In this document: in pieces, positions 1 to 64,000 of the stretch
How the letters are laid out: each line of letters begins with the position of its first letter
Position numbering within the stretch: position 1 is the stretch's first letter
Source: Oscillospiraceae bacterium
Lineage (GTDB): Bacteria; Bacillota; Clostridia; Oscillospirales; Ruminococcaceae
Direction of reading: 5' to 3'
Assembly: GCA_021199355.1 (NCBI GenBank)
Contig: JAJQIF010000009.1
Span: 1-64,000 of the forward strand
DNA length: 64,000 nt
Notes under the pieces: generated by a model
What the model saw: the letters and a program-made list of their open reading frames with translations, nothing else
Told to the model about the DNA's origin: nothing
Databases searched by the model: none
Made by a program: the position numbers and the translations under genes

Positions 1-2
1 TG

Positions 3-569
3 CTCCTCATCGGAGCATTGTCGCTCTATCTTTACAATCGGCAGGATGCCGAGCGTGCCGCCACAGCTTCCACGGAAGCAGAAGAGAAACTTTCCGACGC
101 CATGCTCAGTGCATCCTCCTCTGATTTCGAGCTTTCGGTTGAAGAGGACGACAACGGCAACGCCTATTCGGTTGTCAGCCTCGATGTCGATGGTGACAGC
201 TACATCGGCGTCCTCTCGATTCCGTCCTTCGGCTTGGAGCTCCCTGTCCTTTCCGAATGGAGCTATGCCGGGCTGAAAAACTCGCCCGCAAGATACACAG
301 GAAGCGCCTCGGCGGGCAACCTCGTAATCTGCGCCCATAACTACGAGCGCCACTTCGGCAACATAAAAGACCTCGACATCGGCGCCGAAATAACATTTAC
401 GGATGTAACGGGCACGGTTTACGAATACGAGGTAATCGAAGTCGAAAACCTTCAGCCGACGGCAATCTCTGAAATGATAATCGGCGACTGGGACCTGACG
501 CTCTTCACCTGCACCCGTTCCGGGCAGGCGAGGGTAACCGTGAGGTGCAAACTGGCAAAAGCCAGCTGA
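3..569 (+). CDS. sortase, 5' end missing (off window)
   Basis: Reading frame is open from base 3, so the gene begins upstream. The visible part opens with the end of a hydrophobic segment (LLIGALSLYLY), consistent with an N-terminal membrane anchor. It is followed by a polar linker and a sortase beta-barrel core beginning near IGVLSIPSFGLELPV. Catalytic residues are visible: His in ICAHNYERHFG, Cys in TLFTCT (codon 510-512) and the Arg of GQARVTV. Sortases cleave a sorting signal and join surface proteins to peptidoglycan or to each other. Class B/D is likelier than class A by layout, but I cannot fix the class. No sorting-signal substrate is visible nearby. A bidirectional hairpin terminator follows at once. 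Confidence 0.85.
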   Translation, partial: LLIGALSLYLYNRQDAERAATASTEAEEKLSDAMLSASSSDFELSVEEDDNGNAYSVVSLDVDGDSYIGVLSIPSFGLELPVLSEWSYAGLKNSPARYTGSASAGNLVICAHNYERHFGNIKDLDIGAEITFTDVTGTVYEYEVIEVENLQPTAISEMIIGDWDLTLFTCTRSGQARVTVRCKLAKAS

Positions 570-585
570 CGAAATAGCGCAAAAT

Positions 586-616
586 AAAAAGGCTCGCGAT
601 GAGCCTTTTATTTTTT
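586..616. terminator. bidirectional intrinsic terminator
   Basis: A 9-bp perfect stem (AAAAGGCTC / GAGCCTTTT) with a 5-base loop is flanked by an A-run on the left and a T-run on the right. It can end both the plus-strand sortase and the minus-strand lysine/CE2 operon. Confidence 0.85.
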
Positions 617-628
617 GACTTTCGGGCT

Positions 629-1801
629 TTACCACCCCAACCACTCTTTTATAAACTCCGCCAGAGCTTCCGCAGACTTCTCTTGGGTAACCTCGCTCGG
701 GTGCCAATCGGCGCCGTAGCCGTCCGAGGCGCTCTGCACGTCAAACTCGAAGCTCGTGACTTTCTCGTCGCCGGTTTCGGCGGCATACTCACTGACAGCC
801 GCCTCAACCATCGGATAGAGCTCGTTGCCCATAATGCCGAGGGCACAGAGGATATAGGCGTCGGGGTTGTCGTCGCGAACCGTCTTGATGAATTCAACAT
901 AGGCGGTCTTGTATTCAGCCTGCTTGTCCGCGTCGCTTCCGGTGTAGCTGTAGTCGTTCGTCCCGAGATTTATAACGACGAGGTCGACGGGATTATTCTT
1001 GAAGTCCCACTCAACCGAGTCTGGAGTGACGCCGCCGACGGTGCCCGAACCGGAGCCGAAGCACTCATAGAACTGTGACATAACGCCCCACGACTGAATT
1101 GTTCCGTCGGAGGTGTAGCCGGAGATGATTCCGTGACCGCTCTTCGACACGAGGCTGTAGTCCGCATCCAGAAGCTGAGCCGTTAGATAAGCATAGGACT
1201 TCGAAGCGTTCTCGGTTCTCGTCGAGAAGGAAGAGTTCTGGTCCTCCGCATCAACGCCGTAGCCGCAGGTGATCGAGTCGCCGATAAATTCAATGGTATG
1301 CTCTTTATCTTCAGTAGGTTTGATTGCGCCGTAAGCCTCGACTTCAATGGAGCCGATGACGCAGGTGGAGTTCCCGGTTTCCGAGAGCTTGACTATTCTT
1401 ATAACGCAGTCCTGAGCGGTTTCGCTTTCAAAGACGGTGAAGCTTGTCGACTCCTCCATCAGCATTTCATCGATGACAAGCTCGTCGTTCACATAAATCG
1501 CGATTCTCGGAACGCTGTTCCAGTCTTCACTGTTAATGGTGTCGTCGCCAAGAAGGGTAATGGTCGCCTTGGTTCCGTTGAAGGAGAACTCCGCACCCGA
1601 GCCGGAATAGGCGAGCCAGAGCCCGCTATCGGTTTCTTCTGTTCTTCCTAACTTCTTTACATATTTATCTGTCGGCAAAAAGCTGTTCACGCTAAGCACA
1701 TCCTCGTCAATTTCAATTTCGTTTTCAGAACTCCCGCAACCGGTCAGCCCCACAGTCAGCATAGCTATGCTGAGAAGTATTGCAATAATTTTTTTCACCA
1801 T
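629..1801 (-). CDS. CE2-type GDSL/SGNH acetylesterase lipoprotein
   Basis: A 390-residue secreted lipoprotein: signal peptide with lipobox LTGC (Cys22). A beta-sandwich region (about 40-160) is followed by an SGNH hydrolase domain. GDS nucleophile Ser is near residue 176 in EFIGDSITCGYG; the GTND block lies in VINLGTNDYS; the Asp/His pair is in DWHPS near residues 365-367. This jelly-roll plus SGNH order is that of carbohydrate esterase family 2, which removes acetyl groups from xylan or other glycans. Its start overlaps the nitroreductase stop by 7 bases, so it is the last gene of the dapA transcript, an odd place for a xylan esterase. A GH10 xylanase lies 5.7 kb upstream on the same strand. 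Substrate is inferred from family. Confidence 0.82.
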   Translation of the reverse strand: MVKKIIAILLSIAMLTVGLTGCGSSENEIEIDEDVLSVNSFLPTDKYVKKLGRTEETDSGLWLAYSGSGAEFSFNGTKATITLLGDDTINSEDWNSVPRIAIYVNDELVIDEMLMEESTSFTVFESETAQDCVIRIVKLSETGNSTCVIGSIEVEAYGAIKPTEDKEHTIEFIGDSITCGYGVDAEDQNSSFSTRTENASKSYAYLTAQLLDADYSLVSKSGHGIISGYTSDGTIQSWGVMSQFYECFGSGSGTVGGVTPDSVEWDFKNNPVDLVVINLGTNDYSYTGSDADKQAEYKTAYVEFIKTVRDDNPDAYILCALGIMGNELYPMVEAAVSEYAAETGDEKVTSFEFDVQSASDGYGADWHPSEVTQEKSAEALAEFIKEWLGW

Positions 1802-2316
1802 TTGTTATAATGCACCCTGCTTTCTTCGTAAGTTATCTTGTCGTCGTCTTTCGTTTCGTCGGGATAACCGAGAGCAATTACCGACAGGGGAACAATCTCA
1901 TCGGGGAGCTTCATAAGCTCTTTGACGTTCTCAACCTTATCTTCCTGCGGATAGGTCCCGAGCCATACGGCTCCCAAGCCCATACCGTTTGCGGCAAGGA
2001 TTATATTCTGCGTGGCGATAGATGCGTCCTCAATCCAGTAGTCGGGGGCTCTTGAGAATGCCCTGTCAAGGTCTCCACAGACGATAATCGCCGCGGCGGC
2101 GTCGGGGAGCATCCCTGCGGCTCTGCCGTTGCAGTGGGAAAGCTCGGTTAAGAGCTCCTTGTCGTCAACCACGATAAAAGCCCAGTCCCGGGCGTTCACG
2201 CATGTGGGACCCGCCATGCCGCACTCGAGGAGCTTGTGCATCGTCTCTTCGTCGATTTTCTTGTCAGTGTACTTTCTTATGCTTCTTCTTTTAAGAATGT
2301 TTTCAACTGCTTCCAT
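1795..2316 (-). CDS. nitroreductase family protein
   Basis: 173 residues with the family opening (ILKRRSIRKYTDKKI, FMN phosphate contact Arg-Ser-Ile-Arg) and the C-terminal half typical of short FMN nitroreductases (IATQNIILAANGMGLGAVWLG). These enzymes are homodimeric flavoproteins that reduce nitro compounds, quinones or related acceptors with NAD(P)H; the physiological substrate cannot be told from sequence. It overlaps the YjbR gene upstream by 14 bases and the CE2 esterase downstream by 7, indicating tight co-transcription at the distal end of the lysine operon. Confidence 0.88.
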   Translation of the reverse strand: MEAVENILKRRSIRKYTDKKIDEETMHKLLECGMAGPTCVNARDWAFIVVDDKELLTELSHCNGRAAGMLPDAAAAIIVCGDLDRAFSRAPDYWIEDASIATQNIILAANGMGLGAVWLGTYPQEDKVENVKELMKLPDEIVPLSVIALGYPDETKDDDKITYEESRVHYNKW

Positions 2317-2683
2317 TTTTACGCTTCCTGTTCGTTAATTTATAACTGAGCCCCAGAAGATACTTTATATCCTCGTCGGCAAAGTTCTCTTTCAGTTCAA
2401 TCGTCAGCCACTGCCGTTTGTTCATGTGATACGCCCTGTGAAAGCCCTTGTCGTTTTCGACGAGCGAATCGATGAGCAGAGGGTCGCACTTGAGTGTAAG
2501 GATATCAATCTCGTCGGTGCTGTCGTAACCCAGCTTGTCAGCCGGAATTCTCATCAAGAGGGCAAACCACTTCTTGGTGTCCGGGTGCCTTGCAACCGCC
2601 GAGACGAAATCCATATCAAAAGGGAAGTCCGGCTCGACGCCGAAGGTGTCCCTGATATAGTCAAAAACCTCGTTTCGCGTCAT
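2303..2683 (-). CDS. MmcQ/YjbR family protein
   Basis: 126 residues of the YjbR/CyaY-fold, MmcQ-type family: N-terminal MTRNEVFDYIRDTFGVEPDFPF, central WFALLMRIPADKLG, and the terminal KR-rich tail. The fold is a small double-wing DNA-binding-like domain, but no biochemical role is settled for the family. Positioned 21 bases after dapL and overlapping the nitroreductase start, so it is part of the lysine operon transcript. Members of this family commonly sit as accessory genes in Clostridia operons; a link to lysine synthesis is not evident. Confidence 0.85.
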   Translation of the reverse strand: MTRNEVFDYIRDTFGVEPDFPFDMDFVSAVARHPDTKKWFALLMRIPADKLGYDSTDEIDILTLKCDPLLIDSLVENDKGFHRAYHMNKRQWLTIELKENFADEDIKYLLGLSYKLTNRKRKNGSS

Positions 2684-2704
2684 CGCCGTAACCTCCCATA
2701 AAGT

Positions 2705-3886
2705 TTATTTTCCGAGCATTTTCTTCAGTCTTCTCATAGCCTCCACGGTGTTCTCGTGGGTCGAGAAGGATGTAAGCCTCAAGTAGCCCTTGCCGTTCTT
2801 GCCGAAGCCTTCGCCGGGCGTGCCGACGACGTTCGCCTCTTCAAGGAGCTTGTCGAAGAATTCCCAAGAGCCGAGCCCACCGGGGCATCTCAGCCAGATA
2901 TAGGGCGAATTCTTGCCGCCGAAGTACTTGATGCCGCATTCGTCAAGAGCCGCCATCATAATCTTCGCGTTCTCCTGATAATAGGCTATGTTCTCCTTGA
3001 CGCCCTTCTGCCCCTCGGGGGTGAAGACAGCATTCGCACCGCACTGGACGATATAGGAAACGCCGTTGAACTTGGTGGACTGGCGTCTCAGCCAGAGCTT
3101 GTTCAGGTCCTCGTCAAACTCGAGAGCCTTCGGAACAATGGTATAACCGCATCTTGTTCCCGTGAAGCCCGCAGTCTTCGAGAGCGAGCAGATTTCGATA
3201 ACGCACTTCTTTGCGCCCTCAACCTCATAAGCCGTATGCGGCACGTCAGGGTCGGTTATGAACGCCTCATACGCAGAATCCAAGAGTATTACAGCGTTCT
3301 TCGAGAGTGCATAGTCAATCCATTCTTTAAGCTGAGCCCTTGTGTAAGCCGCACCGGTCGGATTGTTCGGCGAGCAGAGGTAGATTATGTCCGCATCTAC
3401 TGCATAATCGGGCATCGGAAGGAAGTTGTTGCCCTCCGTCGCGTCAGCATAGACAATCTTTCTGCCGGCAAGTATATTTGTGTCGACATAAACGGGGTAA
3501 ACGGGGTCGGTTACAAGAACAGTGTTGTCCGAATCAAACAGGTCGAGAATATTGCCTAAATCGGTTTTTGCACCTTCGGAAACGAATACTTCTTCGGTCT
3601 CGAGGTCAACTCCGAAGCCCTTGTAGTACCCAACAATGCTCTCGCAGAGGAAATCATAGCCTCTGTATTCGCCGTAGCCCTTGAAAGTCTCTTTGACACC
3701 CATCTCGGAAACCGCCTTGTGCATTGCGTCGGTAACCGCCTCGCAAAGGGGAAGGGTAACATCTCCGATACCCATCTTGATAATCTTCGCCTCAGGATGC
3801 TCTTTCGAGTATTTCGCAGTCCTGTCAGCAACCTCAGCAAAGAGATAATTCTGCTCAATTTTATAGAAATTCTTATTAGCTTTCAT
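2705..3886 (-). CDS. dapL: LL-diaminopimelate aminotransferase
   Basis: 393-residue class I/II PLP aminotransferase that converts tetrahydrodipicolinate directly to LL-diaminopimelate using glutamate. Seen: opening MKANKNFYKIEQNYLFAEVADRT, the substrate motif GIGDVTLPL (about 39-47), FKGYGEYRGYDFL, CSPNNPTGAAY, and the PLP-binding Lys237 in SLSKTAGFTGTRCGY. These are diagnostic of DapL over other aminotransferases. It means dapD/C/E-type succinylase or acetylase enzymes are not needed. Third-last metabolic step is thereby covered between dapA and dapF in the same operon; dapB and the aspartate kinase genes are not in the window. Confidence 0.95.
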   Translation of the reverse strand: MKANKNFYKIEQNYLFAEVADRTAKYSKEHPEAKIIKMGIGDVTLPLCEAVTDAMHKAVSEMGVKETFKGYGEYRGYDFLCESIVGYYKGFGVDLETEEVFVSEGAKTDLGNILDLFDSDNTVLVTDPVYPVYVDTNILAGRKIVYADATEGNNFLPMPDYAVDADIIYLCSPNNPTGAAYTRAQLKEWIDYALSKNAVILLDSAYEAFITDPDVPHTAYEVEGAKKCVIEICSLSKTAGFTGTRCGYTIVPKALEFDEDLNKLWLRRQSTKFNGVSYIVQCGANAVFTPEGQKGVKENIAYYQENAKIMMAALDECGIKYFGGKNSPYIWLRCPGGLGSWEFFDKLLEEANVVGTPGEGFGKNGKGYLRLTSFSTHENTVEAMRRLKKMLGK

Positions 3887-3906
3887 CGCTTACTGTTCCT
3901 CCTATT

Positions 3907-3930
3907 GTAGGGGCGGATATCATCCGCCCG
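3907..3930. repeat. dispersed intergenic palindrome, copy 1
   Basis: A 24-base element that begins GTAGGGGCGGAT, then ATC, and closes ATCCGCCCG: an 8-bp stem with a 3-base loop. An identical copy sits at 47225-47248, and two related, longer variants at 4791-4835 and 13771-13812. Here it lies between dapF (upstream on the minus strand) and dapL. Confidence 0.85.
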
Positions 3931-3938
3931 TTTTCTCG

Positions 3939-4772
3939 TCAGCCTATGCTTCCGTCGAATGCAAACTCCGCTCCGCCACGCATTTTTATGTCGTATTCCT
4001 CCGAGCAGGTTATGAATAAATCGCCGCCCAAGAGCTTGACCGTAATCTCTTCGCCGGCTTTGCAGATTCCGTTCCTGACAGCCGCCGCAACGCTTGCGCA
4101 GGCTCCCGTGCCGCAGGCAAGGGTCTCGCCGCTTCCACGTTCCCAGACACGCATCTCGAGAGTGTGCGAATCTATGACTCTGATAAACTCGGTGTTGACT
4201 CTTTCCGGAAAAATCTCATTATTCTCGAACAGCACGCCTATTTTCGCAAGCTCCAGGCTCTTCACTTCATCGACAAACGTAACGCAGTGCGGGTTTCCCA
4301 TCGAGACACATGTAACCCGATACTCTTTCCCGCCGACTTCGAGCGGCTCGTTGATAACTTCGTTTTTATCTGATACAACGGGAATCAGGGGAGCTCTGAA
4401 CTCCGCTTTGCCCATGTCGACGCAGACGCTTTCGACTTTGCCGTCCTTAACGTCAAGATTCAGCGTCTTGATTCCGGCAAGGGTTTCGAGCGTGACTGTG
4501 GTCTTGTCGGTCAAGCCTTTCTCGTAGACATATTTTCCTATGCACCTTGAGGCGTTGCCGCACATCTTGCCTTCGCTTCCGTCGGTGTTGAACATTCGCA
4601 TCCTGAAATCGGCAACCTCGGAGGGCATGATAAGCACGATTCCGTCGCCCCCGACCGAGAAATGCCGGTCTGAAAGCTTAATCGACAGTGCCTCCGGGTC
4701 GTCAATCTTTTCCTCGAAGCAGTTGAAGTAGATATAATCGTTTCCCGCCCCGTGCATCTTCGTAAATCTCAT
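3939..4772 (-). CDS. dapF: diaminopimelate epimerase
   Basis: 277 residues; converts LL- to meso-diaminopimelate, the precursor of lysine and peptidoglycan crosslinks. Both catalytic cysteines are present: Cys71 in KMCGNASRC and Cys220 in LACGTGAC. The opening MRFTKMHGAGNDYIYFN is the standard DapF N-terminus, and a GAAAGGACC ribosome site precedes it, so I start at 4772 and not at the upstream in-frame start at 4838, which would run through a dispersed repeat. PLP-independent two-base mechanism by family. Located between lysA and dapL in the riboswitch-controlled lysine operon. Confidence 0.95.
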   Translation of the reverse strand: MRFTKMHGAGNDYIYFNCFEEKIDDPEALSIKLSDRHFSVGGDGIVLIMPSEVADFRMRMFNTDGSEGKMCGNASRCIGKYVYEKGLTDKTTVTLETLAGIKTLNLDVKDGKVESVCVDMGKAEFRAPLIPVVSDKNEVINEPLEVGGKEYRVTCVSMGNPHCVTFVDEVKSLELAKIGVLFENNEIFPERVNTEFIRVIDSHTLEMRVWERGSGETLACGTGACASVAAAVRNGICKAGEEITVKLLGGDLFITCSEEYDIKMRGGAEFAFDGSIG

Positions 4773-4790
4773 ATCCGGTCCTTTCTTTAT

Positions 4791-4835
4791 GTAGGGGCTG
4801 GATATACAGGTTCGCTTTGCAAACCTGCCCGCCCG
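4791..4835. repeat. dispersed intergenic palindrome, long variant, copy 2
   Basis: A 45-base element opening GTAGGGGCTGGATATACAGG and closing with CCTGCCCGCCCG, with an inner stem CAGGTTCGC/GCAAACCTG-like. It shares its ends with the copy at 13771-13812 and its first bases with the 24-base copies at 3907 and 47225. It lies in the lysA-dapF gap. Confidence 0.8.
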
Positions 4836-4863
4836 CAAAAATCAATCGCAACCCGTTGCCGAA

Positions 4864-6168
4864 TCACAAATCGCAAGCCGTCAAATCTTCAAGACTCTCG
4901 CGCCTTACAGCCAAATAATCATTTTCGCCGTCAACCATAACAACCGGCGGTCGGGCAATTCTATTGTAATTTGAAGCCATCGAGTAGTTGTAAGCGCCTG
5001 TTGTGAGCACCGCAACAATGTCGCCCCTTTGGATGCTCTCGGGAAACATGACATCCGGCTGGACGATATCTCCCGACTCACAGCATCTGCCTACCAAATC
5101 GCACTTCAATGTTTTCTCTTCACTTGCTTTATTCGCAGTCAGAACCGTATAAGCCGAGTGATAAAGCGCATATCTCGGATTGTCGGTCATGCCGCCGTCG
5201 ATAGAGACGTAGTTCTTATATCCCGTAATCCTCTTGACGGTGCCGACGGTATAAAGCGTCATTCCCGCATCGGCGACAATGCTTCTTCCGGGCTCAAGTC
5301 TTAAAGAGGGGAGAGCAATGCCCAATTTCTCGCACTCAGCTTTTATAAACGCCGATACTTCTTTGATGTTATCTCTGATACTGATAACCGGTTGTGATTC
5401 GACGTATCTTACGCCATAGCCGCCACCGAGGTCGAGTATTTCGGTGACGTAGCCGTATTTCTCGTTCATCAGCTTGCAGAAACCGAGCATAATCTCGGCG
5501 CTTCTTATGAATGTATCCGAGTCGAACACCATCGACCCGACATGGCAATGGAAGCCGGAAAGCTTAATGTTCGGCTTCGTGAGGGTGTATTTCGCAATCT
5601 CCTCCGCCTGACCTGTTTCGATAGCGGTTCCGAACTTCGAGTCTACTTTACCTGTAGCCACTTCGTCGTATGTATGAGGGTCGATGCCCGGAGTCAATCT
5701 CAAAAGAATCTTCTGAGTAACGCCTTTTTTACCGGCGATTTCGGAAATCGCATCGACTTCCTCGACATTGTCGCAGACGAAATAGCCAACGCCGGCGTCT
5801 ATTGCATATTCGATATCGCTGTCGGTCTTGTTGTTCCCCTGGAAGTAGGCTTTTTCGAGAGGGAAGCCGGCAAGTCTCGCCGTGTGGATTTCACCGCAGG
5901 ATACTAAATCCGCTCCCAAGCCCTCTTCGTCAATAATCTTATAGATTGCCTTGAAGCAACACGCCTTTCCGGCATAGATAGCTTCCGAGCCGTTGCCAAA
6001 GAACTCGTCAAGAGCTTCCTTGTATTCACGGCAGTTCCGGCGGATTCTCCCTTCATCTATGAGATAAAGGGGAGTGCCGTATTTTTTTGCAAGCGACGAC
6101 GCACGGCTCTCCGAGAAGAAGAGCTCGCCGTCGCGGATAGTAACGTTATCGGTCAGAACCGTTTCCAT
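4864..6168 (-). CDS. lysA: diaminopimelate decarboxylase
   Basis: 434-residue fold-III PLP enzyme making L-lysine from meso-diaminopimelate. Seen: PLP Lys68 in AIYAGKACC, the beta/alpha barrel with GFHCHVGS, the Gly-rich phosphate loop LDLGGGYGVRY, EPGRSIVADAG, and the C-terminal catalytic Cys region VGRCCESGD with the TGAYNYSMASNYN end motif. It starts 3 bases after the dapA stop, so the pair is probably translationally coupled. With dapA at the head, lysine feedback through the leader riboswitch would shut both the first committed and the last step. Confidence 0.95.
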   Translation of the reverse strand: METVLTDNVTIRDGELFFSESRASSLAKKYGTPLYLIDEGRIRRNCREYKEALDEFFGNGSEAIYAGKACCFKAIYKIIDEEGLGADLVSCGEIHTARLAGFPLEKAYFQGNNKTDSDIEYAIDAGVGYFVCDNVEEVDAISEIAGKKGVTQKILLRLTPGIDPHTYDEVATGKVDSKFGTAIETGQAEEIAKYTLTKPNIKLSGFHCHVGSMVFDSDTFIRSAEIMLGFCKLMNEKYGYVTEILDLGGGYGVRYVESQPVISIRDNIKEVSAFIKAECEKLGIALPSLRLEPGRSIVADAGMTLYTVGTVKRITGYKNYVSIDGGMTDNPRYALYHSAYTVLTANKASEEKTLKCDLVGRCCESGDIVQPDVMFPESIQRGDIVAVLTTGAYNYSMASNYNRIARPPVVMVDGENDYLAVRRESLEDLTACDL

Positions 6169-6171
6169 AAA

Positions 6172-7056
6172 TCATATAATCCCTTCGTTTTTCATAATTC
6201 CAAGCATCTTGTCAAGATGCTCTTTTTCCATGGGTGTAAGCGGAAGCCTCAGCTCGTTTTCGCAAAGCCCCATAGCCGCCATCGCCGCCTTTGCGGGAAT
6301 TGGGTTGACCTCGCAGAAGAGGGCATCTATAAGCGGAATGTACTTGAGTTGCATTTCGCGTGAACCCGCAACATCCCCCTCAAAGAACTTTGTGCAGATT
6401 TCGTTGGTCTCATGCGGAAGAACGTTCGAAAGAACAGAGATAACTCCCGAGCCGCCGAGAGAAAGAATCGGGACAATCTGGTTGTCGTTGCCCGAGTAGA
6501 TATCAAGCTTGTCGCCGGCAAGAGCCGCAAGCTCCGCTACCTGAGAAATATCTCCCGATGCTTCTTTTATTGCGACGATGTTGTCAATCTCAGCAAGCCT
6601 TGCCGCAGTTGCGGGCTTGATGTTGCATCCCGTTCTTGACGGAACGTTATAGAGGATGCAGGGTGCGCCGCAGGACTCCGCAATGAGCTTGAAGCTCTGA
6701 TAAAGTCCTTCCTGAGTCGCCTTGTTGTAGTAGGGCGAAACGAGGAGAAGTGCGTCCGCTCCCGCCTGAGTTGCGAATCTCGAAAGCTCGACGGCATAAG
6801 CCGTGTCGTTCGAGCCGGTTCCGGCAATTACAGGAACGCGGTGGTTGACCTTCTCGACGGTGAATTCGATTATTTTCTTGTGCTCCTCGTCGGTAAGGGT
6901 CGAGCCCTCGCCGGTGGTTCCCGCTACGACCAGAGCCTCAATGCCCCCGGAAATCTGCTGTTCGAGAATTCTTTCGTAGCTTTCATAGTCGACAGCCCCG
7001 TCCTTGAACGGAGTTATAAGAGCGGTTGCCGCTCCCCTGAATACAGTGTGCTTCAT
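6172..7056 (-). CDS. dapA: 4-hydroxy-tetrahydrodipicolinate synthase
   Basis: 294-residue class I aldolase that condenses pyruvate with aspartate semialdehyde, the first step committed to lysine. Seen: GTTGEGSTLTDEEH (about 47-59), Tyr136 in LYNVPSRTG, Schiff-base Lys164 in VAIKEASGD, and GNDNQIVPILSLGGSGVISVLSNV. The first gene of the operon, it lies just after an L-box riboswitch and terminator, which explains lysine control. Length and start match the family. Confidence 0.96.
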   Translation of the reverse strand: MKHTVFRGAATALITPFKDGAVDYESYERILEQQISGGIEALVVAGTTGEGSTLTDEEHKKIIEFTVEKVNHRVPVIAGTGSNDTAYAVELSRFATQAGADALLLVSPYYNKATQEGLYQSFKLIAESCGAPCILYNVPSRTGCNIKPATAARLAEIDNIVAIKEASGDISQVAELAALAGDKLDIYSGNDNQIVPILSLGGSGVISVLSNVLPHETNEICTKFFEGDVAGSREMQLKYIPLIDALFCEVNPIPAKAAMAAMGLCENELRLPLTPMEKEHLDKMLGIMKNEGII

Positions 7057-7100
7057 GATGATAACCTCTTATTGTTTATTTTGAGTTAGATTTGGATTAC

Positions 7101-7133
7101 AAAACAAAAAGACAGCCGCAAAGAGCAGCTGCC
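7101..7133 (-). terminator. riboswitch-controlled terminator before dapA
   Basis: On the minus strand a 9-bp stem (GGCAGCTGC / GCGGCTGTC, two wobble pairs) with loop TCTTT is followed by TTTTTGTTTT. It sits between the lysine aptamer and dapA and is the expression platform expected to form when lysine is bound. Confidence 0.88.
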
Positions 7134-7171
7134 GCCGATTCATTATAAGCGCGTACAGCCGCGCAGTATGA

Positions 7172-7340
7172 AACGTCGATAGCTCTCCGCACTTTTGGTG
7201 CGACAGCAAAACGGATATTAACCGCATTGCCGGATCACTTTTTTGCCGTAAAGCGTCCTCGGCAGTAGTCCCTTTCGCAAATGCCGACCTCGGCGGTCAA
7301 CATGGCATCGCTACTCTTGGCATACCGCGCCTCTACCTCT
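7172..7340 (-). ncRNA. lysine riboswitch (L-box) aptamer
   Basis: Read on the minus strand, the leader carries the conserved lysine aptamer segments in order: AGAGGTAGAGGCGCG, CAAGAGTAGCGATGCC, GCGAAAGGGACTACTGCCGAGG, GCTGTCGC and the closing GGAGAGCTATCG. The 5' GGTAG pairs with the 3' CTATC as helix P1. Order and spacing match the B. subtilis lysC leader class. It precedes a terminator and dapA, so lysine should cause premature termination of dapA-lysA-dapF-dapL. Confidence 0.93.
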
Positions 7341-7345
7341 TTTAT

Positions 7346-7374
7346 ATTATAAGCAGAGCGTGCCAAAATGTCAA
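7346..7374 (-). promoter_or_regulatory. promoter of the lysine operon
   Basis: TTGACA (minus strand, 7374-7369), 17-base spacer, TATAAT (7351-7346): a perfect sigma-A promoter. The start point would fall just before the riboswitch aptamer. Confidence 0.9.
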
Positions 7375-7408
7375 TAGTTATCTTATGCTGATTCAAAATT
7401 TATTTCGG

Positions 7409-7452
7409 GAAAAAGGCGGTGCGCCCGGCTCCGAAAAGAACCAAAGCGCACC
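7409..7452 (-). terminator. terminator of the GH10 xylanase gene
   Basis: On the minus strand GGTGCGC pairs with GCGCACC, with an inner GGTTC/GAGCC stem, then GCCTTTTT. It lies 60 bases past the xylanase stop and before the lysine operon promoter. Confidence 0.75.
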
Positions 7453-7483
7453 ATGGTGAGAGATGGAGATGGCAATTTTAATC

Positions 7484-7531
7484 TGACACATGTGTCAATC
7501 TGACGTATGCGTCAACCTGACACATGCGTCA
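7484..7531. repeat. three tandem 14-bp dyads at 17-bp spacing
   Basis: TGACACATGTGTCA (7484-7497), TGACGTATGCGTCA (7501-7514) and TGACACATGCGTCA (7518-7531) are successive palindromic units separated by exactly 3 bases. The first is a perfect dyad, the other two near perfect. The middle unit contains the xylanase stop codon (7512-7514). Purpose unknown; they look like stacked binding sites for a dimeric protein. Confidence 0.85.
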
Positions 7532-8825
7532 GCGCCGCTTCCGCAATAGAGTAGAAGCAGGGCTTGACCGAGAGGTCTCTGTCGAAGAGCAGGGAAGCGT
7601 TTCTTCTTATCTTTGGGGTTGAGTTGAGCCACGAGTTCTCGTCGTCTGTGCCCCAGAAGATGATGGTGTCGATGACGCCTTCGTCGGCAAAGTCGAGGAA
7701 CATGTCGATAAGCTCGGCATACTTTTCAGCCTGCTGTTCAAACTCTTCGTCCGACCAGACGTAATATCCGCCGTCGGAATTCGAACCGATGAACATGTCC
7801 ATATCAAGCTCGGTAATTGTGATGCGGAAGTTTCCTGCATACTCGGGGAAGTACTCGTCGTAGAGGTCCGAAAGGCTTGCTATAAGCTCGAGATTCTGTC
7901 TGTAGGTCTCAACGTTGCAGTCGAGTTCGATGTGGGACTGGAAGCCGACGCCGTCGATTCTTACGCCCTTTTCGAACATTCTGAGAACGAGGTTATACAT
8001 CTGCTGGCACTTGGCAGAAGACCATTCCATGTTGTAGTCGTTGATCATGAGGACTGCGTCTTCGTTAGCGGCTCTTGCGGCTTCAAATGCAATCTGGATA
8101 TAGTCGTCAGAATAGCCGTCGCCGTCAAGGTCACCGATGATATAGGACCAGTAGGAGCTGTCGTTGATGCCTCTTACGCCCGTTCCCGAGTCGTTCAGGA
8201 CTTCGTTGCACACGTCCCAGATGTCGATGGTGTCGGCATATCTCGTTACAACGGTCGTGATGTATTCCTGCATTCTTTCGATAAGCTGGTCGCTTGTCGC
8301 AAGAGTGCCGTTTGCAAGGCAATCTTCAAGTGAGCTCTCGTCTGAGGGGTCAGCCTTGAACCACCAGTCGGGAACCTGCGAGTGCCATACGAGAGTATGT
8401 CCACGGAGGGTGGCATCGGTGAGCTGTCCGAACTCGACAAATGCGTCCGCATCGTCAAAGTTATATTCTCCCTCGGAAGGGTTGACGTGGTCGGGCTTGA
8501 GCTCGTTGCCGAGAGTATAAACTCTGTAGTGCTTTAAGATGCTCTTGGTGATGTCGTCCTCGAGGTCGACAATCTGGTCGGATGTGAACGCCACGCCGAT
8601 GTTGCAGAGCCCCTCGAAGTACTTATAAAGTGCCGGAAGCTCATAGTCGGCGGCATAAAGGGTCTCGGTCTCGATGTCATAGAGCTCGTCAAGAGTGTAG
8701 GTGAGCGATTGGTCGGTGAGATCCGTAAGGTAATCGACCTCAGCCTCTTCTCCGCAGGAGACAAGCGAGAGCATCATACAAGCCGAAAGAACAATCGCAA
8801 GGATTCGTTTGAATGAAGTTTTCAT
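7512..8825 (-). CDS. GH10 endo-1,4-beta-xylanase lipoprotein
   Basis: 437 residues; retaining endo-xylanase that cuts the xylan backbone outside the cell. Signal peptide with lipobox LVSC (Cys24), then one GH10 barrel: RGHTLVWHSQVPDWW (about 141-155), acid/base Glu208 in WDVCNEVLND, GVGFQSHIE, and nucleophile Glu339 in ITITELDMD. An insertion with a DLDGDGYSDD loop (about 232-241), resembling a dockerin/EF-hand calcium loop, sits where most GH10 enzymes have a short turn. I start at 8825 because MKTSFKRILA begins the signal peptide and GAAAGGA precedes it; the longer frame to 8975 runs through a terminator. No carbohydrate-binding module is visible. The stop codon falls inside the 17-bp dyad array. 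Confidence 0.93.
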   Translation of the reverse strand: MKTSFKRILAIVLSACMMLSLVSCGEEAEVDYLTDLTDQSLTYTLDELYDIETETLYAADYELPALYKYFEGLCNIGVAFTSDQIVDLEDDITKSILKHYRVYTLGNELKPDHVNPSEGEYNFDDADAFVEFGQLTDATLRGHTLVWHSQVPDWWFKADPSDESSLEDCLANGTLATSDQLIERMQEYITTVVTRYADTIDIWDVCNEVLNDSGTGVRGINDSSYWSYIIGDLDGDGYSDDYIQIAFEAARAANEDAVLMINDYNMEWSSAKCQQMYNLVLRMFEKGVRIDGVGFQSHIELDCNVETYRQNLELIASLSDLYDEYFPEYAGNFRITITELDMDMFIGSNSDGGYYVWSDEEFEQQAEKYAELIDMFLDFADEGVIDTIIFWGTDDENSWLNSTPKIRRNASLLFDRDLSVKPCFYSIAEAALTHVSG

Positions 8826-8843
8826 AATATGTATTCCTTTCAC

Positions 8844-8874
8844 GAAGTGTGATAAAAGCATTATACCACACTTC
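8844..8874 (-). promoter_or_regulatory. xylanase promoter flanked by an inverted repeat
   Basis: A TATAAT -10 (minus strand, 8865-8860) is framed by an 8-bp inverted repeat, GAAGTGTG (8844-8851) and CACACTTC (8867-8874). The extended arms also read TTCAC/GTGAA. The layout suggests a repressor operator covering the core promoter of the xylanase gene. No strong -35 is seen. Confidence 0.6.
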
Positions 8875-8899
8875 ACGGAAGAATGGAATATGGAAATCA

Positions 8900-8951
8900 A
8901 AAAAATTTTAAAAGCAAAGCGACACCCTCGGGGAGGATGCCGCTTTGCTTT
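8900..8951 (-). terminator. terminator of the alpha/beta-hydrolase gene
   Basis: AAAGCAAAGCG (8911-8921) and CGCTTTGCTTT (8941-8951) form an 11-bp stem with an inner CCTC/GAGG helix, followed on the minus strand by TTTTAAAATTTTTTT. It lies between the alpha/beta-hydrolase stop and the xylanase promoter. Confidence 0.85.
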
Positions 8952-8992
8952 ATGTGGAAGGGAAGGTGATGGCAATCCGGTTAAAACCGGTT

Positions 8993-11353
8993 TTAGTCTC
9001 CGCTGTTGAACAGTGGCTCGAGTACGTCTCGGTATTCTTCAAGTATCTCCAGGAGGTAGGTGTCCCAGTGCCTTGCGTCCTGCTCGGTGTTGCCGAAGAC
9101 GTAGTCCTCCTGACCGTAGTCGATGACGTCGAAGCCGGGCATTGCCTTGCTTGCGCCGTTGGTTCTGTAGGCTACAGCATCCGCCAAGCTGAATGATACC
9201 GTTCCGTCGTCATTAAGCGTAACCCAAGAACTGAGGTCGGTGCCACTGGCAGTTGTCGAACTGCCGTTAGTGGTCTGAGTTTCGGCTTCGGCTTTTTCAG
9301 TTGTCACGCCGCTTACATACTCGCCGTACATCTCATCGACGTAGAGCGCAAACGAGTCGCCGAGGATTTCCGACGGAACATGTCCGCCGTCCCACTGCCA
9401 TTCGATGTTGCAGTCGATTCCTGCGTTGAGCATGGCAATCTGCAAGTTAAGAGAGTTGAACATCGAGATGTCGCCCTCGGAAGCACCGCAGAGGATTCTG
9501 ACCCAAGTCGGGCTTTCGGTGTCGTCATCGCCGATATAATTAAGAGGATTATAGAGCGAAACAATGTTGTTTCCGTATTCGTCGCCCTCAAGGATTGATG
9601 CGATATCTGTCTCGTAAGCCTCGAGCATTTCGTCATAAGTCGAGTAGTTCGCCGAGTCCCGACTGCCGGAGGCAGACTGTGTCGTTCCCGCATCGGGAGT
9701 GCCTACGACCATAGAATCGCCCGAGCCTTCGGTGCCGACTTCGGTGGTGCCGATATCGATATCGCCGATTTCTCCGTCGGGAAGGTCACCGCCCGCAATA
9801 TCACCGATTTCACCGTCGGGAAGATCACCGCCAGCAAAGTCGCCGGAGATATCTCCGGTGATGTCTCCTCGACCGCCTGTCATTTCGCCTCTGCCTGTTT
9901 CACCGTCCGAATGGTCAAAGTCAAGTGCTCCGTTCATTCCGCTGGGAAGGTTGCCGGTTGCCATTCCGGTCGAGCTCGATTTCGAGTATCTGCCCTCGAT
10001 GAAGGCCTCTGCTTTTTCTTGAGTGGTCATAGCTGCAACCTCTTCGTCCGAAAGGGCGTTGCCGTCTTCGTCGAACCAGGTCCAGCCGTCGGCATAGTCT
10101 AAGTTCTCAAGATACCACTGCAAATTCTCGGTGAATTCCGCAAGATACAAATCGAGATAAGTTCCGTGATAGCCGTTTGTTTCGGAATATTCGTCCGGGT
10201 CGCACTCAATGGTAAGGGCAATCGTCGAATTCAGCTCTCCGTCGCCGTCGAGGTCAAAGCCGACTGCGCTCTCCTCAACAGTGAGGTTCTGCTCGTTGAT
10301 ATATTCCATATACGCTTCCGAGAGGTAAGCCGCCAACTGCTTCTGGAATGAGCTTCCGAAGTCATAGGTGGTGTCCATATAGTACTCGAAAGCGAGCGTC
10401 ATGTCAGCTTCGTAAAGCGAAGTAATCGCGCTGTAGGCGATACAGCCCCAGGCACCGTCCGAAAGAGAAACCTCTTCGCCGTCTATGGTGACGGTAGTGG
10501 TGTATGTTCCGTTGTCACAGAGATAGCACCCGACCGCTCCGACCTCCTCCTGATAGGGATAGAAGTCCGGATTGTTCGAGGTCGCCGCAAACATCGTGGC
10601 ATGAGCTCCGCCGCCCGAGCCGCCGGTTGAAACGAAGTAGTCAACACTTCCGGGAAGGTTGCCGAGGAGAATGTTGTACTTCACGAATCTTGCCGCCGCC
10701 TTCTGGTCTGCAAGACACGAAGGAGCGTCGCCGGTATAGTAGGTGTTGCCGTCTTCGTCGGTGGCAGTGTCCTGCTTTCCTCTGTTGCCGCAAGCGACAT
10801 TGATATAGCCCTCTTCAGCATAGGTTGAAGAGGCAAGAGTATTCGTCGCATTGCCATATCCAGCCGCACCGGTATTGAGGATTACGGGAGCAGTAGCCGC
10901 AGTGTAAACCTGTCCGTTGGTGCTGGTAATTTCTGCATCATAGTCGATGACGAGAATGCCGTTTACCGGTTCTGAATAGTTTTCAGCCGTAACGTCGGCA
11001 GTGCCGTCGCCGTCAGTGTCGATACCGGTGACGTAAGCCGCCGGAATGCAGACCGAAACGCCTTCCTCGTCCTCAATTTCGGGATAAGCCACCGCCGAAA
11101 CGATAGACATAACCCACGAGTTCGTCTGATAAGTCCAAGTGTAATCGGTGTTATTCGCCAGATTCAACGTGTATTCAATATATTCCTTGTCCGACACAAC
11201 AGTCGCCTCCGATGAAGTTTCCCGAGTCTCTGTTTCTGCAGTGTTGTCAGTTGCTTCGGTTTCGGTAGATTCAGTTGAACTGCTACCGCAACCGACCAGC
11301 GTCAGTATCATGCAAAGACATGTGACTATGGAGATAATTTTCTTACACTTCAT
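8993..11353 (-). CDS. secreted alpha/beta-hydrolase lipoprotein, tannase/feruloyl-esterase-like
   Basis: 786 residues. Signal peptide with lipobox LVGC (Cys22) and a Ser/Thr-rich linker. The hydrolase core has the oxyanion and nucleophile region YINVACGNRGKQ (about 183-194) and FVSTGGSGGGAH, nucleophile Ser246, with a late His658 in WQWDGGHVP. This resembles the bacterial subtype-B tannase / large esterase group, so an ester bond in plant polyphenol or polysaccharide is a plausible substrate; I cannot prove it. Between the halves lies a Gly/Asp-rich insert (about 490-560) with a perfect duplicated 13-mer AGGDLPDGEIGDI (507-532). Several DxDGDG loops (111-117, 367-373) may bind calcium. Start at 11353 is fixed by AGGGTGA and the signal peptide. 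A PmrA-like box sits 55 bases upstream. Confidence 0.72.
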   Translation of the reverse strand: MKCKKIISIVTCLCMILTLVGCGSSSTESTETEATDNTAETETRETSSEATVVSDKEYIEYTLNLANNTDYTWTYQTNSWVMSIVSAVAYPEIEDEEGVSVCIPAAYVTGIDTDGDGTADVTAENYSEPVNGILVIDYDAEITSTNGQVYTAATAPVILNTGAAGYGNATNTLASSTYAEEGYINVACGNRGKQDTATDEDGNTYYTGDAPSCLADQKAAARFVKYNILLGNLPGSVDYFVSTGGSGGGAHATMFAATSNNPDFYPYQEEVGAVGCYLCDNGTYTTTVTIDGEEVSLSDGAWGCIAYSAITSLYEADMTLAFEYYMDTTYDFGSSFQKQLAAYLSEAYMEYINEQNLTVEESAVGFDLDGDGELNSTIALTIECDPDEYSETNGYHGTYLDLYLAEFTENLQWYLENLDYADGWTWFDEDGNALSDEEVAAMTTQEKAEAFIEGRYSKSSSTGMATGNLPSGMNGALDFDHSDGETGRGEMTGGRGDITGDISGDFAGGDLPDGEIGDIAGGDLPDGEIGDIDIGTTEVGTEGSGDSMVVGTPDAGTTQSASGSRDSANYSTYDEMLEAYETDIASILEGDEYGNNIVSLYNPLNYIGDDDTESPTWVRILCGASEGDISMFNSLNLQIAMLNAGIDCNIEWQWDGGHVPSEILGDSFALYVDEMYGEYVSGVTTEKAEAETQTTNGSSTTASGTDLSSWVTLNDDGTVSFSLADAVAYRTNGASKAMPGFDVIDYGQEDYVFGNTEQDARHWDTYLLEILEEYRDVLEPLFNSGD
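9758..9835 (-). repeat. two tandem 39-bp coding repeats
   Basis: Within the hydrolase gene, two consecutive 39-base units each encode AGGDLPDGEIGDI. The nucleotide copies differ at several third positions, so the duplication is maintained mainly at protein level. Confidence 0.85.
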
Positions 11354-11408
11354 TATATCACCCTTCTTCAAAAAAGTAAATTCTATTTTATTATTTTGCT
11401 CTCTGAAA

Positions 11409-11437
11409 CTTAAGCCAGCTTTAAGGATTTTGTGAAA
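11409..11437 (-). promoter_or_regulatory. PmrA/QseB-like box before the alpha/beta-hydrolase gene
   Basis: Minus strand reads CTTAAA-GCTGG-CTTAAG (11425-11409), two half-sites 11 bp apart, with an extra TTTCAC half-like element 12 bp further upstream (11437-11432). A weak -10 (CAAAAT) begins 10 bases after the box. Same arrangement as the boxes at 11988, 59905 and 61941. Confidence 0.6.
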
Positions 11438-11450
11438 GTTAAGTGAAAGC

Positions 11451-11477
11451 CGCCCACTCACAAGAGCAGGCGGTTTT
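11451..11477 (+). terminator. hairpin with plus-strand U-tract, between two minus-strand genes
   Basis: CCGCCCACTC, loop ACAA, GAGCAGGCGG, then TTTTTAG on the plus strand. It is a 10-bp stem (two mismatches on this strand read as wobbles on the other). It ends the acidic lipoprotein transcript on the minus strand only poorly (CTTTCACTT follows), so its U-tract points the wrong way for the annotated genes. Confidence 0.6.
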
Positions 11478-11500
11478 TAGTATAGGAGAATTATCGGGGT

Positions 11501-11938
11501 TTACTCTTCTGTCTCTTCAGAATCCGCAGATTCTTCAGCTTCTGTGTCCTCAGCTTCAGCGTCCTCAGTGGTTGATTCCTCTTCGCTGTCCGAATCAGTT
11601 GCTACAGCATCTTCAGATTCTTCAGCTTCTGTGGTTTCATCCTCAGTAGCCTCAGCGTCCTCTGATTCTTCATCTTCGGTAGCGTCGGTATCTTCGGCAG
11701 TGCCGTCGTCGGTAGACTCTTCGGACTCTGTATCATCGGTTGATTCTTCATCTTCCGCAGAAGTGTCTTCGTCATCGACTGTAACATCGTCTTCGGTTTC
11801 TTCCGCTTCTGTCTCAGCTGTGGTCGCCGCAGTGGTGGTTTCGGCTTCGTCTTCGGTATCATCACCTGAAGTACATCCCACAAGCATCACCATCAGCGAC
11901 AGGCTCATGAGTATTGCTAAAAATCTTTTGAGTTTCAT
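11501..11938 (-). CDS. acidic low-complexity lipoprotein
   Basis: 145 residues of unknown function. The signal peptide MKLKRFLAILMSLSLMVMLVGC has a clear lipobox (Cys22). The entire mature chain that follows is built almost only from Glu, Asp, Thr, Ser and Ala with a few Val, in patterns such as TEDEESEDAEATED. There is no basic or aromatic residue, so it cannot form a normal hydrophobic core. It should be an extended polyanion tethered to the membrane. Start is set by AAGGAGG and the signal peptide; the longer frame to 12079 overlaps the promoter. Third-base usage is normal for the neighbourhood, so this is a real coding region. A PmrA-like box and TATAAT lie 34-66 bases upstream. Confidence 0.8.
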   Translation of the reverse strand: MKLKRFLAILMSLSLMVMLVGCTSGDDTEDEAETTTAATTAETEAEETEDDVTVDDEDTSAEDEESTDDTESEESTDDGTAEDTDATEDEESEDAEATEDETTEAEESEDAVATDSDSEEESTTEDAEAEDTEAEESADSEETEE

Positions 11939-11971
11939 ATTTGCGTTCCTCCTTAGGAAGTTTATGCGCAT

Positions 11972-12026
11972 ATTATACTCACGGATTTTTAAAACTGCAT
12001 TAAGCCAATAGAAAAGCCTTGTGAAA
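11972..12026 (-). promoter_or_regulatory. promoter with PmrA/QseB-like box for the acidic lipoprotein
   Basis: Minus strand: CTTAAT-GCAGT-TTTAAA (12004-11988), then 10 bases, then TATAAT (11977-11972). The half-sites stand 11 bp apart and the second takes the place of a -35. A TTTCAC element lies 16 bases (5 + 11) further up at 12026-12021. Box-to--10 spacing equals that at 59905. Confidence 0.65.
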
Positions 12027-12048
12027 CGTCTGAGAAAGAAATTATGTC

Positions 12049-13650
12049 CTATTTGATAACGAGCTTCGTTTTTATACACATTAAGTCGGGTTTCACATCA
12101 ATTTCTTCTGTCATGTCGAGTACCGGCTCACCGTAGACATTGAAGTGAACTCTTCTTATTCCACTTGAACGTGGACCGTCGACGCCCGGTCGGGCATGAT
12201 ATGTGTTGAAGATGTGCTCGTCTTTATCTTTGACATATGCATTGTGCCCTGTTCCGAATTCGCCCGGAACGCTTCGTGAAGTCAGCAGGGGATAGTTCAT
12301 CTTTCGCCAGCTTTTCGGGTCGAGTGGATTCTTGCCCTTGTCTAAAATCAGCGCCGAAACGACATAGGTCGAGTCGACAGCCGCACTCGAAAATGTGAGC
12401 CAGAGCTTGTCTCCCAGGTTCAGTGCAAACGGTCCTTCGTCGACAAACGTGTGGTTGTTCGCCCAGCCGGAGTCCGGCTTCGATATTATCACTGGCTCCG
12501 AGAGAAGCCTTGTTGGTTCATCGGGGTCGAGTTCCGCAAAATAGAGCCATGCACCCAAATCCTTCGGCAGAAACTCCCTCTGCGACCAGGCGACATAGTA
12601 TTTTCCTTCCCATTCAAACTCGGTCATATCAAGCGTGATGGTTTTCCCAGCTTCCGCAAGGTCGCTTCCGTCCGCTTTCGTGACTCTTTCAGGACGAGAC
12701 CAGTCATCCCGGTTCATCGGGTCGCCGCCATCACGCAACTCCATCACGTGGCTCTCTTCCCGGAAGAATTCTCCCGGCGTGCAGGCGTGGAAGATGTAAA
12801 GCCTTCCCTTGATTTCGTGGAACTCCGGCGCCCAGAGAAGTCCTCCGATGCCTTCGTAAGTTTCGGAATCGAGCAGTAAAACCTCCTCCGCCGTCACCAG
12901 TCCCTGAATCGTCTCCGCTTTCCTTATATAAAGAGTGTGGTTTCCGTCGGCATCGTTAGTCGCAATATAAAAATAGTACCCGCCCCAGAACGTAACGCAC
13001 GGGTCAGCACGATTCACAGCAACCGGAAACTCAAAGTGCTCTTGATGAACCCTGCCCTCAATCTCATATTCGCCACTTCTGGAGAAATCGACATCGCCTA
13101 AATCCCAGTCAATCCGTTTCATATCCGTCGACCCGTCACTATAGACCGCCTTTGCCCGTATTTCGTCAAGCTCTTCTTTGGAAGAAACCGCAATTTCTTC
13201 TGGAAACTCGATAGCGATATTTTCCGGCGTCGTGAGTGTGTTGACAAGCCTTTCGGCAATTTCGTCCGGAATCTCGATTGTATCACTCATATCGAAGTCA
13301 CCGATATGCCCATAGAGCTTATCCTCCTGCCCAAGCTCCTCATACCATAGAAAATCCCGTGTCCTTGCGAGAAGAGCTGTTCCGTCGCCACATCCGTCCG
13401 CCTCAGTCCTTATTGCCGAGATAAGATAGCTCCCGTCGTCCATCCTGACAGCCTTTGGCTCTTTCAGCGACTTTGCCGTTAAAGACCCATCAGGATTCTC
13501 CACAGCCTTAGCAAAGAACACCCCACTGTTGTGGTTGAGCGCCTTGAATTCCTCGCCATTCCAAATGGCAATATGCATACTGTAAGCCAGCTTCGCATCA
13601 TAAATTGCCGTATCCATCGGCTCCCGGGTATATAATCGTATCGTCTTCAT
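12049..13650 (-). CDS. GH43-family glycosidase with Ig-like insert, cytoplasmic
   Basis: 533 residues without a signal peptide. The N-terminal half (about 1-205) holds a second five-bladed-like region (AKLAYSMHIAIWNG, TALLARTRDFLWYEE) and a small Ig-like segment (SKEELDEIRAKAVYSDGS). A GH43 five-bladed propeller follows: base Asp in NRADPCVTFWGGYYFYIATND, LWAPEFHEIKGRLYIFHA, acid Glu in TFVDEGPFAL, and GTGHNAYVKD. Family members are arabinofuranosidases or xylosidases on xylan and arabinan oligomers, and this one must act on imported oligosaccharides. I start at 13650 because GGAGG lies 9 bases upstream; starting at 13668 would bury that site. Promoter TTGCAA-17-TATTCT precedes it. Confidence 0.85.
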   Translation of the reverse strand: MKTIRLYTREPMDTAIYDAKLAYSMHIAIWNGEEFKALNHNSGVFFAKAVENPDGSLTAKSLKEPKAVRMDDGSYLISAIRTEADGCGDGTALLARTRDFLWYEELGQEDKLYGHIGDFDMSDTIEIPDEIAERLVNTLTTPENIAIEFPEEIAVSSKEELDEIRAKAVYSDGSTDMKRIDWDLGDVDFSRSGEYEIEGRVHQEHFEFPVAVNRADPCVTFWGGYYFYIATNDADGNHTLYIRKAETIQGLVTAEEVLLLDSETYEGIGGLLWAPEFHEIKGRLYIFHACTPGEFFREESHVMELRDGGDPMNRDDWSRPERVTKADGSDLAEAGKTITLDMTEFEWEGKYYVAWSQREFLPKDLGAWLYFAELDPDEPTRLLSEPVIISKPDSGWANNHTFVDEGPFALNLGDKLWLTFSSAAVDSTYVVSALILDKGKNPLDPKSWRKMNYPLLTSRSVPGEFGTGHNAYVKDKDEHIFNTYHARPGVDGPRSSGIRRVHFNVYGEPVLDMTEEIDVKPDLMCIKTKLVIK

Positions 13651-13681
13651 ATCAAAACCTCCAAGCATTAATACTACCTTC

Positions 13682-13710
13682 AGAATACACTATTTTCCGG
13701 CAGTTTGCAA
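13682..13710 (-). promoter_or_regulatory. promoter of the GH43 gene
   Basis: TTGCAA (13710-13705), 17-base spacer, TATTCT (13687-13682) on the minus strand, 32 bases before the start codon. Confidence 0.6.
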
Positions 13711-13770
13711 TGATTTATAGTCGGGGAATTGTTGATTTATTGTAAGGGACGCTCGCCAATCCAACATTAT

Positions 13771-13812
13771 ATAGGGCTGGATATACAGTTATCTTCGCTA
13801 ACTGCCCGCCCG
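13771..13812. repeat. dispersed intergenic palindrome, long variant, copy 3
   Basis: Opens ATAGGGCTGGATATACAG, closes CTGCCCGCCCG, with an inner hairpin AGTTATC/GCTAACT-like. Shares both ends with the copy at 4791-4835. A second degenerate fragment (GTAAGGGACGCTCGCC) lies just before it at 13742-13757. It fills the gap between divergent GH43 and aro promoters. Confidence 0.78.
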
Positions 13813-13876
13813 AAGCCCTCTAGCATTCCAAAGTGGATTTTCCGATTTAAATCAATAAAAATATTTCAAAAACCTC

Positions 13877-13905
13877 TTGACAAACGGTTTATAACCGTAT
13901 ATAAT
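13877..13905 (+). promoter_or_regulatory. aro operon promoter with palindromic spacer
   Basis: TTGACA (13877-13882), 17-base spacer, TATAAT (13900-13905). The spacer itself contains the dyad ACGGTT-TAT-AACCGT (13884-13898), a possible operator lying between -35 and -10. Start of transcription would be near 13912, about 50 bases before the leader peptide. Confidence 0.92.
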
Positions 13906-13960
13906 CTATAAAGATGAACGAGGAATCGTTCTAAAACAGTATTTTACGGAGAGTTGCACG

Positions 13961-14032
13961 ATGTCAAAACGAATTGCCGGTTTGTCCGGTGTTATCTGCT
14001 TTGCATATTATTATTACTTTACCATGCGCTAA
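13961..14032 (+). CDS. Tyr/Phe-rich leader peptide of the aro operon
   Basis: A 23-codon open frame with a GGAGA ribosome site 8 bases upstream. Its second half reads CFAYYYYFTMR: Phe14, four Tyr in a row (16-19, TAT TAT TAT TAC) and Phe20, followed by a UAA stop at 14030-14032. It lies between the aro promoter and a strong terminator, before genes that make exactly tyrosine and phenylalanine. This is the design of PheL/TrpL attenuation leaders: starvation for charged tRNA-Tyr or tRNA-Phe would stall the ribosome on the run. No known function is needed for the peptide itself. Confidence 0.9.
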   Translation: MSKRIAGLSGVICFAYYYYFTMR

Positions 14033-14110
14033 TCCCCAAGGTAAAGTGATTTGTGTTGCAACAAAAAGTTTTGTTTATCAGCTGCACAGGTTACTTGTGC
14101 AGCTTTTTTG
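14000..14110 (+). promoter_or_regulatory. ribosome-dependent attenuator before aroF
   Basis: Alternative helices are visible. Helix 1:2 pairs ACTTTACC (14016-14023, over the last Tyr/Phe codons) with GGTAAAGT (14040-14047), extendable to 11 bp and further by TTTGCA/TGCAA. Helix 2:3, the antiterminator, pairs TTGTGTTGC (14051-14059) with GCTGCACAG (14081-14089), one mismatch. Helix 3:4, the terminator, pairs AGCTGCACA (14080-14088) with TGTGCAGCT (14096-14104), then TTTTTTG. Stalling on Tyr/Phe codons would block 1:2, free strand 2 and allow 2:3, so the operon is read through. No T-box or other riboswitch consensus is present. Confidence 0.9.
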
Positions 14111-14167
14111 TGAAACTGCTAAAGTTCCCGGCAGACTTCTTTCCGACAAAAAGAAAGGACAATTATT

Positions 14168-15172
14168 ATGGTAGTAGCATTAAAGAAGAACGTATCAGAA
14201 GAAAAGCGCAACCAGCTTATCGAATGGCTCGGCGGAATGGGCATCAAGGTCCATATTTCCGAGGGCGAATTCACAACGGTTTTGGGTCTAATCGGCGACA
14301 CAACAAAGGTCGATAAGGATTTGATAGAGAGCCTTGACATAGTCGATTCCGTCGCCAGAGTCACCGAGGCTTTCAAGTGCTGTAACCGCAAATTCCACCC
14401 CGACGATACCGTCATAGACGTTAAGGGCGTCAAAATCGGCGGCGGCAACTTCTGCATGATAGCCGGTCCTTGCTCCGTTGAAAGCGAAGACCAGATTGTC
14501 GCGGTTGCCAAGGCTGTCAAGGCGGCAGGCGCAAACATGCTAAGAGGCGGTGCCTTCAAGCCGAGAACCTCGCCCTATGATTTCCAGGGTCTCCATGCAA
14601 GAGGACTTGAGCTCCTTAAGATTGCCCGTGAGGAAACCGGTCTCCCGATTGTAACCGAAATCATGAGCACCAACGATCTTGATCTGTTCGAGGATGTCGA
14701 TGTCCTCCAGGTCGGCGCAAGAAATATGCAGAACTTCGAAATGCTCAAGGAGCTCGGCAAGACCGACAAACCGATTTTACTCAAGCGTGGTCTTGCAAAT
14801 ACTTTGAAGGAGCTTCTCATGAGCGCCGAGTACATTATGGCATCCGGCAACGAGAAGGTCATCCTCTGCGAAAGAGGAATCAGAACCTACAGCGACTACA
14901 CGAGAAACACGATGGACATCTCGGCAATCCCGATGCTCCACGAGCTCTCGCACCTTCCCGTAATCGCCGACCCGAGTCACGCAACAGGCATGGCAAGACT
15001 CGTTCCGCCTATGGCAATGGCGGCAACAGCGGCAGGAGCCGATGGACTTATTATCGAGGTTCATAACGACCCGATGCACGCTCTTTGCGACGGCGCACAG
15101 TCGCTTCGTCCCGAAGAGTTCGAGAAATTATCCAGTAAAATCACTGCTGTCAGGGAGGCTGCTCTCGGATGA
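14168..15172 (+). CDS. aroF: DAHP synthase, type I-beta with N-terminal regulatory domain
   Basis: 334 residues; condenses phosphoenolpyruvate and erythrose-4-phosphate to DAHP, the entry to the shikimate pathway. Residues 1-70 form the small ferredoxin-like (ACT-like) domain that in Thermotoga-type enzymes binds Tyr/Phe for feedback. The catalytic barrel follows with MIAGPCSVES (metal Cys), NMLRGGAFKPRTSPYDFQG, ILLKRGLANT, DPSHATG and the final EVHNDPMHALCDG. AAAGGA ribosome site 8 bases upstream. It is the first structural gene after the attenuator, so the pathway appears to be controlled at transcription by the leader and at enzyme level by the N-terminal domain. Confidence 0.96.
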   Translation: MVVALKKNVSEEKRNQLIEWLGGMGIKVHISEGEFTTVLGLIGDTTKVDKDLIESLDIVDSVARVTEAFKCCNRKFHPDDTVIDVKGVKIGGGNFCMIAGPCSVESEDQIVAVAKAVKAAGANMLRGGAFKPRTSPYDFQGLHARGLELLKIAREETGLPIVTEIMSTNDLDLFEDVDVLQVGARNMQNFEMLKELGKTDKPILLKRGLANTLKELLMSAEYIMASGNEKVILCERGIRTYSDYTRNTMDISAIPMLHELSHLPVIADPSHATGMARLVPPMAMAATAAGADGLIIEVHNDPMHALCDGAQSLRPEEFEKLSSKITAVREAALG

Positions 15173-16002
15173 TTGCCGGAATCGTGGGCTTGGGGCTTAT
15201 AGGAGCCTCGTTTGCCAAGGCTTATAAAGAGGCGGGACACACCGTCCTCGGCTGGAACAGAAGTAAATCCGCTCTTGATTACCTCAAGCTTGCGGGCGAC
15301 GTCGATGACGAGCTGACTATGGATAATCTCTCAGAGTGCGACATAGTTTTGATATCCGTCTATCCCGACGCCTGCATAGAGTATCTCGAGAAAGCCGCAC
15401 CCTATTTCGGCTCAAAGCCGGTTGTAATCGACTGTTGCGGCACCAAGCGAAAGGTCACCGAGGTCGGTTTCAGGCTTGCCGATGAATACGGCTTCACCTT
15501 CGTCGGCGGTCACCCTATGGCGGGAACGCATAATTCCGGCTATAAGTACGCCAGAGCGGACATGTACAAGGGCGCACCGATGGTGCTCGTCCCGAACGGC
15601 GAGCCGAGCATCAAGCTTTTAAGCCACGCAAAGGAGCTCCTGAAGCCTGCAGGATTCGGAAGCATCTCCGTGACGACTGCCGAAAAGCACGACGAGATGA
15701 TTGCTTTCACCTCCCAGCTTGCCCACGTTGTTTCGAACGCATATATCAAGAGCCCCACGGCTCGCGAGCACAAGGGCTTCTCGGCGGGAAGCTATAAGGA
15801 CATGACCAGAGTCGCCTGGCTCAACCCTGAAATGTGGGCGGAGCTGTTCCTCGAAAACGGCGACAATCTTATAAAAGAGCTTGATATTCTGGTCGAAAAC
15901 CTCGACCAGTATCGCACGGCAATCCGTGAAAACAATAAAGAAGAGCTGATTAAGCTCCTCGACGACGGCAGAAAGATAAAAGCGGAGGTAGACGGAAGAT
16001 GA
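15169..16002 (+). CDS. tyrA: prephenate dehydrogenase
   Basis: 277 residues; oxidises prephenate to 4-hydroxyphenylpyruvate for tyrosine. NAD-binding motif GIVGLGLIGASFAKAYKEAGH at the very start (split here: Gly-rich loop GLGLIG, residues 6-11), catalytic His region GGHPMAGTHNSGY, and the all-alpha C-terminal domain (ISVTTAEKHDEMIAFTSQLAHVV). No C-terminal ACT domain, in contrast to the longer Bacillus enzyme. Start overlaps the aroF stop as ATGA, so the two are translationally coupled. Confidence 0.95.
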   Translation: MIAGIVGLGLIGASFAKAYKEAGHTVLGWNRSKSALDYLKLAGDVDDELTMDNLSECDIVLISVYPDACIEYLEKAAPYFGSKPVVIDCCGTKRKVTEVGFRLADEYGFTFVGGHPMAGTHNSGYKYARADMYKGAPMVLVPNGEPSIKLLSHAKELLKPAGFGSISVTTAEKHDEMIAFTSQLAHVVSNAYIKSPTAREHKGFSAGSYKDMTRVAWLNPEMWAELFLENGDNLIKELDILVENLDQYRTAIRENNKEELIKLLDDGRKIKAEVDGR

Positions 16003-17039
16003 GTGTTGTAAATGTTACGGCATCCCGAAGTTACGATGTAACCGTTTCGGACGGTATTTTAGACAGGTGCGGCGAGTTCTGCAAGCCCCTTGTCAAGGGC
16101 AAAACCGTCGTCATCGTCTCGGATGACAACGTCTTTCCTCTCTATGGCAAGAGAGTCACGAAGAGCCTCGAGAACGAGGGCTTTGTCGTGAAGGAATTCG
16201 TCGTCCCGCACGGTGAGCGCTCGAAGAGCCTGAGCTCATATATCAATCTCCTCGAATTCCTCTTCGAAAGCGGCGTCACAAGAAGCGATTTGCTTGTCGC
16301 TCTCGGTGGCGGAGTGGTAGGGGACCTATGCGGCTTTGCGGCGGCAACCTATCAGCGCGGAGTGCAGTTTGTCCAGATTCCTACAACCCTTCTTGCAATG
16401 GTCGATTCCTCCGTCGGCGGAAAGACCGCGGTAAACCTTGAGAACGGCAAGAATCAGGTCGGCTCCTTCTATCAGCCGTCGGCGGTCATCTGCGACCCGA
16501 AAACCCTCTCGACACTTCCCGAGGAGGAATATCTCTGCGGCTGTGCCGAAGTTATAAAGTATGCTGTTCTTTTCAGCGAGGAGTTCTTCTCCGAGCTTGA
16601 GGAGACCCCTGCCAAGGATCAGCTCGAAAACGTAATCACCACCTGCGTCACCATGAAGCGCGACATCGTCAAAGCCGACGAGTTCGACACCAGTGAGCGC
16701 ATGCTCCTTAACCTCGGGCACACCGTCGGTCACGCAGTCGAGGGCTTGAGCGGCTTCCAGACTCTTCACGGTCAGGCTGTCGCCATCGGTCTTGCGACCA
16801 TTTCACGCTCCGCCGCTAAGTACGGCTATCTGAGCGACGCTGATTGCGAGAGAATTATTGCACTCTTAGAGAAATACGGTCTCCCGACCGATACCGAATA
16901 CACAGTTGACGATATGTACACATTGGCGCTTTCCGACAAGAAAGCCACGAGCGACACCATTACAATAGTAGTGCCCAGAAGAATCGGGCATTGCGAGCTC
17001 ATGAAGCTCCCTAAATCTCAGCTTAAGGATTGGCTTTGA
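15999..17039 (+). CDS. aroB: 3-dehydroquinate synthase
   Basis: 346 residues; NAD- and metal-dependent cyclisation of DAHP to 3-dehydroquinate. Seen: LLVALGGGVVGDLCGFAAATYQRG, the conserved PTTLLAMVDSSVGGKTAVN, metal ligands Glu in CAEVIKYAVL and His in LNLGHTVGHAVE and LHGQAVAIG. Overlaps tyrA by 4 bases and ends one base before aroA. Confidence 0.96.
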   Translation: MSVVNVTASRSYDVTVSDGILDRCGEFCKPLVKGKTVVIVSDDNVFPLYGKRVTKSLENEGFVVKEFVVPHGERSKSLSSYINLLEFLFESGVTRSDLLVALGGGVVGDLCGFAAATYQRGVQFVQIPTTLLAMVDSSVGGKTAVNLENGKNQVGSFYQPSAVICDPKTLSTLPEEEYLCGCAEVIKYAVLFSEEFFSELEETPAKDQLENVITTCVTMKRDIVKADEFDTSERMLLNLGHTVGHAVEGLSGFQTLHGQAVAIGLATISRSAAKYGYLSDADCERIIALLEKYGLPTDTEYTVDDMYTLALSDKKATSDTITIVVPRRIGHCELMKLPKSQLKDWL

Positions 17040-17040
17040 T

Positions 17041-18288
17041 ATGACAAGAGAACTCATCCCCGGCGAGAGAACAGGCTCAGTTCTGATACCGGCATCGAAA
17101 TCTCAGGCGCACAGAGCCGTGATTTTAGCGGCTCTCGGCAATCATGATGTCGAAATCACCTGTAAAGGCATCTCCAATGACATCATCGCTACTGCCGACT
17201 GCATGAACTCAGCAGGCGCGAATATAGAGATTCAGGACAACAAAATACATGTCTCGTCGGTTTCAAGTCAGCATTCAAGCACTTTCGAGTGCGGAGAAAG
17301 CGGTTCGACGCTTCGGTTCCTGATCCCCGTTTTCGGGGCTTTGGGAGTTGAGGGAGAGTTTATCCCAAAGGGCAGGCTTATCGACCGCCCGCTGAGTCCT
17401 CTGGACGAAGTACTCACTGCTCATGGCATGAGCATTTCGAAGACCGAAACCACAATCCGGATTTCCGGCAAGCTCACCTCGGGCGAATACGAAATCCCCG
17501 GGGACGTTTCCTCGCAGTACATAACGGGGCTTCTTCTGGCATTGCCGCTTCTTGAAGGGGATTCGACCCTTCGGGTGACGGGAGTGCTCCAGTCAAAGGG
17601 CTATATCACCATGACCGAAGAGCTTCTTCGGAAGTCGGGCATCGAATACAATCACACCGGCGACACCTACTATATAAAAGGCTCGCAGAAGCCCGACTTG
17701 AGCGAGTGCTTCACCGTCGAGGGCGACTATTCCAATGCGGCGTTTTATTTCTGCATGGGTGCGCTTTCGGATGACGGAATCACGGTTACCGGCTTGAACC
17801 CCGACTCAACCCAGGGCGACAAGGAGGCAATCGAAGTCCTCAAGGAAATGGGCGCAGATATCGCGATAGACGGCAACTCGGTAACCGTCAGAAAGGGAAG
17901 TCTTAAGGGAGTCACGATTGACGCTTCCCAGATTCCCGACCTGATTCCGACCCTTTGCGTTGTTGCCTCCGTCTGCGAGGGCGAGACAAGAGTCATCAAT
18001 GCCGAACGCCTCAGAATCAAAGAATCGGACAGAATCGCCTCCACCTGCGCGCTTATAAACAATCTCGGAGGCAATGCGAGTGAGCTCCCCAACGGAATTG
18101 TAATAACAGGAGTCAGAAATCTCACCGGCGGCATGGTCGACAGCTGCAACGACCATCGAATCGCAATGAGTGCGGCGGTCGCAAGCTGTGCATCAACCGG
18201 TAAAGTAACAGTGCTTGACAGCATGTGCGTAAGAAAGTCCTATCCCGACTTCTGGGAGGACTTCTCCACACTTAAGATAAAATCATAG
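17041..18288 (+). CDS. aroA: EPSP synthase (5-enolpyruvylshikimate-3-phosphate synthase)
   Basis: 415 residues; joins phosphoenolpyruvate to shikimate-3-phosphate. Typical motifs: IPASKSQAHRAVILAALG (about 17-34), CGESGSTLRFLIPVFGA (usual form LGNAGTA-MR; here a GESGST class II-like variant), SSQYITGLLLALPLL, RLRIKESDRI and DHRIAMSAAV. The CGESGSTLRF form marks the group often called class II. Follows aroB by a single base. Confidence 0.95.
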   Translation: MTRELIPGERTGSVLIPASKSQAHRAVILAALGNHDVEITCKGISNDIIATADCMNSAGANIEIQDNKIHVSSVSSQHSSTFECGESGSTLRFLIPVFGALGVEGEFIPKGRLIDRPLSPLDEVLTAHGMSISKTETTIRISGKLTSGEYEIPGDVSSQYITGLLLALPLLEGDSTLRVTGVLQSKGYITMTEELLRKSGIEYNHTGDTYYIKGSQKPDLSECFTVEGDYSNAAFYFCMGALSDDGITVTGLNPDSTQGDKEAIEVLKEMGADIAIDGNSVTVRKGSLKGVTIDASQIPDLIPTLCVVASVCEGETRVINAERLRIKESDRIASTCALINNLGGNASELPNGIVITGVRNLTGGMVDSCNDHRIAMSAAVASCASTGKVTVLDSMCVRKSYPDFWEDFSTLKIKS

Positions 18289-18304
18289 ATAAGGACGGTG
18301 CAAG

Positions 18305-19372
18305 ATGGCAAGCAGTATCGGCAGTAATATCAGGCTCACCATATTCGGGCAGTCTCACTCGGCGGCTATCGGAATGACCCTCGAGGGACTCCCTGCGGGG
18401 ATAAAAATCGACTTTGACAAGCTTGAAGCTTTCACATCCCGTCGCGCTCCAGGCAAGAATGCCTATTCCACAGCCCGCAAGGAAGCCGACAAACCGGAAT
18501 TCGTTTCCGGACTTCGAGACGGCGTTACCTGCGGCGCACCGCTCACGGCAATCATAAGAAACACCGACACCCGCTCGAATGATTACTCGGAGCTTAAAAT
18601 CCTACCAAGACCCGGTCACGCTGACTTCACGGCATCCGTCAAATACGGCGGCTTTCAGGATTATGCCGGCGGCGGGCACTTCTCGGGCAGACTGACAGCG
18701 CCGTTGTGTGTTGCCGGAGGAATAGTCCTCCAGATTCTCGAATCCTTGGGAATCACCGTTATTTCCCGAATCGCATCAATCGGCGATGTTTCCGACGACG
18801 GCGAGCTCCTTGAATCAACTGCCGATAAGCCCTTCCCGACAGTAAGCGACGAGAGCGCCGTTAAAATGCAGGAGTGCATAGCATCCGCCAAGAGCGAGGG
18901 CGACTCGGTCGGGGGAGTGGTCGAATGTAAAGTCTTGGGGCTTCCCGTAGGACTCGGAGACCCGGTGTTTGACGGAATGGAAAACAGGATTGCAAACATC
19001 GTCTTCGGAATTCCGGCGGTAAAGGGAATAGAATTCGGAATCGGCTTCGAGGCGTCAAAGCTACGGGGCAGTCAGAACAACGACCCGTTTGAAATCAAGG
19101 ACGGCAAAATAGTCACTACTACCAATAACTGCGGAGGCATCCTCGGCGGCATCACAACCGGAATGCCACTTACGTTCAGAGCCGCATTCAAGCCGACGCC
19201 GTCAATCTCCCAGAAACAGCACTCAGTAAGGCTCGATTCCATGACTGAGGGCGAGCTTGTCGTAAAGGGTCGCCACGACCCCTGCATAGTGCCCCGTGCG
19301 GTTCCCTGTGTCGAAGCCGCCGCCGCAATCGCCGTTTACGACGCTTATCTCGAATATAAGAAATACTTATAA
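18305..19372 (+). CDS. aroC: chorismate synthase
   Basis: 355 residues; FMN-dependent 1,4-elimination giving chorismate. Opening SIGSNIRLTIFGQSHSAAIGMTLEG contains the conserved GESHG-like motif as GQSHS; later RPGHADFTASVKYGG, GGHFSGRLTA, NNCGGILGGITTGMP and RHDPCIVPRAVP are all present. GQSHS in place of the usual GESHG is a recurrent variant in some Clostridia. Sixteen bases after aroA, within the operon. Confidence 0.95.
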   Translation: MASSIGSNIRLTIFGQSHSAAIGMTLEGLPAGIKIDFDKLEAFTSRRAPGKNAYSTARKEADKPEFVSGLRDGVTCGAPLTAIIRNTDTRSNDYSELKILPRPGHADFTASVKYGGFQDYAGGGHFSGRLTAPLCVAGGIVLQILESLGITVISRIASIGDVSDDGELLESTADKPFPTVSDESAVKMQECIASAKSEGDSVGGVVECKVLGLPVGLGDPVFDGMENRIANIVFGIPAVKGIEFGIGFEASKLRGSQNNDPFEIKDGKIVTTTNNCGGILGGITTGMPLTFRAAFKPTPSISQKQHSVRLDSMTEGELVVKGRHDPCIVPRAVPCVEAAAAIAVYDAYLEYKKYL

Positions 19373-19408
19373 TATATTTATAATAACAGACACGAAAGGA
19401 CATGACAT

Positions 19409-20596
19409 ATGGCTATTGTAGATGAAACCGAGAAGATTACACCCGACACCGCCGACGGCAGAAAGGTCTATCGCAACAAGATTGATGAAATTGACAACGA
19501 AATAGTCAGACTTTTCGGCGAGAGAATGGAGACCGCCGCAGGTTTGGCATCCTTCAAGAAGGAGCACAGCCTTCCCGTCTTAGATATCCGTCGTGAACGC
19601 GAAAAAATTCAGGATGTTGTCGACAAGACCCCCGACGAGCTCAAGGAATACACCGAGCTTCTCTATTCGTTTATCTTGGAGCTCAGCCGCGGCTATCAGA
19701 ATCGTCTCATCGGTCAGGGAAGCGAACTCAGCGCAAAAATTTCCTCGGCAATAGAGAACACCCCCAAGCTTTTCCCTGAGCGTGCAGTTGTCGCATGTCA
19801 GGGCGTTGAGGGCGCATACTCCTCGATAGCCGCAGGGAAGCTCTTCAAGTCGCCGAACGTTATGTACTTCTCGACCTTCGATGCTGTCTTCACCGCAATC
19901 GAAAAGGGCTTCTGCAAGTATGGCGTAATCCCTCTTGAGAACAGCACCGCCGGCTCGGTCAATTCGGTTTATGACCTGATGACCAAGCACAGCTTCAGTA
20001 TTGTTCGCAGTATCCGCCTGAAGGTTGAGCACAATCTCCTCGCAAAGCGCGGCACCAAGCTCGAAGACATCACCGAGATTTACTCCCATCAGCAGGCGAT
20101 AACTCAGTGCGCCGAATTCTTGTCCACCCTCAAGGGAGTCAAAGTCATTCCTTGCGAGAACACTGCCGTTGCCGCCAAGATGGTCGCTGAATCGGGTAGA
20201 AACGATATCGCAACCCTTTCCTCGAGCGAGTGTCGGAAGCTTTATGGTCTCGAATGCCTCAAGTCCGCCGTTCAGGACAACGACAATAACTACACAAGAT
20301 TTATCTGCATCTCAAAGGACCTCGAAATCTATCCCGGTGCCGACAGAACTAGCCTTATGTGCGTCCTCGAGGATAAGCCAGGTTCGCTATATAAGCTTCT
20401 TTCAAGGCTCTATGCGTTCGGCATTAACCTTAGTAAGCTTGAAAGCCGCCCGATTCCCGACAAGGATTTCGAGTTCATGTTCTACTTCGACCTCGACACC
20501 TCCGTCTATTCTCCTCAGTTCCTTCAACTGATGAGCGAGCTCGGGGATATTTGCAGTGAATATAACTACTTGGGCAGCTACAGAGAGGTAATATAA
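19409..20596 (+). CDS. pheA: chorismate mutase-prephenate dehydratase (P-protein)
   Basis: 395 residues with three parts. An AroH-unrelated, AroQ-type chorismate mutase (about 18-100: YRNKIDEIDNEIVRLFGERMETA, with catalytic Arg and Lys in this helix). Prephenate dehydratase (about 125-300: VACQGVEGAYSSIAA, GVIPLENSTAGSVNSVYDLM, and the catalytic NYTRF at about 300). A C-terminal ACT domain (about 312-390) with the Phe-binding LESRPIP. The Phe-site GALV motif reads PGSLYKLL. It makes phenylpyruvate from chorismate. Bi-functional P-proteins of this type are known from proteobacteria and many Clostridia. A 36-base gap separates it from aroC. Confidence 0.95.
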   Translation: MAIVDETEKITPDTADGRKVYRNKIDEIDNEIVRLFGERMETAAGLASFKKEHSLPVLDIRREREKIQDVVDKTPDELKEYTELLYSFILELSRGYQNRLIGQGSELSAKISSAIENTPKLFPERAVVACQGVEGAYSSIAAGKLFKSPNVMYFSTFDAVFTAIEKGFCKYGVIPLENSTAGSVNSVYDLMTKHSFSIVRSIRLKVEHNLLAKRGTKLEDITEIYSHQQAITQCAEFLSTLKGVKVIPCENTAVAAKMVAESGRNDIATLSSSECRKLYGLECLKSAVQDNDNNYTRFICISKDLEIYPGADRTSLMCVLEDKPGSLYKLLSRLYAFGINLSKLESRPIPDKDFEFMFYFDLDTSVYSPQFLQLMSELGDICSEYNYLGSYREVI

Positions 20597-20597
20597 A

Positions 20598-21827
20598 GTG
20601 TTATTGAAATGCGGTCTCTTGGGTGAAACTTTGGGACATAGCTATTCCCCGAGAATTCACGCCTACTTGGGCGACTATGACTACCGTCTCTACGAAGTGC
20701 CAAAGGATAAAGTCGAAGATTTCATCCTTCATGGCGACTGGGACGGCTTGAACGTCACAATCCCATATAAAAAAGTGGCGGCATCACTCTGTGACGAGCT
20801 TTCGGATATCGCAAAAAGCCTCGGAAGCGTCAACACTATAGTAAAACGCGACGGTAAGCTTTATGGCTATAACACCGACTATTACGGCTTCAGAAGCATG
20901 GTCCTTGAAACCGGCGTCGATATCTCCGGCAAAAAAGCCTTGGTTTTAGGCACCGGCGGCACCGGCGTGACCGTTCAGAAGGTTTTGAGCGAAATGGGCG
21001 CCGAAGTAATCCCGATAAGCCGTTCGGGCGAGGATAATTACGACAACATCGAAAGGCATTCGGATGCTGTCCTCGTAGTAAACGCGACACCAGTGGGAAT
21101 GTACCCGAAAAACGGCGTTTCGCCATTGGATTTGACAAGAATCCCTGCTTGTGAGTGCGTCCTCGACGTAATCTACAACCCGATGAGAACCGCATTAATT
21201 CTGCAAGCAGAAGCTCTCGGGCTTAGGTACAAGAGCGGGCTCCACATGCTCGTGGCGCAGGCAAAATACAGCTCCGAGCAGTTCCAGAACAAAGAAATTA
21301 GTGACGATTCGGTTACATTTATCGAAAAATCGTTGACAAAAGAGCTCGAAAACATTATATTAATAGGTATGCCCGGCAGTGGCAAATCGGTTGTAGCTCA
21401 GGCTCTCGGGCAGAGGCTACATAGGCAGGTTATCGAAACCGATGCGGAAATCGTGAAGAATGCGGGAATGACCATTCCAGAAATATTCGAGCACTCCGGC
21501 GAAGAGGAGTTCAGAAGGCTTGAAACCGCCGAGATGCAAGCCTCCGGCAAGCTATCAGAACGAATCATCTCCACCGGCGGCGGAGTAGTCACGAGGGAGA
21601 AAAACTATAATCTCCTCCACCAGAACGGAATCATCGTCTGGCTCGAGCGTGACACCAATAAGCTCCCGACCGACGGCAGACCAATTTCCCAGAAGTCGGA
21701 TCTATCGGAGCTTTACGCAAAGAGAAAGCCCATGTACGAGCGCTTCGCAGACATAAAGGTCGACAACAACGGAACGGTTGCGGAAACCGTCGACAGGATT
21801 ATAAAAGAAATCGAGGGCATGGTATAA
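20598..21827 (+). CDS. aroE-aroK: shikimate dehydrogenase-shikimate kinase fusion
   Basis: 409 residues, two enzymes in one chain. Residues 1-245 are shikimate dehydrogenase: HSYSP (14-18), catalytic Lys58 in NVTIPYKK, Asp94 in YNTDYYG, NADP loop VLGTGGTG (117-123). Residues 250-409 are shikimate kinase: Walker A GMPGSGKS (257-264), DAEIVKNAGMTIPEIF, FRRLE, STGGGVV and RPIS. The two steps are not consecutive with another enzyme between them: dehydrogenase makes shikimate and kinase phosphorylates it, so substrate can pass directly. Starts with GTG, one base after pheA; GAGAGGT ribosome site at 20582-20588 lies in the pheA end. Confidence 0.95.
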   Translation: MLLKCGLLGETLGHSYSPRIHAYLGDYDYRLYEVPKDKVEDFILHGDWDGLNVTIPYKKVAASLCDELSDIAKSLGSVNTIVKRDGKLYGYNTDYYGFRSMVLETGVDISGKKALVLGTGGTGVTVQKVLSEMGAEVIPISRSGEDNYDNIERHSDAVLVVNATPVGMYPKNGVSPLDLTRIPACECVLDVIYNPMRTALILQAEALGLRYKSGLHMLVAQAKYSSEQFQNKEISDDSVTFIEKSLTKELENIILIGMPGSGKSVVAQALGQRLHRQVIETDAEIVKNAGMTIPEIFEHSGEEEFRRLETAEMQASGKLSERIISTGGGVVTREKNYNLLHQNGIIVWLERDTNKLPTDGRPISQKSDLSELYAKRKPMYERFADIKVDNNGTVAETVDRIIKEIEGMV

Positions 21828-22267
21828 TGAAAATACTCGTAATAAACGGTCCGAACCTGAACATGCTCGGAATCAGGGAGCCCGGAATCTACGGCTCCGA
21901 GACCTATGCTTCGCTTGTAAAGCTGATATCCGAATATTGCGACAGCAGGGGAATCGAAGTGGATTTCTTCCAGTCGAACCACGAAGGCTCGATCGTCGAC
22001 AGGATTCAGGAAGCCTACGGCGTTTTCGACGGAATTGTCATAAATCCCGCGGCTTATACCCACACAAGCGTTGCAATCTTGGATGCCTTGAAAGCCGTGT
22101 CTATTCCTGCAGTAGAAGTTCATATCTCGGCTGTCAACGAGCGCGAGGACTTCCGCCAGATTTCCTATGCCGGCAAAGCGTGCGTAAAAACTTATATGGG
22201 ACTCGGCTTTAACGGCTATATCGAAGCCGTAAAATTCTTAGAGAATTATCTCACCAAGAAGCAATAA
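21827..22267 (+). CDS. aroQ: 3-dehydroquinate dehydratase, type II
   Basis: 146 residues; dodecameric trans-dehydratase making 3-dehydroshikimate. Seen: INGPNLNMLGIREPGIYG, catalytic Tyr in that segment, DFFQSNHEGSIVDRIQEA, NPAAYTHTSVAILDAL, EVHISAVNEREDFR. It shares one base with the aroE-aroK stop (TAATG). With this gene all seven shikimate steps plus the Tyr and Phe branch enzymes except the final transaminase are encoded in one operon. Confidence 0.96.
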   Translation: MKILVINGPNLNMLGIREPGIYGSETYASLVKLISEYCDSRGIEVDFFQSNHEGSIVDRIQEAYGVFDGIVINPAAYTHTSVAILDALKAVSIPAVEVHISAVNEREDFRQISYAGKACVKTYMGLGFNGYIEAVKFLENYLTKKQ

Positions 22268-22294
22268 ATTTTTCATAACTAAAGGAGCAACCAA

Positions 22295-23143
22295 ATGGCA
22301 CTAAGACTCATAATCGACTCGGCATCAGACATAACTGTAGAAGAGGCAAAAGAACACGGCTGGTATCTCATCCCCCTGACCGTCACAATCGGCGACACGG
22401 AGTACAGAGACGGCGTCGACATCACCCCTGACAGATTCTATGATATGCTCGTCGAGTCGGACGACCTTCCCCACACATCTCAGCTCACACCGGCAGATTA
22501 TGAAAAAGCTTTTGAAGAAGTTACCGCTGATGGCGACACGCCGTTTGTCATCACACTTTCATCAAAGCTTTCCGGAACCTATCAGTCCGCCTGTATAGCG
22601 GCAGACGCCTGCAACCCGAAGCCGATAGTGGTCGACAGCCTGAGTGCGGCATTAGGCGAAGCAGTATTTATAAGATACGCAGATTCTCTTATCAGAGACG
22701 GTATGGGTGCAGAAGAGTTAGAGAAGACCCTCAATGAAGTAAGACATAAGATAAGAATCTTAGCACTCCTTGATACTCTTGAGTACTTAAGAAAGGGCGG
22801 AAGAATCTCCGCGGCAGTCAAGCTTGCGGGAAGCCTTCTTTCTATCAAACCGGTTATCGGCGTTGTTGAAGGCGAGGTTGTCATGGTCGGCAAGGCGAGA
22901 GGCTCCAAAAAGGGCAATAACCTCCTCAATGAGCTTATCAACAAGGGCAACGGCATTGATTTTTCAAAGCCATATTCGCTTGCCTATACCGGCAACAGCA
23001 GGGGATACTTAGACAAATACGTCGAGGATTCAAGAGCTCTCTGGGAGTCTGAGACTTCGGAACTTCCCATCATGAGAATCGGCGCCACAATCGGCACACA
23101 TATAGGACCCGGAGCGATAGGAGTAGTCTTCTTCGAAAAATAG
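22295..23143 (+). CDS. DegV family fatty-acid-binding protein (FakB-like)
   Basis: 282 residues of the two-domain DegV fold, which holds a fatty acid between its lobes and in Gram-positives hands it to FakA for phosphorylation. Seen: IIDSASDIT, the TSQLTPADY region, the head-group site TLSSKLSGTYQSA, LRKGGRIS and the final GTHIGPGAIGVVFFEK. Twenty-seven bases after aroQ without a terminator, so it can be read with the aro operon. A second paralogue lies at 23915. Confidence 0.92.
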   Translation: MALRLIIDSASDITVEEAKEHGWYLIPLTVTIGDTEYRDGVDITPDRFYDMLVESDDLPHTSQLTPADYEKAFEEVTADGDTPFVITLSSKLSGTYQSACIAADACNPKPIVVDSLSAALGEAVFIRYADSLIRDGMGAEELEKTLNEVRHKIRILALLDTLEYLRKGGRISAAVKLAGSLLSIKPVIGVVEGEVVMVGKARGSKKGNNLLNELINKGNGIDFSKPYSLAYTGNSRGYLDKYVEDSRALWESETSELPIMRIGATIGTHIGPGAIGVVFFEK

Positions 23144-23157
23144 AAGCAGAGGTATTC

Positions 23158-23760
23158 ATGAAAGAAATTGAAACCACTATAGCCAGTAATATAATAGAGC
23201 TCAGAACCCGAGCGGGCATGACCCAGCTTGAGCTTGCCGAAAAGCTCAACTATTCCGACAAGTCCGTCTCCAAGTGGGAACGAGCTGAGGCTCTGCCGGA
23301 TGTAATAGTTCTCCGCAATATCGCCGATATCTTCGGTGTGACGGTCGACTATCTCGTTCGCCCTCACGACCCGGAGGAGAAGATAAGCATCCTCGATTCT
23401 GTCAAGACCACTATTCCATATCAGATTATAATGGCAATCACTTCTGTCGGAATTATGACGGTTGCGACGATTCTCTTCATCATCTTCTGGTTGAGGGGCT
23501 TGATATATTGGCAGGTGTTTGTTTTTGCTCTGCCGGTTCTTTTCACGGCGCTGTTGGTTCTCAACTCAATCTGGCATGATGGCAAATACAACTTTGTAAT
23601 AGTTTCGCTTCTGGTCCTGAGTATAGTCACAACCCTGTATGTCGTCTTCCTTAAGCACAACTGGTGGCAACTCTTTTTGATAGAGATTCCTGCGGAGGCA
23701 TTGATAGTACTGAGCTTCCGACTGTTTCATGTGAACCATAAAAAAGACGAATCGAAGTAA
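23158..23760 (+). CDS. membrane-anchored XRE-family regulator
   Basis: 200 residues. An N-terminal XRE helix-turn-helix (about 6-62: IIELRTRAGMTQLELAEKLNYSDKSVSKWE, shown here as two halves in reading; recognition helix SDKSVSKWERAE) is followed by four hydrophobic helices (about 88-190). Such HTH-plus-membrane proteins occur widely in Firmicutes; targets are not predictable. Fourteen bases behind the DegV gene and followed by a strong terminator, so probably the last gene of this transcript. Confidence 0.85.
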   Translation: MKEIETTIASNIIELRTRAGMTQLELAEKLNYSDKSVSKWERAEALPDVIVLRNIADIFGVTVDYLVRPHDPEEKISILDSVKTTIPYQIIMAITSVGIMTVATILFIIFWLRGLIYWQVFVFALPVLFTALLVLNSIWHDGKYNFVIVSLLVLSIVTTLYVVFLKHNWWQLFLIEIPAEALIVLSFRLFHVNHKKDESK

Positions 23761-23768
23761 TAATTATG

Positions 23769-23811
23769 GCGGTAGAATTCCTTGATTTGGGACTCTACCG
23801 CTTCTTTTTTA
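23769..23811 (+). terminator. terminator after the XRE gene
   Basis: GCGGTAGA pairs with TCTACCGC across a 17-base loop, followed by TTCTTTTTT. Ends the aro-degV-XRE unit. Confidence 0.82.
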
Positions 23812-23840
23812 AGAGTAGAGACGATTTTTTCGGGTACCGG

Positions 23841-23869
23841 TTGAAATTTTCAAGCCAAAGTGGTATTAT
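23841..23869 (+). promoter_or_regulatory. promoter of the second degV gene
   Basis: TTGAAA, 17-base spacer, TATTAT. The -35 lies in a TTGAAA-T-TTTCAA dyad. Confidence 0.65.
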
Positions 23870-23914
23870 AATCTGCGAGCAAAAATCCCATAAGACTATA
23901 AGGAGACAATATAA

Positions 23915-24775
23915 ATGATAAGACTTTTCACCGATACCTCCGCAAATCTGAGCCCCGCGGTTCTTAAGGAGCATAATGTTGAGCTTGTACATTTTCACTA
24001 TAGCATAAATGACGAGGTTATAGAGTATAACACCCTCGAAGGCTTCGACGGCAAGTCGTTCTATAAAGCCATGCGTGAGGGCGCAGACATCAAGACCTCG
24101 ATGGTAAATATCGTCGACTATATGAAGGCTTTCGAGCCCGCACTTCAGAACGGCGACGACGTCCTCTATGTCGGAATGGCAGGGGGCATAAGTGGAGCGA
24201 TTGCATCCGCCAAAATCGCCGCAAGCGAGCTTCAGGAATCATATCCCGAGCGCTCGATAGTTGTTTTCGATTCGTATGCCGCCTCTCTGGGCGAGGGAAT
24301 GCACGTCCTCGACGCCGCCGAGCTAATCGAGAAGGGCGAAAGAATCGACGTTGTCGTCAACGAGCTCTATAACCGTCGTGAGCATCTTTGCCAGTACTTC
24401 ACCGTCGATGACATGAAGTATCTCAAAAAGGGCGGAAGAGTTTCGGGGGCGGTTTCATTCGCCGGCTCGCTCCTCAATGTCAAGCCGATTCTGATGGGCG
24501 ACAACACCGGTCACATTGTCTTCAACGGTGTCGCAAGGGGAGAGAAGAGGGCAATCGCCACTCTTGCCGACAAATATCAGAAGCTCTGTTCGGATATGTC
24601 TCTTGACATAAGCATCGCACATGCCGATAACGAAGCGGGAGCGATGACGCTCCTCGATCAGCTAAAAGCCATCGGCTTCACCGGCAATGCCATGATAGAG
24701 CAGTACGAGCCCGTAACCGGCGGCCATGCCGGACCGGGAACGATAGCGTTGTTCTTCAGAAGGATTCACAAGTAA
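23915..24775 (+). CDS. DegV family fatty-acid-binding protein, second paralogue
   Basis: 286 residues, same fold as the 22295 gene but with different lobes: FTDTSANLSP, KTSMVNIVDYMKAF, MAGGISGAIASAKIAA (in place of the usual SSLSGTY segment), YLKKGGRVSG and GGHAGPGTIALFFRR. The altered head-group loop suggests a different ligand or a partner role. AAGGAG ribosome site, own promoter upstream, own terminator downstream. Confidence 0.92.
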   Translation: MIRLFTDTSANLSPAVLKEHNVELVHFHYSINDEVIEYNTLEGFDGKSFYKAMREGADIKTSMVNIVDYMKAFEPALQNGDDVLYVGMAGGISGAIASAKIAASELQESYPERSIVVFDSYAASLGEGMHVLDAAELIEKGERIDVVVNELYNRREHLCQYFTVDDMKYLKKGGRVSGAVSFAGSLLNVKPILMGDNTGHIVFNGVARGEKRAIATLADKYQKLCSDMSLDISIAHADNEAGAMTLLDQLKAIGFTGNAMIEQYEPVTGGHAGPGTIALFFRRIHK

Positions 24776-24788
24776 TAAATATTCGTCA

Positions 24789-24816
24789 AAAATCCGCCTT
24801 CGTGGCGGATTTTTTT
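24789..24816 (+). terminator. terminator after the second degV gene
   Basis: AAATCCGCC, loop TTCGT, GGCGGAT then TTTTTTT: compact high-quality hairpin. Confidence 0.92.
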
Positions 24817-24832
24817 CGTTTTCAGGCGATAT

Positions 24833-24888
24833 TTAACATAGATTTAACATAACAGTGCTTTCAGACTTAACATTAACTGCGTTATATT
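24833..24888 (+). promoter_or_regulatory. PhoP-type boxes and promoter of the pst operon
   Basis: TTAACA at 24833, 24844 and 24867, plus TTAACT at 24874. The first two start 11 bases apart, the spacing of TT(A/C/T)ACA direct repeats bound by B. subtilis PhoP dimers; the third is roughly two turns on. A -10-like TATATT follows at 24883-24888 without a good -35, as in activator-dependent promoters. PhoP and PhoR genes lie at the end of the same locus. Confidence 0.75.
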
Positions 24889-24947
24889 AGAGCCATGGAC
24901 GGCAAAAGTCCGTCTCACTTGTATTATCTGAAAGGATGTTATTTGAA

Positions 24948-25757
24948 ATGAAAAAAGCAAGAATATTTGCGCTTATTATGTGCCTCGTAATGGCACTCGG
25001 CTGCTTCACCGCTTGCGGCGAGACCGAAGCTCAGTCGGTTTCCACCGACGGTTCCACCTCAATGGAGAAGGTCATGGGTTACTTCATGGAAGCCTTCATG
25101 GAGGAGAACGAAAACATCACCGTTACTTACAATCCCACCGGTTCCGGCTCCGGAATTCAGGCTGTAATCGACGGCACCTGCGACATCGGTCTTGCAAGCC
25201 GTAACCTGAAGGACACCGAGCTTGAGACCTGCGACCAGACTGTTGTTGCAATCGACGGCATCGCAGTAATCGTAAACACCTCTAACACCGTATCCGACCT
25301 TACAATCGCTCAGATTGCTTCCATCTTCACCGGCGAAATCACCAACTGGAGTGAAGTAGGCGGCGAGGACCTCCCCATCGTCTGCATCGGACGTGAAGCT
25401 TCCTCCGGCACCCGTGACGGCTTCGAGTCCATCACCGGAACCGCTGATGCTTGCGTCTACTCTCAGGAGCTCACCTCCACCGGTGACGTTGTCAGCGCAG
25501 TTTCCTCCAACCCGAACGCAATCGGCTATGTTTCGCTCGCTTCCGTAAACGATACCGTAAGTGCAATCTCCGTTGAGGGAGTATTCCCGACCAGTGCTAC
25601 AGTCCTTGACGGCTCGTATGCAATCCAGAGAAACTTCATCTTCGTAACCAAGAAGGACACTGCTCTCTCGGATGCCGCTCAAGCATTCTATGACTTCTGC
25701 ACCAGCTCCGCTGTAAACGAGTATGTAGAGGCCGCAGGTTGCGTACCTGTAAACTGA
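24948..25757 (+). CDS. pstS: phosphate-binding lipoprotein PstS
   Basis: 269 residues. Lipoprotein signal with lipobox FTAC, then a type-II periplasmic-binding fold: GSTSMEKVMGYFMEAFMEEN, NPTGSGSGIQAVIDGTCDIG (phosphate-contact Ser/Gly loops) and GREASSGTRDGFESI. It captures phosphate for the PstCAB transporter. I start at ATG 24948 because the ATG at 24936 overlaps the AAAGGATG ribosome site. A 10-bp hairpin without U-tract follows in the gap to pstC and may make pstS mRNA more abundant than the rest. Confidence 0.95.
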   Translation: MKKARIFALIMCLVMALGCFTACGETEAQSVSTDGSTSMEKVMGYFMEAFMEENENITVTYNPTGSGSGIQAVIDGTCDIGLASRNLKDTELETCDQTVVAIDGIAVIVNTSNTVSDLTIAQIASIFTGEITNWSEVGGEDLPIVCIGREASSGTRDGFESITGTADACVYSQELTSTGDVVSAVSSNPNAIGYVSLASVNDTVSAISVEGVFPTSATVLDGSYAIQRNFIFVTKKDTALSDAAQAFYDFCTSSAVNEYVEAAGCVPVN

Positions 25758-25795
25758 TTCAGATAGTTTCAAAACCCGATATATGCTTTCATCTT

Positions 25796-25826
25796 CGAGA
25801 AGTGCTCTTGCCTCGGGCACTTCTCG
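25796..25826 (+). other. intergenic hairpin between pstS and pstC
   Basis: CGAGAAGTGC and GCACTTCTCG form a perfect 10-bp stem with an 11-base loop and no following U-run. More likely an mRNA 3'-end stabiliser or partial terminator than a full terminator. Confidence 0.7.
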
Positions 25827-25865
25827 GGGAGAACGGCAAACAAAGCTACAAAAGGATACTTAAGA

Positions 25866-26744
25866 ATGGATAAAGTAAAAAAGACAGCACATGCCCTTGA
25901 TAGGATAATGAACGCTATATTCATAATCTGCGGCTTCTTAGCTGTTGCACTTGTAGTAGTAATAACAGTATATCTTGTTGTATCAGGCATACCGGCAATA
26001 AAGGAAATAGGAGTCTTCAAATTCCTCTTCGGAACCGTCTGGAAGTCAACAGGCGAAAATCCATCCTATGGAATACTCCCGTTCATCTTAACGAGCGTCT
26101 TCGAAACCTTCGGAGCGATGCTCATCGGTTTTCCTCTGGGGCTTCTCTGCGCCGTTTGCATAGCAAAGATGTCCGGTAAACGTTTCTCCGGAATCATGAG
26201 ATCTTTTGTCGACCTTATGAGCGGAATCCCGTCGGTAGTATTCGGACTCGTCGGAATGATTTATGTAGTCCCGGCAGTCAGAGAGATGTTCAACCTCCCC
26301 GACGGAGCGAATCTCTTCTCCGCAATGGTGGTCTTGATTATAATGATTCTCCCGTCGGTAATTTCGATGTCCGAAACCGCGATAAGAGCAGTCCCCAAGG
26401 AGTATGAAGAAGCGTCTCTGGCACTCGGCGCCAACAAAACCGAAACCATCTTCAATGTCACGATTCCCGCGGCAAAGAGCGGAATATTAGCTTCCTTGGT
26501 AATGGGAACAGGTAGAGCAATAGGAGAAGCTACAGCTGTAATGATGGTAGCCGGAAATGTTGCGAATATGCCCGGGCTCTTCAAGAGCGTCAGATTCCTG
26601 ACAACGGCTATAGTAAGCGAGATGGCTTACTCCTCCGGTCTCCAGCGTCAGGCACTGTTCAGCATAGCATTGGTACTCTTCGTATTCATCATGATAGTAA
26701 ATCTTATACTCAACCTTGTGGTAAAACGCAAGAAGGACAAATAA
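25866..26744 (+). CDS. pstC: phosphate ABC transporter permease PstC
   Basis: 292 residues, six predicted membrane helices, with the permease EAA loop in EEASLALGANKTETIFNVTIPAAKSGI. SGIPSVVFGLVGM is the conserved PstC/A segment. It pairs with PstA to form the channel. Three bases separate it from pstA. Confidence 0.94.
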   Translation: MDKVKKTAHALDRIMNAIFIICGFLAVALVVVITVYLVVSGIPAIKEIGVFKFLFGTVWKSTGENPSYGILPFILTSVFETFGAMLIGFPLGLLCAVCIAKMSGKRFSGIMRSFVDLMSGIPSVVFGLVGMIYVVPAVREMFNLPDGANLFSAMVVLIIMILPSVISMSETAIRAVPKEYEEASLALGANKTETIFNVTIPAAKSGILASLVMGTGRAIGEATAVMMVAGNVANMPGLFKSVRFLTTAIVSEMAYSSGLQRQALFSIALVLFVFIMIVNLILNLVVKRKKDK

Positions 26745-26747
26745 CTT

Positions 26748-27638
26748 ATGAAAGATTTGAAAAAGAGCAATGGTAGTATATCCACTTCCAGAAAAGTAAA
26801 AACAGCGATTCTCAAGGCACTTGTCTATCTTTCAGCGGTATTAATCATAGCCGCAGTGCTGTTTGTGGTAGTGGTAATAGTAATAAGAGGACTTCCGAAT
26901 ATCAGTTGGGAATTCCTTTCGAACGGCGTCAGCTACTTAAAGGGCATAACGGGAATTCTCCCGAACATCTTAAACACCATCTATGTGGTAATCATGACGC
27001 TTGTAATCGTTCTCCCCGTCGGAACGGGAGCGGCGATATACTTAAATGAATATGCAAAAAACAAGAAAGCAGTTGCGGTAATCGAATTTGCGACAGAAAC
27101 GCTTGCGGGAATCCCGTCAATCATCTATGGTCTGGTCGGCATGCTTATCTTCGTCCAGACCTTCAAGCTCAAGACAAGCCTTCTTGCGGGTTCACTTACA
27201 CTCGTAATCATGACTCTTCCGACGATAGTCAGAACAGTTCAGGAGAGCTTGAAGACCGTTCCGGACAGCTACCGTGAAGGTTCCTTGGCTTTGGGATCAG
27301 GTAAGTGGCACATGGTCCGCACTGTTGTCCTTCCCTCGGCAATAGACGGTATCGTCACCGGCTGTATCCTTTCGATAGGAAGAATCGTCGGTGAGAGTGC
27401 GGCGCTTCTCTTCACCGCAGGCATGGCGGACGTCATCTACACGCCTCTTGAGGCTATAACCCCGAACCACGCCGGCTCGACTCTGGCGGTTGCACTTTAT
27501 GTCTACGCCAAGGAGCGCGCCGATTCCGGAACGGCGTTTGCAATCGCATTCATACTGCTTATTCTTACACTTATAATAAACACAGCCGCAAAGATTGCCG
27601 GCAAGAAGCTAAAGAGGAGGACGGAGAATGAAGGCTGA
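26748..27638 (+). CDS. pstA: phosphate ABC transporter permease PstA
   Basis: 296 residues, six helices; [13 protein letters not shown] and the EAA loop [24 protein letters not shown]. Second subunit of the phosphate channel. Overlaps the pstB start by 11 bases. Confidence 0.94.
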
Positions 27639-28464
27639 GATTGATATAACAAGGGTCGAAAACGACGACAAAGAAATAAGAGAAATTCAGAATACGGAGA
27701 TTCTTTCCGACGGCGAAACCCTCATTGACGTCGAGCACATGAATCTCTGGTATGGTGAAAATCACGCAATCAAGGACGTGAGCCTTGCAATCCCGCAGAA
27801 CCGTATAACCGCACTTATCGGACCTTCGGGTTGCGGTAAATCAACGTTTTTAAAGTCCCTCAACCGTATGAACGACCTGGTTGAAGGCGTAAAGATAGAG
27901 GGCAAGCTCACACTTGCCGGTGTAGACATATACAAAGACATAGATGTGTCGGTTCTCAGAAGACGTGTCGGCATGGTCTTCCAGAAGCCGAATCCCTTCC
28001 CGATGAGTATCTATGACAACGTCGCCTATGGCTTGAGAGTTCAGGGTGTCAGATCCCGTGTTCAGCTTGACGAAGCGGTTGAGCGTTCGCTCCGACAGGC
28101 GGCAATCTGGGACGAGTGCAAGGACAGATTAAAGAAGAGTGCCTTGGGACTTTCCGGCGGACAGCAACAGCGTCTCTGCATCGCAAGAACAATAGCGGTC
28201 GAGCCCGAGGTGGTACTCATGGACGAACCGACTTCGGCTCTTGACCCGATTTCAACATCAAAAATAGAAGAGCTCGCTCTGGAGCTCCGCAAGAATTACA
28301 CAATCGTAATAGTAACACACAATATGCAACAGGCGGCGAGAATTGCCGACAAGACGGCGTTCTTCCTATTGGGCGAGCTAGTCGAGTACGGCGACACAAA
28401 CAAGATGTTTTCCTCGCCCTCTGACGACCGCACAGAAGCATACATAACGGGGAGGTTCGGATGA
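27628..28464 (+). CDS. pstB: phosphate ABC transporter ATPase PstB
   Basis: 278 residues; Walker [10 protein letters not shown], signature LSGGQQQR, Walker [14 protein letters not shown], switch His in [13 protein letters not shown]. About 25-30 residues longer at the N-terminus than usual PstB ([20 protein letters not shown]), a polar extension preceding the standard [16 protein letters not shown] start. The upstream ATG has a good AGGAGG site, so the extension is probably translated. Confidence 0.95.
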
Positions 28465-29105
28465 TGAGAGAAAATCTTTCAAGGCAGCTTGAACTTTTGA
28501 ATAATGAGCTTATAGAAATGGGTGCCCTCTGCGAGGACGCAATCGCATCTGCTGTAAAATATCTTTCGACGGCTGACAATAAGCTTTTGGATAATGCCGC
28601 CGAGGCGGAGCGCCAGATTGACCGTCAGGAGCGCGAAATCGAAGACCTCTGTATGAAGCTCATAATCCGCGAACAGCCGGTTGCAACCGACCTGCGAGTT
28701 ATTTCTTCCGCACTCCGCATGACCTCCGACATGGAGAGAATCGGCGACCAAGCTTTCGATATCTCGGATGTCGCAAAGAACATCGCACCTCTGAAGGTCG
28801 GCGGGGAAATTCGGATTTACGACATGGCGGAAGCAACCGTCAGAATGGTAACCGAGAGCGTCAACTCGTTCGTAACGAAGGATGTTGCCGCCGCAAAGGC
28901 AGTAATTGCAATGGATGACGTTGTCGACAGGCTTTTCGATGACGTCAAGAACGAGCTTATCGTCGCAATCGAGCAGAAGAGCGGCAAGGGCGAGCTCTAT
29001 ATCGACCTTCTGATGATTGCGAAATACTTCGAAAGAATCGGCGACCACGCCGTAAATATTGCCGAATGGGTTATTTACTCGGTGACTGGCTCACACAAAG
29101 CCTAG
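28461..29105 (+). CDS. phoU: phosphate signalling protein PhoU
   Basis: 214 residues, all helical, two PhoU repeats (VAxDLRxIxxxLRMxxDMERIGDxA seen as [20 protein letters not shown] and [19 protein letters not shown]). It links PstSCAB activity to the PhoR kinase. Overlaps pstB by four bases (ATGA). Confidence 0.95.
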
Positions 29106-29134
29106 TTGCGGAGCAGTCAAAAATATGCTATAAT
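29106..29134 (+). promoter_or_regulatory. separate promoter for phoPR
   Basis: TTGCGG, 17-base spacer, TATAAT with the extended -10 TGCTATAAT. The -35 overlaps the phoU stop. It would give phoPR a basal expression independent of the pst promoter. Confidence 0.78.
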
Positions 29135-29159
29135 CAAATTATAGCTTTGGATAGGAGTG

Positions 29160-29831
29160 ATGGTCTTGGCGAGAATTTATCTGGTCGAGGATGACGACAA
29201 TATAAGAAAGCTCATCTGCTACGCACTTTCGAAAGAAGGTCACGATATAATCGGCTTCCCGACACCTTCTGAGTTCTGGGAGGAATACAGGCTTTCTAAA
29301 CCTGAGCTCATACTTCTTGACATAATGCTCCCTGAGGAGGACGGACTGTCAATTCTTAAAAAAGTCAGAGCAGAATCAGATATGCCTGTTATAATGCTTA
29401 CGGCAAAGGGCTCGGAGTTCGACAAAGTCACCGGACTCGACTTAGGAGCAGACGACTACATCACAAAGCCCTTCGGCATGACCGAGCTTTCCTCCCGTGT
29501 CAGAGCTGTTCTCCGCAGAAGCGGCAAGGCGATTGACAAGTCGACCGAATATAATGTCGGAAACGTGCACCTCGATTCCGAAAAGCACACTGTCAGGGTC
29601 GGCGACGAGCCGGTGTCCCTTTCCTTCAAGGAGTACAGCATCCTTCTGATGCTCTTGCAGGCGAACGGCAAGGTTGTCGGCAGGGAAGAACTCCTTAACC
29701 ACATCTGGGGCGAGTACTACGGCGAGTCGAGAACCCTTGACGTCCACATAAGGACGCTTCGCCAGAAGTTAGGCGAATCGGGAAGCCTTATCCAGACAGT
29801 AAAAAAAGTCGGTTACAGAATAGGTGAATAA
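29160..29831 (+). CDS. phoP: response regulator PhoP/PhoB type
   Basis: OmpR-family regulator of about 222 residues: receiver with acidic pocket EDDDN, phospho-acceptor Asp in LILLDIMLPEEDG, Thr in MLTAKG, Lys in YITKPFG; winged helix C-terminal with LNHIWGEYYGESRTLDVHIRTLRQKL. Start is uncertain: ATG 29160 lies only two bases after the GGAG, while TTG 29166 has an ideal 8-base gap. Genetic linkage to pst-phoU and PhoP boxes at 24833 support the phosphate role. Confidence 0.92.
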   Translation: MVLARIYLVEDDDNIRKLICYALSKEGHDIIGFPTPSEFWEEYRLSKPELILLDIMLPEEDGLSILKKVRAESDMPVIMLTAKGSEFDKVTGLDLGADDYITKPFGMTELSSRVRAVLRRSGKAIDKSTEYNVGNVHLDSEKHTVRVGDEPVSLSFKEYSILLMLLQANGKVVGREELLNHIWGEYYGESRTLDVHIRTLRQKLGESGSLIQTVKKVGYRIGE

Positions 29832-29834
29832 AAA

Positions 29835-31508
29835 TTGAGCACACTCAGTAAAAAAATATTTCATTCGGTAATTTTGGTGGCACTACTGGTGCTGATTGCC
29901 TGCATCGCCCTTATTATGGGCGTACTCTTCGACTACTTTGAAACGAGCCTCGAATCTCAGCTTCAGGAAAAGGCGGAGTATATCGCTTACGCCGTCAACC
30001 AAGATGGAATCGAGCTTATCGAAGGCTATGGCGACGAGGAATCGAGAATCAGCGTTATCGCCTCCGACGGAACGGTTATCTATGATTCTGCCGCCGATGC
30101 GGAAACCCTCGAGAACCACTCCGACCGCGAGGAGATAATCGAAGCTCTTGCGACCGGCACAGGTTCGAGCACCCGTTACTCCGAAACCCTCACCGAAAAG
30201 ACAATCTATTATGCGATTCTTCTTGACGACGGAAGCGTCCTTCGTGTCGCGGCAACACAGTATACGGTTGTGACTGTTCTTCTTGGGCTTGTAAGACCGA
30301 TACTCGTTGTCCTCGCGATTGCGCTTGTTCTCTCACTTCTTCTTTCGCTCAGGGCTTCGAAGTCGATAGTCGAGCCGATTAATAATCTCAATCTCGACTC
30401 TCCCGAAAAGAACGAAACCTACGAGGAACTTACGCCTCTTCTCAACAAGCTTTCGGCTCAGAGAAGGACGATAGCGGAGCAGATAAAGAGTGCCGAAAAA
30501 CAGCAGTCGGAGTTCCGGCTCATAACTGAAAACATGACCGAGGGCTTCCTCGTCATTGACAAGGACCTCTGCATCCTGACATACAACAGCGCGGCTTTGA
30601 GCCTTCTCGGACTCAGCACTCCCGTTACAGGAAGTGTTCTCCGGTACAATCGCACAAAGGGCTTGAGAACAGCCATCGAGTCTGCGCTTTCCGGTGAGAA
30701 AGCCGAGAGCTCGATGGAGATATCCGGACGGTGCTATAGCCTGATTGCAAGCCCCGTATACGAAGAAAACGCCGTAATCGGCGCGGTAATCATAATCCTC
30801 GACGTGACCGAAAGTCAGGAGAGGGAACAGCTGAGACGCGAATTTACCTCGAACGTCTCCCACGAGCTAAAAACGCCGCTCACATCAATCTCCGGCTTTG
30901 CCGAGATGCTGATGGCGGGGGATGTGCCGGCTGAGCTTTCAAAGGATTTCTCGAAGTCCATCTATGACGAAGCACAGCGGCTGATAGCGCTTATTGGCGA
31001 CATAATCAAGCTAAGTGAACTTGACGAGGGCAATGTCGGAGGGCTCGACCGCGAAGATGTTGATCTTCTGACCCTTTCCGAAAGCGTCAGACAGCGTCTT
31101 TTGCAGGAAGCCGAAAAGAAGGGTGTCGAGCTCACCGTCGAGGGCGAGAGCGCACACGTCAACGGAATTCTCAGAATCTTAGACGAGATGATATATAATC
31201 TTGCCGATAACGCCATCAAGTATAACCACCAGGGCGGCAAGGCAACGATAAGCGTTGAGAACGCTCAAGACAGCGTTATTCTCAAGGTCAGCGACACCGG
31301 TTGCGGAATTCCACAGTCAGAGACGGACAGAGTCTTCGAGCGGTTCTACCGTGTCGACAAGAGCCGTTCCGGCGAAGTCCCGGGCACAGGTTTGGGTCTC
31401 TCGATAGTCAAGCACGGCGCTATCTACCACGGCGCAAAAATCACCCTTGACAGTAAAGAAAACGTCGGAACCACGATAACAATCGAGTTCCCGAAAGTAA
31501 GTCAGTAA
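29835..31508 (+). CDS. phoR: phosphate sensor histidine kinase PhoR
   Basis: 557 residues: helix at about 10-31, an extracytoplasmic sensor (32-140), helix at 147-172, a linker, a PAS domain (about 220-330: ITENMTEGFLVIDKDLCILTYN), HisKA with phospho-His in FTSNVSHELKTPLTS, and HATPase with N, G1 and G2 boxes (LADNAIKYN, VSDTGCGIP, GTGLGLSIV). Starts with TTG, three bases after phoP. The large sensor loop and PAS domain match Gram-positive PhoR. Confidence 0.93.
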   Translation: MSTLSKKIFHSVILVALLVLIACIALIMGVLFDYFETSLESQLQEKAEYIAYAVNQDGIELIEGYGDEESRISVIASDGTVIYDSAADAETLENHSDREEIIEALATGTGSSTRYSETLTEKTIYYAILLDDGSVLRVAATQYTVVTVLLGLVRPILVVLAIALVLSLLLSLRASKSIVEPINNLNLDSPEKNETYEELTPLLNKLSAQRRTIAEQIKSAEKQQSEFRLITENMTEGFLVIDKDLCILTYNSAALSLLGLSTPVTGSVLRYNRTKGLRTAIESALSGEKAESSMEISGRCYSLIASPVYEENAVIGAVIIILDVTESQEREQLRREFTSNVSHELKTPLTSISGFAEMLMAGDVPAELSKDFSKSIYDEAQRLIALIGDIIKLSELDEGNVGGLDREDVDLLTLSESVRQRLLQEAEKKGVELTVEGESAHVNGILRILDEMIYNLADNAIKYNHQGGKATISVENAQDSVILKVSDTGCGIPQSETDRVFERFYRVDKSRSGEVPGTGLGLSIVKHGAIYHGAKITLDSKENVGTTITIEFPKVSQ

Positions 31509-31540
31509 CGCCAAAAGCCTTTTCATAAGTAGTGTGAGAA

Positions 31541-31579
31541 AACGCTCTTGATAGAATTCATAGTTCTATCAGGAGCGTT
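31541..31579. terminator. bidirectional hairpin between phoR and the DUF2442 gene
   Basis: AACGCTCTTGATAGAA and TTCTATCAGGAGCGTT form a 16-bp stem with one bulge pair and a 7-base loop. T-rich on the plus side only weakly (TACTTTG). Confidence 0.72.
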
Positions 31580-31592
31580 TACTTTGTATGAT

Positions 31593-31949
31593 TTAATTTT
31601 CGGAGACAGGCACGCTATCCATATAACAACAGTCTGGACAAAGGTCGATTTTGTTTTCCCAGACGACGCTACTGTCGAGGTTCGGGTCAATATCCCAAGA
31701 AATGCTTCTGCTATCGTCTAAGTAGACCCTTTTGAATGTCTCTTTGTCAGAAAGCGCGCTGAATGCGTTGCCACCTAAAATCAGAGCTTTTACATCCAAA
31801 AGCCGTCTTTCGCCGTTGTCAAAGAGTATGGTCAAAGTATAGTCGTCATTTGCCGAGACATCGGAAATCTGCCTTCTTCCAGCCGCAAAATACTCTGCGG
31901 CTTTCCTGTCAAAGCCTTTGGACAGATAGTATTCAACACTCCCAGACAT
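31593..31949 (-). CDS. DUF2442 domain protein
   Basis: 118 residues. A DUF2442 core: YTLTILFDNGERRLLDVKALI, then a loop with LDDSRSISWDID and the Leu-Cys/Tyr end (DLCPDCCYMDSV). An N-terminal 35-residue part (VEYYLSKGFDRKAAEYFAAGRRQ) resembles the helical segment often fused to these domains. Partnered with the DUF4160 gene just upstream; function unknown, DNA- or target-binding antitoxin-like roles have been suggested for such pairs. Confidence 0.85.
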   Translation of the reverse strand: MSGSVEYYLSKGFDRKAAEYFAAGRRQISDVSANDDYTLTILFDNGERRLLDVKALILGGNAFSALSDKETFKRVYLDDSRSISWDIDPNLDSSVVWENKIDLCPDCCYMDSVPVSEN

Positions 31950-31969
31950 AATCTCACCTCAAATCTACT

Positions 31970-32230
31970 TCACTTCAAAGGCTCAATAGAGAACAAGCCC
32001 TGTTTTTGCCTTGCAAGCTCCCAATTCTCTCTCAGCTCTTCCTGATGAAATGCCGCCCAACCCAAAAGCATTTTTAGCTGTTTTGATGGCATCGTCCCTT
32101 CAAGAACTTCAAGCTCTTCTATTGATACTAGCACCTCGGAACCGCCGTAGGTCGCGTGAAAATGCGGCGGCATGTGGTCATTCCAGTAAATACTTATCTT
32201 TATACCTCTGAATGCACAAATTGTCGGCAT
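31970..32230 (-). CDS. DUF4160 domain protein
   Basis: 86 residues; the DUF4160 pattern is clear: PTICAFRGIKISIYWNDHMPPHFHATYGGSE, with conserved HMPPHFH, then a helical tail. Start ATG 32230 preceded by AAAGAGGTGA. The His-rich HxPPHFH motif suggests a metal or nucleic-acid contact. DUF4160-DUF2442 pairs recur in bacterial genomes with the features of a small two-gene module. It has its own strong promoter, diverging from the P-type ATPase. Confidence 0.86.
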   Translation of the reverse strand: MPTICAFRGIKISIYWNDHMPPHFHATYGGSEVLVSIEELEVLEGTMPSKQLKMLLGWAAFHQEELRENWELARQKQGLFSIEPLK

Positions 32231-32251
32231 CAAATCACCTCTTTCACATTT

Positions 32252-32280
32252 ATTATAGCATATTTTCGGCGCTATATCAA
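32252..32280 (-). promoter_or_regulatory. promoter of the DUF4160-DUF2442 pair
   Basis: Minus strand TTGATA, 17-base spacer, TATAAT with extended TGCTATAAT. Confidence 0.82.
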
Positions 32281-32328
32281 GATAGTTTTTTGTTTGACGG
32301 ACAAAGATTGCCTTTTGTCGATAATAAG

Positions 32329-32357
32329 TTGCTTTATGTCAAATAATGTGCTATAAT
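32329..32357 (+). promoter_or_regulatory. promoter of the P-type ATPase gene
   Basis: TTGCTT, 17-base spacer, TATAAT with extended TGTGCTATAAT. Only 48 bases from the divergent DUF4160 promoter. No clear metal-regulator dyad is visible between them. Confidence 0.8.
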
Positions 32358-32380
32358 TGTTGTCAATAAGGGGTGATACT

Positions 32381-34429
32381 ATGGAAGGTAACGATGCGGC
32401 AAAAAAAGTCGTTCCTGTTTCGAATAAAAAATCAAAAGAAGCCGGTCATTCAATCACTCGAGGAGGCATAGCCGGCGTTTTGGTTCTCACTCTCTTGCTT
32501 CTCTATCTTGCAGGAGTGAGGGCGTTCGGTCTGCCGATTCCGTTCCTTGACGAAAATGTGGCGATAATGTCGCTTGTGCGGCTTGCGCTGTTCGTTCCGA
32601 TTCTGTTTCTGGGGAAGGAAATCTATATCCGCGGCTTCGGAAGGCTCGTAAAATTCAATCCGAATATCGACAGTCTTGCGGCGATTGCGACAACTCTCGC
32701 AACGGCGACTTCTTTCTATTCCCTTGTCATGGTAATAATCAGTCGCGAGGAATACGCCGACAGAATCCACTTCGAAGCCTGCGCCGTGATAATACTTTTC
32801 ATGATGTGGGCTGAGTATCTCGAGGAGAAGCTGAACAAGTCAAAGGGCTCAACCGCCGACAAGCTCCGGGAGCTTTTCCCAAAGAACGTCACTGTCGTAA
32901 GAAACAATGTTGAATATACCGTCTCCGTATCTGAGATTTCCGAGGGCGACACGATTCTCATCCAGCCTGGGCAGAGCTTCCCCTGCGACGGCTCGGTTCT
33001 TTCGGGAAGAGCGGGCGTCGACGAAAGCCTCTTCACCGGCGAAGCAATTCCGGTTGAGAAAACGGTCGATGACAGAATTTTTGCGGGAACCGTCTGCCGT
33101 AGCGGATTTATAACAATCCGAGCGGAAGTTCTCGGTGATGAGTCGAACCTTGGCAAGATGATAATCGCCGCCCGTAATGCCGAGGCGGTCAAGAGCACCG
33201 ATTCAAAGGTCTATACTCACCTCCAGAGAGACGAGAGGGTTTATTCCTTGTGCGTCGTCGGAGTGTCGGTTCTGGTCTTCTTTATCTGGCTGATGGCTTC
33301 TGGCGATTTCGGCAGGTCTCTTGAAGTCCTTGAGAGAATGCTTCTCACGTCCTGCCCCTGTGCGGTCGGATTTGCAATCCCGTTTGCCGTGAATGCCGCC
33401 GTTTCCCGTGGCGAGCGTGAAGGCGTTGTTTATAAGAGCCCTTCTGCGCTCGAAAAGATTGAGTCTATCAACACCGTCGTCATGGACAAGACCGGCGTCA
33501 TCACCGTCGGCAAGCCTTTTGTCACCGACGTTATCCCGTTCGGCACCGACGCCGTAGAGGTCGTCATGATAGCCGCTTCTCTTGAGTCCCACTCAACCCA
33601 TCCGATTGCTTCGGCAGTTTTAGACTATGCCAAGAAGAACGACATCGAGCCGCTTGATTGCGACGTTTTCGAGTCGGTCGAGGGCTTCGGAGTCAAGGGC
33701 GTTATCGAGGAGGATTCCGTTTCCGTCGGAAGAGCGGATGCGGTGTTTATCGACGAATTTGAGGGCTACGCCGCCGTCTGCCAACATTTAAGCGACGATG
33801 GCAAGACGATAGCCGCCGTCACCAGGAACGGCACACCGATAGGTGCAATCGCATTTCAGGACAAGCTCAAGCCGACGAGCAAAGCGGGGGTTGAACGTCT
33901 CGCCAAGCTCGGAATTCGCACCATAATGGTCACCGGCGACAGCGAAGGCACCGGCAAATCGGTCGCCGAGGAAATCGGGGTTTATGACCATGCCGAAAAC
34001 GTTTCACCGTCAAAGAAAGCTGAGATGATTCGCAAGCTTCGCTACGGCGGAAGAACCGTCGCGATGATAGGGGACAGCTCCAACGACGCTCTCGCTCTTG
34101 CCGCTGCGGATGTCGGAATTTCGATGAAGGACGGCTCGGACGTTGCGCTCGAAGCCTCCGATATAGTTCTTCTCAAGAATGACCTTCGGGATGCCTCCAA
34201 TGCCGTCAGAATCTCTTCCGAGACGAAGAAGACTATTTCCTCGAACTTCCTCTTCGGAATGATATTCAACGCCGTGACGGTTCCGATAATGGCTTTCTCG
34301 CCGTTCATAATCTCCAACCCGACGATAGACGCGTTCATCTGCCTTGTCTGCCTCGCCGTCTCCACCGTCGCCGTCCTCTTCAACAGCGTCAGAATCAAAA
34401 AGATGGACCTGACCCTGCCGAAGGACTGA
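32381..34429 (+). CDS. P1B-type heavy-metal ATPase, CopA-like, without N-terminal metal domain
   Basis: 682 residues. Membrane helices surround an actuator loop (DESLFTGEAIPVEK, the TGE motif), the transport motif SCPCAVG and a soluble P/N unit. TM7/TM8 carry FNAVTVP and VSTVAVLFNS, resembling the copper-type YN..P and M.S.. signatures. ATP contacts: ESHSTHPIAS (HP), VEGFGVKG. Two hallmark motifs are altered: the phosphorylation loop reads DKTGVITVG (usual DKTGT), and the hinge reads GDSSNDALAL (usual GDGINDAPAL). No HMA domain or Cys pair precedes TM1. Start ATG 32381 has AGGGGTGA; the TTG at 32357 lies inside the -10. Confidence 0.85.
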   Translation: MEGNDAAKKVVPVSNKKSKEAGHSITRGGIAGVLVLTLLLLYLAGVRAFGLPIPFLDENVAIMSLVRLALFVPILFLGKEIYIRGFGRLVKFNPNIDSLAAIATTLATATSFYSLVMVIISREEYADRIHFEACAVIILFMMWAEYLEEKLNKSKGSTADKLRELFPKNVTVVRNNVEYTVSVSEISEGDTILIQPGQSFPCDGSVLSGRAGVDESLFTGEAIPVEKTVDDRIFAGTVCRSGFITIRAEVLGDESNLGKMIIAARNAEAVKSTDSKVYTHLQRDERVYSLCVVGVSVLVFFIWLMASGDFGRSLEVLERMLLTSCPCAVGFAIPFAVNAAVSRGEREGVVYKSPSALEKIESINTVVMDKTGVITVGKPFVTDVIPFGTDAVEVVMIAASLESHSTHPIASAVLDYAKKNDIEPLDCDVFESVEGFGVKGVIEEDSVSVGRADAVFIDEFEGYAAVCQHLSDDGKTIAAVTRNGTPIGAIAFQDKLKPTSKAGVERLAKLGIRTIMVTGDSEGTGKSVAEEIGVYDHAENVSPSKKAEMIRKLRYGGRTVAMIGDSSNDALALAAADVGISMKDGSDVALEASDIVLLKNDLRDASNAVRISSETKKTISSNFLFGMIFNAVTVPIMAFSPFIISNPTIDAFICLVCLAVSTVAVLFNSVRIKKMDLTLPKD

Positions 34430-34444
34430 CAGTAAGCATAATAA

Positions 34445-34478
34445 AGCCCCTTCCGATTTGTTGGAAGGGGTTGTTTTT
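34445..34478. terminator. bidirectional terminator between the ATPase and folA
   Basis: CCCCTTCC, 8-base loop, GGAAGGGG then TTGTTTTTG on plus; on minus CTTTATTAT follows. Confidence 0.85.
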
Positions 34479-34481
34479 GCG

Positions 34482-34952
34482 TCAGATTTTCTTATATCTT
34501 ACCTGCCTGAGCGCTATCCCGTCATCCTCGCCCTCGACCGAAACCTCTGCCTGATACTTGGACTTATCGAATTCCGGGAAGAAAGCGTCCGCTTCGGGAC
34601 ATTCGGCACCTATTTCGGTTAGCACCAGCTCGTCGGCAAGCTCTAAAGCTTGCGAGTACACCTGCGCCCCGCCGATTACACAGCAATCACTATTGCAAAG
34701 CTCAAGGGCTTCCTCAAGCGAGCCCGCCATCTCAACGCCGTCAATCTTAAGGCTCTTGTCTCTTGTAATTACTATATTTCTTCTCTTCGGGAGCGGTCTG
34801 CCGATGGAGAGATAGGTGAGCCGCCCCATTACAACCGTCTGCCCGAGGGTTTCGGCTCTGAAAAGCTTCATGTCCGTGGGAAGGTGCCAGATGAGCGAAT
34901 TATTTCGCCCGAGCTCCCGGTTTTTCCCGATAGCCGCAACAATCTTAATCAT
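34482..34952 (-). CDS. folA: dihydrofolate reductase
   Basis: 156 residues; reduces dihydrofolate with NADPH. Seen: IVAAIGKNRELGRNNSLIWHLPTDMKLF, catalytic Asp in the LPTDM segment (position 26-27), TVVMGRLTY, GGAQVYSQAL. Twelve bases downstream of thyA, the classic thyA-folA pair that recycles the dihydrofolate made by thymidylate synthase. Confidence 0.96.
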   Translation of the reverse strand: MIKIVAAIGKNRELGRNNSLIWHLPTDMKLFRAETLGQTVVMGRLTYLSIGRPLPKRRNIVITRDKSLKIDGVEMAGSLEEALELCNSDCCVIGGAQVYSQALELADELVLTEIGAECPEADAFFPEFDKSKYQAEVSVEGEDDGIALRQVRYKKI

Positions 34953-34964
34953 GCGCTTGTCTCC

Positions 34965-35870
34965 TCACTGCGCAATCGGGAAGGAAATCTTCCCCATGTG
35001 CCGATAATCCACGAGCTTGACGTCAAGGCAATCCGCCGAGTTGTCGAACTTATAGAAATCGTCGACCTCGGGGTTCAGCCAGAGCTTCGGGGCGGGATAT
35101 CCTCCGCCGTTCTCGTCATAGCGCCGGATCTGTTCGTCGATGCCGGAAATCTGATTGACATAGATGTGCGCATCCTTTATGGACCAGTCGAGCGTTCCCG
35201 GCTTGAGCCCTGTGACCTGCGCCAGCATGCAGAGAAGCACCGAATACTGAGTCACGTTGAAGGGAAGCCCCAAAGGCACGTCACAGCTTCTCTGATGAAC
35301 CCAGGCGTTGAGTTTTCCGTCGGTCACGTCCCACTCACTGCTCCAAACGCAGGAGGGGAGAACCGCAGTCTCGAGATAGTCGTTCTGCCACAGCGACATA
35401 ACCATTCTTCTGTCGGTTCTATTGTATTTGAGCTTATTTATGAGCTCGTCAATGAGCCCGAATTTATGGACAATCCAGCCGTAGGCTGTGCCGATGGTGT
35501 GCGCCCATTCCTTGCCGAATTCTTTTCTGATTTCTTTTTTTATAAGCCCGCCGTTTCCGTCCGGAACCATCTGAGTGGCGGTCCAGAAGCCGTCCTCGTC
35601 AATCTCCCATTCGTTCCAGATGTTGACCCGCCTTTCCTGAAGCCACCTCACGTCGTTCGACTGCGCCTGATAAATCCAGAGCATTTCGAGCACCGCCTGA
35701 CGGATAAAAAGCTGCTTCGTTGTAAGAACGGGGAACTCCTCACCGATATCGAGTGAAAAATGCCACGAAGGAATCTTTACGGAGTTGACGCCCGTGCGGT
35801 TTTCGACCTCGATTCCGTCCTGTCTTATTTTCTTCAAAAGGCGGACATATTCATCGTCCCACTTTGACAT
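34965..35870 (-). CDS. thyA: thymidylate synthase ThyA
   Basis: 301 residues; folate-dependent dUMP methylation. Opening MSKWDDEYVRLLKKIRQDGIE; VENRTGVNSVK with the phosphate Arg; catalytic Cys in VLPSCVWSSEWDV; QRSCDVPLGLPFN; HIYVNQIS. The N-terminal WLQER insertion (NDVRWLQERRVNIWNEWEIDEDG) fits the longer Firmicutes ThyA class. Start ATG 35870 has AGAGG; the frame upstream begins with GTG and is less likely. Confidence 0.95.
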   Translation of the reverse strand: MSKWDDEYVRLLKKIRQDGIEVENRTGVNSVKIPSWHFSLDIGEEFPVLTTKQLFIRQAVLEMLWIYQAQSNDVRWLQERRVNIWNEWEIDEDGFWTATQMVPDGNGGLIKKEIRKEFGKEWAHTIGTAYGWIVHKFGLIDELINKLKYNRTDRRMVMSLWQNDYLETAVLPSCVWSSEWDVTDGKLNAWVHQRSCDVPLGLPFNVTQYSVLLCMLAQVTGLKPGTLDWSIKDAHIYVNQISGIDEQIRRYDENGGGYPAPKLWLNPEVDDFYKFDNSADCLDVKLVDYRHMGKISFPIAQ

Positions 35871-36065
35871 AGCACACACCTCTCATTCTATAACTATTAT
35901 AACACACATGTCAAGCCTTCGCAAAAAATGCCGTCAAACGGCGTAGAATCACGGCGGAAAGCTAATAATTTTTTTCATTTTGTGCAAATTGCCTCTGGAA
36001 TTTTGGACTGAAATGTGCTATAATTAATTCATAGTAATTGAAATACAGACAGTAAAGAGGTAGTA
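35871..36065. other. divergent intergenic region with a CarD promoter
   Basis: Holds the thyA leader on the minus strand, an AT-rich stretch, and on the plus strand an extended -10 (TGTGCTATAAT, TATAAT at 36019-36024) with no good -35. A short dyad GCCGTcaAACGGC lies at 35931-35943. Nothing else is recognised. Confidence 0.6.
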
Positions 36066-36575
36066 ATGATGTTTTGTGTGAATGATTACGTTGTCTATGG
36101 CAACGAAGGCGTTTGCAGGGTTGAAGACATCGGCAAGCCCTCGATATCGGGGCTGGATAAGCAGAAGGAGTATTACACTCTCGTGCCCTTCTACAGAAAG
36201 GGCAAAATTTACACGCCGACCGATTCAACCATTCTTATGCGTAAGGTCATATCAAAGGAAAACGCCGAGGCACTGATTTCAAGAATAACAGAGATAAGTC
36301 CCGCTCTTGACGTCCCGAGGGATTCGAAGCTCGCGATGGAGTTCTATAAGTCCCTTGTCAAGACTCACGAATGCGAAAAGCTCATCAGCATTATCAAGCA
36401 CGTCTTCGAGAAGCAGAAGGAGCTTGTCGCCGAGAAGAAGAACGTTCCGGCGGTCGACCTTCGGTACATGAAGATTGCCGAGGATATGCTCTACGGCGAA
36501 CTCGGCTTCGCCCTGAACATCAAACCTGCCGATGTCAGAGGATATATAATTCGCAGTTGCGAGATGGAAAATTGA
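36066..36575 (+). CDS. CarD family transcriptional regulator
   Basis: 169 residues. N-terminal CarD/RID Tudor-like domain (about 1-65: FCVNDYVVYGNEGVCRVEDI, YYTLVPFYRKGKIYTPTD), then a helical C-terminal domain (70-165). CarD family proteins contact the RNA polymerase beta subunit and adjust open-complex formation at sigma-A promoters. Either of two ATGs (36066, 36069) fits the AAAGAGG site. Single-gene unit with its own terminator. Confidence 0.92.
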   Translation: MMFCVNDYVVYGNEGVCRVEDIGKPSISGLDKQKEYYTLVPFYRKGKIYTPTDSTILMRKVISKENAEALISRITEISPALDVPRDSKLAMEFYKSLVKTHECEKLISIIKHVFEKQKELVAEKKNVPAVDLRYMKIAEDMLYGELGFALNIKPADVRGYIIRSCEMEN

Positions 36576-36585
36576 ATTGATTCAA

Positions 36586-36617
36586 TATAAAAAGCCCTAT
36601 GGGGCTTTTTATTTTAC
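36586..36617 (+). terminator. terminator after the CarD gene
   Basis: AAAAAGCCC, loop TATG, GGGCTTTTTATTTT: a short strong hairpin, usable in both directions against rlmH. Confidence 0.9.
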
Positions 36618-36620
36618 TTA

Positions 36621-37103
36621 TTACTTATGGTATCTGATTCCCGCATTAATAGTCAACGCCCTATAAATCTGCTCACTGAGCACTACTCTCGCAAGTTGGT
36701 GCGGCAGAGTCATTCTTGACATCGAAATTCTCAGTTTGCAGGATTTCTTGACACTGTCCGAAAGCCCAAAGGAACTGCCGATGAAGAAGTTGACGTTTGA
36801 GAATCCGTTCACTCCGGCGGAGTCGATTTCGCTTGCAAGCTCCTCGCTCGAGGTGAGCTTGCCTTCAACGCACATGGCAATGTTATAGGAGCCCTTCTTC
36901 TCGAGGTACGGTTGCATGAGTTTTGCCTCATTCTCGAGCCCCGAGAAAATCTCCGCGTCGGAAGGATTGTCAGAAAGCCTTGACTCGGGAAGCTCCACAA
37001 TCTCAAAATGAGCGAATCGGGAAATTCTCTTCGAATATTCCGCTATAGCCTCCCGCCAGTAGCTCTCCTTCAGCTTCCCGACGGCGATAATGGATATGTT
37101 CAT
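36621..37103 (-). CDS. rlmH: 23S rRNA pseudouridine-1915 N3-methyltransferase
   Basis: 160-residue SPOUT enzyme. Opening MNISIIAVGKLKESYWREAIAEY, then FFIGSSFGLSDSVKKS and the trefoil-knot end LSRMTLPHQLARVVLSEQIYRALTI; SAM-contact Gly residues and the C-terminal Tyr-His are present. It methylates a pseudouridine of the 23S rRNA. Partner gene immediately upstream is WalJ-like, the same linkage as at the end of the B. subtilis walRK cluster. Confidence 0.96.
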   Translation of the reverse strand: MNISIIAVGKLKESYWREAIAEYSKRISRFAHFEIVELPESRLSDNPSDAEIFSGLENEAKLMQPYLEKKGSYNIAMCVEGKLTSSEELASEIDSAGVNGFSNVNFFIGSSFGLSDSVKKSCKLRISMSRMTLPHQLARVVLSEQIYRALTINAGIRYHK

Positions 37104-37888
37104 CAGAATGTCACCGCCATTCCCGTTGTTTCGACAGGCGCTATGTACAGAAGATAATCCCGGTTTCGCGTGAACTCGTCTCCGAGCTCCCTCATGAGCG
37201 AATTCTCGGCAATCTGCGGGGTGTTGTTCTCACGGCTCAGGTGCCCCAGAACTATCTTCGTGAGCCCGTTTTCTATTAGGCTGTGGAGCTCTTTTGCGCT
37301 CGCGCTGTTCGAAAGATGCCCGTCCGGCGAGGCGATTCTCTGCTTCAAGGCGAACGGGTAGGGACCGTTCCGGAGAAGATTCTCGTCGTAGTTTGATTCT
37401 AAGAATACGAGATCCGCAAGCCTTAAGTTCTCGTCGACCTCTTTTGTGACGTGCCCGAGGTCGGTGCAGTAGACGCAGGTCTTGCCATCCGGCATTTCAA
37501 TCTTATATCCGACGCTTTCGATGGCATCGTGCGGCGTCTTGAACGACTTAATCGCAAAATCCCCGACGACAATCTCCTCGCCGACCTCCTGCTGACAGCA
37601 TCCACGGCTCAGATGTCCGTGGTCGATGAGCCATCTCATCGTCTTCGCCGAGGCATAGACGGGGATGTCATAGTGCTTGTTGAAGACCTTCAACGCCGCA
37701 ATGTGGTCGGTGTGGTCGTGGGTGATGAAGACGGCTTTTACCGCTTCTACGGGGATGTCGTTCTGCAGCAGTGCCTGAGTGAGCTTCCGACAGCTCAATC
37801 CGGCATCTATGAGAATCCCTTCGCTCGGATTTCCAATAAAGCAGGAATTCCCTGAGCTTGACGAAAACAGCGGATATATTCTTGACAA
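37103..37888 (-). CDS. metallo-beta-lactamase fold hydrolase, WalJ/YycJ-like
   Basis: 261 residues. Metal site HDHTDH (in VFITHDHTDHIAAL), Asp in YCTDLGH, and ESNYD with GHLSRENNTP are the YycJ pattern. The family is suspected to act as a nuclease/ phosphodiesterase in cell-wall-linked DNA metabolism, but no activity is settled. I start at TTG 37888 (SRIYPLFSSSSGNSCFIG) because AAAGGGA sits 9 bases before it; the longer frame (37918) has no site. Shares one base with rlmH, so the two are coupled. Confidence 0.88.
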   Translation of the reverse strand: MSRIYPLFSSSSGNSCFIGNPSEGILIDAGLSCRKLTQALLQNDIPVEAVKAVFITHDHTDHIAALKVFNKHYDIPVYASAKTMRWLIDHGHLSRGCCQQEVGEEIVVGDFAIKSFKTPHDAIESVGYKIEMPDGKTCVYCTDLGHVTKEVDENLRLADLVFLESNYDENLLRNGPYPFALKQRIASPDGHLSNSASAKELHSLIENGLTKIVLGHLSRENNTPQIAENSLMRELGDEFTRNRDYLLYIAPVETTGMAVTF

Positions 37889-37918
37889 CTTGACACGTCC
37901 CTTTCTGAATCCGGGCAA

Positions 37919-37960
37919 AACAAACCCTGCGTAAATCCCGCAAAGGAGATACGCAGGAGA
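37919..37960 (-). terminator. weak terminator after murA
   Basis: Minus strand CTGCGTA / TACGCAG 7-bp stem with a long loop, then GGTTTGTTTTG. Modest; may be partial read-through into the WalJ-rlmH pair. Confidence 0.5.
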
Positions 37961-37981
37961 ATTATTATCTGTGGTATTTTA

Positions 37982-39265
37982 TCAGCCGGTTCTCTTTACG
38001 GTGTCGTATTCTCTGACTCTGACGATGTCGGCACCGAGCCCCATGAGCTTGTCCTCGATGTTCTCATAGCCTCTCTCAATGTGGTAGATGTTCTCGACGA
38101 CTGTCGTTCCGTTCGCCATGAGCCCGGCGATTACGAGCGCGATTCCGGCACGGAGGTCGGGTGCTCTCACTGCGGCTCCGTTCAGCCCGGAAACGCCCTG
38201 AATGACGGCTGTTGTGCCTTCGACGGTGATGTCTGCGCCCATTCTTCTCAGCTCATTTGCATATCTGAAGCGGTTGTCGAAGATGTCGTCCGTTACGACG
38301 CTTGTCCCTTCGGCAATCGTGAGAAGAGTCGAGAACTGCGGTTGCATATCGGTCGGGAAACCGGGGTGGGGAAGGGTCTTGAGTGTAGTTTTGAGAAGCG
38401 GACCATCGACATAAACATGAACACATTCGTCATATTCTTCAACCGTCGCGCCGACTTTCCGGAGTTTTGCGGTGATTGATTCAAGGTGCTTCGGGATTAC
38501 GTTTTTAACCCACACGTCGCCCTTTGTGGCGGCGGCGGCAACCATATAGGTTCCGGCTTCAATCTGGTCGGGTATTACGGAATAGGTGATACCCTTTAGG
38601 TAGTCGACGCCTCTTATCTTTATAACGTCGGTGCCTGCGCCCATGATGTCAGCTCCCATGGAGTTCAGGAAGTTGGCAAGGTCGACAATATGCGGCTCCT
38701 TGTTGGCATTTTCGATGACAGTCAAGCCTTTTGCCTTGACGGCGGCGCAAATCGCGTTGATGGTTCCGCCGACGGTGTGCTTGTCAAAGTAAATCTGGTT
38801 TCCGATAAGCTCGTCAGCACGGAGCCTTACGATTCCGCCTTCGAGCGAATATTCGGCACCGAGGGCATTGAATGCCTTGATGTGCTGGTCAATCGGTCTG
38901 TCGCCGAGGTCACATCCGCCGGGGAGCGGAACGTCGGCTTTCTTGAATCTGCCCAAGAGCGTTCCCATAAAGTAGCTCGAAGCTCTGATAGATCTGGCGA
39001 GCTCATAGGGGACGACAGGGTCGGAGATTCCTCTTGTGTCTATTCTTATGGTGTTTTTGTCGATGATTTTGATGCTTGCGCCCATCTCATAAAGGATTTT
39101 GACGCAGATTCCGATGTCGCCGATTTCGGGGACATTCTCAAGTGTAACGGGCTCGTCGCAAAGGATTGTTGCGGCAACAATGGCTACTGCGGCATTCTTT
39201 GCGCCGCTGATATAGACGTCGCCCTTAAGGGGCTTTCCGCCGTTGATAACTAATTTTTCTTCCAT
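37982..39265 (-). CDS. murA: UDP-N-acetylglucosamine 1-carboxyvinyltransferase
   Basis: 427 residues; first committed step of peptidoglycan. Opening MEEKLVINGGKPLKGDVYISGAKNAAVAI contains the catalytic Lys-Asn; the mobile loop with active Cys reads PLPGGCDLGDRPIDQH; NEPHIVDLANFLNSMGA and HPGFPTDMQPQF follow. The presence of Cys rather than Asp predicts fosfomycin sensitivity. Confidence 0.96.
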   Translation of the reverse strand: MEEKLVINGGKPLKGDVYISGAKNAAVAIVAATILCDEPVTLENVPEIGDIGICVKILYEMGASIKIIDKNTIRIDTRGISDPVVPYELARSIRASSYFMGTLLGRFKKADVPLPGGCDLGDRPIDQHIKAFNALGAEYSLEGGIVRLRADELIGNQIYFDKHTVGGTINAICAAVKAKGLTVIENANKEPHIVDLANFLNSMGADIMGAGTDVIKIRGVDYLKGITYSVIPDQIEAGTYMVAAAATKGDVWVKNVIPKHLESITAKLRKVGATVEEYDECVHVYVDGPLLKTTLKTLPHPGFPTDMQPQFSTLLTIAEGTSVVTDDIFDNRFRYANELRRMGADITVEGTTAVIQGVSGLNGAAVRAPDLRAGIALVIAGLMANGTTVVENIYHIERGYENIEDKLMGLGADIVRVREYDTVKRTG

Positions 39266-39568
39266 ATATGTTTATCTCCTGAGAGCAAATAAGCTAACGC
39301 AAATAAGCTAAAGCAATAAGCTGAAAATTCGGGTTCGGGAGCGGCTCAAAAAGCTGTAAAGCCGTTCCGCTTTCTCAATCCATTATATTGTATCACACTT
39401 CGGAAGAAATTACAATTACAATTTTGTTACAATTTCAGCCCTGATTTGTACATATTGCACAAAGGAAAATACGAAAACAAATCCCGAAAGATTTTCTCTT
39501 CACGATTGACAATAAGCGCTTTTACGGGTATAATTAAAGGTAACATTTTACTTTCGGAGGACTATGTA
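39266..39568. other. divergent intergenic region of murA and the FGGY kinase
   Basis: Contains, from left: three near-identical AATAAGCTAA-type repeats (39284-39322), the murA promoter on the minus strand (TTGTAA 39415-39410, 17 bases, TACAAT 39392-39387), an AT-rich stretch with TTACAATTACAATTTTGTTACAA, and the kinase promoter on the plus strand (TTGACA 39506-39511, 17 bases, TATAAT 39529-39534). Confidence 0.75.
39506..39534 (+). promoter_or_regulatory. promoter of the FGGY kinase operon
   Basis: Perfect TTGACA-17-TATAAT 35 bases before the start codon. No catabolite-repressor (cre) consensus overlaps it. Confidence 0.9.
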
Positions 39569-41158
39569 ATGGCAACTGCGATAGATCAGAAGAAAACCTT
39601 TATGGGAATAGAATTCGGCTCCACCCGAATCAAGGCAATATTAACCGGCACTAAAGGCGAAGTGCTTGCGTCGGGCGCTCACGACTGGGAAAACCGTCTT
39701 GAAAACGGCATCTGGACATATTCTCTTCAGGATATCCACACCGGTTTGCAGGACTGCTACGCCTCGCTGGCAAGCGATTTTGAGTCGAAGTACGGCGAGC
39801 CCCTCACCACGATGGGCGCAATGGGCTTCAGCGCAATGATGCACGGCTATATGGCTTTCGACAAGTCGGGAAATCTCCTCGTTCCGTTCAGAACATGGCG
39901 CAACACCATCACGGCTCAGGCGGCAGGGGAGCTCTCCGAGCTCTTCGGATTCAACATCCCCGAGCGTTGGTCGATAGCGCATCTTTATCAAGCTATCTTA
40001 AACGGCGAGGAGCATGTAAAGGACATCTCCTATGTCCTCACTCTCGCCGGATATATCCACTACATGCTGACAGGGAACCGAGTTCTCGGCGTCGGCGAAG
40101 CTTCGGGCATGTTCCCGATTGACTCCGAAACCGGCAAGTTTGACGCCGGAATGGTCGCGAAGTTCGACGAGCTTGTCAAGCCATATGGCTTCTCATGGAC
40201 GCTTTCCGAGATTTTTCCCGACATTCTCATGGCGGGAGAAAATGCGGGAATTCTCACTCCGGAGGGTGCCCGGTTCCTCGACCCGACCGGCAAGCTTCAG
40301 CCCGGGATTCCTCTTTGTCCTCCCGAGGGCGACGCAGGCACCGGCATGGCGGCGACAAACAGCGTAAGAGTGAAGACCGGCAATGTCTCTGCGGGAACCT
40401 CGGTATTCGCAATGGTGGTCCTCGACAAGCCACTTTCGAAGTATTATCCCGAGATTGACATGGTCACGACTCCCGACGGCAAGCCGGTTGCGATGGTTCA
40501 CTGCAACAACTGCTCCTCCGACCTTGACGCTTGGATGAAGATTTTCATGGAGTTCGCAGACCTTTCCGGTCATCCGATGAGAAAGCCCGACCTTTATGAC
40601 CTGCTTTTGACTCATGCGATGACGGGTGACCCTGACTGTGGCGGCGTCTGCTCCTGCAACTATTTCTCGGGAGAGAGTATCACCAAGCTTGACGAGGGCA
40701 GACCGCTCCTCGTGAGAGTCCCCGACGGCAATTTCACACTTGCAAATTTAATCAGAAACAATCTCTTCTCGGCGCTCGCAACCCTCAAGATGGGTCTCGA
40801 TATTCTGGCGGCTGAAAAAGTGGAAATCGATCGGATTACAGGTCACGGCGGCTACTTCAAGACCAAGGGCGTCGGACAGAAGCTCCTTGCGGCGGCGATG
40901 AACACCCCCGTTTCCGTTATGGAGACAGCCGGCGAAGGCGGCGCATGGGGAATGGCGCTTCTGGCGCAGTATATGGCTCTTAAGTCCGAATGCGAAACCC
41001 TTGCCGATTATCTCGAGAATAACATCTTCTGCGGCGACAACATGAAGTCCACGACAGAGGCGCCCTCCGAAAGTGATATCGAAGGCTTCAATAGCTACAT
41101 GAAGAGATACGAGAGCATGCTCCCCGCTGAGAGAGCGGCAGTAGAAAACTATAGGTAA
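39569..41158 (+). CDS. FGGY-family carbohydrate kinase (xylulokinase/ribulokinase group)
   Basis: 529 residues. N-domain with ATP/sugar site [15 protein letters not shown] and [15 protein letters not shown]; central [11 protein letters not shown] (FGGY sugar-contact loop) and C-domain with [10 protein letters not shown] and VSAGTS...[11 protein letters not shown]. Members phosphorylate pentuloses; xylulose, ribulose or a related ketose is likely, and the xylan genes nearby make xylulose reasonable. Start ATG 39569 fits CGGAGG 8 bases upstream; the longer frame would overlap the promoter. Confidence 0.88.
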
Positions 41159-41186
41159 ACCCATTCAAATTGCGAAAGGAGTTACA

Positions 41187-42773
41187 ATGAAAAACAAATG
41201 GCTGTTTTATGCCACGGCGTTCTTCTCGGGACTGTCGGTAATGGCGATAGAGCTCGGCGCGCAAAGGCTTCTGGCACCTTACTTCTCATCGAGTCAGATT
41301 GTCTGGACGATAGTCATCGGCACTATCATGATTGCGATGGCGATAGGAAACGTCCTCGGCGGAAAGATGGCGGACAAGCACAACAACCCTGACTATCTTT
41401 TCGGTTGGCTTTTCGGTGCGGCAACGTGGACGATGCTCATCCCTCTTGTTGGAAAGTTCATTATCGCCGGAGTCGCCTTGGTGCTTGCAATGTTCGTGAC
41501 GACGAACTACCTTATCGTCGCGGCATTCGTCTCCTGCATAATCGTTTTCGTTTTCCCGCTTCTGGTTCTCGGAATGGTAACCCCGAACCTCGTCAAATAT
41601 GCAACCTCGAGCCTTGAGGAGAGCGGCAGAACTGTTGGACGCATTGAAGCCTGCAACACAATCGGCTCGATAATCGGCACATTCCTGCCGACCTTCGTCA
41701 CAATCCCGAACATTGGCACTGCGATGACCTTCGTTCTGTTCGCGAGCATTCTCTACATCGTCTGCATCGTCTACTGGATTATGAAGAAGAAAAAGTTTGT
41801 TGGAAAAGGCATTGCGATGGTGGTTGTGTTCGCCTTGGGAATTCTCTCGAACAACATCGGCGTCGCTTTCTGGGAGACGGATATCCTCTATGAGGGCGAA
41901 TCAATCTATAACTACTTGAGAGTTGAGGAGGACGAGGACTCGATTTACCTGTCGACGAACGTCCTCTTCGGCGTTCAGTCGGTCAAGATGAAGACCACCG
42001 GTTTGACCGGCATGTATTATGACTACGCCCTTGCCGCACCGGTAATGGCAGGAGCCGCCGAAGATGAGAGCACCTCCGTCCTGATTTTAGGGCTCGGCAC
42101 CGGCACCTTTGCCACGCAGTGCGAATACTATTTCGGAATCACCGACATCGACGGTGTCGAAATCGACCAGAAGATTATCGACCTTGCCTATGAATACTTC
42201 GACCTCTCCGACTGCGTCACGACCTACACTCAGGACGGCAGAGCCTATATCAACCTGACCGACGAGACCTATGACGTGATTATGGTCGACGCCTATCAGG
42301 ATATAACAATCCCGTTCCAGATGTCGAGCGTCGAGTTCTTCGAAGAGGTCGCCGAGCATCTTAACGACGGCGGAGTGATGGTCGTCAACATGAACATGTA
42401 CTCGACGGGTGAAGAGGACAGCATCAACGACTATCTCTGTGGGACGATAAAATCCGTCTTCGACAGCGTCTACACAGTCGCAACAAGCGGCTCGAACCTC
42501 GTTCTTTTCGCCTCGAACAGCTATGATTGCTATGACCAGCTCGGCGCAAGCCTTGACTCCCTCGACGGCACGGTCAACACCTTCATGACCAGAGTTTACA
42601 ACCGCATGACCGAAGTCGAACCCAGCGATTTAATCCTGACTGACGATAAAGCTCCGGTCGAGCTCCTCGGCATGCAGGTTCTCGACGAGATGATTTCATC
42701 CGAACTCGAATCCCTGAAAAGGATGATGCAGGACATGAGCGTCTCGGAGCTGTATCAGTATCTGATAGCTTGA
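41187..42773 (+). CDS. membrane protein fused to spermidine-synthase-like domain
   Basis: 528 residues. The first ~220 residues form at least six helices of a small transporter-like half (MAIELGAQRLLAPYFSSSQIVWTIVIG, AIGNVLGGKMADKH). The C-terminal part (about 290-470) is a Rossmann spermidine-synthase-like domain: SVLILGLGTGTFA, Asp in IDGVEIDQKIID, DVIMVDAYQD. The order is typical of membrane-fused putative spermidine synthases; the polyamine substrate is unproven. Twenty-eight bases after the FGGY kinase, probably co-transcribed. Confidence 0.86.
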   Translation: MKNKWLFYATAFFSGLSVMAIELGAQRLLAPYFSSSQIVWTIVIGTIMIAMAIGNVLGGKMADKHNNPDYLFGWLFGAATWTMLIPLVGKFIIAGVALVLAMFVTTNYLIVAAFVSCIIVFVFPLLVLGMVTPNLVKYATSSLEESGRTVGRIEACNTIGSIIGTFLPTFVTIPNIGTAMTFVLFASILYIVCIVYWIMKKKKFVGKGIAMVVVFALGILSNNIGVAFWETDILYEGESIYNYLRVEEDEDSIYLSTNVLFGVQSVKMKTTGLTGMYYDYALAAPVMAGAAEDESTSVLILGLGTGTFATQCEYYFGITDIDGVEIDQKIIDLAYEYFDLSDCVTTYTQDGRAYINLTDETYDVIMVDAYQDITIPFQMSSVEFFEEVAEHLNDGGVMVVNMNMYSTGEEDSINDYLCGTIKSVFDSVYTVATSGSNLVLFASNSYDCYDQLGASLDSLDGTVNTFMTRVYNRMTEVEPSDLILTDDKAPVELLGMQVLDEMISSELESLKRMMQDMSVSELYQYLIA

Positions 42774-42792
42774 TGTGATTCGAACATAAAAA

Positions 42793-42830
42793 GAACCGCC
42801 CCGAAATTCGAGGCGGTATTTTTATTTCAC
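42793..42830. terminator. bidirectional terminator between convergent genes
   Basis: AAAAAGAACCGCC, CCGAAATTCGA, GGCGGTATTTTT: A-run, stem, T-run; serves both strands. Confidence 0.88.
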
Positions 42831-42832
42831 AA

Positions 42833-43735
42833 TCAATTTTTCTTCTGCACCAGAACCTTGAGCCCCTTCTCCCTGACCTTAATCACCGACTCGGTGTATT
42901 CTCCGCCCTTTTCGCCGTCAACCGTCCACGCGATAGGTGTCTTGCACTTAAGCGTGAGCTTCGACGTCTTGAACCCGTCCATATACTCGTTGTCAAAATC
43001 GAGCTTCATGACCGAAGCGATTATGTGGTTGAGCTCTGCGGTGTTCTTTGGATTTTTGATGAGCAGAACCTCGAACTTTCCGTCGTCAAGGCGGATGTCG
43101 TCGACGCCCCGAATCTTCATCCCGCCGACGTGAACGGTGTTTAAGATAAGCCCAAGGAGATAGTCGCCCTTGCCGCTTCTTTCCTCAGATTCGAACGTGA
43201 GTTTATAGGAAGTCATCGCCGGAAGGGAAGCCAAGCCCTCCAAAATATATGCGCTGAATCCGAGCTGATTCTTTGCATTCTGGGGCGTGCTGTAGGAGAC
43301 CTCGGCAAGCGTCCCGAAAGCCGCAACATAGGTGAAATATCTGCCGTTTAAGCTCCCCACATCGCAGACGAAGGGCACGCCTTCTATAGCCGTCTTCGCC
43401 GCATCAATCGTCCTCGTCGGAATTCCGACCGACTTCGAGAAATCGTTCGTCGACCCGCAGGGGATATAGCCGAAGCTGCTCCGGTAATCGGCTTTGATGA
43501 ACCCGTTGACGGCTTCGTTCAGCGTCCCGTCGCCGCCGGCAATCACGATTCTGTCATAGCCAAGGTTACAGCGCTCGGAGACCGTCTCAAGACAGTCGAG
43601 CCGTCTCTGCGTCGGATGGACGGTGACCTCATATCCGCCTTTTGTGAAGGTGTCGACGATGTCCGAAAGCTTTTTCGCAATCGTTTTCGTCCCCGAATTG
43701 GGGTTATACACGAGTAACAGCCGCTTCTCGTTCAT
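42833..43735 (-). CDS. diacylglycerol/lipid kinase family protein
   Basis: 300 residues of the DAGK catalytic family (DagK/YegS-type). ATP site VYNPNSGTKTIAKKLSDI, GGDGTLNEAVNGF, GSTNDFSKS and the C-terminal beta-sandwich (WTVDGEKGGEYT). These enzymes phosphorylate diacylglycerol, undecaprenol or sphingolipids; DagK-like recycling of diacylglycerol is the simplest reading. Twelve bases after the small gene upstream. Confidence 0.93.
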   Translation of the reverse strand: MNEKRLLLVYNPNSGTKTIAKKLSDIVDTFTKGGYEVTVHPTQRRLDCLETVSERCNLGYDRIVIAGGDGTLNEAVNGFIKADYRSSFGYIPCGSTNDFSKSVGIPTRTIDAAKTAIEGVPFVCDVGSLNGRYFTYVAAFGTLAEVSYSTPQNAKNQLGFSAYILEGLASLPAMTSYKLTFESEERSGKGDYLLGLILNTVHVGGMKIRGVDDIRLDDGKFEVLLIKNPKNTAELNHIIASVMKLDFDNEYMDGFKTSKLTLKCKTPIAWTVDGEKGGEYTESVIKVREKGLKVLVQKKN

Positions 43736-43747
43736 GAGATTCGCCTC

Positions 43748-44062
43748 CTATTTTCGGTAGTAGGAATAGTGCGCCGTGACAAAGCGCTTCTCGCCGGTGT
43801 AGTCGTCATAGCCGACTATTTCAACGCCGTTGCCGCTCAGTAGCTCGCCCATGGTGGCGTCCTTGATTCTGCATCTGAATACCTCGTGAGCCTCGCACAT
43901 GACGACGATAACGTCGCCGAGGATTATAATCCCGCCGTTCTTCCCGAGAACCTTTTCCTGCCCGTCAATCCTCTCGACGGCGTACTGAATCGACTTGCCG
44001 TTGAACTTGGCTAAATCTTTCTGAGATAGTGCATACTTGTCCTTCTTCTTGAAGAGTCCCAT
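43748..44062 (-). CDS. unknown small protein between maf and the lipid kinase
   Basis: 104 residues, no family recognised. N-terminus KKKDKYALSQKDLAKFNGKSIQYAV is basic; the rest predicts beta strands (GGIIILGDVIVVMCEAHEVFRCRIKD, EIVGYDDYTGEKRFVTAHYSYYRK), compatible with a small Sm- or OB-like barrel. Start ATG 44062 has GGAGG 7 bases ahead; GTG 44065 is less likely. Three bases from maf, so in a maf-this-lipid kinase operon. No signal peptide. Confidence 0.8.
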   Translation of the reverse strand: MGLFKKKDKYALSQKDLAKFNGKSIQYAVERIDGQEKVLGKNGGIIILGDVIVVMCEAHEVFRCRIKDATMGELLSGNGVEIVGYDDYTGEKRFVTAHYSYYRK

Positions 44063-44065
44063 CAC

Positions 44066-44641
44066 TCAGCCTCCCGCCAGTCTCAGGAGCTTGTCGATTT
44101 CACGCTTGAGCTTCGCAATCGGAAGCCCCATGACGTTGTAATAGTCGCCCCTGATGCCCTTTATAAAGAGCGCTCCGCCGTCCTGAACGCCATAGGAGCC
44201 GGCTTTGTCAAGAGGCTTGAATTCGGCAATGTAGTTACGAATCTCAGAATCCGAGAGGGGATAGAACTCGACGTCCGTCTCCTGTGAGAAGGAAAGCGTC
44301 TTGCCCTTGTAGCAGATGCAGACGCCGCTGACGACTGTGTGTGTTCTCCCGGAAAGTGTCCCGAGCATGTCGTAAGCGACTGATTCGTCCTTAGGTTTCC
44401 CGAAGATAACGCCGTCGAGGATTACAACCGTGTCGCAACCGACGACAATCTCGTCGGGATGAGTCTTTGCGACGCTCATAGCCTTCCTGACCGCCAGAAT
44501 TTCCGGAACCGAATAGGGTTCGGTCTCTTTTGGAAGCACTTCGTCGCAGTCGGGCGAGATAACCTCGAAATCTTTGGTGATGAACGCAAAAAGCTCGTGT
44601 CTTCTCGGCGAACTTGACGCCAATATGTATTTTATAGCCAT
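44066..44641 (-). CDS. maf: Maf family nucleotide pyrophosphatase
   Basis: 191 residues; hydrolyses modified or standard NTPs and is linked to septum control. Opening KYILASSSPRRHELFAFI, CDTVVILDG, KPLDKAGSYGVQDGG with the family glutamate/lysine set. Start ATG 44641 follows GGAGGAG; the frame to 44683 lacks a site. Confidence 0.94.
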   Translation of the reverse strand: MAIKYILASSSPRRHELFAFITKDFEVISPDCDEVLPKETEPYSVPEILAVRKAMSVAKTHPDEIVVGCDTVVILDGVIFGKPKDESVAYDMLGTLSGRTHTVVSGVCICYKGKTLSFSQETDVEFYPLSDSEIRNYIAEFKPLDKAGSYGVQDGGALFIKGIRGDYYNVMGLPIAKLKREIDKLLRLAGG

Positions 44642-44701
44642 ACAGACTCCTCCATAGTACAATCTAAGACTATTGTAGCACAAAAAAGCGTGAAAATCAA
44701 C

Positions 44702-44730
44702 TTGACAGCCTTACTCAATTAATGTAAAAT
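44702..44730 (+). promoter_or_regulatory. promoter of the permease gene
   Basis: TTGACA, 17-base spacer, TAAAAT. Its -10 covers an in-frame ATG at 44729, which rules that ATG out as the start of the permease. Confidence 0.85.
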
Positions 44731-44761
44731 GGAGAAGTTAGAAATTATAATAGGGGTTTGT

Positions 44762-45613
44762 ATGGATTTAGTTATAGATGTACTCTTGGACGCACTTGTA
44801 GACACGGCGAAAATGCTTCCGTTTCTGTTCGGTGCGTACCTGCTGATAGAGTTTTTAGAGCACAAGGCGAGCGATAAGCTTGCAAATTCTCTTCGCAAGA
44901 TGGGACCGTTCGGACCGATTGGCGGAGCGATAATCGGCTGTGTGCCGCAGTGCGGATTTTCCGTTGCGGTGACAAATCTTTTCTCTGGGAGGCTTGTGAG
45001 CCTTGGCACTTTGATTGCGGTCTACATCGCCACGAGCGACGAAGCAATCCCGATTCTATTGTCCGGCGGAAACGCCGCCGACGTCGGAAGACTTATACTT
45101 GCAAAGCTCATAATCGCCATCCTTGCGGGGCTTCTTATAGACACAATACTCCGGTTCTTTCATCGAAAAGGCAACGAGGAAGAGGAGCCCTATCGCGATC
45201 TTTGCGAGGGTTGCGGCTGTGAGGAGCACGGAGTGGTCTATTCAGCGGCTAAGCACACTGTCCAGATTTTCATATTCTTATTCATAACGTCGCTTGTCTT
45301 GGGCTTCGCAATCGAGCTCCTCGGAGAGGACAGGCTCGGAAGCATATTGATGACCGACAGCATCTTCCAGCCGTTTCTGGCGGCTCTTATAGGGCTCATC
45401 CCGAACTGCGCCGCATCGGTGCTTCTGACTAATTTGTATGCCGCAGGCGGTCTTTCCTTCGGCTCGGTGGTCGCGGGGCTCTCGACCGGAGCGGGCTTGG
45501 GAATCGTGGTTCTCTTCAAGACAAACAAGAGACTCAAAGAAAACATAGCAATCCTTCTGCTTCTGTACGCAATCGGTGCATTCAGCGGAATGATAATAAA
45601 TCTTGTAATGTAA
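44762..45613 (+). CDS. ArsP_2/putative manganese-transporter family permease
   Basis: 283 residues, about eight helices in two inverted halves with matching signatures: GPIGGAIIGCVPQCGFSVAVTNLFSGRLVS and AALIGLIPNCAASVLLTNLYAAGGLS. Each half carries a conserved Pro-Cys/Asn-Cys motif in a helix. A cytoplasmic CEGCGCEEHG loop (about 145-155) may bind metal. Family members are thought to export arsenicals, organo-arsenic or divalent metals; substrate open. Start at 44762 is set by AGGGG and by the promoter overlapping the earlier ATG. Confidence 0.82.
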   Translation: MDLVIDVLLDALVDTAKMLPFLFGAYLLIEFLEHKASDKLANSLRKMGPFGPIGGAIIGCVPQCGFSVAVTNLFSGRLVSLGTLIAVYIATSDEAIPILLSGGNAADVGRLILAKLIIAILAGLLIDTILRFFHRKGNEEEEPYRDLCEGCGCEEHGVVYSAAKHTVQIFIFLFITSLVLGFAIELLGEDRLGSILMTDSIFQPFLAALIGLIPNCAASVLLTNLYAAGGLSFGSVVAGLSTGAGLGIVVLFKTNKRLKENIAILLLLYAIGAFSGMIINLVM

Positions 45614-45628
45614 AATAGGAGGTTCACA

Positions 45629-45904
45629 ATGGACGAACAGCTTAACAGTGAAGAAATAGAATTCAGGTATGACACCCAGCTCCTCATCGACGGCGAGAAT
45701 CTTGACGAGGACGAAATCGACGATTATTTCGTCGAGCATTTCAAGGGCGACTGCCTCTTGGCATACGGCGACGAGGAGACCATCAAGATTCACTACCACA
45801 CAAACGAGCCCTGGAAGGTTCTCGAATATTGCTCCACCCTCGGAGAAATCTACGACATAGTTGTCGAGGACATGGTTCGTCAGGCGAAAGGCTTGAAAGG
45901 CTGA
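45629..45904 (+). CDS. FakA C-terminal-domain-like small protein
   Basis: 91 residues. The sequence matches the last domain of the DAK/FakA fatty-acid kinase: FRYDTQLLIDGENL, CLLAYGDEETIKIHYHTNEPWKVLEY, IVVEDMVRQAKG, including the HxHT core. It lacks the kinase and linker domains altogether. In full FakA this part contacts FakB (DegV) proteins; a stand-alone copy might bind a DegV partner or a fatty acid. Fifteen bases after the permease, likely co-transcribed. Confidence 0.78.
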   Translation: MDEQLNSEEIEFRYDTQLLIDGENLDEDEIDDYFVEHFKGDCLLAYGDEETIKIHYHTNEPWKVLEYCSTLGEIYDIVVEDMVRQAKGLKG

Positions 45905-45914
45905 TAAAATCAAA

Positions 45915-45950
45915 GCGCAGTGCACCGTTCAAGATGCACTGCGTATTTGT
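45915..45950 (+). terminator. terminator after the FakA-C-like gene
   Basis: CGCAGTGCA, 10-base loop, TGCACTGCG, TATTTGT. Moderate U content; may also serve the convergent M23 gene. Confidence 0.75.
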
Positions 45951-45959
45951 AGAGCCCGA

Positions 45960-46673
45960 TTATTTCACAGGCTCGATATAGGAAATCGGGTCAATCCATG
46001 TGCCCTCGTATTTGAGAGCAAAGTGCAGATGCGATTCAAGATCCGATTCTATATCCGCCGTGTTGCCGACCGTTCCGATAACCGTGCCGGATGCCACTTT
46101 ATCGCCGACGCTTACGGAAATGTCATCCCCCAAGCCGCAATAGTAGCCGATAACCGTGTCGCCGTGGTCGATGACGACGCAGTTGCCCCATAGGGTGTCG
46201 TTATAGATGTCGGTAACGGTTCCCGAGGTCATCGACTTGACCGCTGTGCCTTCCGGGGCTGAGATGTCGATTCCGTCATGGGTCTTCCAGACGCTCCCCG
46301 TCATCTTCACAAGCTCTCCCCATGAGTATTCCGTCAGGATTTCTCCCGACACCGGCAGCATCTTCGCCTCCTCATAGAAAAGCGTCTCTAACTCTTCGGT
46401 GATGTCGGCGGCGGTCACTTCCGAAGCCGTGTCGTCTTCGATTACCGCTTCCTCCGATTTTACGGCATTGGTCACAATCGAGTCGACCGTCTCGTAGTCG
46501 TCAAGGTCGGGGAGCTCAAGCGTGTCGCTCACGTCGGGGATAAGCGTCTCCGTCAGAGACCCCACTGCCGTCCGGTAACCGACAGCCGTCGCCACGCCGA
46601 CCGCCAGAATCCCCACGCAAAGAGCAATGTACACCCCGCTCGATTTAAGACTCTTCTTGACTTTATCATTCAT
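45960..46673 (-). CDS. M23 peptidase domain protein, SpoIIQ-like
   Basis: 237 residues. One N-terminal membrane helix (about 14-35), an acidic linker, and an extracytoplasmic M23/LytM domain (about 105-237) with the metal motifs intact: HDGIDI (HxxxD) and SHLHFAL (HxH). The arrangement MLPVSGEILTEYSWGELVKMTGSVWKTHDGID closely follows SpoIIQ, the engulfment/feeding-tube protein of forespores. Clostridial SpoIIQ, unlike that of Bacillus, may keep the zinc residues. This supports a spore former. No sigma-F/G promoter was confidently seen upstream. Confidence 0.8.
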   Translation of the reverse strand: MNDKVKKSLKSSGVYIALCVGILAVGVATAVGYRTAVGSLTETLIPDVSDTLELPDLDDYETVDSIVTNAVKSEEAVIEDDTASEVTAADITEELETLFYEEAKMLPVSGEILTEYSWGELVKMTGSVWKTHDGIDISAPEGTAVKSMTSGTVTDIYNDTLWGNCVVIDHGDTVIGYYCGLGDDISVSVGDKVASGTVIGTVGNTADIESDLESHLHFALKYEGTWIDPISYIEPVK

Positions 46674-46762
46674 ACTGAATTTGCACTCGCTTTCTGCCCG
46701 TTCGGGCGTTCTTTAAAGCTAAGTATTAACAGATTTTTTGGAAATATACATGGAGGACATAC

Positions 46763-47227
46763 ATGGACAACTCAACTCTTTGTTACATCGAAAAAGACGA
46801 CGCATACCTCATGATGCACCGCGTCAAGAAGAAAAACGATATGAACCACGACAAGTGGATTGGCATCGGCGGGCATTTCGAATTCGGCGAATCGCCCTAT
46901 GACTGCGTCAGACGTGAAGCCTACGAAGAAACCGGCGTCATCCTCGTGAACCCGAAATATCGCGGCATCGTGACCTTCGTCACCGATGACTCTTATGACG
47001 AGCAGATGCACCTATTTACATGCACCGACTACGAGGGCGAATTGAGCCTCGACTGCAATGAAGGCGACCTCGAATGGGTCAAAAAATCGGAAATAAAAAA
47101 CCTCCCCATCTGGGAAGGCGATAAGATATTCTTTGAACTACTCGACAGCGACGAGCCCTTCTTCTCGCTGAAGCTCAGGTACGAAGGGGATAGGCTTGTG
47201 GAAGTGGTGTTGAACGGACAAAAGTAG
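46763..47227 (+). CDS. Nudix hydrolase
   Basis: 154 residues with a complete Nudix box, GHFEFGESPYDCVRREAYEETGV (Gx5Ex7REUxEExGU). The opening TLCYIEKDDAYLMMHRVKKKNDMN and the length resemble 8-oxo-dGTP diphosphatases (MutT/YvcI type); the exact nucleotide is not predictable. GGAGG 6 bases before the start. Single gene; the next bases form a dispersed repeat acting as terminator. Confidence 0.9.
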   Translation: MDNSTLCYIEKDDAYLMMHRVKKKNDMNHDKWIGIGGHFEFGESPYDCVRREAYEETGVILVNPKYRGIVTFVTDDSYDEQMHLFTCTDYEGELSLDCNEGDLEWVKKSEIKNLPIWEGDKIFFELLDSDEPFFSLKLRYEGDRLVEVVLNGQK

Positions 47228-47258
47228 GGGCGGATATCATCCGCCCGCTTTTTTATGT
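47225..47258. repeat. dispersed palindrome, copy 4, serving as terminator
   Basis: The 24 bases at 47225-47248 are identical to the copy at 3907-3930 (8-bp stem GGGCGGAT/ATCCGCCC). A T-run CTTTTTTAT follows, so here the element doubles as a terminator between the convergent Nudix and GH31 genes. Confidence 0.85.
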
Positions 47259-47266
47259 CCGAAAAC

Positions 47267-49615
47267 TTAAATTTCAATGCTGACCGATGTCGACCCCGCC
47301 GCACAAGCAACCGCCTTGTCTGTGCCACTAATCTTGACCGTAAAGTCGCAATCGCGCTTGTCATAGCTGACAGTAACGGTGTTTCCACTTCTCGAAGCAG
47401 TGATTTCGGTAATCTTGACAGCGTCCTTGTCGTAAACGACTGCCGAAGCGGTCTTGCCGTCGTCGAGCTCGTAGATAACTACTTCGGCGTTCTTCATGTA
47501 ATCATACTCGAAATCTCTCTTGAAGTCGCCCCAGACGATGATGGAGTTGGGCTTGGCAAGAACCGGCATCTTGAAGTAGTTCATGGTTTCGCGGTGCCAC
47601 TTTTCGCCCTCGTAGACCTCGCCGGTGATGATGTCTGTCCACTTTCCTGCGGGGAGATACCAGAGCGCCTCGCCACGGTCGTTCATAATCGGAGCGCAAA
47701 GAAGGTTGTCGCCGAGCATATATTGCATGTCAAGAGTTCTGCAGGTCGGGTCGTCGGCATAGTCCATAACCATCGCTCTCATCATCGGAACGCCAATCTT
47801 ATGCGTCTTGACAGCCTGTGAGAAGATGTAGGGCATCAGCTTGCCCTTGAGCTTGGTGAAGAAGCCTAAGACATCGCAAGCCTCGTCATCAAAGAGCCAC
47901 GGAACTCTGTAGGAGCTGTTTCCGTGAAGTCTTGAATGGGTAGAAAGAAGCCCGAAAGCGCACCAACGCTTGTAGATGTCGGGAGTTGCGGTCTGTTCAA
48001 AGCCTGAGATATCGTGCGAGAAGAATCCGAAACCGGAGAGTGAGAGGGAAAGTCCGCCTCTGAGGGTCTCAGCCATCGAGCTGTATTCCGCCGAGCAGTC
48101 GCCGCCCCAGTGAACAGGGAACTGCTGTGAGCCGGCGGTTGCGCTTCTTGCAAAGAGGCAAGCCTTGTTCTCGCCGTAGTAGTCTTTCAGAACGTTGAAA
48201 ACGGTCTTGTTGTAAAGATATGTATAGTAGTTGTGCATCTTGATCGGGTCGGCACCGTTGTAGTAGACGCACTCGGTCGGGATTCTCTCGCCGAAGTCGG
48301 TCTTGAAGCAGTCAACGCCCATCTCGCAGAGGGCGCGAAGCTTCGAAGCATACCACTCGCAAGCCTCAGGATTCGTGAAGTCGACGATAGCCATTCCCGG
48401 CTGCCACATGTCGCACTGGAAGACGGAACCGTCGGGATTCAGGATGAAGTAATCGTTCTCTACGCCTTCGTCAAAGAGCTTCGAGCGCTGGGAGATATAG
48501 GGGTTAATCCATACGCAGGTCTTCAAGCCCTTGTCGTCGTGAAGACGCTTCAGCATTGCCGGCGGGTCGGGGAACTGCTTCAAATCCCACTCGAAGTTGC
48601 ACCACTCATACTCCTTCATCCAGAAGCAGTCGAAGTGGAAGACAGACAGCGGGATGTCCCTCTCAGCCATGCCGTCAATAAACGAAGTGATAGTAGCCTC
48701 GTCATACTGAGTTGTGAACGAGGTTGTAAGCCAGAGACCGAAGGTATAAGCCGGAGGAAGTGCCGGTTTGCCGGTGAGGGTGGTGTAGTTAGAAAGAACC
48801 TCCTCAAGGTTTTCGCCGCCGATTACAAAGTATTCAAGGCTCTCGCCGGGGATGGTGATGGAGACTTTCGAAACGGTATCGGAAGCGACTTCAAACGAAA
48901 CGTTGTCCGAAGAATTTACGAACACGCCGTAGCTGTTCGAAGAAACATAGAACGGAATCGACTTGTATGACTGGTCCGAGCAGGTTCCGCCGTCGGAGTT
49001 CCAGACCTGAACGGTCTGACCGTTCTTTACAAACGGGGTGAACTTCTCGCCGAAGCCGTAAACATACTCTCCGGCATCGAGCGTGAGCTGTTCGCGGATA
49101 TAGGACGTGTGCGGGTCTGCGGGATAGGTCCAGAATGTGTCGTCAATGTGCGTCTGGAGCCTCTTCTCGGCGCGGCTGTTCTGCTCGGTGATGTAGCTCA
49201 ATGCTCTGTAGCTTCCGCCTGTCAGGTGCTTGTCGCCGTAGTAATACTCGATGCCCCAGTTCTCTTTGTTAATAACAACTTTGGTGTTGCCACTCGTAAT
49301 AGTGGCGCACTTCTCGCCGTTTTCGACCACGGGCTTATAGCCTGTGTCCTCGTTAAGCTCGAACTTCGGAGAATCATCGAGAGTTCCCTTGTAGTGGACA
49401 ACCGAGACCTTGATAACGTTCTCCATAGTGGAGGTGATTTCAAGCTCGAGTGTAGGTCCTCCGAGGGTCTGACCTCTGTTCCAGATTTTAGCATTCGTAG
49501 CCAAGATTTTGACGCCGTTCGGGATTTCGTCAACCTCATAAGCCTGATTGGCATAGTTGACCGAATACCCGACCTGATTAAGCCAATATCCGTCTGCAAA
49601 TTTCATTTGTTGCAT
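47267..49615 (-). CDS. GH31 alpha-xylosidase (YicI-like), cytoplasmic
   Basis: 782 residues: N-terminal beta-sandwich (about 1-220), catalytic (beta/alpha)8 barrel, two C-terminal beta domains. Nucleophile Asp in CFKTDFGERIP, acid/base Asp in VHWGGDCSAEY; FHFDCFWMKEYEWCNFEWD and WGGD are diagnostic of the YicI/XylS branch, which removes alpha-xylose from xyloglucan oligosaccharides. No signal peptide, so it acts after import. The ATG at 49615 has an AGGA 7 bases upstream; ATG 49606 (MKFADGYWLN) is the alternative and matches homologue starts. Last gene of the uxuA-uxuB-capA operon, 33 bases after capA. Confidence 0.92.
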   Translation of the reverse strand: MQQMKFADGYWLNQVGYSVNYANQAYEVDEIPNGVKILATNAKIWNRGQTLGGPTLELEITSTMENVIKVSVVHYKGTLDDSPKFELNEDTGYKPVVENGEKCATITSGNTKVVINKENWGIEYYYGDKHLTGGSYRALSYITEQNSRAEKRLQTHIDDTFWTYPADPHTSYIREQLTLDAGEYVYGFGEKFTPFVKNGQTVQVWNSDGGTCSDQSYKSIPFYVSSNSYGVFVNSSDNVSFEVASDTVSKVSITIPGESLEYFVIGGENLEEVLSNYTTLTGKPALPPAYTFGLWLTTSFTTQYDEATITSFIDGMAERDIPLSVFHFDCFWMKEYEWCNFEWDLKQFPDPPAMLKRLHDDKGLKTCVWINPYISQRSKLFDEGVENDYFILNPDGSVFQCDMWQPGMAIVDFTNPEACEWYASKLRALCEMGVDCFKTDFGERIPTECVYYNGADPIKMHNYYTYLYNKTVFNVLKDYYGENKACLFARSATAGSQQFPVHWGGDCSAEYSSMAETLRGGLSLSLSGFGFFSHDISGFEQTATPDIYKRWCAFGLLSTHSRLHGNSSYRVPWLFDDEACDVLGFFTKLKGKLMPYIFSQAVKTHKIGVPMMRAMVMDYADDPTCRTLDMQYMLGDNLLCAPIMNDRGEALWYLPAGKWTDIITGEVYEGEKWHRETMNYFKMPVLAKPNSIIVWGDFKRDFEYDYMKNAEVVIYELDDGKTASAVVYDKDAVKITEITASRSGNTVTVSYDKRDCDFTVKISGTDKAVACAAGSTSVSIEI

Positions 49616-49648
49616 CTTCCTTTCCTGATGAATGATTATATTTTGGTG

Positions 49649-50893
49649 TTATTCTATCGAGAGAAATTCTTCGGGGATGTAGCTCAGGACTTTGTCTATC
49701 GTCTCTTGCGTGAAGCCTGAGCACCCGTGTGACGACAGCAGGTCGTCGGTATAAGTCGCATACGGTTCGATGTGAATATTCGAGTAGTTATAGCCGTACT
49801 GGGTGATAATCGGAATCGCCTTGACGTTTTCGATGGTTACTTCTCCGGTGTCCATGTTCTTTGTGATTTCAAGTTTGCCTAAAATTCCGACCATCGCAAG
49901 CGGGTCAGCCATGGCGGAAACGAGGTTCCCGAGCCCATAGTATACAAACGCCTGTCCGCCGTCGGGCTTGTCTATGTATTCCATAGTCTCGACGGTGTGC
50001 GCCTGTGTCCCGATGATGAGGTCAGCGCCCCATTCAACGAGGTTCGGTGTTAAGGTCTTCTGGAGTGTAGACAGCTCGTTCGAGACCTCCGTGCCGTAGT
50101 GAACAGACACAATGACCACATCCGCAATGCTGTCGGCATACCGAACCTGTTCTTCAATCAGGTCCATATTCGCGTCGGTAATTCTGATAACCCAGCAATC
50201 TGTGTCAGACGGCAGATAGAGCCCGTTCGTGTGCTCGGTGTAGCCTAAGAAAGCGAAAGTAATCCCGTTAATCTCGGTGGTGCGGATGTTGTTCATATCC
50301 TCTTCGCTCTCGTAAGCCCCGTAGCAGATGACGCCGTCCTGCTCCTTCCAGAAGTTCAGGGTGGCAAGAAGCCCCGTTTCGCCTCTGTCAAGAACGTGAT
50401 TGTTGCATATCGAGATGACATTGAACCCGAGGTCTACCATCTTCCGACCCAAGTCTCCCGGCGAGCAGAAGTTCGGATAATCGCTTGGCTCTAACTCGTC
50501 GGTGACGATCGTCTCCTGATTTAAGATTGCAAGGTCGACGTCCTCGAGGTAGCTCTCTATCTTCTCATAAACATAGTCGAAGTCATATCCGTCCTCATCG
50601 CCGTTCGCCTTCGCTCTTCTGTGCACCTGATTGTAGATGGAGGAGTGTATAAGGTTGTCGCCGGCGCAGAGAAGGGTTACAGTTCTTATGTCCGGCTCCG
50701 GCTCGGCGGTAGTGACGGTTGTCGCCTCGGTTGTGACGGTGGTCGGTTCTGTTGTCGCTTCTGTCGCTACGGTTGTAGCCTCTGTGACTTCGGATTCGGT
50801 TTCCGACGGGTCGCTTTCAACCAACTGTGTGCACCCGACGGCGGTCATCAGAAGCACGCCCGCCATCAAGGTCGCAAAAATTCTTTTCAGCAT
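49649..50893 (-). CDS. CapA family lipoprotein (metallophosphoesterase-fold)
   Basis: 414 residues. Lipobox AVGC (Cys21), a Thr-rich linker (TEATTVATEATTEPTTVTTE, about 35-60), then the PGA_cap domain: LCAGDNLIHSSI (metal Asp), NQETIVTDE, ISICNNHVLDRGETGL, VSVHYGTE, GTQAHTVETM, GLGNLVS. CapA-type proteins sit at the surface in poly-gamma-glutamate synthesis or act as orphan surface phosphoesterase-like proteins. No capB/capC/capE is nearby. It is placed between uxuB and GH31, with 1 base to uxuB, which is unusual for a CapA gene. Confidence 0.88.
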   Translation of the reverse strand: MLKRIFATLMAGVLLMTAVGCTQLVESDPSETESEVTEATTVATEATTEPTTVTTEATTVTTAEPEPDIRTVTLLCAGDNLIHSSIYNQVHRRAKANGDEDGYDFDYVYEKIESYLEDVDLAILNQETIVTDELEPSDYPNFCSPGDLGRKMVDLGFNVISICNNHVLDRGETGLLATLNFWKEQDGVICYGAYESEEDMNNIRTTEINGITFAFLGYTEHTNGLYLPSDTDCWVIRITDANMDLIEEQVRYADSIADVVIVSVHYGTEVSNELSTLQKTLTPNLVEWGADLIIGTQAHTVETMEYIDKPDGGQAFVYYGLGNLVSAMADPLAMVGILGKLEITKNMDTGEVTIENVKAIPIITQYGYNYSNIHIEPYATYTDDLLSSHGCSGFTQETIDKVLSYIPEEFLSIE

Positions 50894-50894
50894 T

Positions 50895-52496
50895 TCAGTT
50901 CAGATACTCTTTGAGAGTAGCTCTGACCGCACCGGTGCCCGAAATCTCTTTCAGGAAGATTTCTGTAATCTTCTTCGAGAGCCCGTTCGAGACCAAATTG
51001 GTTCCAAAAATCTCGGAATTCGAGAGGATGCTGTCAAGCTTATCGCCTACGGTTTCCGGCTTGCCGAATTCGATTCCTTCGAGGTGAGCTTTTAGCTCGT
51101 CCTTGAGCGGGTCGTTAGAGATTTCCATCGGCTTACCTTCATCGTCAACCCCAAGAAGATATCTCAGCCATCCCGCAATCGCAAGGGGGACGGCAACGAG
51201 CTTGTCGACGTTTCCGTTAGCTTCATAGCTCTTGATGGTCTCGCCGAAGCGGATTCCAACCTTCTGAGAAGTATCTGTTGCGATTCTCTGCGGAGCGTCC
51301 GGCATGAACGGGTTCGGGAGTCTTTCGTTGATGACTTCATCGATAAATGCCTTTGGCGAGAGGATTCCCGGGTCGGTAACAACCGGCAAGCCTTCATCAT
51401 ATCCGAGCTTGCGGACGAGCTTTACCAAATCCTCATCCTTCATCTCTTCGCAGATAAGGGTATATCCGAGAAGGCAACCGTAAACAGCAAGTGCTGTGTG
51501 CAGAGGATTCAGGCATGTAGTGACCTTCATTCTCTCGACGTTGTTTACAGTGTCCCTGTCGGTCATATATACGCCGGCTTTTTCAAGAGCGGGTCTCGAA
51601 TTCGGGAAGCTGTCCTCGATGACGAGATACTGCGGCTTCTCGGCGTTGACAAACGGAGCAATAAAGGTCTTCTTCGAGGTGACGATGGGGGACATCTCCT
51701 CGAGTCCGGCATCGGTGAGAATTGTTTCCACTTTCTCAGAGGGACGGGGAGTAATCTTGTCAATCATGCTCCACGGGAACGCAACGACGCTCTCGTCGTT
51801 AAGATAATCCACAAAGCCTTTGTCTGCGAATCCGTTCTCAACCCAGCCGTTCGCAACAGTCATAACAGAAGACTTGAGCTTCTCGCCGTTATGAGAGCAG
51901 TTGTCCATGCTCACAAGAGCGACGGGGAGCTTTCCGGCTTTATATCTTTCGAGCATAAGCCCGGTAACAAAGCTCATAGCGTGCCTTGCGTGCTTCGGAC
52001 CTTCCGAAATATCAGCCAGAACAAGGGGAGTGAGCTCGCCCTGAGTGTTCTTAACGGCATAGCCCTTCTCGGTGATTGTAAAGCTTATCATCTGGAGTGA
52101 CGGGCTCTTTGCAATCTCATAGAACCGAGCCATCTCGGTCTCGTCGGTGACATCAGCCTTAAGAGCCTCGCATACGGAAGCGATAACCTCGCTTTCGATC
52201 GAGCCGTCGGGGAGAAGGCTTGCGCTGACGGTCAGATTGTCGTGAGCCTTGAAGATATTGTCGATAATCTCATAGTCGAAGGTATCGGCGGCGATGATTC
52301 CCGTTTCGGAAAGACCGTTGTCGAGCAAGCTCTGTTGCAGGCTCGCAATGAACCCTCTGAAAATGTTTCCGGCGCCGAAGTGAAGCCAGACGGGGTTTTT
52401 ATGTGTGTTCTCGGTTACTTTTTCAACGTCATACTTCGGGAGCTTGATTTCTCCCCAAGCGGAAGTATTCTTAAGCGAATCCAAAGAAAGCTTCAT
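50895..52496 (-). CDS. uxuB: fructuronate reductase / mannitol-dehydrogenase family
   Basis: 533 residues. The N-terminal Rossmann part begins NPVWLHFGAGNIFRGFIASLQQ; NAD segment and NCSHNGEKLKSS; the C-terminal catalytic region KVTTCLNPLHTALAVYGCLLG with active Lys/Asn/His. Polyol-specific dehydrogenase family; by linkage to uxuA the reaction is D-fructuronate to D-mannonate. ATG at 52496 is taken because the GTG at 52508 lies inside the ribosome site. The uxuA stop is 2 bases upstream. Confidence 0.93.
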   Translation of the reverse strand: MKLSLDSLKNTSAWGEIKLPKYDVEKVTENTHKNPVWLHFGAGNIFRGFIASLQQSLLDNGLSETGIIAADTFDYEIIDNIFKAHDNLTVSASLLPDGSIESEVIASVCEALKADVTDETEMARFYEIAKSPSLQMISFTITEKGYAVKNTQGELTPLVLADISEGPKHARHAMSFVTGLMLERYKAGKLPVALVSMDNCSHNGEKLKSSVMTVANGWVENGFADKGFVDYLNDESVVAFPWSMIDKITPRPSEKVETILTDAGLEEMSPIVTSKKTFIAPFVNAEKPQYLVIEDSFPNSRPALEKAGVYMTDRDTVNNVERMKVTTCLNPLHTALAVYGCLLGYTLICEEMKDEDLVKLVRKLGYDEGLPVVTDPGILSPKAFIDEVINERLPNPFMPDAPQRIATDTSQKVGIRFGETIKSYEANGNVDKLVAVPLAIAGWLRYLLGVDDEGKPMEISNDPLKDELKAHLEGIEFGKPETVGDKLDSILSNSEIFGTNLVSNGLSKKITEIFLKEISGTGAVRATLKEYLN

Positions 52497-52498
52497 GA

Positions 52499-53584
52499 TT
52501 ATTTGCACTCCTTCTTACTCTTGTCAATAGCCTCCCAGAGACCGTTGAGGTAGCAAACGCCCAACGCTCTGTCATAGAGACCATAGCCAGGTCTGCCGGT
52601 CTCTCCCCAGATCATTCTGCCGTGGTCGGGGCGGATGTAGGTGTTGGGGCAGACTTCATAAATCGCCTTCATAATCTCGTACATGTCGAGCTCGCCGTCA
52701 GAAGAAAGATGACTTGTTTCGCAGAATCTGCGGTCAGACCCCAAGTGCTTTATGTTTCTTACATGCATACAGCCGATCTTGCCCATCTCGCCGAAGTGAC
52801 GGATGATGGAGACGACATCGTTTTCGGTGTTGGAGCCCAAGGAACCGGTGCAGAGACAGAGGGTGTTGCAGGGGCTGTCGACAAGACCGACAATCTTGTC
52901 GTAGCCTTCCTGAGTGTGGGCAAGTCTCGGAAGACCGAAAATCTTCCATCCCGGGTCGTCCGGATGGCAAGCCATAACAACTCCGCACTCTTCACAGGTC
53001 GGGATGATTCCCTCAAGGAAGTATTTATAATTTGCAAGAAGCTGTTCTTCGTCGACGCTCTCATACTGCTTTAAAACTTTTTCGAGGTCCGCAAGTCTTT
53101 CCGGCTCCCAACCGGGAAGGGTGAAGCCGTTCGAACCTTCGGAGGTTTTCCGGACTATCTCGAGGGGAGTCATGCTTCCGAGCTCTTCTTCGTCGTAATA
53201 CATGCTGGTTGAGCCGTCGGGATTGGGCTTAGCAAGGTCGGTTCTCAGCCAGTCAAGAACAGGCATGAAGTTATAGACGATGCACTTGACACCGTATTTT
53301 GCAAGGTTGCGAATTGTGATGCAGTAGTTCTCGATGTACTTGTCCCTTGTGGGAAGCCCGAGCTTGATGTCCTCGTGTACGTTTACGCTCTCGATAACCT
53401 CGCACTCAAGCCCAGCGGCATGAACCTCGTCGATATAAGTCTTAATTTCTTCCTCGGTCCAGACCTCGCCGGCGGCTTTGTAGTCGAGGACTCCCATAAG
53501 TCCGCTTACGTTCGGAATCTGACGAATCTGCGAAAGGGTAACGCTGTCGCTGTCGTGACCGAACCATCTGAATGTCATTTTCAA
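52499..53584 (-). CDS. uxuA: mannonate dehydratase
   Basis: 361 residues; TIM-barrel enzyme converting D-mannonate to 2-keto-3-deoxygluconate with Mn/Fe. Seen: [35 protein letters not shown] (metal His/Asp), [28 protein letters not shown]. Start: TTG 53584 gives MKMTFRWFG, matching the family, and AAAGG is 11 bases upstream; ATG 53578 has no site nearby. First gene of the operon. Confidence 0.94.
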
Positions 53585-53667
53585 TATAACCACAGCCTTT
53601 CAAATGTATATAGAGTCCGTCTGCGGATTTTGGGCACGCAAGCGAAAACTCAGTATTTCACAAGATA

Positions 53668-53696
53668 ATAATAACATTTTGCGTGATTCTTTTCAA
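53668..53696 (-). promoter_or_regulatory. promoter of the uxuAB-capA-GH31 operon
   Basis: Minus strand TTGAAA (53696-53691), 17-base spacer, TATTAT (53673-53668), 84 bases before uxuA. It faces the kdgA promoter. Confidence 0.78.
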
Positions 53697-53740
53697 GACC
53701 TTTTTAAGTATTGCATAGACTTTTTTCTGAATTTGAATTC

Positions 53741-53776
53741 GGGATTATTGACAATTATCCCGCAAGCATTTATAAT
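53741..53776 (+). promoter_or_regulatory. kdgA promoter with 21-bp palindromic operator over the -35
   Basis: TTGACA (53748-53753), 17-base spacer, TATAAT (53771-53776). The -35 is the centre of a near-perfect 21-bp dyad (53741-53761), left arm GGGATTATTG, centre A, right arm CAATTATCCC, mismatched only at one pair. A repressor dimer here would block RNA polymerase; a hexuronate/KDG-responsive GntR- or LacI-type factor is the likely owner but none is encoded in the window. Confidence 0.85.
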
Positions 53777-53813
53777 TAGGCTGTAATAAAATTTCAAAGG
53801 AGCGGATAAAGCG

Positions 53814-54773
53814 ATGTCTTATCAAGCTATTGCAGATAAAATTTATAATCTCGGAATCCTCCCCGTAATCGCGATTGAGGACCCGGACAAGGCTGTTCCT
53901 CTTGCAAAGGCTCTTTGCGACGGCGGTCTGCCGGCGGCTGAAATCACCTTCAGAACCGCCTGTGCCAAGGAAGCCATCATGAGAATCAGAAAAGAGCTCC
54001 CCAATATGCTCGTAGGAGCGGGAACGGTGCTGACAAAAGAGCAGGTCGACGATGCCCTCGATGCAGGAGTGGAATTCATAGTCACTCCCGGCTTCAACCC
54101 GGAAATCGTCAAGTACGCACTCTCGAAGGGCGCAGTCATAATGCCCGGAACCGCAACTCCCGGCGAAATGGAGCAGGCTATGAGCTTGGGTCTCGATATC
54201 GTTAAGTTCTTCCCGGCGGAGCAGAACGGCGGTCTCGCCAAGCTTAAGGCAGTTTCGGCACCCTATCAGAAATTAAGATTCATCCCGACCGGCGGAGTAA
54301 ATGCCACAAACCTGGTCGATTATATCAAGTTCAACAAGATAATCGCCTGCGGCGGCACTTGGATGGTCAAGAAGGATCTTATCGATGCCGGAAACTGGGC
54401 TGAAATCACTCGTCTTACCAAGGAAGCAGTTCACGCAATGCTCGGTCTCGAGTTTGCCCACATGGGAATCAACTGCGACGCTCCCGAGGAAGCACTCAAT
54501 GCAGCGTCGCTTCTTGAGACGATGTTCGGCTTCGGCTATAACGAGGGCAATTCCTCCGTCTTCACAGCAGATAAGAAGATTGAAATCTGCAAGACCCCGA
54601 AGCCCGGCAAGTATGGTCACATCGCAATCGCAACCAACTCGACCGCAAGGGCAGTTGCATACTTCAAGTCACAGGGCTACGAATTTGCGGACGAGTCCAC
54701 AGTCCCGACCGGTGCGGTATACTTCAAGGACGAGTTCATGGGCTTCGCAATTCATCTCGTACAGAAAAAGTAA
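53814..54773 (+). CDS. kdgA: KDPG aldolase fused to a VOC/glyoxalase-like domain
   Basis: 319 residues, twice the class length. Residues 1-205 are a class I KDPG/KHG aldolase: AEITFRT (Glu), VGAGTVLT, IVTPGFNPE, Schiff-base Lys in DIVKFFPAE, RFIPTGGVN. Residues about 212-319 carry two babbb halves of the vicinal-oxygen-chelate fold (LEFAHMGINC, GHIAIATNSTARAVAYFKSQGYEF, FKDEFMGFAIHLV). The aldolase cleaves 2-keto-3-deoxy-6-phosphogluconate to pyruvate and glyceraldehyde-3-phosphate. The VOC part may bind a metal or be a regulatory/structural appendage. Strong promoter and operator precede it. Confidence 0.92.
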   Translation: MSYQAIADKIYNLGILPVIAIEDPDKAVPLAKALCDGGLPAAEITFRTACAKEAIMRIRKELPNMLVGAGTVLTKEQVDDALDAGVEFIVTPGFNPEIVKYALSKGAVIMPGTATPGEMEQAMSLGLDIVKFFPAEQNGGLAKLKAVSAPYQKLRFIPTGGVNATNLVDYIKFNKIIACGGTWMVKKDLIDAGNWAEITRLTKEAVHAMLGLEFAHMGINCDAPEEALNAASLLETMFGFGYNEGNSSVFTADKKIEICKTPKPGKYGHIAIATNSTARAVAYFKSQGYEFADESTVPTGAVYFKDEFMGFAIHLVQKK

Positions 54774-54790
54774 TATAGGAGGACACAGTA

Positions 54791-55816
54791 ATGGGAAATA
54801 AAGCGGTAACCTTCGGCGAAATAATGCTAAGACTCAATCCGGAGGGATATTTAAGATTTTTGCAGGCTAATTCATACGAAGCTACCTTCGGCGGCGGAGA
54901 GGCTAACGTCGCAGTGTCGCTTGCCAACTATGGCGTAGACGCTTCGTTTGTAACCAAGCTCCCCAAGCATGAAATAGGTCAGGCGGCGGTAAACGAGCTT
55001 CGTCGTTACGGCGTTGACACTTCGGATATCATCAGGGGCGGCGACAGAGTGGGAATCTACTTTGCCGAGAAGGGCGCATCTCAGAGACCTTCCAAGGTCA
55101 TCTATGACAGAGCCTACAGTGCGATTTCTTTGGCGAAGCGTGACGAATTCGATTGGGACAAGATTTTTGAAGGCGCCAAGTGGTTTCACTTCACCGGCAT
55201 CACTCCGGCTCTCGGTGGCGAGCTCCCCGAAATCTGCCTCGATGCTGTCAAGGCGGCTCATGCAAAGGGCGTAACCGTAAGCTGTGACCTGAACTACAGA
55301 AAGAAGCTCTGGACAAGGGATCAGGCTCGTGAGTGCATGTCAAAGATTGTTCCTTACGTCGACGTCTGCATCTCGAACGAAGAGGACGCCAAGGACGTTT
55401 TCGGCATCGAAGCCGAGAACACCGACATCGACTCCGGCAAGCTCAACCACGAGGGCTACATCAGCGTCGCTCGTCAGCTCCACGAAAGATTTGGTTGCAG
55501 TCATGTTGCAATCACTCTTCGCTCCTCAATCTCCGCCAATGATAACGACTGGGCTGGCATGCTCTACACAGGCGACAACGCCTACTTCTCGAAGCAGTAT
55601 CACATGCACATCGTCGACCGTGTCGGCGGCGGCGACAGCTTCGGCGGCGGACTTATCTATTCTTTGATGAACGGCTACGAGCCCCAGAAGGCAATCGACT
55701 TCGCTGTTGCGGCTTCCTGCCTCAAGCACTCCATCGAGCACGACTTCAACCTCTGCTCGGTAGCGGAAGTTGAATCCCTCGCCGGCGGCAACGCATCAGG
55801 ACGTGTACAGAGATAA
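54791..55816 (+). CDS. kdgK: 2-keto-3-deoxygluconate kinase (PfkB family)
   Basis: 341 residues; ribokinase-fold kinase. Opening VTFGEIMLRLNPEGYLRFLQANSYEATFGGGEANVAVSLANYG and the catalytic DRVGGGDSFGGGLIY motif with Asp base. It phosphorylates KDG from UxuA for cleavage by KdgA next door (gap 17 bases). GGAGG site. Confidence 0.92.
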   Translation: MGNKAVTFGEIMLRLNPEGYLRFLQANSYEATFGGGEANVAVSLANYGVDASFVTKLPKHEIGQAAVNELRRYGVDTSDIIRGGDRVGIYFAEKGASQRPSKVIYDRAYSAISLAKRDEFDWDKIFEGAKWFHFTGITPALGGELPEICLDAVKAAHAKGVTVSCDLNYRKKLWTRDQARECMSKIVPYVDVCISNEEDAKDVFGIEAENTDIDSGKLNHEGYISVARQLHERFGCSHVAITLRSSISANDNDWAGMLYTGDNAYFSKQYHMHIVDRVGGGDSFGGGLIYSLMNGYEPQKAIDFAVAASCLKHSIEHDFNLCSVAEVESLAGGNASGRVQR

Positions 55817-55836
55817 ATAGTATCAGCACAAACAAA

Positions 55837-55876
55837 AAACCCGGACAAGGATTGTTTCCTTGCCCGGGCTTTTTTG
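55837..55876 (+). terminator. terminator after kdgK
   Basis: CCCGGACAAGG, loop ATTGTTT, CCTTGCCCGGG (one internal A-C mismatch), CTTTTTTG. Confidence 0.92.
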
Positions 55877-55927
55877 AGGTATCTGAATATGGAATATGGA
55901 GGAGAGTTAATTTCTTGTTGAAGTATA

Positions 55928-56014
55928 GTAAAACCGCCCGGATGAACTAACAGGAAGTGAGGGTGAAAAAACGCTGGTTAAAATGTAGAAGACGTTCATC
56001 CGGACGGGTTTTAC
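55928..56014. repeat. long imperfect inverted repeat at the end of the VTC operon
   Basis: GTAAAACCGCCCGGATGAAC (55928-55947) pairs with GTTCATCCGGACGGGTTTTA (55994-56013) with one bulge. The loop is 46 bases. A nested ACGGG-TTTTA-CCCGT hairpin overlaps the right arm. Lies just after the beta-helix gene stop on the minus strand; the U-run is poor, so function as terminator is doubtful. Confidence 0.75.
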
Positions 56015-56020
56015 CCGTGA

Positions 56021-58267
56021 TTAAGTTTGGGCGCCGCCTCGACCGCCGCCGAAGCCTCCTTGGTTGCCGCCCATGTTGCCTCCCATATCTCTGTCAGGAG
56101 TGGTACCGGTATCTGGAGCAGTCATGCCGCTATCGAAGCTGTTACCACTATCGCCTTTGCCGCCACCTATATTGCCGCCGGTCATTCCGCCCATGCCTGT
56201 GGTTTCGCTGTAGATAAGGCTTGAGAGGGTAACTTCGGTTGACGAACTGCCGTAGGTGACTGTATAGGTCGAGCCGGTAGAGAGGGAAGGACAGCTTATC
56301 AAGATGCAGGAGTAAGAAGAACTGCATGTATATGAGACAAGCACGTTGCCGCTTGAATCTTTAAGAGTAATGGTGTCGCCCGAGGAGCCGCTTGCCAAGA
56401 GAAGCATCGAGCCCTGAGTCGAGCTTGAGCCGAAGTTCTCCTGCATTCCCGAAGCGCCGACCGCTATGAGCGTTCCGCCGGTAATGGTTCCGGAAGCCTC
56501 CCAGTCAACTGGTGCATCGGCGCTCGTCGTGGGACCTGAGACATAAAGCTCACCGCCGGACATTGTGAAGGTTCCGTTCGAGTCGATTCCGTCGCCACTC
56601 GCCTTGACATAGATGACGCCGCCGGAAATCGTAATGCTTGAAGATGAACTGCCCGAGGAGAACGAGTCTCCGCCGAAGCCTCCAAATCCTCCGAAGCCGC
56701 TCGAATCGCCTCCGCCTGCGGCATTGATGCCGTCGTCGCTCGAAACGAGGTCTATATTTCCGCCCGAGATGGTGACCGTTTCGCCCTCGAGACCTTCATA
56801 GCTCTGTGAGATGCTTATTGTGCCGCCAGAAATGTTCAGCTCTTCATCAGCGTGCATTCCGTCGTCGCCGGTTGCGATGTCAAATGTGCCGCCGGAGATG
56901 GTAACGTCGCCGTTCGAGTGAACTCCATCGTCCTCGGAATCTATATTGAAGGTTCCGCCCGAAACAGTGACCGACGAGCCGCCCTTCAAGCCCTTGGTGC
57001 TCGACGAGTCATCCGAGCTTGAACCCGAGCTCCAACCGTCCCAGCTGAAGGCTCCGCCCGAGGTGTAAGAAGTCGAAACCTCTCCCGCACCGTCGGCTGT
57101 GGTGATGTCGAAATCGCCGTCTTCAATCTGGAGATATGTCGCCGCACTGATTCCGTCGCCGTCGGCGTTTATCGTGAAGTTGCCGCCCGAGATATAGACA
57201 AATCCTATCGAAGAATCTGTCGAATCCTCGGCGTGTATGCCGTCTTTTGTAGATGTTATGGTGTAATTGCCCTTAGCGATTCTCACGCTTTCGCCTGCCG
57301 AAAGACCGTGGCTGTCAGAGGTTATCCCGATTGTGGCATCTGTGATAACCAAAGTCACATCCGCTTTGATGCCCTCGTCGACAGAATCAATCGTGAAATC
57401 GCCGTCGTTAATGGTGATATTATTCGATGCGCTTATTCCGTCGTCGGAAGCAGTGATATCGAAGGTGCCGCCGGCGATATAGATATATCCGAGGCTTGTA
57501 TCGTCCGTATTTTCCGAATGAATTCCGTCCTTGCCGGATGATATTGTGAACGTTCCGCCCGCAATATTGACACAGTCCTTGCCGCTCAAGCCGTGATTTG
57601 CGGCTGTAATATTGTAGGTTCCGCTTGTGATGACCAAATCATCTTTTGAAACTATGCCGTGCCCTGCGTTCGCGGTTATCGTAAGAGTGCCCGAGCCGTT
57701 CAAGGTTAAGTCGTCTTTTGAGTAGATGACCGCATCAATGTTGTTCTCGTCGATGGCAACATAGCTTCCGCCGTTCGCAAGGGTATTCGATGTTCCCGAG
57801 GCGGTTGTGATATAAACCTTGTCGGCGTTCAGAACGTATATAGCCGCTGAGGTCTTACTCGTGATCGAAACGCCGTTCAGAACAATCTGAACATCGTCCT
57901 TGCTGTCGGCGTCGACAATAATCATTCCGTCGTCGAGGGTTCCGCTTACAATATAGGTTCCTTCATCGGTGATTGTAACGGTGCTTCCCGAAATCGTAAC
58001 CAAGGACGATGAGCATTCCGCTGAAGAGCCCGAAAGGGTAATAGCAATGCTTGAATCCTCATCATAGCCAATTTCATAGTCTCTGTCGGTGAACATTTCA
58101 CTTGTGCCGGTACTCGATAATTCTGCTTCCACGAACATCTCGCTCGAGTCGATAGTCACGATGGGGTTGTCGGTGCTTGAAGCGCTCGACGAGCACCCCG
58201 AAAGACATGCAGTAAACAAAGCCGCTACACTTATAAGCGACAAAATTCTCTTTATCCTGTGATTCAT
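56021..58267 (-). CDS. Cthe_2159-like carbohydrate-binding beta-helix lipoprotein
   Basis: 748 residues. Signal peptide with lipobox LSGC (Cys25). From about 85 to 560 a long right-handed beta-helix of about 20-residue rungs, many of the form ISGGTFxIxSxDDGIHAxGxV, with ordered Asp-Gly pairs that could bind calcium. It belongs to the DUF4353/Cthe_2159 family, whose founder is a surface protein of Clostridium thermocellum binding cellulose and pectate. A Ser/Gly-rich insert (about 535-560) and a Gly/Asn/Met-rich tail (MGGMTGGNIGGGKGDSGN, MGGNMGGNQGGFGGG) end the chain. Third gene of the VTC operon. Confidence 0.9.
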   Translation of the reverse strand: MNHRIKRILSLISVAALFTACLSGCSSSASSTDNPIVTIDSSEMFVEAELSSTGTSEMFTDRDYEIGYDEDSSIAITLSGSSAECSSSLVTISGSTVTITDEGTYIVSGTLDDGMIIVDADSKDDVQIVLNGVSITSKTSAAIYVLNADKVYITTASGTSNTLANGGSYVAIDENNIDAVIYSKDDLTLNGSGTLTITANAGHGIVSKDDLVITSGTYNITAANHGLSGKDCVNIAGGTFTISSGKDGIHSENTDDTSLGYIYIAGGTFDITASDDGISASNNITINDGDFTIDSVDEGIKADVTLVITDATIGITSDSHGLSAGESVRIAKGNYTITSTKDGIHAEDSTDSSIGFVYISGGNFTINADGDGISAATYLQIEDGDFDITTADGAGEVSTSYTSGGAFSWDGWSSGSSSDDSSSTKGLKGGSSVTVSGGTFNIDSEDDGVHSNGDVTISGGTFDIATGDDGMHADEELNISGGTISISQSYEGLEGETVTISGGNIDLVSSDDGINAAGGGDSSGFGGFGGFGGDSFSSGSSSSSITISGGVIYVKASGDGIDSNGTFTMSGGELYVSGPTTSADAPVDWEASGTITGGTLIAVGASGMQENFGSSSTQGSMLLLASGSSGDTITLKDSSGNVLVSYTCSSSYSCILISCPSLSTGSTYTVTYGSSSTEVTLSSLIYSETTGMGGMTGGNIGGGKGDSGNSFDSGMTAPDTGTTPDRDMGGNMGGNQGGFGGGRGGAQT

Positions 58268-58302
58268 ATTCCTGTTCTCCTTACGCGGTTACAAACTGCG
58301 TA

Positions 58303-58998
58303 TCAAAGCTCCGCAACCTGAGTTTCCTGCTTTGAGATGGAAATCTCAAGGTTGCCGTTGCGGCAACGGAGCTGGTCGATAAATTCTTTTTCCTTTGAGG
58401 GGTCTCTTAAGACAATGTCATAAGTAAGTCGATAAAGGCTTCCCATGTTGGTGGTCTTGACGTGGGTGAGCTCATGTTCGGAGGTGTACTCCTTCATGAG
58501 GTCGTCGAAAACTCCCGTGTAGTCAAGGTCCTCGGGGATGGTGATGTGAAGCGTCTTGTATTTCTGGGCTCTCTTCTTCACGCCAAAGTCAAGAGTCGAA
58601 TAGAGCATGCTTACAGCTCCGAAAAGAACGGCGCACAGGAATCCGAATCCTATATAGCCCATTCCGACGACAAGTCCGGTGCCCATCGCGAGAAAGATTG
58701 CCAATATTTCCTTTGCTGTTCCCGCGGCGGAACGGAATCTGACGAGGCTGAAAGCTCCCGCAACCGCAACCGCAGTGCCGATATTGCCGTTTACCATCAT
58801 TATAACAACGCATACAACCGCCGGCAAAAGTGCGATTGTCGCGACAAAGCTCTTTGTATATCTGGTCTTGTACATATAGCACAACGCCAGAATCAGTCCT
58901 ATTAAAAGTGCGGAAACCACGCAAGTCAAGAAGTCGGAAACAGCGATAGTTGAAGTGGTGTCCGAGTCGAAAATTCCTTTGAAAAGATTGTCAAGCAT
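58303..58998 (-). CDS. DUF4956 membrane protein
   Basis: 231 residues: four or five helices in the first 140 residues, with the conserved GAFSLVRFRSAAGTAKEI loop, then a cytoplasmic alpha/beta part (HITIPEDLDYTGVFDDLMKEY, YRLTYDIVLRDPSKEKEFIDQLR) of ACT-like type. DUF4956 proteins are almost always next to VTC polyphosphate polymerases and may form the channel through which the polymer leaves. Overlaps the VTC gene by 8 bases; 35 bases to the beta-helix gene. Confidence 0.9.
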   Translation of the reverse strand: MLDNLFKGIFDSDTTSTIAVSDFLTCVVSALLIGLILALCYMYKTRYTKSFVATIALLPAVVCVVIMMVNGNIGTAVAVAGAFSLVRFRSAAGTAKEILAIFLAMGTGLVVGMGYIGFGFLCAVLFGAVSMLYSTLDFGVKKRAQKYKTLHITIPEDLDYTGVFDDLMKEYTSEHELTHVKTTNMGSLYRLTYDIVLRDPSKEKEFIDQLRCRNGNLEISISKQETQVAEL

Positions 58999-59749
58999 AA
59001 AGACGTCCTCCGGTTGTTACTTGTATTGTGTTGACGGGTGCCGTGCGGCTCAGGCTGTGCTCCTCGAACATCTTGCGATAAGCCGTGCCGTATTTCGAGA
59101 AGGAGGTTTTGAAGATTCCAAGTCTGTTGAGCTCGTGGCTCATCCAAAGCGGATATCCGCCTGAGGTCTTAATTTCCATAAGTGTCATGCCGTCTTCCAG
59201 CAGTGAGAGCCCATAGGCATCGCTTTCCAGAGAGAAGTCGTCCTGACGGCAGAGAATGTTTTCGTCAAACGTGACTCTGAAATCCGAGCCGTCGTCCGAA
59301 TAGTATGCTTCTCTTTCGTAAGAAATAAACATCGCCGGTCTTAAGTCGCCATAGTAGTTTCTGAAATATTCAATCTCGTTCGCAATCTGCGAGTGAACGG
59401 GAAGGGGAATGCCATGCAGTAAACAGAGTGTCGCTTCGCCTGCGGGAAGTTCGAGCCTTCTTTTATAGACGACCGACTTGTATTTCTTCTTGAGCTCCAC
59501 GAAAGCGGGGTCCTCGGGACCGACCTTCTTATAGCTCCGAAGTCTTAATTTTTCCTTGTAAGTAGGGCTCTCGAGTGAGTGCCTTATGAGGCGGTAGTTT
59601 TCGGTATCGAAGTATATATTTCTGATTGTCGTTCTTCCGTACTTGTCGAGCTCCATATAAGGTCGCATTGCTTCCTTTATGGCGCACTTCTGGGCGCGTG
59701 TCAGCATATACTTGACTTCATAGCGCTTGAACGTGGCTTGATAGTCCAT
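58991..59749 (-). CDS. VTC-domain polyphosphate polymerase
   Basis: 252 residues. The VTC tunnel-fold is evident: RYEVKYMLTRAQ, IRNIYFDTENYRLIRHSLESPTYKEKLRLRSYK, KKYKSVVYKRRLELP, SYEREAYYSDDGSDFRVTFDENI, LMEIKTSGGYPLW, KYGTAYRKM. Basic residues of the tunnel and the metal Glu (ELKK, EIKT) are preserved. In yeast Vtc4 this domain polymerises ATP gamma-phosphate into polyphosphate. Bacterial VTC proteins with DUF4956 are proposed to feed the chain across the membrane. Confidence 0.92.
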   Translation of the reverse strand: MDYQATFKRYEVKYMLTRAQKCAIKEAMRPYMELDKYGRTTIRNIYFDTENYRLIRHSLESPTYKEKLRLRSYKKVGPEDPAFVELKKKYKSVVYKRRLELPAGEATLCLLHGIPLPVHSQIANEIEYFRNYYGDLRPAMFISYEREAYYSDDGSDFRVTFDENILCRQDDFSLESDAYGLSLLEDGMTLMEIKTSGGYPLWMSHELNRLGIFKTSFSKYGTAYRKMFEEHSLSRTAPVNTIQVTTGGRLYA

Positions 59750-59882
59750 TGTGATCCTCCTTAAGATTTTGGAGTGTTTGCGAATTATAAATCATAAATG
59801 GGGGGATCCCCGGGCACATCCGCTATTGGGATTCCGAAAGGAGTTCAGAAAGAGTACGAATGGCGGATGTGCCTCAGGGATT
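59750..59882 (-). other. structured 5' leader of the VTC operon
   Basis: Between the predicted start point and the VTC start the RNA would form a hairpin: GGCACATCCGCC-type arms (59863-59873 and 59813-59823, 11 bp perfect, extendable to about 20 with a few mismatches), loop 39 bases, then the GGGGATCCCC dyad. No U-tract follows, so not a terminator. Not a riboswitch class I recognise. Confidence 0.65.
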
Positions 59883-59888
59883 ATCTAA

Positions 59889-59932
59889 AGTATACTTTAC
59901 ATTCCTTAAGTCTGCCTTAAATGAAAGTGAAA
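59889..59932 (-). promoter_or_regulatory. PmrA/QseB-like box and promoter of the VTC operon
   Basis: Minus strand: TTTCAC, N5, TTTAAG-GCAGA-CTTAAG (59921-59905), 10 bases, TATACT (59894-59889). Half-sites recur every 11 bp. The box replaces the -35, as at activator-dependent promoters of OmpR-type regulators. Confidence 0.72.
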
Positions 59933-59946
59933 ATAAGGTTAAAATT

Positions 59947-61221
59947 TCATAAAGGAAATGTGACAGTCATCAGGAGCGATTTCTCGTCAGTGGTCGAGGC
60001 GGAAATCTTCCCCTTGTGGGCAGTGACGATAGCCGCGGCAATCGAAAGCCCCAGCCCATAGCCGCCTGTCTGCGAGTTCCGACTTTCATCCATCCGATAG
60101 AATCTATCAAACAGATGCGGCAGGCTTTCCTTCGGCATATAGGAGCAGGTGTTGAACACCGACAGCCGTATTGAGCCCCTCTGCTGTTCGAGGGTAAGAC
60201 TTATGGTGCCGTTCTCGTCCGAATATTTCATTGCGTTGTCAAGAAGCACTGCAAGAAGCCTTCTTATCGCCTTTTCGTCTCCGCAGAGGCTTATCATCGG
60301 CTGAACGGAACCGGAAAGATTCTTCCCTTGAGTCTTAGCCAGAGACCGGTATTCTTCAAGGGTCTCCTCGACAATGTCCGAAAGAGGGAAGTCTATCATC
60401 TGATACTGCGGCTCCGGCTCTTCCATCCTCGACAGCGTTATAAGGCTGTTTGTCATGTCGGTAAGCCTTGAAACCTGATTTCGGATGTCGGTTATCCACT
60501 CGTTTTCGCCGACGTCCATTTCAAGCACTTCCGCATCCGCACCTATAACCGTCAGGGGAGTTTTGAGGTCGTGCCCGGCGTCGGTGATGAACCTGCGCTG
60601 TTTTTCATAGTTTTCCCAGAACGGCTTGACAATTCTTCCCGAAAGGAAAATCAGGAGGATAAGCACCATCACAAGCCCCGCAACCGAAATTCCGAGGCTC
60701 GCCGAGATAACCGTTCTGAACGTCGTAAGGTTTCTCGCACAGTCAAGGAACACAACCGTCGTTTCGGTTTCACTTATGTTCACGAGATATCTGTAATCGT
60801 CAGCAAAGCCTTTTGTCTTGCCTTCTGCGATAATGCTCTCGGCATACTCAACCGCTTCGGAAGTGTCAACGGCAGCAATCTTGCCGGTATTGACGGAAAC
60901 AAGATTTCCCGAGCGGTTGTTGAAGGTGACGGTGAAATATCTCGTTTCATATTCGAGCTCGGGGGATTCAAGAATAGCAGTCTGCCTGTTGTTCGCACCG
61001 TCGTTTCCGTTGCTTGGGTCTATGCCGTCGCCCTCCGGCGGTTCTTCGTTCCTATCGGGAAAGCTTCCGCCGTTGTCCGCCAAAAGTGCCAGAACGGCAT
61101 CCGCATCGTCGATAATTCCGCGATAGGTGGAATATGTGATAACACCGTCAACGATTGAAAGAACTATGATAAGAGAAAGCATAGTCGCGCCGATGAGCTT
61201 GAGGCGTAGATTATTAATCAT
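59947..61221 (-). CDS. sensor histidine kinase (PmrB/QseC-like architecture)
   Basis: 424 residues. Helices at about 10-30 and 170-195 bracket a 140-residue extracytoplasmic loop that is markedly acidic (RNEEPPEGDGIDPSNGNDG, ESPELEYET). No HAMP consensus is clear. HisKA with phospho-His in FITDAGHDLKTPLTV (Gly-His-Asp rather than Ser-His-Glu), then N, G1 and G2 boxes (LLDNAMKYS, RLSVFNTCSYMP, GGYGLGLSIA). Start ATG 61221 overlaps the regulator's end by 8 bases; the longer frame inside the regulator gene is a shadow. Partner of the 61214 regulator. Confidence 0.9.
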   Translation of the reverse strand: MINNLRLKLIGATMLSLIIVLSIVDGVITYSTYRGIIDDADAVLALLADNGGSFPDRNEEPPEGDGIDPSNGNDGANNRQTAILESPELEYETRYFTVTFNNRSGNLVSVNTGKIAAVDTSEAVEYAESIIAEGKTKGFADDYRYLVNISETETTVVFLDCARNLTTFRTVISASLGISVAGLVMVLILLIFLSGRIVKPFWENYEKQRRFITDAGHDLKTPLTVIGADAEVLEMDVGENEWITDIRNQVSRLTDMTNSLITLSRMEEPEPQYQMIDFPLSDIVEETLEEYRSLAKTQGKNLSGSVQPMISLCGDEKAIRRLLAVLLDNAMKYSDENGTISLTLEQQRGSIRLSVFNTCSYMPKESLPHLFDRFYRMDESRNSQTGGYGLGLSIAAAIVTAHKGKISASTTDEKSLLMTVTFPL

Positions 61222-61894
61222 CGGGAATCTCCTCCAAAGAGTAGCCTGCGTTTCTGACAGCCTTGATCTGGATGTTCGCCTTGAGCGCGTCAAGCTTCTT
61301 TCGCAGGTAGGAGATATAAACCCAGACAACGTTTATCTCCGATTCGCTGTCGTAGCCCCAGATTTTCTCTAAGAATCTCTCCGACGGAATGATGGTGTGC
61401 GGGTTGCTCATAAGAAATTCGAGCATCTGGAACTCTTTATTGGCAAGTCGCAGGCTTCCCGAGGGAGTCGAGAGCTCAAAAGTGGCTCTGTCAAGGGTCA
61501 CGTTCCCGAATTTTATCTGCGAGCTCTGATGCTGTGTCGAAGTCCTTGTCATCGCCCTGATTCGTGCCAGAAGCTCCTGCGAATTGAACGGCTTCGTGAG
61601 GTAGTCGTTCGCTCCGAGGTCGAGCCCCGCAACCTTGTCGCTCACCTCCGAGCGGGCTGTGAGCATGAGAACGGGAATCTGGTTTCCCTTGGCTCTCATT
61701 TCTTTAAGGACGGTGAACCCGTCGACCTTCGGCATCATTATGTCGAGTATAACCCCGTCATAGTTGTCCGCCTCGAGATACGAAAGGGCTTCCTGCCCGT
61801 CATAAACGGCATCGACCGAGTAGTTGTTTCTTTCCAGAATAGCAACCAGTGCTTTCGATAAAGCCTTTTCGTCTTCCGCAAGAAGAAGTCTCAT
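61214..61894 (-). CDS. OmpR-family response regulator
   Basis: 226 residues: receiver with EDEKALSKAL, phospho-Asp in GVILDIMMPKVDG, Thr in MLTARS, Lys in YLTKPF; winged-helix domain 130-220 (LANKEFQMLEFLMSNP, VVWVYISYLRKKLDAL, the recognition-helix region). First gene of the two-component operon. Its own promoter and that of the VTC operon carry the same YTTAAG-repeat boxes, implying autoregulation and direct control. By box type it would be of the PmrA/QseB class, although sequence alone does not prove it. Confidence 0.93.
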   Translation of the reverse strand: MRLLLAEDEKALSKALVAILERNNYSVDAVYDGQEALSYLEADNYDGVILDIMMPKVDGFTVLKEMRAKGNQIPVLMLTARSEVSDKVAGLDLGANDYLTKPFNSQELLARIRAMTRTSTQHQSSQIKFGNVTLDRATFELSTPSGSLRLANKEFQMLEFLMSNPHTIIPSERFLEKIWGYDSESEINVVWVYISYLRKKLDALKANIQIKAVRNAGYSLEEIPDD

Positions 61895-61922
61895 ATCCTG
61901 TCCTCCCTTATTTACTGTTACT

Positions 61923-61969
61923 ATTATAATACCATTCCAACTTAAAATCTACCTTAAATTTCGGTGAAT
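61923..61969 (-). promoter_or_regulatory. promoter of the two-component operon with PmrA/QseB-like box
   Basis: Minus strand: ATTCAC, N5, TTTAAG-GTAGAT-TTTAAG (61958-61941, here N6), 12 bases, TATAAT (61928-61923). The box differs by one base in spacing from the others. Confidence 0.7.
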
Positions 61970-61996
61970 ATCAGAAAAAACAGAAGAAAATTCAAA

Positions 61997-62023
61997 GACC
62001 GAGGCTTATTTAAGACCTCGGTC
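61997..62023 (-). terminator. terminator after the S4-domain gene
   Basis: Minus strand GACCGAGG, 11-base loop, CCTCGGTC, TTTGAATTTTC. Ends the S4 gene before the two-component promoter. Confidence 0.82.
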
Positions 62024-62031
62024 AGATTGAA

Positions 62032-62274
62032 TCAGGATATAATTTCATATTGTCCGGCGGCGGTTTCCTTCGTTGCGTATTCCGAAACGGACAGGACTCT
62101 CACCTTGAGCGGATTTTTCCCGAGATTAATCTCGATGATGTCGCCGACCTTCACTTCATAGGAAGCCCTTGCCGGCTTGCCGTTCGCTACGATTCTTCCC
62201 GCATCGCAGGCTTCGTTGGCAACGGTTCTCCGCTTTATAAGGCGGCTGACCTTCAGATATTTGTCAAGTCTCAT
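62032..62274 (-). CDS. S4-domain RNA-binding protein, RqcP/YabO-like
   Basis: 80 residues, entirely one S4 fold: MRLDKYLKVSRLIKRRTVANEACDAGRIVANGKPARASYEVKVGDIIEI (opening and GRI...GK.A motif). The Firmicutes members of this length are RqcP, which stabilises tRNA on the 50S subunit during RqcH-driven Ala-tailing of stalled peptides. HU gene immediately upstream, 70-base gap with a terminator; this HU-S4 order is common in Firmicutes. Confidence 0.9.
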   Translation of the reverse strand: MRLDKYLKVSRLIKRRTVANEACDAGRIVANGKPARASYEVKVGDIIEINLGKNPLKVRVLSVSEYATKETAAGQYEIIS

Positions 62275-62304
62275 ATAATCTCTCCCTTTTTAATCTCAAA
62301 AAAC

Positions 62305-62326
62305 AAAGCCGACCGAAGTCGGCTTT
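62305..62326 (-). terminator. terminator/attenuator between HU and the S4 gene
   Basis: AAAGCCGAC, tetraloop, GTCGGCTTT; minus strand U-run TGTTTTTTG follows. Confidence 0.82.
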
Positions 62327-62343
62327 TGTCTTTCGTTATAAAA

Positions 62344-62613
62344 TCAAACGGACTCCTTAAGAGCCTTGCCGGGCTTGAAAGCGGGAACCTTTCTTGCGGG
62401 AATCTGAATCTTCTCGCCGGTTCTGGGGTTGATGCCCTCCTTAGCCTGACGCTCTCTTACTTCAAATGTGCCGAAACCGATAAGGGAAACCTTCTCGCCC
62501 TCGGAAAGAGCCTCTGTGATTGCGGCAACTACTGCCGATACAGCCTTCTCGGAATCCTTCTTGGAAAGACCGGACTTATCCGCAACCTTGCTTACTAATT
62601 CAACTTTTGTCAT
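62344..62613 (-). CDS. hup: HU-family DNA-binding protein
   Basis: 89 residues; nucleoid protein. [29 protein letters not shown], then [44 protein letters not shown] with the beta-arm Pro and PAFKPGK end. GGAGGA is 9 bases before ATG 62613; the longer frame reaches through the promoter leader and is not used. Confidence 0.96.
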
Positions 62614-62715
62614 GATGACTTCCTCCGTAATTATTTCGCCATGGCAAATACGATATCCATAAGCCGTATTTGCACTCGCAAATGCGTCGGCATACACCGA
62701 CAACTTGATACACCT

Positions 62716-62744
62716 ATCTTACACTGATTTTTTAAAAAATACAA
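62716..62744 (-). promoter_or_regulatory. promoter of the HU gene
   Basis: Minus strand TTGTAT (62744-62739), 17-base spacer, TAAGAT (62721-62716). It lies just after the flippase stop. Confidence 0.75.
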
Positions 62745-62749
62745 GAGTT

Positions 62750-64000
62750 TTATTCAAAAATTTGCGTTCGAATTCGATTTTTGTGGGTTATGTCCAATAA
62801 TTCGACCATCAAAATGTAGGTTATTACAGCAAATATAACAGAAATCAAGAGGGAAATTGTCAAGGATAAATATGTTATTGCATATCTGTAGACATAAGTC
62901 GAGGAAATGCAGGCAATAACGCCCAGAATTGTCGGTATGGCGACCGAGTAGAGAAGCCTTGGCTTAGTGCCCGTGAGTCTATAAAGAACCACTACGGAGG
63001 CTATGCACATCGCCGAATATGATACTACCGTCGCCACTGCCGCCCCGGAAAGCCCATATCTGCTGTTCGGGATAAAAATCATGTTTAAGGCAAGCTTTAA
63101 AATCGCGCCGCCGAGGTTGATTTTGAGCGGAATATCCGTCCTCCCGAGTGCCTGTAGCATAGAGCAGGCGGACCCCAATACCGTCATGAACGCCGTCGAT
63201 GTTGACAGTATCGCCAGAGGCATCCACGAAACGGACACCTCCGCTGTTCTCGTAGGGAAGATAAGCCCGAGAATCTGCTTCGAATAGAGGCAGAGCCCGA
63301 TTCCCGCCGGAATCGAAATATAGAGCGACAGGGAGATTACTCTTCTTATTTCTTTTGAAACGGCTTCTTTGTTGCCTCGGGAGTTGTTCTCGGAAACGGA
63401 CGGAAACGCGCTCCTCCCGAAAACGGCACAGAGCGACGGCGCAAGCGTGAATATCGACATCGAAAGCCCGGTGAATGACCCGTAAAGAAAGCTCGGCAGG
63501 TCTTTTAAGCTCACACCGCTCTCAATCACGGCGGCGTATTCCGTCGTGTAGAGTTCAGGATTATTTCTTAGGCTGTTTCCTATCAGCATGACAATCGTCG
63601 ACAAATCTATCGTGTTAAGAAGGCTCGAAACCACCGACGCAAGCGAAATCGGTGTACAGAGCTTCACGAGCCGCCTGATGATTTCCTTCTGCTCGGCTCT
63701 TTCGGGTCTCTCACAGATGACGCTCTTGTCTCTGCGAAACCTCCCGAAGATGCAAAGGCTCAGCATTCCCGCAAGGTCCGCCGCCGCAGTCCCAAGAACA
63801 GCGGCACATGCAATCACCGGCAAAGCAATTTCAATAGCTTCGGATTCTGTTGAGCAGTACACGCCGAAAACTGCTTCTCCTGTCTCAAACAGCCCCAAAG
63901 CATAGCCCTTCACCGCCATTGACAGCCCGAGCCCGACCGCAAGCTTTACAATCGCGTCGACCGTCTGCGACACCGACGACGGCGTCATGTCCCCGAGCCC
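62750..64000 (-). CDS. SpoVB/MATE-type polysaccharide flippase, 5' end missing
   Basis: About 416 residues visible; frame open to the window edge (GLGDMTPSSVSQTVDAIVKLAVGL continues the SpoVB motif), so the N-terminus with its first helices is off window. At least ten helices, with LPSFLYGSFTGLSMSIFTLAPSL and FGRSAFPSVSENNSRGNKEAVSKEIRRV (the family's mid-molecule loop). SpoVB-like proteins flip lipid-linked cell-wall or cortex precursors during sporulation, or other polysaccharide units. Ends with a basic tail (THKNRIRTQIFE). Confidence 0.85.
   Translation of the reverse strand, partial: GLGDMTPSSVSQTVDAIVKLAVGLGLSMAVKGYALGLFETGEAVFGVYCSTESEAIEIALPVIACAAVLGTAAADLAGMLSLCIFGRFRRDKSVICERPERAEQKEIIRRLVKLCTPISLASVVSSLLNTIDLSTIVMLIGNSLRNNPELYTTEYAAVIESGVSLKDLPSFLYGSFTGLSMSIFTLAPSLCAVFGRSAFPSVSENNSRGNKEAVSKEIRRVISLSLYISIPAGIGLCLYSKQILGLIFPTRTAEVSVSWMPLAILSTSTAFMTVLGSACSMLQALGRTDIPLKINLGGAILKLALNMIFIPNSRYGLSGAAVATVVSYSAMCIASVVVLYRLTGTKPRLLYSVAIPTILGVIACISSTYVYRYAITYLSLTISLLISVIFAVITYILMVELLDITHKNRIRTQIFE

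Follow-up and report, generated by a model that had tools for sequence, protein, structure and literature searches.

The window, the whole stretch of 64,000 nucleotides that was analysed, contains a two-component system, a VTC operon and two lipoprotein genes, all preceded by tandem hexamers. These features, together with a fifth promoter elsewhere in the genome, are as follows.

61926-61969, minus strand: response regulator promoter, ATTCAC-N5-TTTAAG-N5-TTTTAA-N10-TATTAT (39.3 bits with model R1, described below)
61214-61894, minus strand: OmpR/PhoB-type response regulator (PF00072 and PF00486; recognition helix VVWVYISYLRKKL)
59947-61221, minus strand: sensor histidine kinase (HisKA/HATPase_c; presumed start ATG at 61221)
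59889-59932, minus strand: VTC operon promoter, TTTCAC-N5-TTTAAG-N5-CTTAAG-N10-TATACT (R1, 43.4 bits)
58991-59749, minus strand: VTC-domain protein, polyphosphate-polymerase-like (PF09359, 4.5e-38, 131.6 bits against a cut-off of 23)
58303-58998, minus strand: DUF4956 membrane protein (PF16316)
56021-58267, minus strand: Cthe_2159-family carbohydrate-binding lipoprotein (PF14262; 4peu/4phb, 1.8e-42)
11972-12026, minus strand: acidic lipoprotein promoter, TTTCAC-N5-TTTTCT-N5-CTTAAT-N5-TTTAAA-N10-TATAAT
11501-11938, minus strand: acidic lipoprotein, 145 aa (lipobox LVGC; no Pfam match)
11393-11448, minus strand: hydrolase promoter, TTTCAC-N5-TTTCAC-N6-CTTAAA-N5-CTTAAG-N10-CAAAAT (11437-11393 without the outermost TTTCAC)
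8993-11353, minus strand: tannase-like lipoprotein hydrolase, 786 aa (lipobox LVGC; NCBIfam NF041555)
C7:282335 (C7:282.4 kb), outside the window: fifth lipoprotein promoter, a strong R1 site

The 61-kb regulator has both the receiver and the winged-helix domain of OmpR/PhoB response regulators. In its neighbouring kinase, two long helices are predicted and presumed to lie in the membrane, with a stretch of about 140 residues between them; residues 1-200 gave no Pfam match. The AlphaFold2 model for the sensor-domain fold is good, with a mean pLDDT of 86, but a Foldseek search with it gave no match at a threshold of E 0.001, and so no signal is proposed. The VTC protein, whose profile matches yeast Vtc4 (3g3q) at only 2.5e-4, is best called polyphosphate-polymerase-like, with polyphosphate synthesis as a putative activity. 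The hydrolase scores 124 bits against NF041555, under the cut-off of 550 for that model, and the fifth lipoprotein showed no similarity to Cthe_2159 apart from its signal peptide. A preliminary description had called the targets membrane-attached or polyanion-related; the first part fits, because a lipobox protein is encoded by four of the five target units (lipoboxes read by eye), whereas the second is conjectural.

All four promoters in the window consist of tandem hexamers with a period of about 11 bp on the minus strand. The same description had placed YTTAAG-N5-YTTAAG at these four positions; the places are right, but on the functional strand only the VTC promoter matches perfectly, with one mismatch at the hydrolase and two each at the acidic lipoprotein and the regulator. 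A strict requirement for TTTAAG would make the spacer of the regulator box N6 in this genome; we read it as N5 because 8 of 11 congeners have TTTAAG-N5-TTTTAG-N10-TATTAT. In this promoter, TATTATAAT also contains a second possible -10, TATAAT, 3 bases further on. In all four promoters, rather than in two as first described, and likewise in that of the fifth lipoprotein, the last hexamer is followed after 10 bases by the -10, although the hydrolase, which also deviates by an N6 spacer, has a poor -10 (CAAAAT) instead of a good one. The half-sites of the acidic promoter lack the G. A TTTCAC-like element does lie upstream in all four, one repeat further up, or two in the acidic promoter, and reads ATTCAC at the regulator; the VTC promoter has an additional TTTAAC half-site at 59943-59938. 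The statement that the window holds no further intergenic pair is almost correct, the exceptions being two near-forms, TTCAAG-N5-TTTAAG at 53692, without a -10 at N10, and one at 24832 before the phosphate transport operon. PhoP, encoded in that operon and one of six other OmpR-type regulators, has similar half-sites.

24832-24848, plus strand: likely PhoP box before pstS, outside the regulon, TTTAAC-N5-TTTAAC

Such T/A-rich hexamers could stand before ordinary -10s by chance and have been noticed because four were sought, and the frequency of the bare pair, which lies at, below or little above its controls, would agree with this. In the window, 23 pairs were observed against 14.9 expected, a number reached by 7 of 100 shuffles; the whole genome has 27 against 105 in a backward-read control, and a second scan of it for the bare two-hexamer pattern gave 14 against 27. 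The bare pair is therefore at chance genome-wide and not enriched, an outcome that the preliminary description had said would refute a regulon. The extended promoter alone passes this comparison: three half-sites plus a -10 occur twice in the genome against none in the control, and 26 times against 6 over 11 genomes. Further, model R1, built from the VTC, regulator and fifth-gene sites with the hydrolase promoter held out, found three strong sites (27.6-44.7 bits) per genome in 11 of 11 congeners, namely those before the regulator, the VTC operon and the fifth lipoprotein. The held-out hydrolase promoter comes next, with 17.1 and 15.9 bits in 2 of the 11 genomes; at E 10, with 150 first-look candidates scored per genome, R1 did not list this promoter in the other 9, nor the acidic promoter in any of the 11.

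The case for the boxes against chance is carried by their conservation over these 11 congeners, part of which reflects shared descent because the congeners are close relatives. The boxes of the regulator's own promoter and of the VTC promoter are kept in 11/11. Invariant columns in the acidic promoter make up 18/24 of the hexamers and 6/6 of the -10 but 5/25 of the spacers, and in the hydrolase promoter 16/18, 5/6 and 4/21, respectively. Given the specificity and conservation of the long form, which is also found before VTC in other families, chance is scarcely credible as a general explanation; it is contradicted for the VTC, regulator and fifth-gene promoters, and remains thinkable for the acidic one.

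The boxes are also linked to the regulator. Among 31 searched members of the genus, strong sites occur in exactly 11, those whose regulator is at least 95% identical; the other 20 had none at E 0.01, with one 17.7-bit match. Across Clostridia, we surveyed the best 80 of 554 VTC loci, from Lachnospiraceae, Oscillospiraceae and other Clostridia. Of these 80, 61 have a box (TTAAG-TTAAG at period 10 or 11) upstream of VTC or of its leader gene (53 within 400 bp at two mismatches or fewer, and 8 further up, to 1,250 bp, at one or none), and 35 of 54 neighbouring regulators are preceded by one, compared with 115 of 5,330 windows placed over the same loci; at the threshold used, 19 of the 80 loci had no VTC box and 19 of the 54 regulators no box of their own. 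The box is also present in 16 of 26 loci without a regulator nearby. A search for two TTAAG with a period of 10 or 11, followed by TANNNT after a gap of exactly 10 bases, gave 78 matches in 55 of the 80 loci, against 7, 1 and 1 in Markov-sequence controls, and the gap between hexamer and -10 peaks sharply at 10. The period is 10 rather than 11 in 34 of 50 tabulated sites; among these 50, the TTTCAC third half-site had no single favoured position, and about 12 have more TTAAG-like hexamers upstream instead (by eye).

Box and recognition helix change together. The helix is of a VVW type in 49 of 56 regulators and of an NVE type in 7. VVW-type regulators go with TTAAG boxes wherever a box was called, while the NVE type has TTCAA boxes at 7/7 VTC promoters and 6/7 own promoters. 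With a gap of 10 only, the VVW group scored 38 TTAAG, 0 TTCAA and 11 none, and the NVE group 0, 0 and 7; because that gap alone was allowed, this initial scoring missed the VTC boxes of the NVE type, and the widening to 10-11 for both box types was post hoc, after these boxes had been viewed. The change of helix and box may represent a single event, since the seven variant regulators form one related group.

The genome encodes seven OmpR-type DNA-binding domains, and one of the remaining six regulators could bind the boxes, the 61-kb pair being merely a target. This is improbable, since changes in the box accompany changes in the neighbouring regulator's recognition helix, and the 61-kb regulator is present wherever strong sites are. 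More specifically, the VTC and lipoprotein boxes might be Pho boxes bound by the PhoP (29157-29831) of the pst operon, which would suit a polyphosphate gene: the pstSCAB-phoU-phoPR operon lies inside the window, its promoter carries TTTAAC-N5-TTTAAC, and the VTC promoter has its one upstream TTTAAC. PhoB uses direct repeats with an 11-bp period that stand in for the -35; the Pho regulon shares the 11-bp direct repeats, but differs in a half-site ending in C and in its target, pst. We consider binding of these boxes by PhoP quite unlikely as well. A final C is present in the pst box of 11/11 congeners, whereas the regulon box mostly ends in G near the promoter; the VTC half-sites, when tested against the local PhoP form TTTAAC, did not match it, and the upstream TTTAAC is not conserved in the congeners; TTTAAG is the form found in the promoter of the 61-kb regulator itself; and the box tracks both the presence and the helix of that regulator. 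Taken together, the own-promoter box in 11/11 congeners, the sites that track the regulator and the box that tracks its helix bear out the earlier proposal of a regulon run by the 61-kb kinase and regulator, and the boxes are very probably tandem candidate binding sites for this OmpR-type regulator (61.2-61.9 kb), acting as a regulon.

The preliminary description had compared the box with those of PmrA/QseB-class regulators. The shape agrees, as PmrA boxes are described as CTTAAG/XTTAAT hexamers five bases apart (PMC3973317), and the full-length regulator has BasR among its matches (7e-32). The protein does not: it scores 163.2 bits against a cut-off of 330 for NCBIfam PmrA and 160.4 against 345 for QseB, and also misses its best model, RppA (227 against 250). 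Among solved chains, those closest to its DNA-binding domain are ArlR, M. tuberculosis PhoP and CovR, and none of the 37 chains matched by this domain alone is named PmrA or BasR. Membership in the PmrA/QseB class is therefore very improbable. A literature search for the ArlR box found nothing usable. The ColR consensus is described with a T-run and a (C/G)AC end.

By comparison of helix and box, the closest known system is instead streptococcal CiaRH, which the arrangement here closely resembles. The CiaR box is described as NTTAAG-N5-TTTAAG, with a final G called extremely important and, in the motif search of its authors, a distance of ten bases to the -10, and CiaR acts on its own operon and on a regulon that includes htrA (PMC3091779, PMC8317062). 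Several of these features recur here: a direct repeat, as in the VTC box TTTAAG-N5-CTTAAG, which matches NTTAAG-N5-(T/W)TTAAG except that a C opening the second hexamer is described as rare in streptococci (PMC3091779); ten bases to the -10 in all five promoters; and a box at the regulator's own operon, both in the congeners and in the wider set of VTC loci. The helix VVWVYISYLRKKL is identical at 9 of 13 positions to the streptococcal VVEVYVSKVRKKL, for which V/I changes only are described (PMC3091779). Its positions 3, 8 and 9 (W, Y and L) lie beyond this streptococcal range, and we therefore regard the pair as working like CiaRH and not as a member. It differs further in its constant target, VTC-DUF4956-Cthe_2159, in the added upstream TTTCAC half-sites of this genus and in the period of 10 in many relatives. 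Bacillus anthracis, which belongs to another class of Bacillota, has a CiaR-like pair too. The regulator of this pair, BAS0540-BAS0541, gel-shifts TTTAAG-N5-TTTAAG before its own gene and others, and its binding-site table includes an RND efflux MFP subunit gene; unlike here, no VTC target is named in the available part of that paper (PMC4938410). For Gram-positive pel loci, a group of accessory genes is described that combines a polyphosphate polymerase, DUF4956 and CotH (PMC7112168); CotH and pel genes stand there where Cthe_2159 and a two-component system stand here.

We hypothesize that a signal sensed by the neighbouring kinase would lead to phosphorylation of the regulator, which would then bind between two and four direct hexamers spaced by about one helical turn, YTTAAG near the promoter and TTTCAC-like further up. 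Bound in this way, 10 bases upstream of the -10, it would replace the -35 and recruit RNA polymerase in the manner of PhoB and CiaR, and would activate rather than repress. Its targets would be its own operon, the VTC-DUF4956-Cthe_2159 operon and the fifth lipoprotein, with the tannase-like and acidic lipoproteins as probable further ones. One pair thus appears to switch on itself, the VTC operon and several surface lipoproteins via a shared box. A role in envelope stress may be suggested by the htrA-, pcsB- and FtsX-type genes that this box precedes in some relatives. An HtrA-like gene lies immediately before VTC in 10 of the best 80 of 554 VTC loci, and 7 of these 10 have the box upstream at one mismatch or fewer; no htrA was found in the window.

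The role of bacterial VTC-DUF4956 operons is hardly addressed in the literature found. Titles and abstract openings, in a search of mostly non-subscription journals, named no two-component system linked to VTC in Clostridia, and a few listed papers with VTC or DUF4956 plus histidine kinase made no such link at those words in the text available. A conserved regulator and promoter offer a testable handle on this role: what induces the pair, and does VTC protect the envelope? The scheme recurs in other gut Clostridia. It is possible, at a little short of an even chance in our judgement, that gut Lachnospiraceae and Oscillospiraceae widely possess an envelope-stress system of the CiaRH type, which has been described as restricted to streptococci apart from a CiaR-like pair in Bacillus, and that VTC-DUF4956-Cthe_2159 is its constant target there. 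Bacterial VTC would therefore serve the envelope stress response, perhaps by making a surface phosphate polymer, and not phosphate storage, and in a sister group box and helix would have been rewired together, with TTCAA in place of TTAAG. The TTAAG and TTCAA boxes also offer a natural two-specificity set for studying how OmpR-type recognition helices choose their DNA.

Tandem hexamers with a period of about 11 bp stand on the minus strand at four promoters in the window, those of the regulator, the VTC operon, the acidic lipoprotein and the hydrolase, where direct repeats had been described. The features concerned are the following:

61214..61894, minus strand, OmpR-type response regulator
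59947..61221, minus strand, histidine kinase, next to the regulator gene
59889..59932, minus strand, promoter of the VTC operon
58991..59749, minus strand, VTC domain protein (family search)
58303..58998, minus strand, DUF4956 protein (family search)
56021..58267, minus strand, Cthe_2159 family protein (family search)
11501..11938, minus strand, acidic lipoprotein
8993..11353, minus strand, tannase-like hydrolase lipoprotein

The preliminary description placed a hexamer ten bases before the -10 in two promoters. This spacing is found in all four, with the -10 elements TATACT (VTC), TATTAT (regulator, with TATAAT three bases beyond), TATAAT (acidic lipoprotein) and CAAAAT (hydrolase), the last being poor. 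The TTTCAC-like element reported further upstream is likewise present, and we read it as an additional hexamer in the same array as the other half-sites. The regulator box shows an apparent N6 in the window, and in 8 of 11 congeners it reads TTTAAG-N5-TTTTAG-N10-TATTAT. The VTC box starts immediately past the kinase gene, which puts the regulator, the kinase and the VTC operon in a single cluster. Elsewhere in the window, an intergenic TTCAAG-N5-TTTAAG (53692-53708) precedes a KDPG-aldolase gene, without a -10 at ten bases.

The Cthe_2159 protein matches the solved chain 4peu. The hydrolase is tannase-like, with a score that falls short of the curated cut-off. A Pfam search found no family for the acidic protein. 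For the kinase sensor domain a confident structure model was obtained, and a fold search gave no significant match. The gene for a family 10 glycoside hydrolase of the xylanase type (7512-8975) follows directly on that of the tannase-like lipoprotein, and the two may be co-transcribed.

Taken alone, the pair shows no clear enrichment: it occurs 23 times in the window vs. 14.9 expected (2 mismatches), and in the own genome 27 times vs. 105 for the backward-read pattern (1 mismatch allowed). The four perfect pairs in this genome comprise VTC, hydrolase and two inside reading frames. Adding the -10 gave 14 matches vs. 27 in the control, the 14 including all five promoters discussed here. The genome-wide scan proposed earlier therefore yields no enrichment of the pair itself, whereas three half-sites plus -10 (2 mismatches) occur 2 vs. 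0 times in the own genome and 26 vs. 6 times in 11 congeners; 24 of these 26 are the promoters of VTC, regulator and a fifth gene (8 each), and two lie elsewhere in genome G024. This fifth candidate target lies outside the window:

C7:282335-282378, plus strand, fifth-gene promoter, TTTCAC-N5-TTTTAG-N5-TTTAAG-N10-TATCAT

Downstream is a 642-residue lipoprotein for which a Pfam search found no family, and whose sequence resembles that of the Cthe_2159 protein in the signal peptide only. Translations read by eye contain a lipobox in this protein, the acidic protein, the hydrolase and the Cthe_2159 protein. The box precedes a gene starting like the lipoprotein in 10/11 congeners; in G027 (L090, G027:C2:71603) it is conserved, and a scripted search found no lipoprotein-like frame above 60 residues behind it.

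A profile trained on the sites of VTC, regulator and fifth gene, with 150 first-look candidates evaluated in each genome, returned three strong sites per congener, 33 over 11 genomes (27.6–44.7 bits), of which three, the fifth gene in G002, G029 and G030, were outside the training set. Next, at 17.1 and 15.9 bits, came the hydrolase promoter of G029 and G030, which had been left out of training; among the profile matches listed, this promoter was absent in the other nine congeners and the acidic promoter in all 11. Extended to 60 relatives (stricter filters, 105 candidates scored), the search recovered the same 33 sites, together with single weak matches (17.7–21.0 bits) in four other genomes. 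The 11 strong-site genomes are exactly the searched genus members with a regulator at least 95% identical (best identity in the other 20, 63%); a VTC protein at 91% or above singles out the same genomes. The distribution is that of a clade and should not be counted as separate evidence from each genome.

Across these congeners, the acidic promoter is invariant in 18/24 hexamer and 6/6 -10 columns vs. 5/25 spacer columns (11 distinct sequences with flanks), and the hydrolase promoter in 16/18 and 5/6 vs. 4/21 (nine distinct sequences). Among the candidate targets, the acidic gene has the weakest case. The control promoter belongs to another operon:

24936-31508, pstSCAB-phoU-phoPR operon, with box TTTAAC-N5-TTTAAC at 24832-24848

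Its box, kept in 11/11 genomes, differs in half-site from the box of the proposed regulon and is probably the PhoP box of the genus. One in-frame stop codon each was noted in the L113 (G030) regulator (TAG) and in L171 (G002) pstS (TGA), reflecting assembly error or a broken gene.

Beyond the genus, we took the best 80 of at least 554 relatives from a VTC-alignment scan of named genomes, a set selected by likeness to the window VTC protein and consisting mostly of metagenome bins labelled Lachnospiraceae, Oscillospiraceae or Clostridia (nearest among the matches listed, an Oscillospiraceae bin at 98%). Two TTAAG with period 10 or 11 and ten bases to TANNNT (1 mismatch) occurred 78 times in 55 of these loci, vs. 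7, 1 and 1 in Markov sequences and 0–17 for other periods or gaps. Of the 80 loci, 53 have a box (up to 2 mismatches) no more than 400 bp from VTC; the background figure, from windows spaced at 400 bases along these loci and with real sites included, is 115 of 5,330. Eight further loci have a box (up to 1 mismatch) within 1,250 bp, seven preceding an htrA-like gene and the eighth being L239. A related regulator (at least 44% identity) is present in 54 of the best 80 loci, with its own box within 260 bp in 35/54; a VTC or leader box was found in 45/54 loci with the regulator vs. 16/26 without. A different direct repeat, TTAAGATT-N3-ATTAAGATT or near it, recurs upstream of ordinary-looking promoters in L284 (~989; G000:C7:437888), L285 (G000:C26:52949), L288 and L289, preceding an apparent ABC transporter gene (judged by eye) in L284, L288 and L289; a further regulator may use it as its box.

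Box type co-varies with the recognition helix. Among 56 regulators, 49 have a VVW-type and seven an NVE-type helix. VTC promoters (gap 10 or 11) of the VVW group carry TTAAG in 37 cases and TTCAA in none (12 without call), and those of the NVE group TTCAA in 7/7, not called when the gap is limited to 10. Own promoters gave TTAAG 27, TTCAA 0 and 22 without call vs. 0, 6 and 1, respectively. The Fisher values (2.6e-8 and 9e-7) ignore relatedness, and the NVE regulators, at 44–49% to that of the window, are one related group with a single representative within this genus (G021).

Excerpts of the CiaR literature (PMC3091779, PMC8317062, PMC11034029) state that streptococcal CiaR binds NTTAAG-N5-TTTAAG, that its recognition helix is VVEVYVSKVRKKL, that the authors' motif search used ten bases to the -10, that the final G is extremely important, that the regulon takes in htrA and the own operon, and that CiaRH does not seem to occur in other bacteria. 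In Bacillus anthracis, a CiaR-like regulator binds the same repeat (PMC4938410). Compared with these accounts, the window helix is identical at 9/13 residues and falls outside the streptococcal range; for this reason, and since the protein comparison with CiaR covers the recognition helix, we do not file it as a CiaRH member. We suggest that the window system works like CiaRH.

An HtrA-like gene lies immediately upstream of VTC in ten loci (L180, L182, L184, L185, L188, L190, L194, L199, L201 and L205), confirmed as Trypsin_2 in L199 (7080-7970). Regulator and kinase are directly upstream of it in 7/10; two loci are too short to tell, and no regulator lies within reach in L182. Divergent arrangement of regulator and VTC around a common intergenic region is seen in L208 and L244. 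The box also precedes three genes in L208 (PcsB-like M23 peptidase, HlyD adaptor and ABC ATPase) and one in L244 (FtsX-type permease). Taken together, boxes before htrA-, PcsB-, HlyD-, ABC ATPase- and FtsX-type genes in these few loci lead us to infer that the system may serve in envelope stress.
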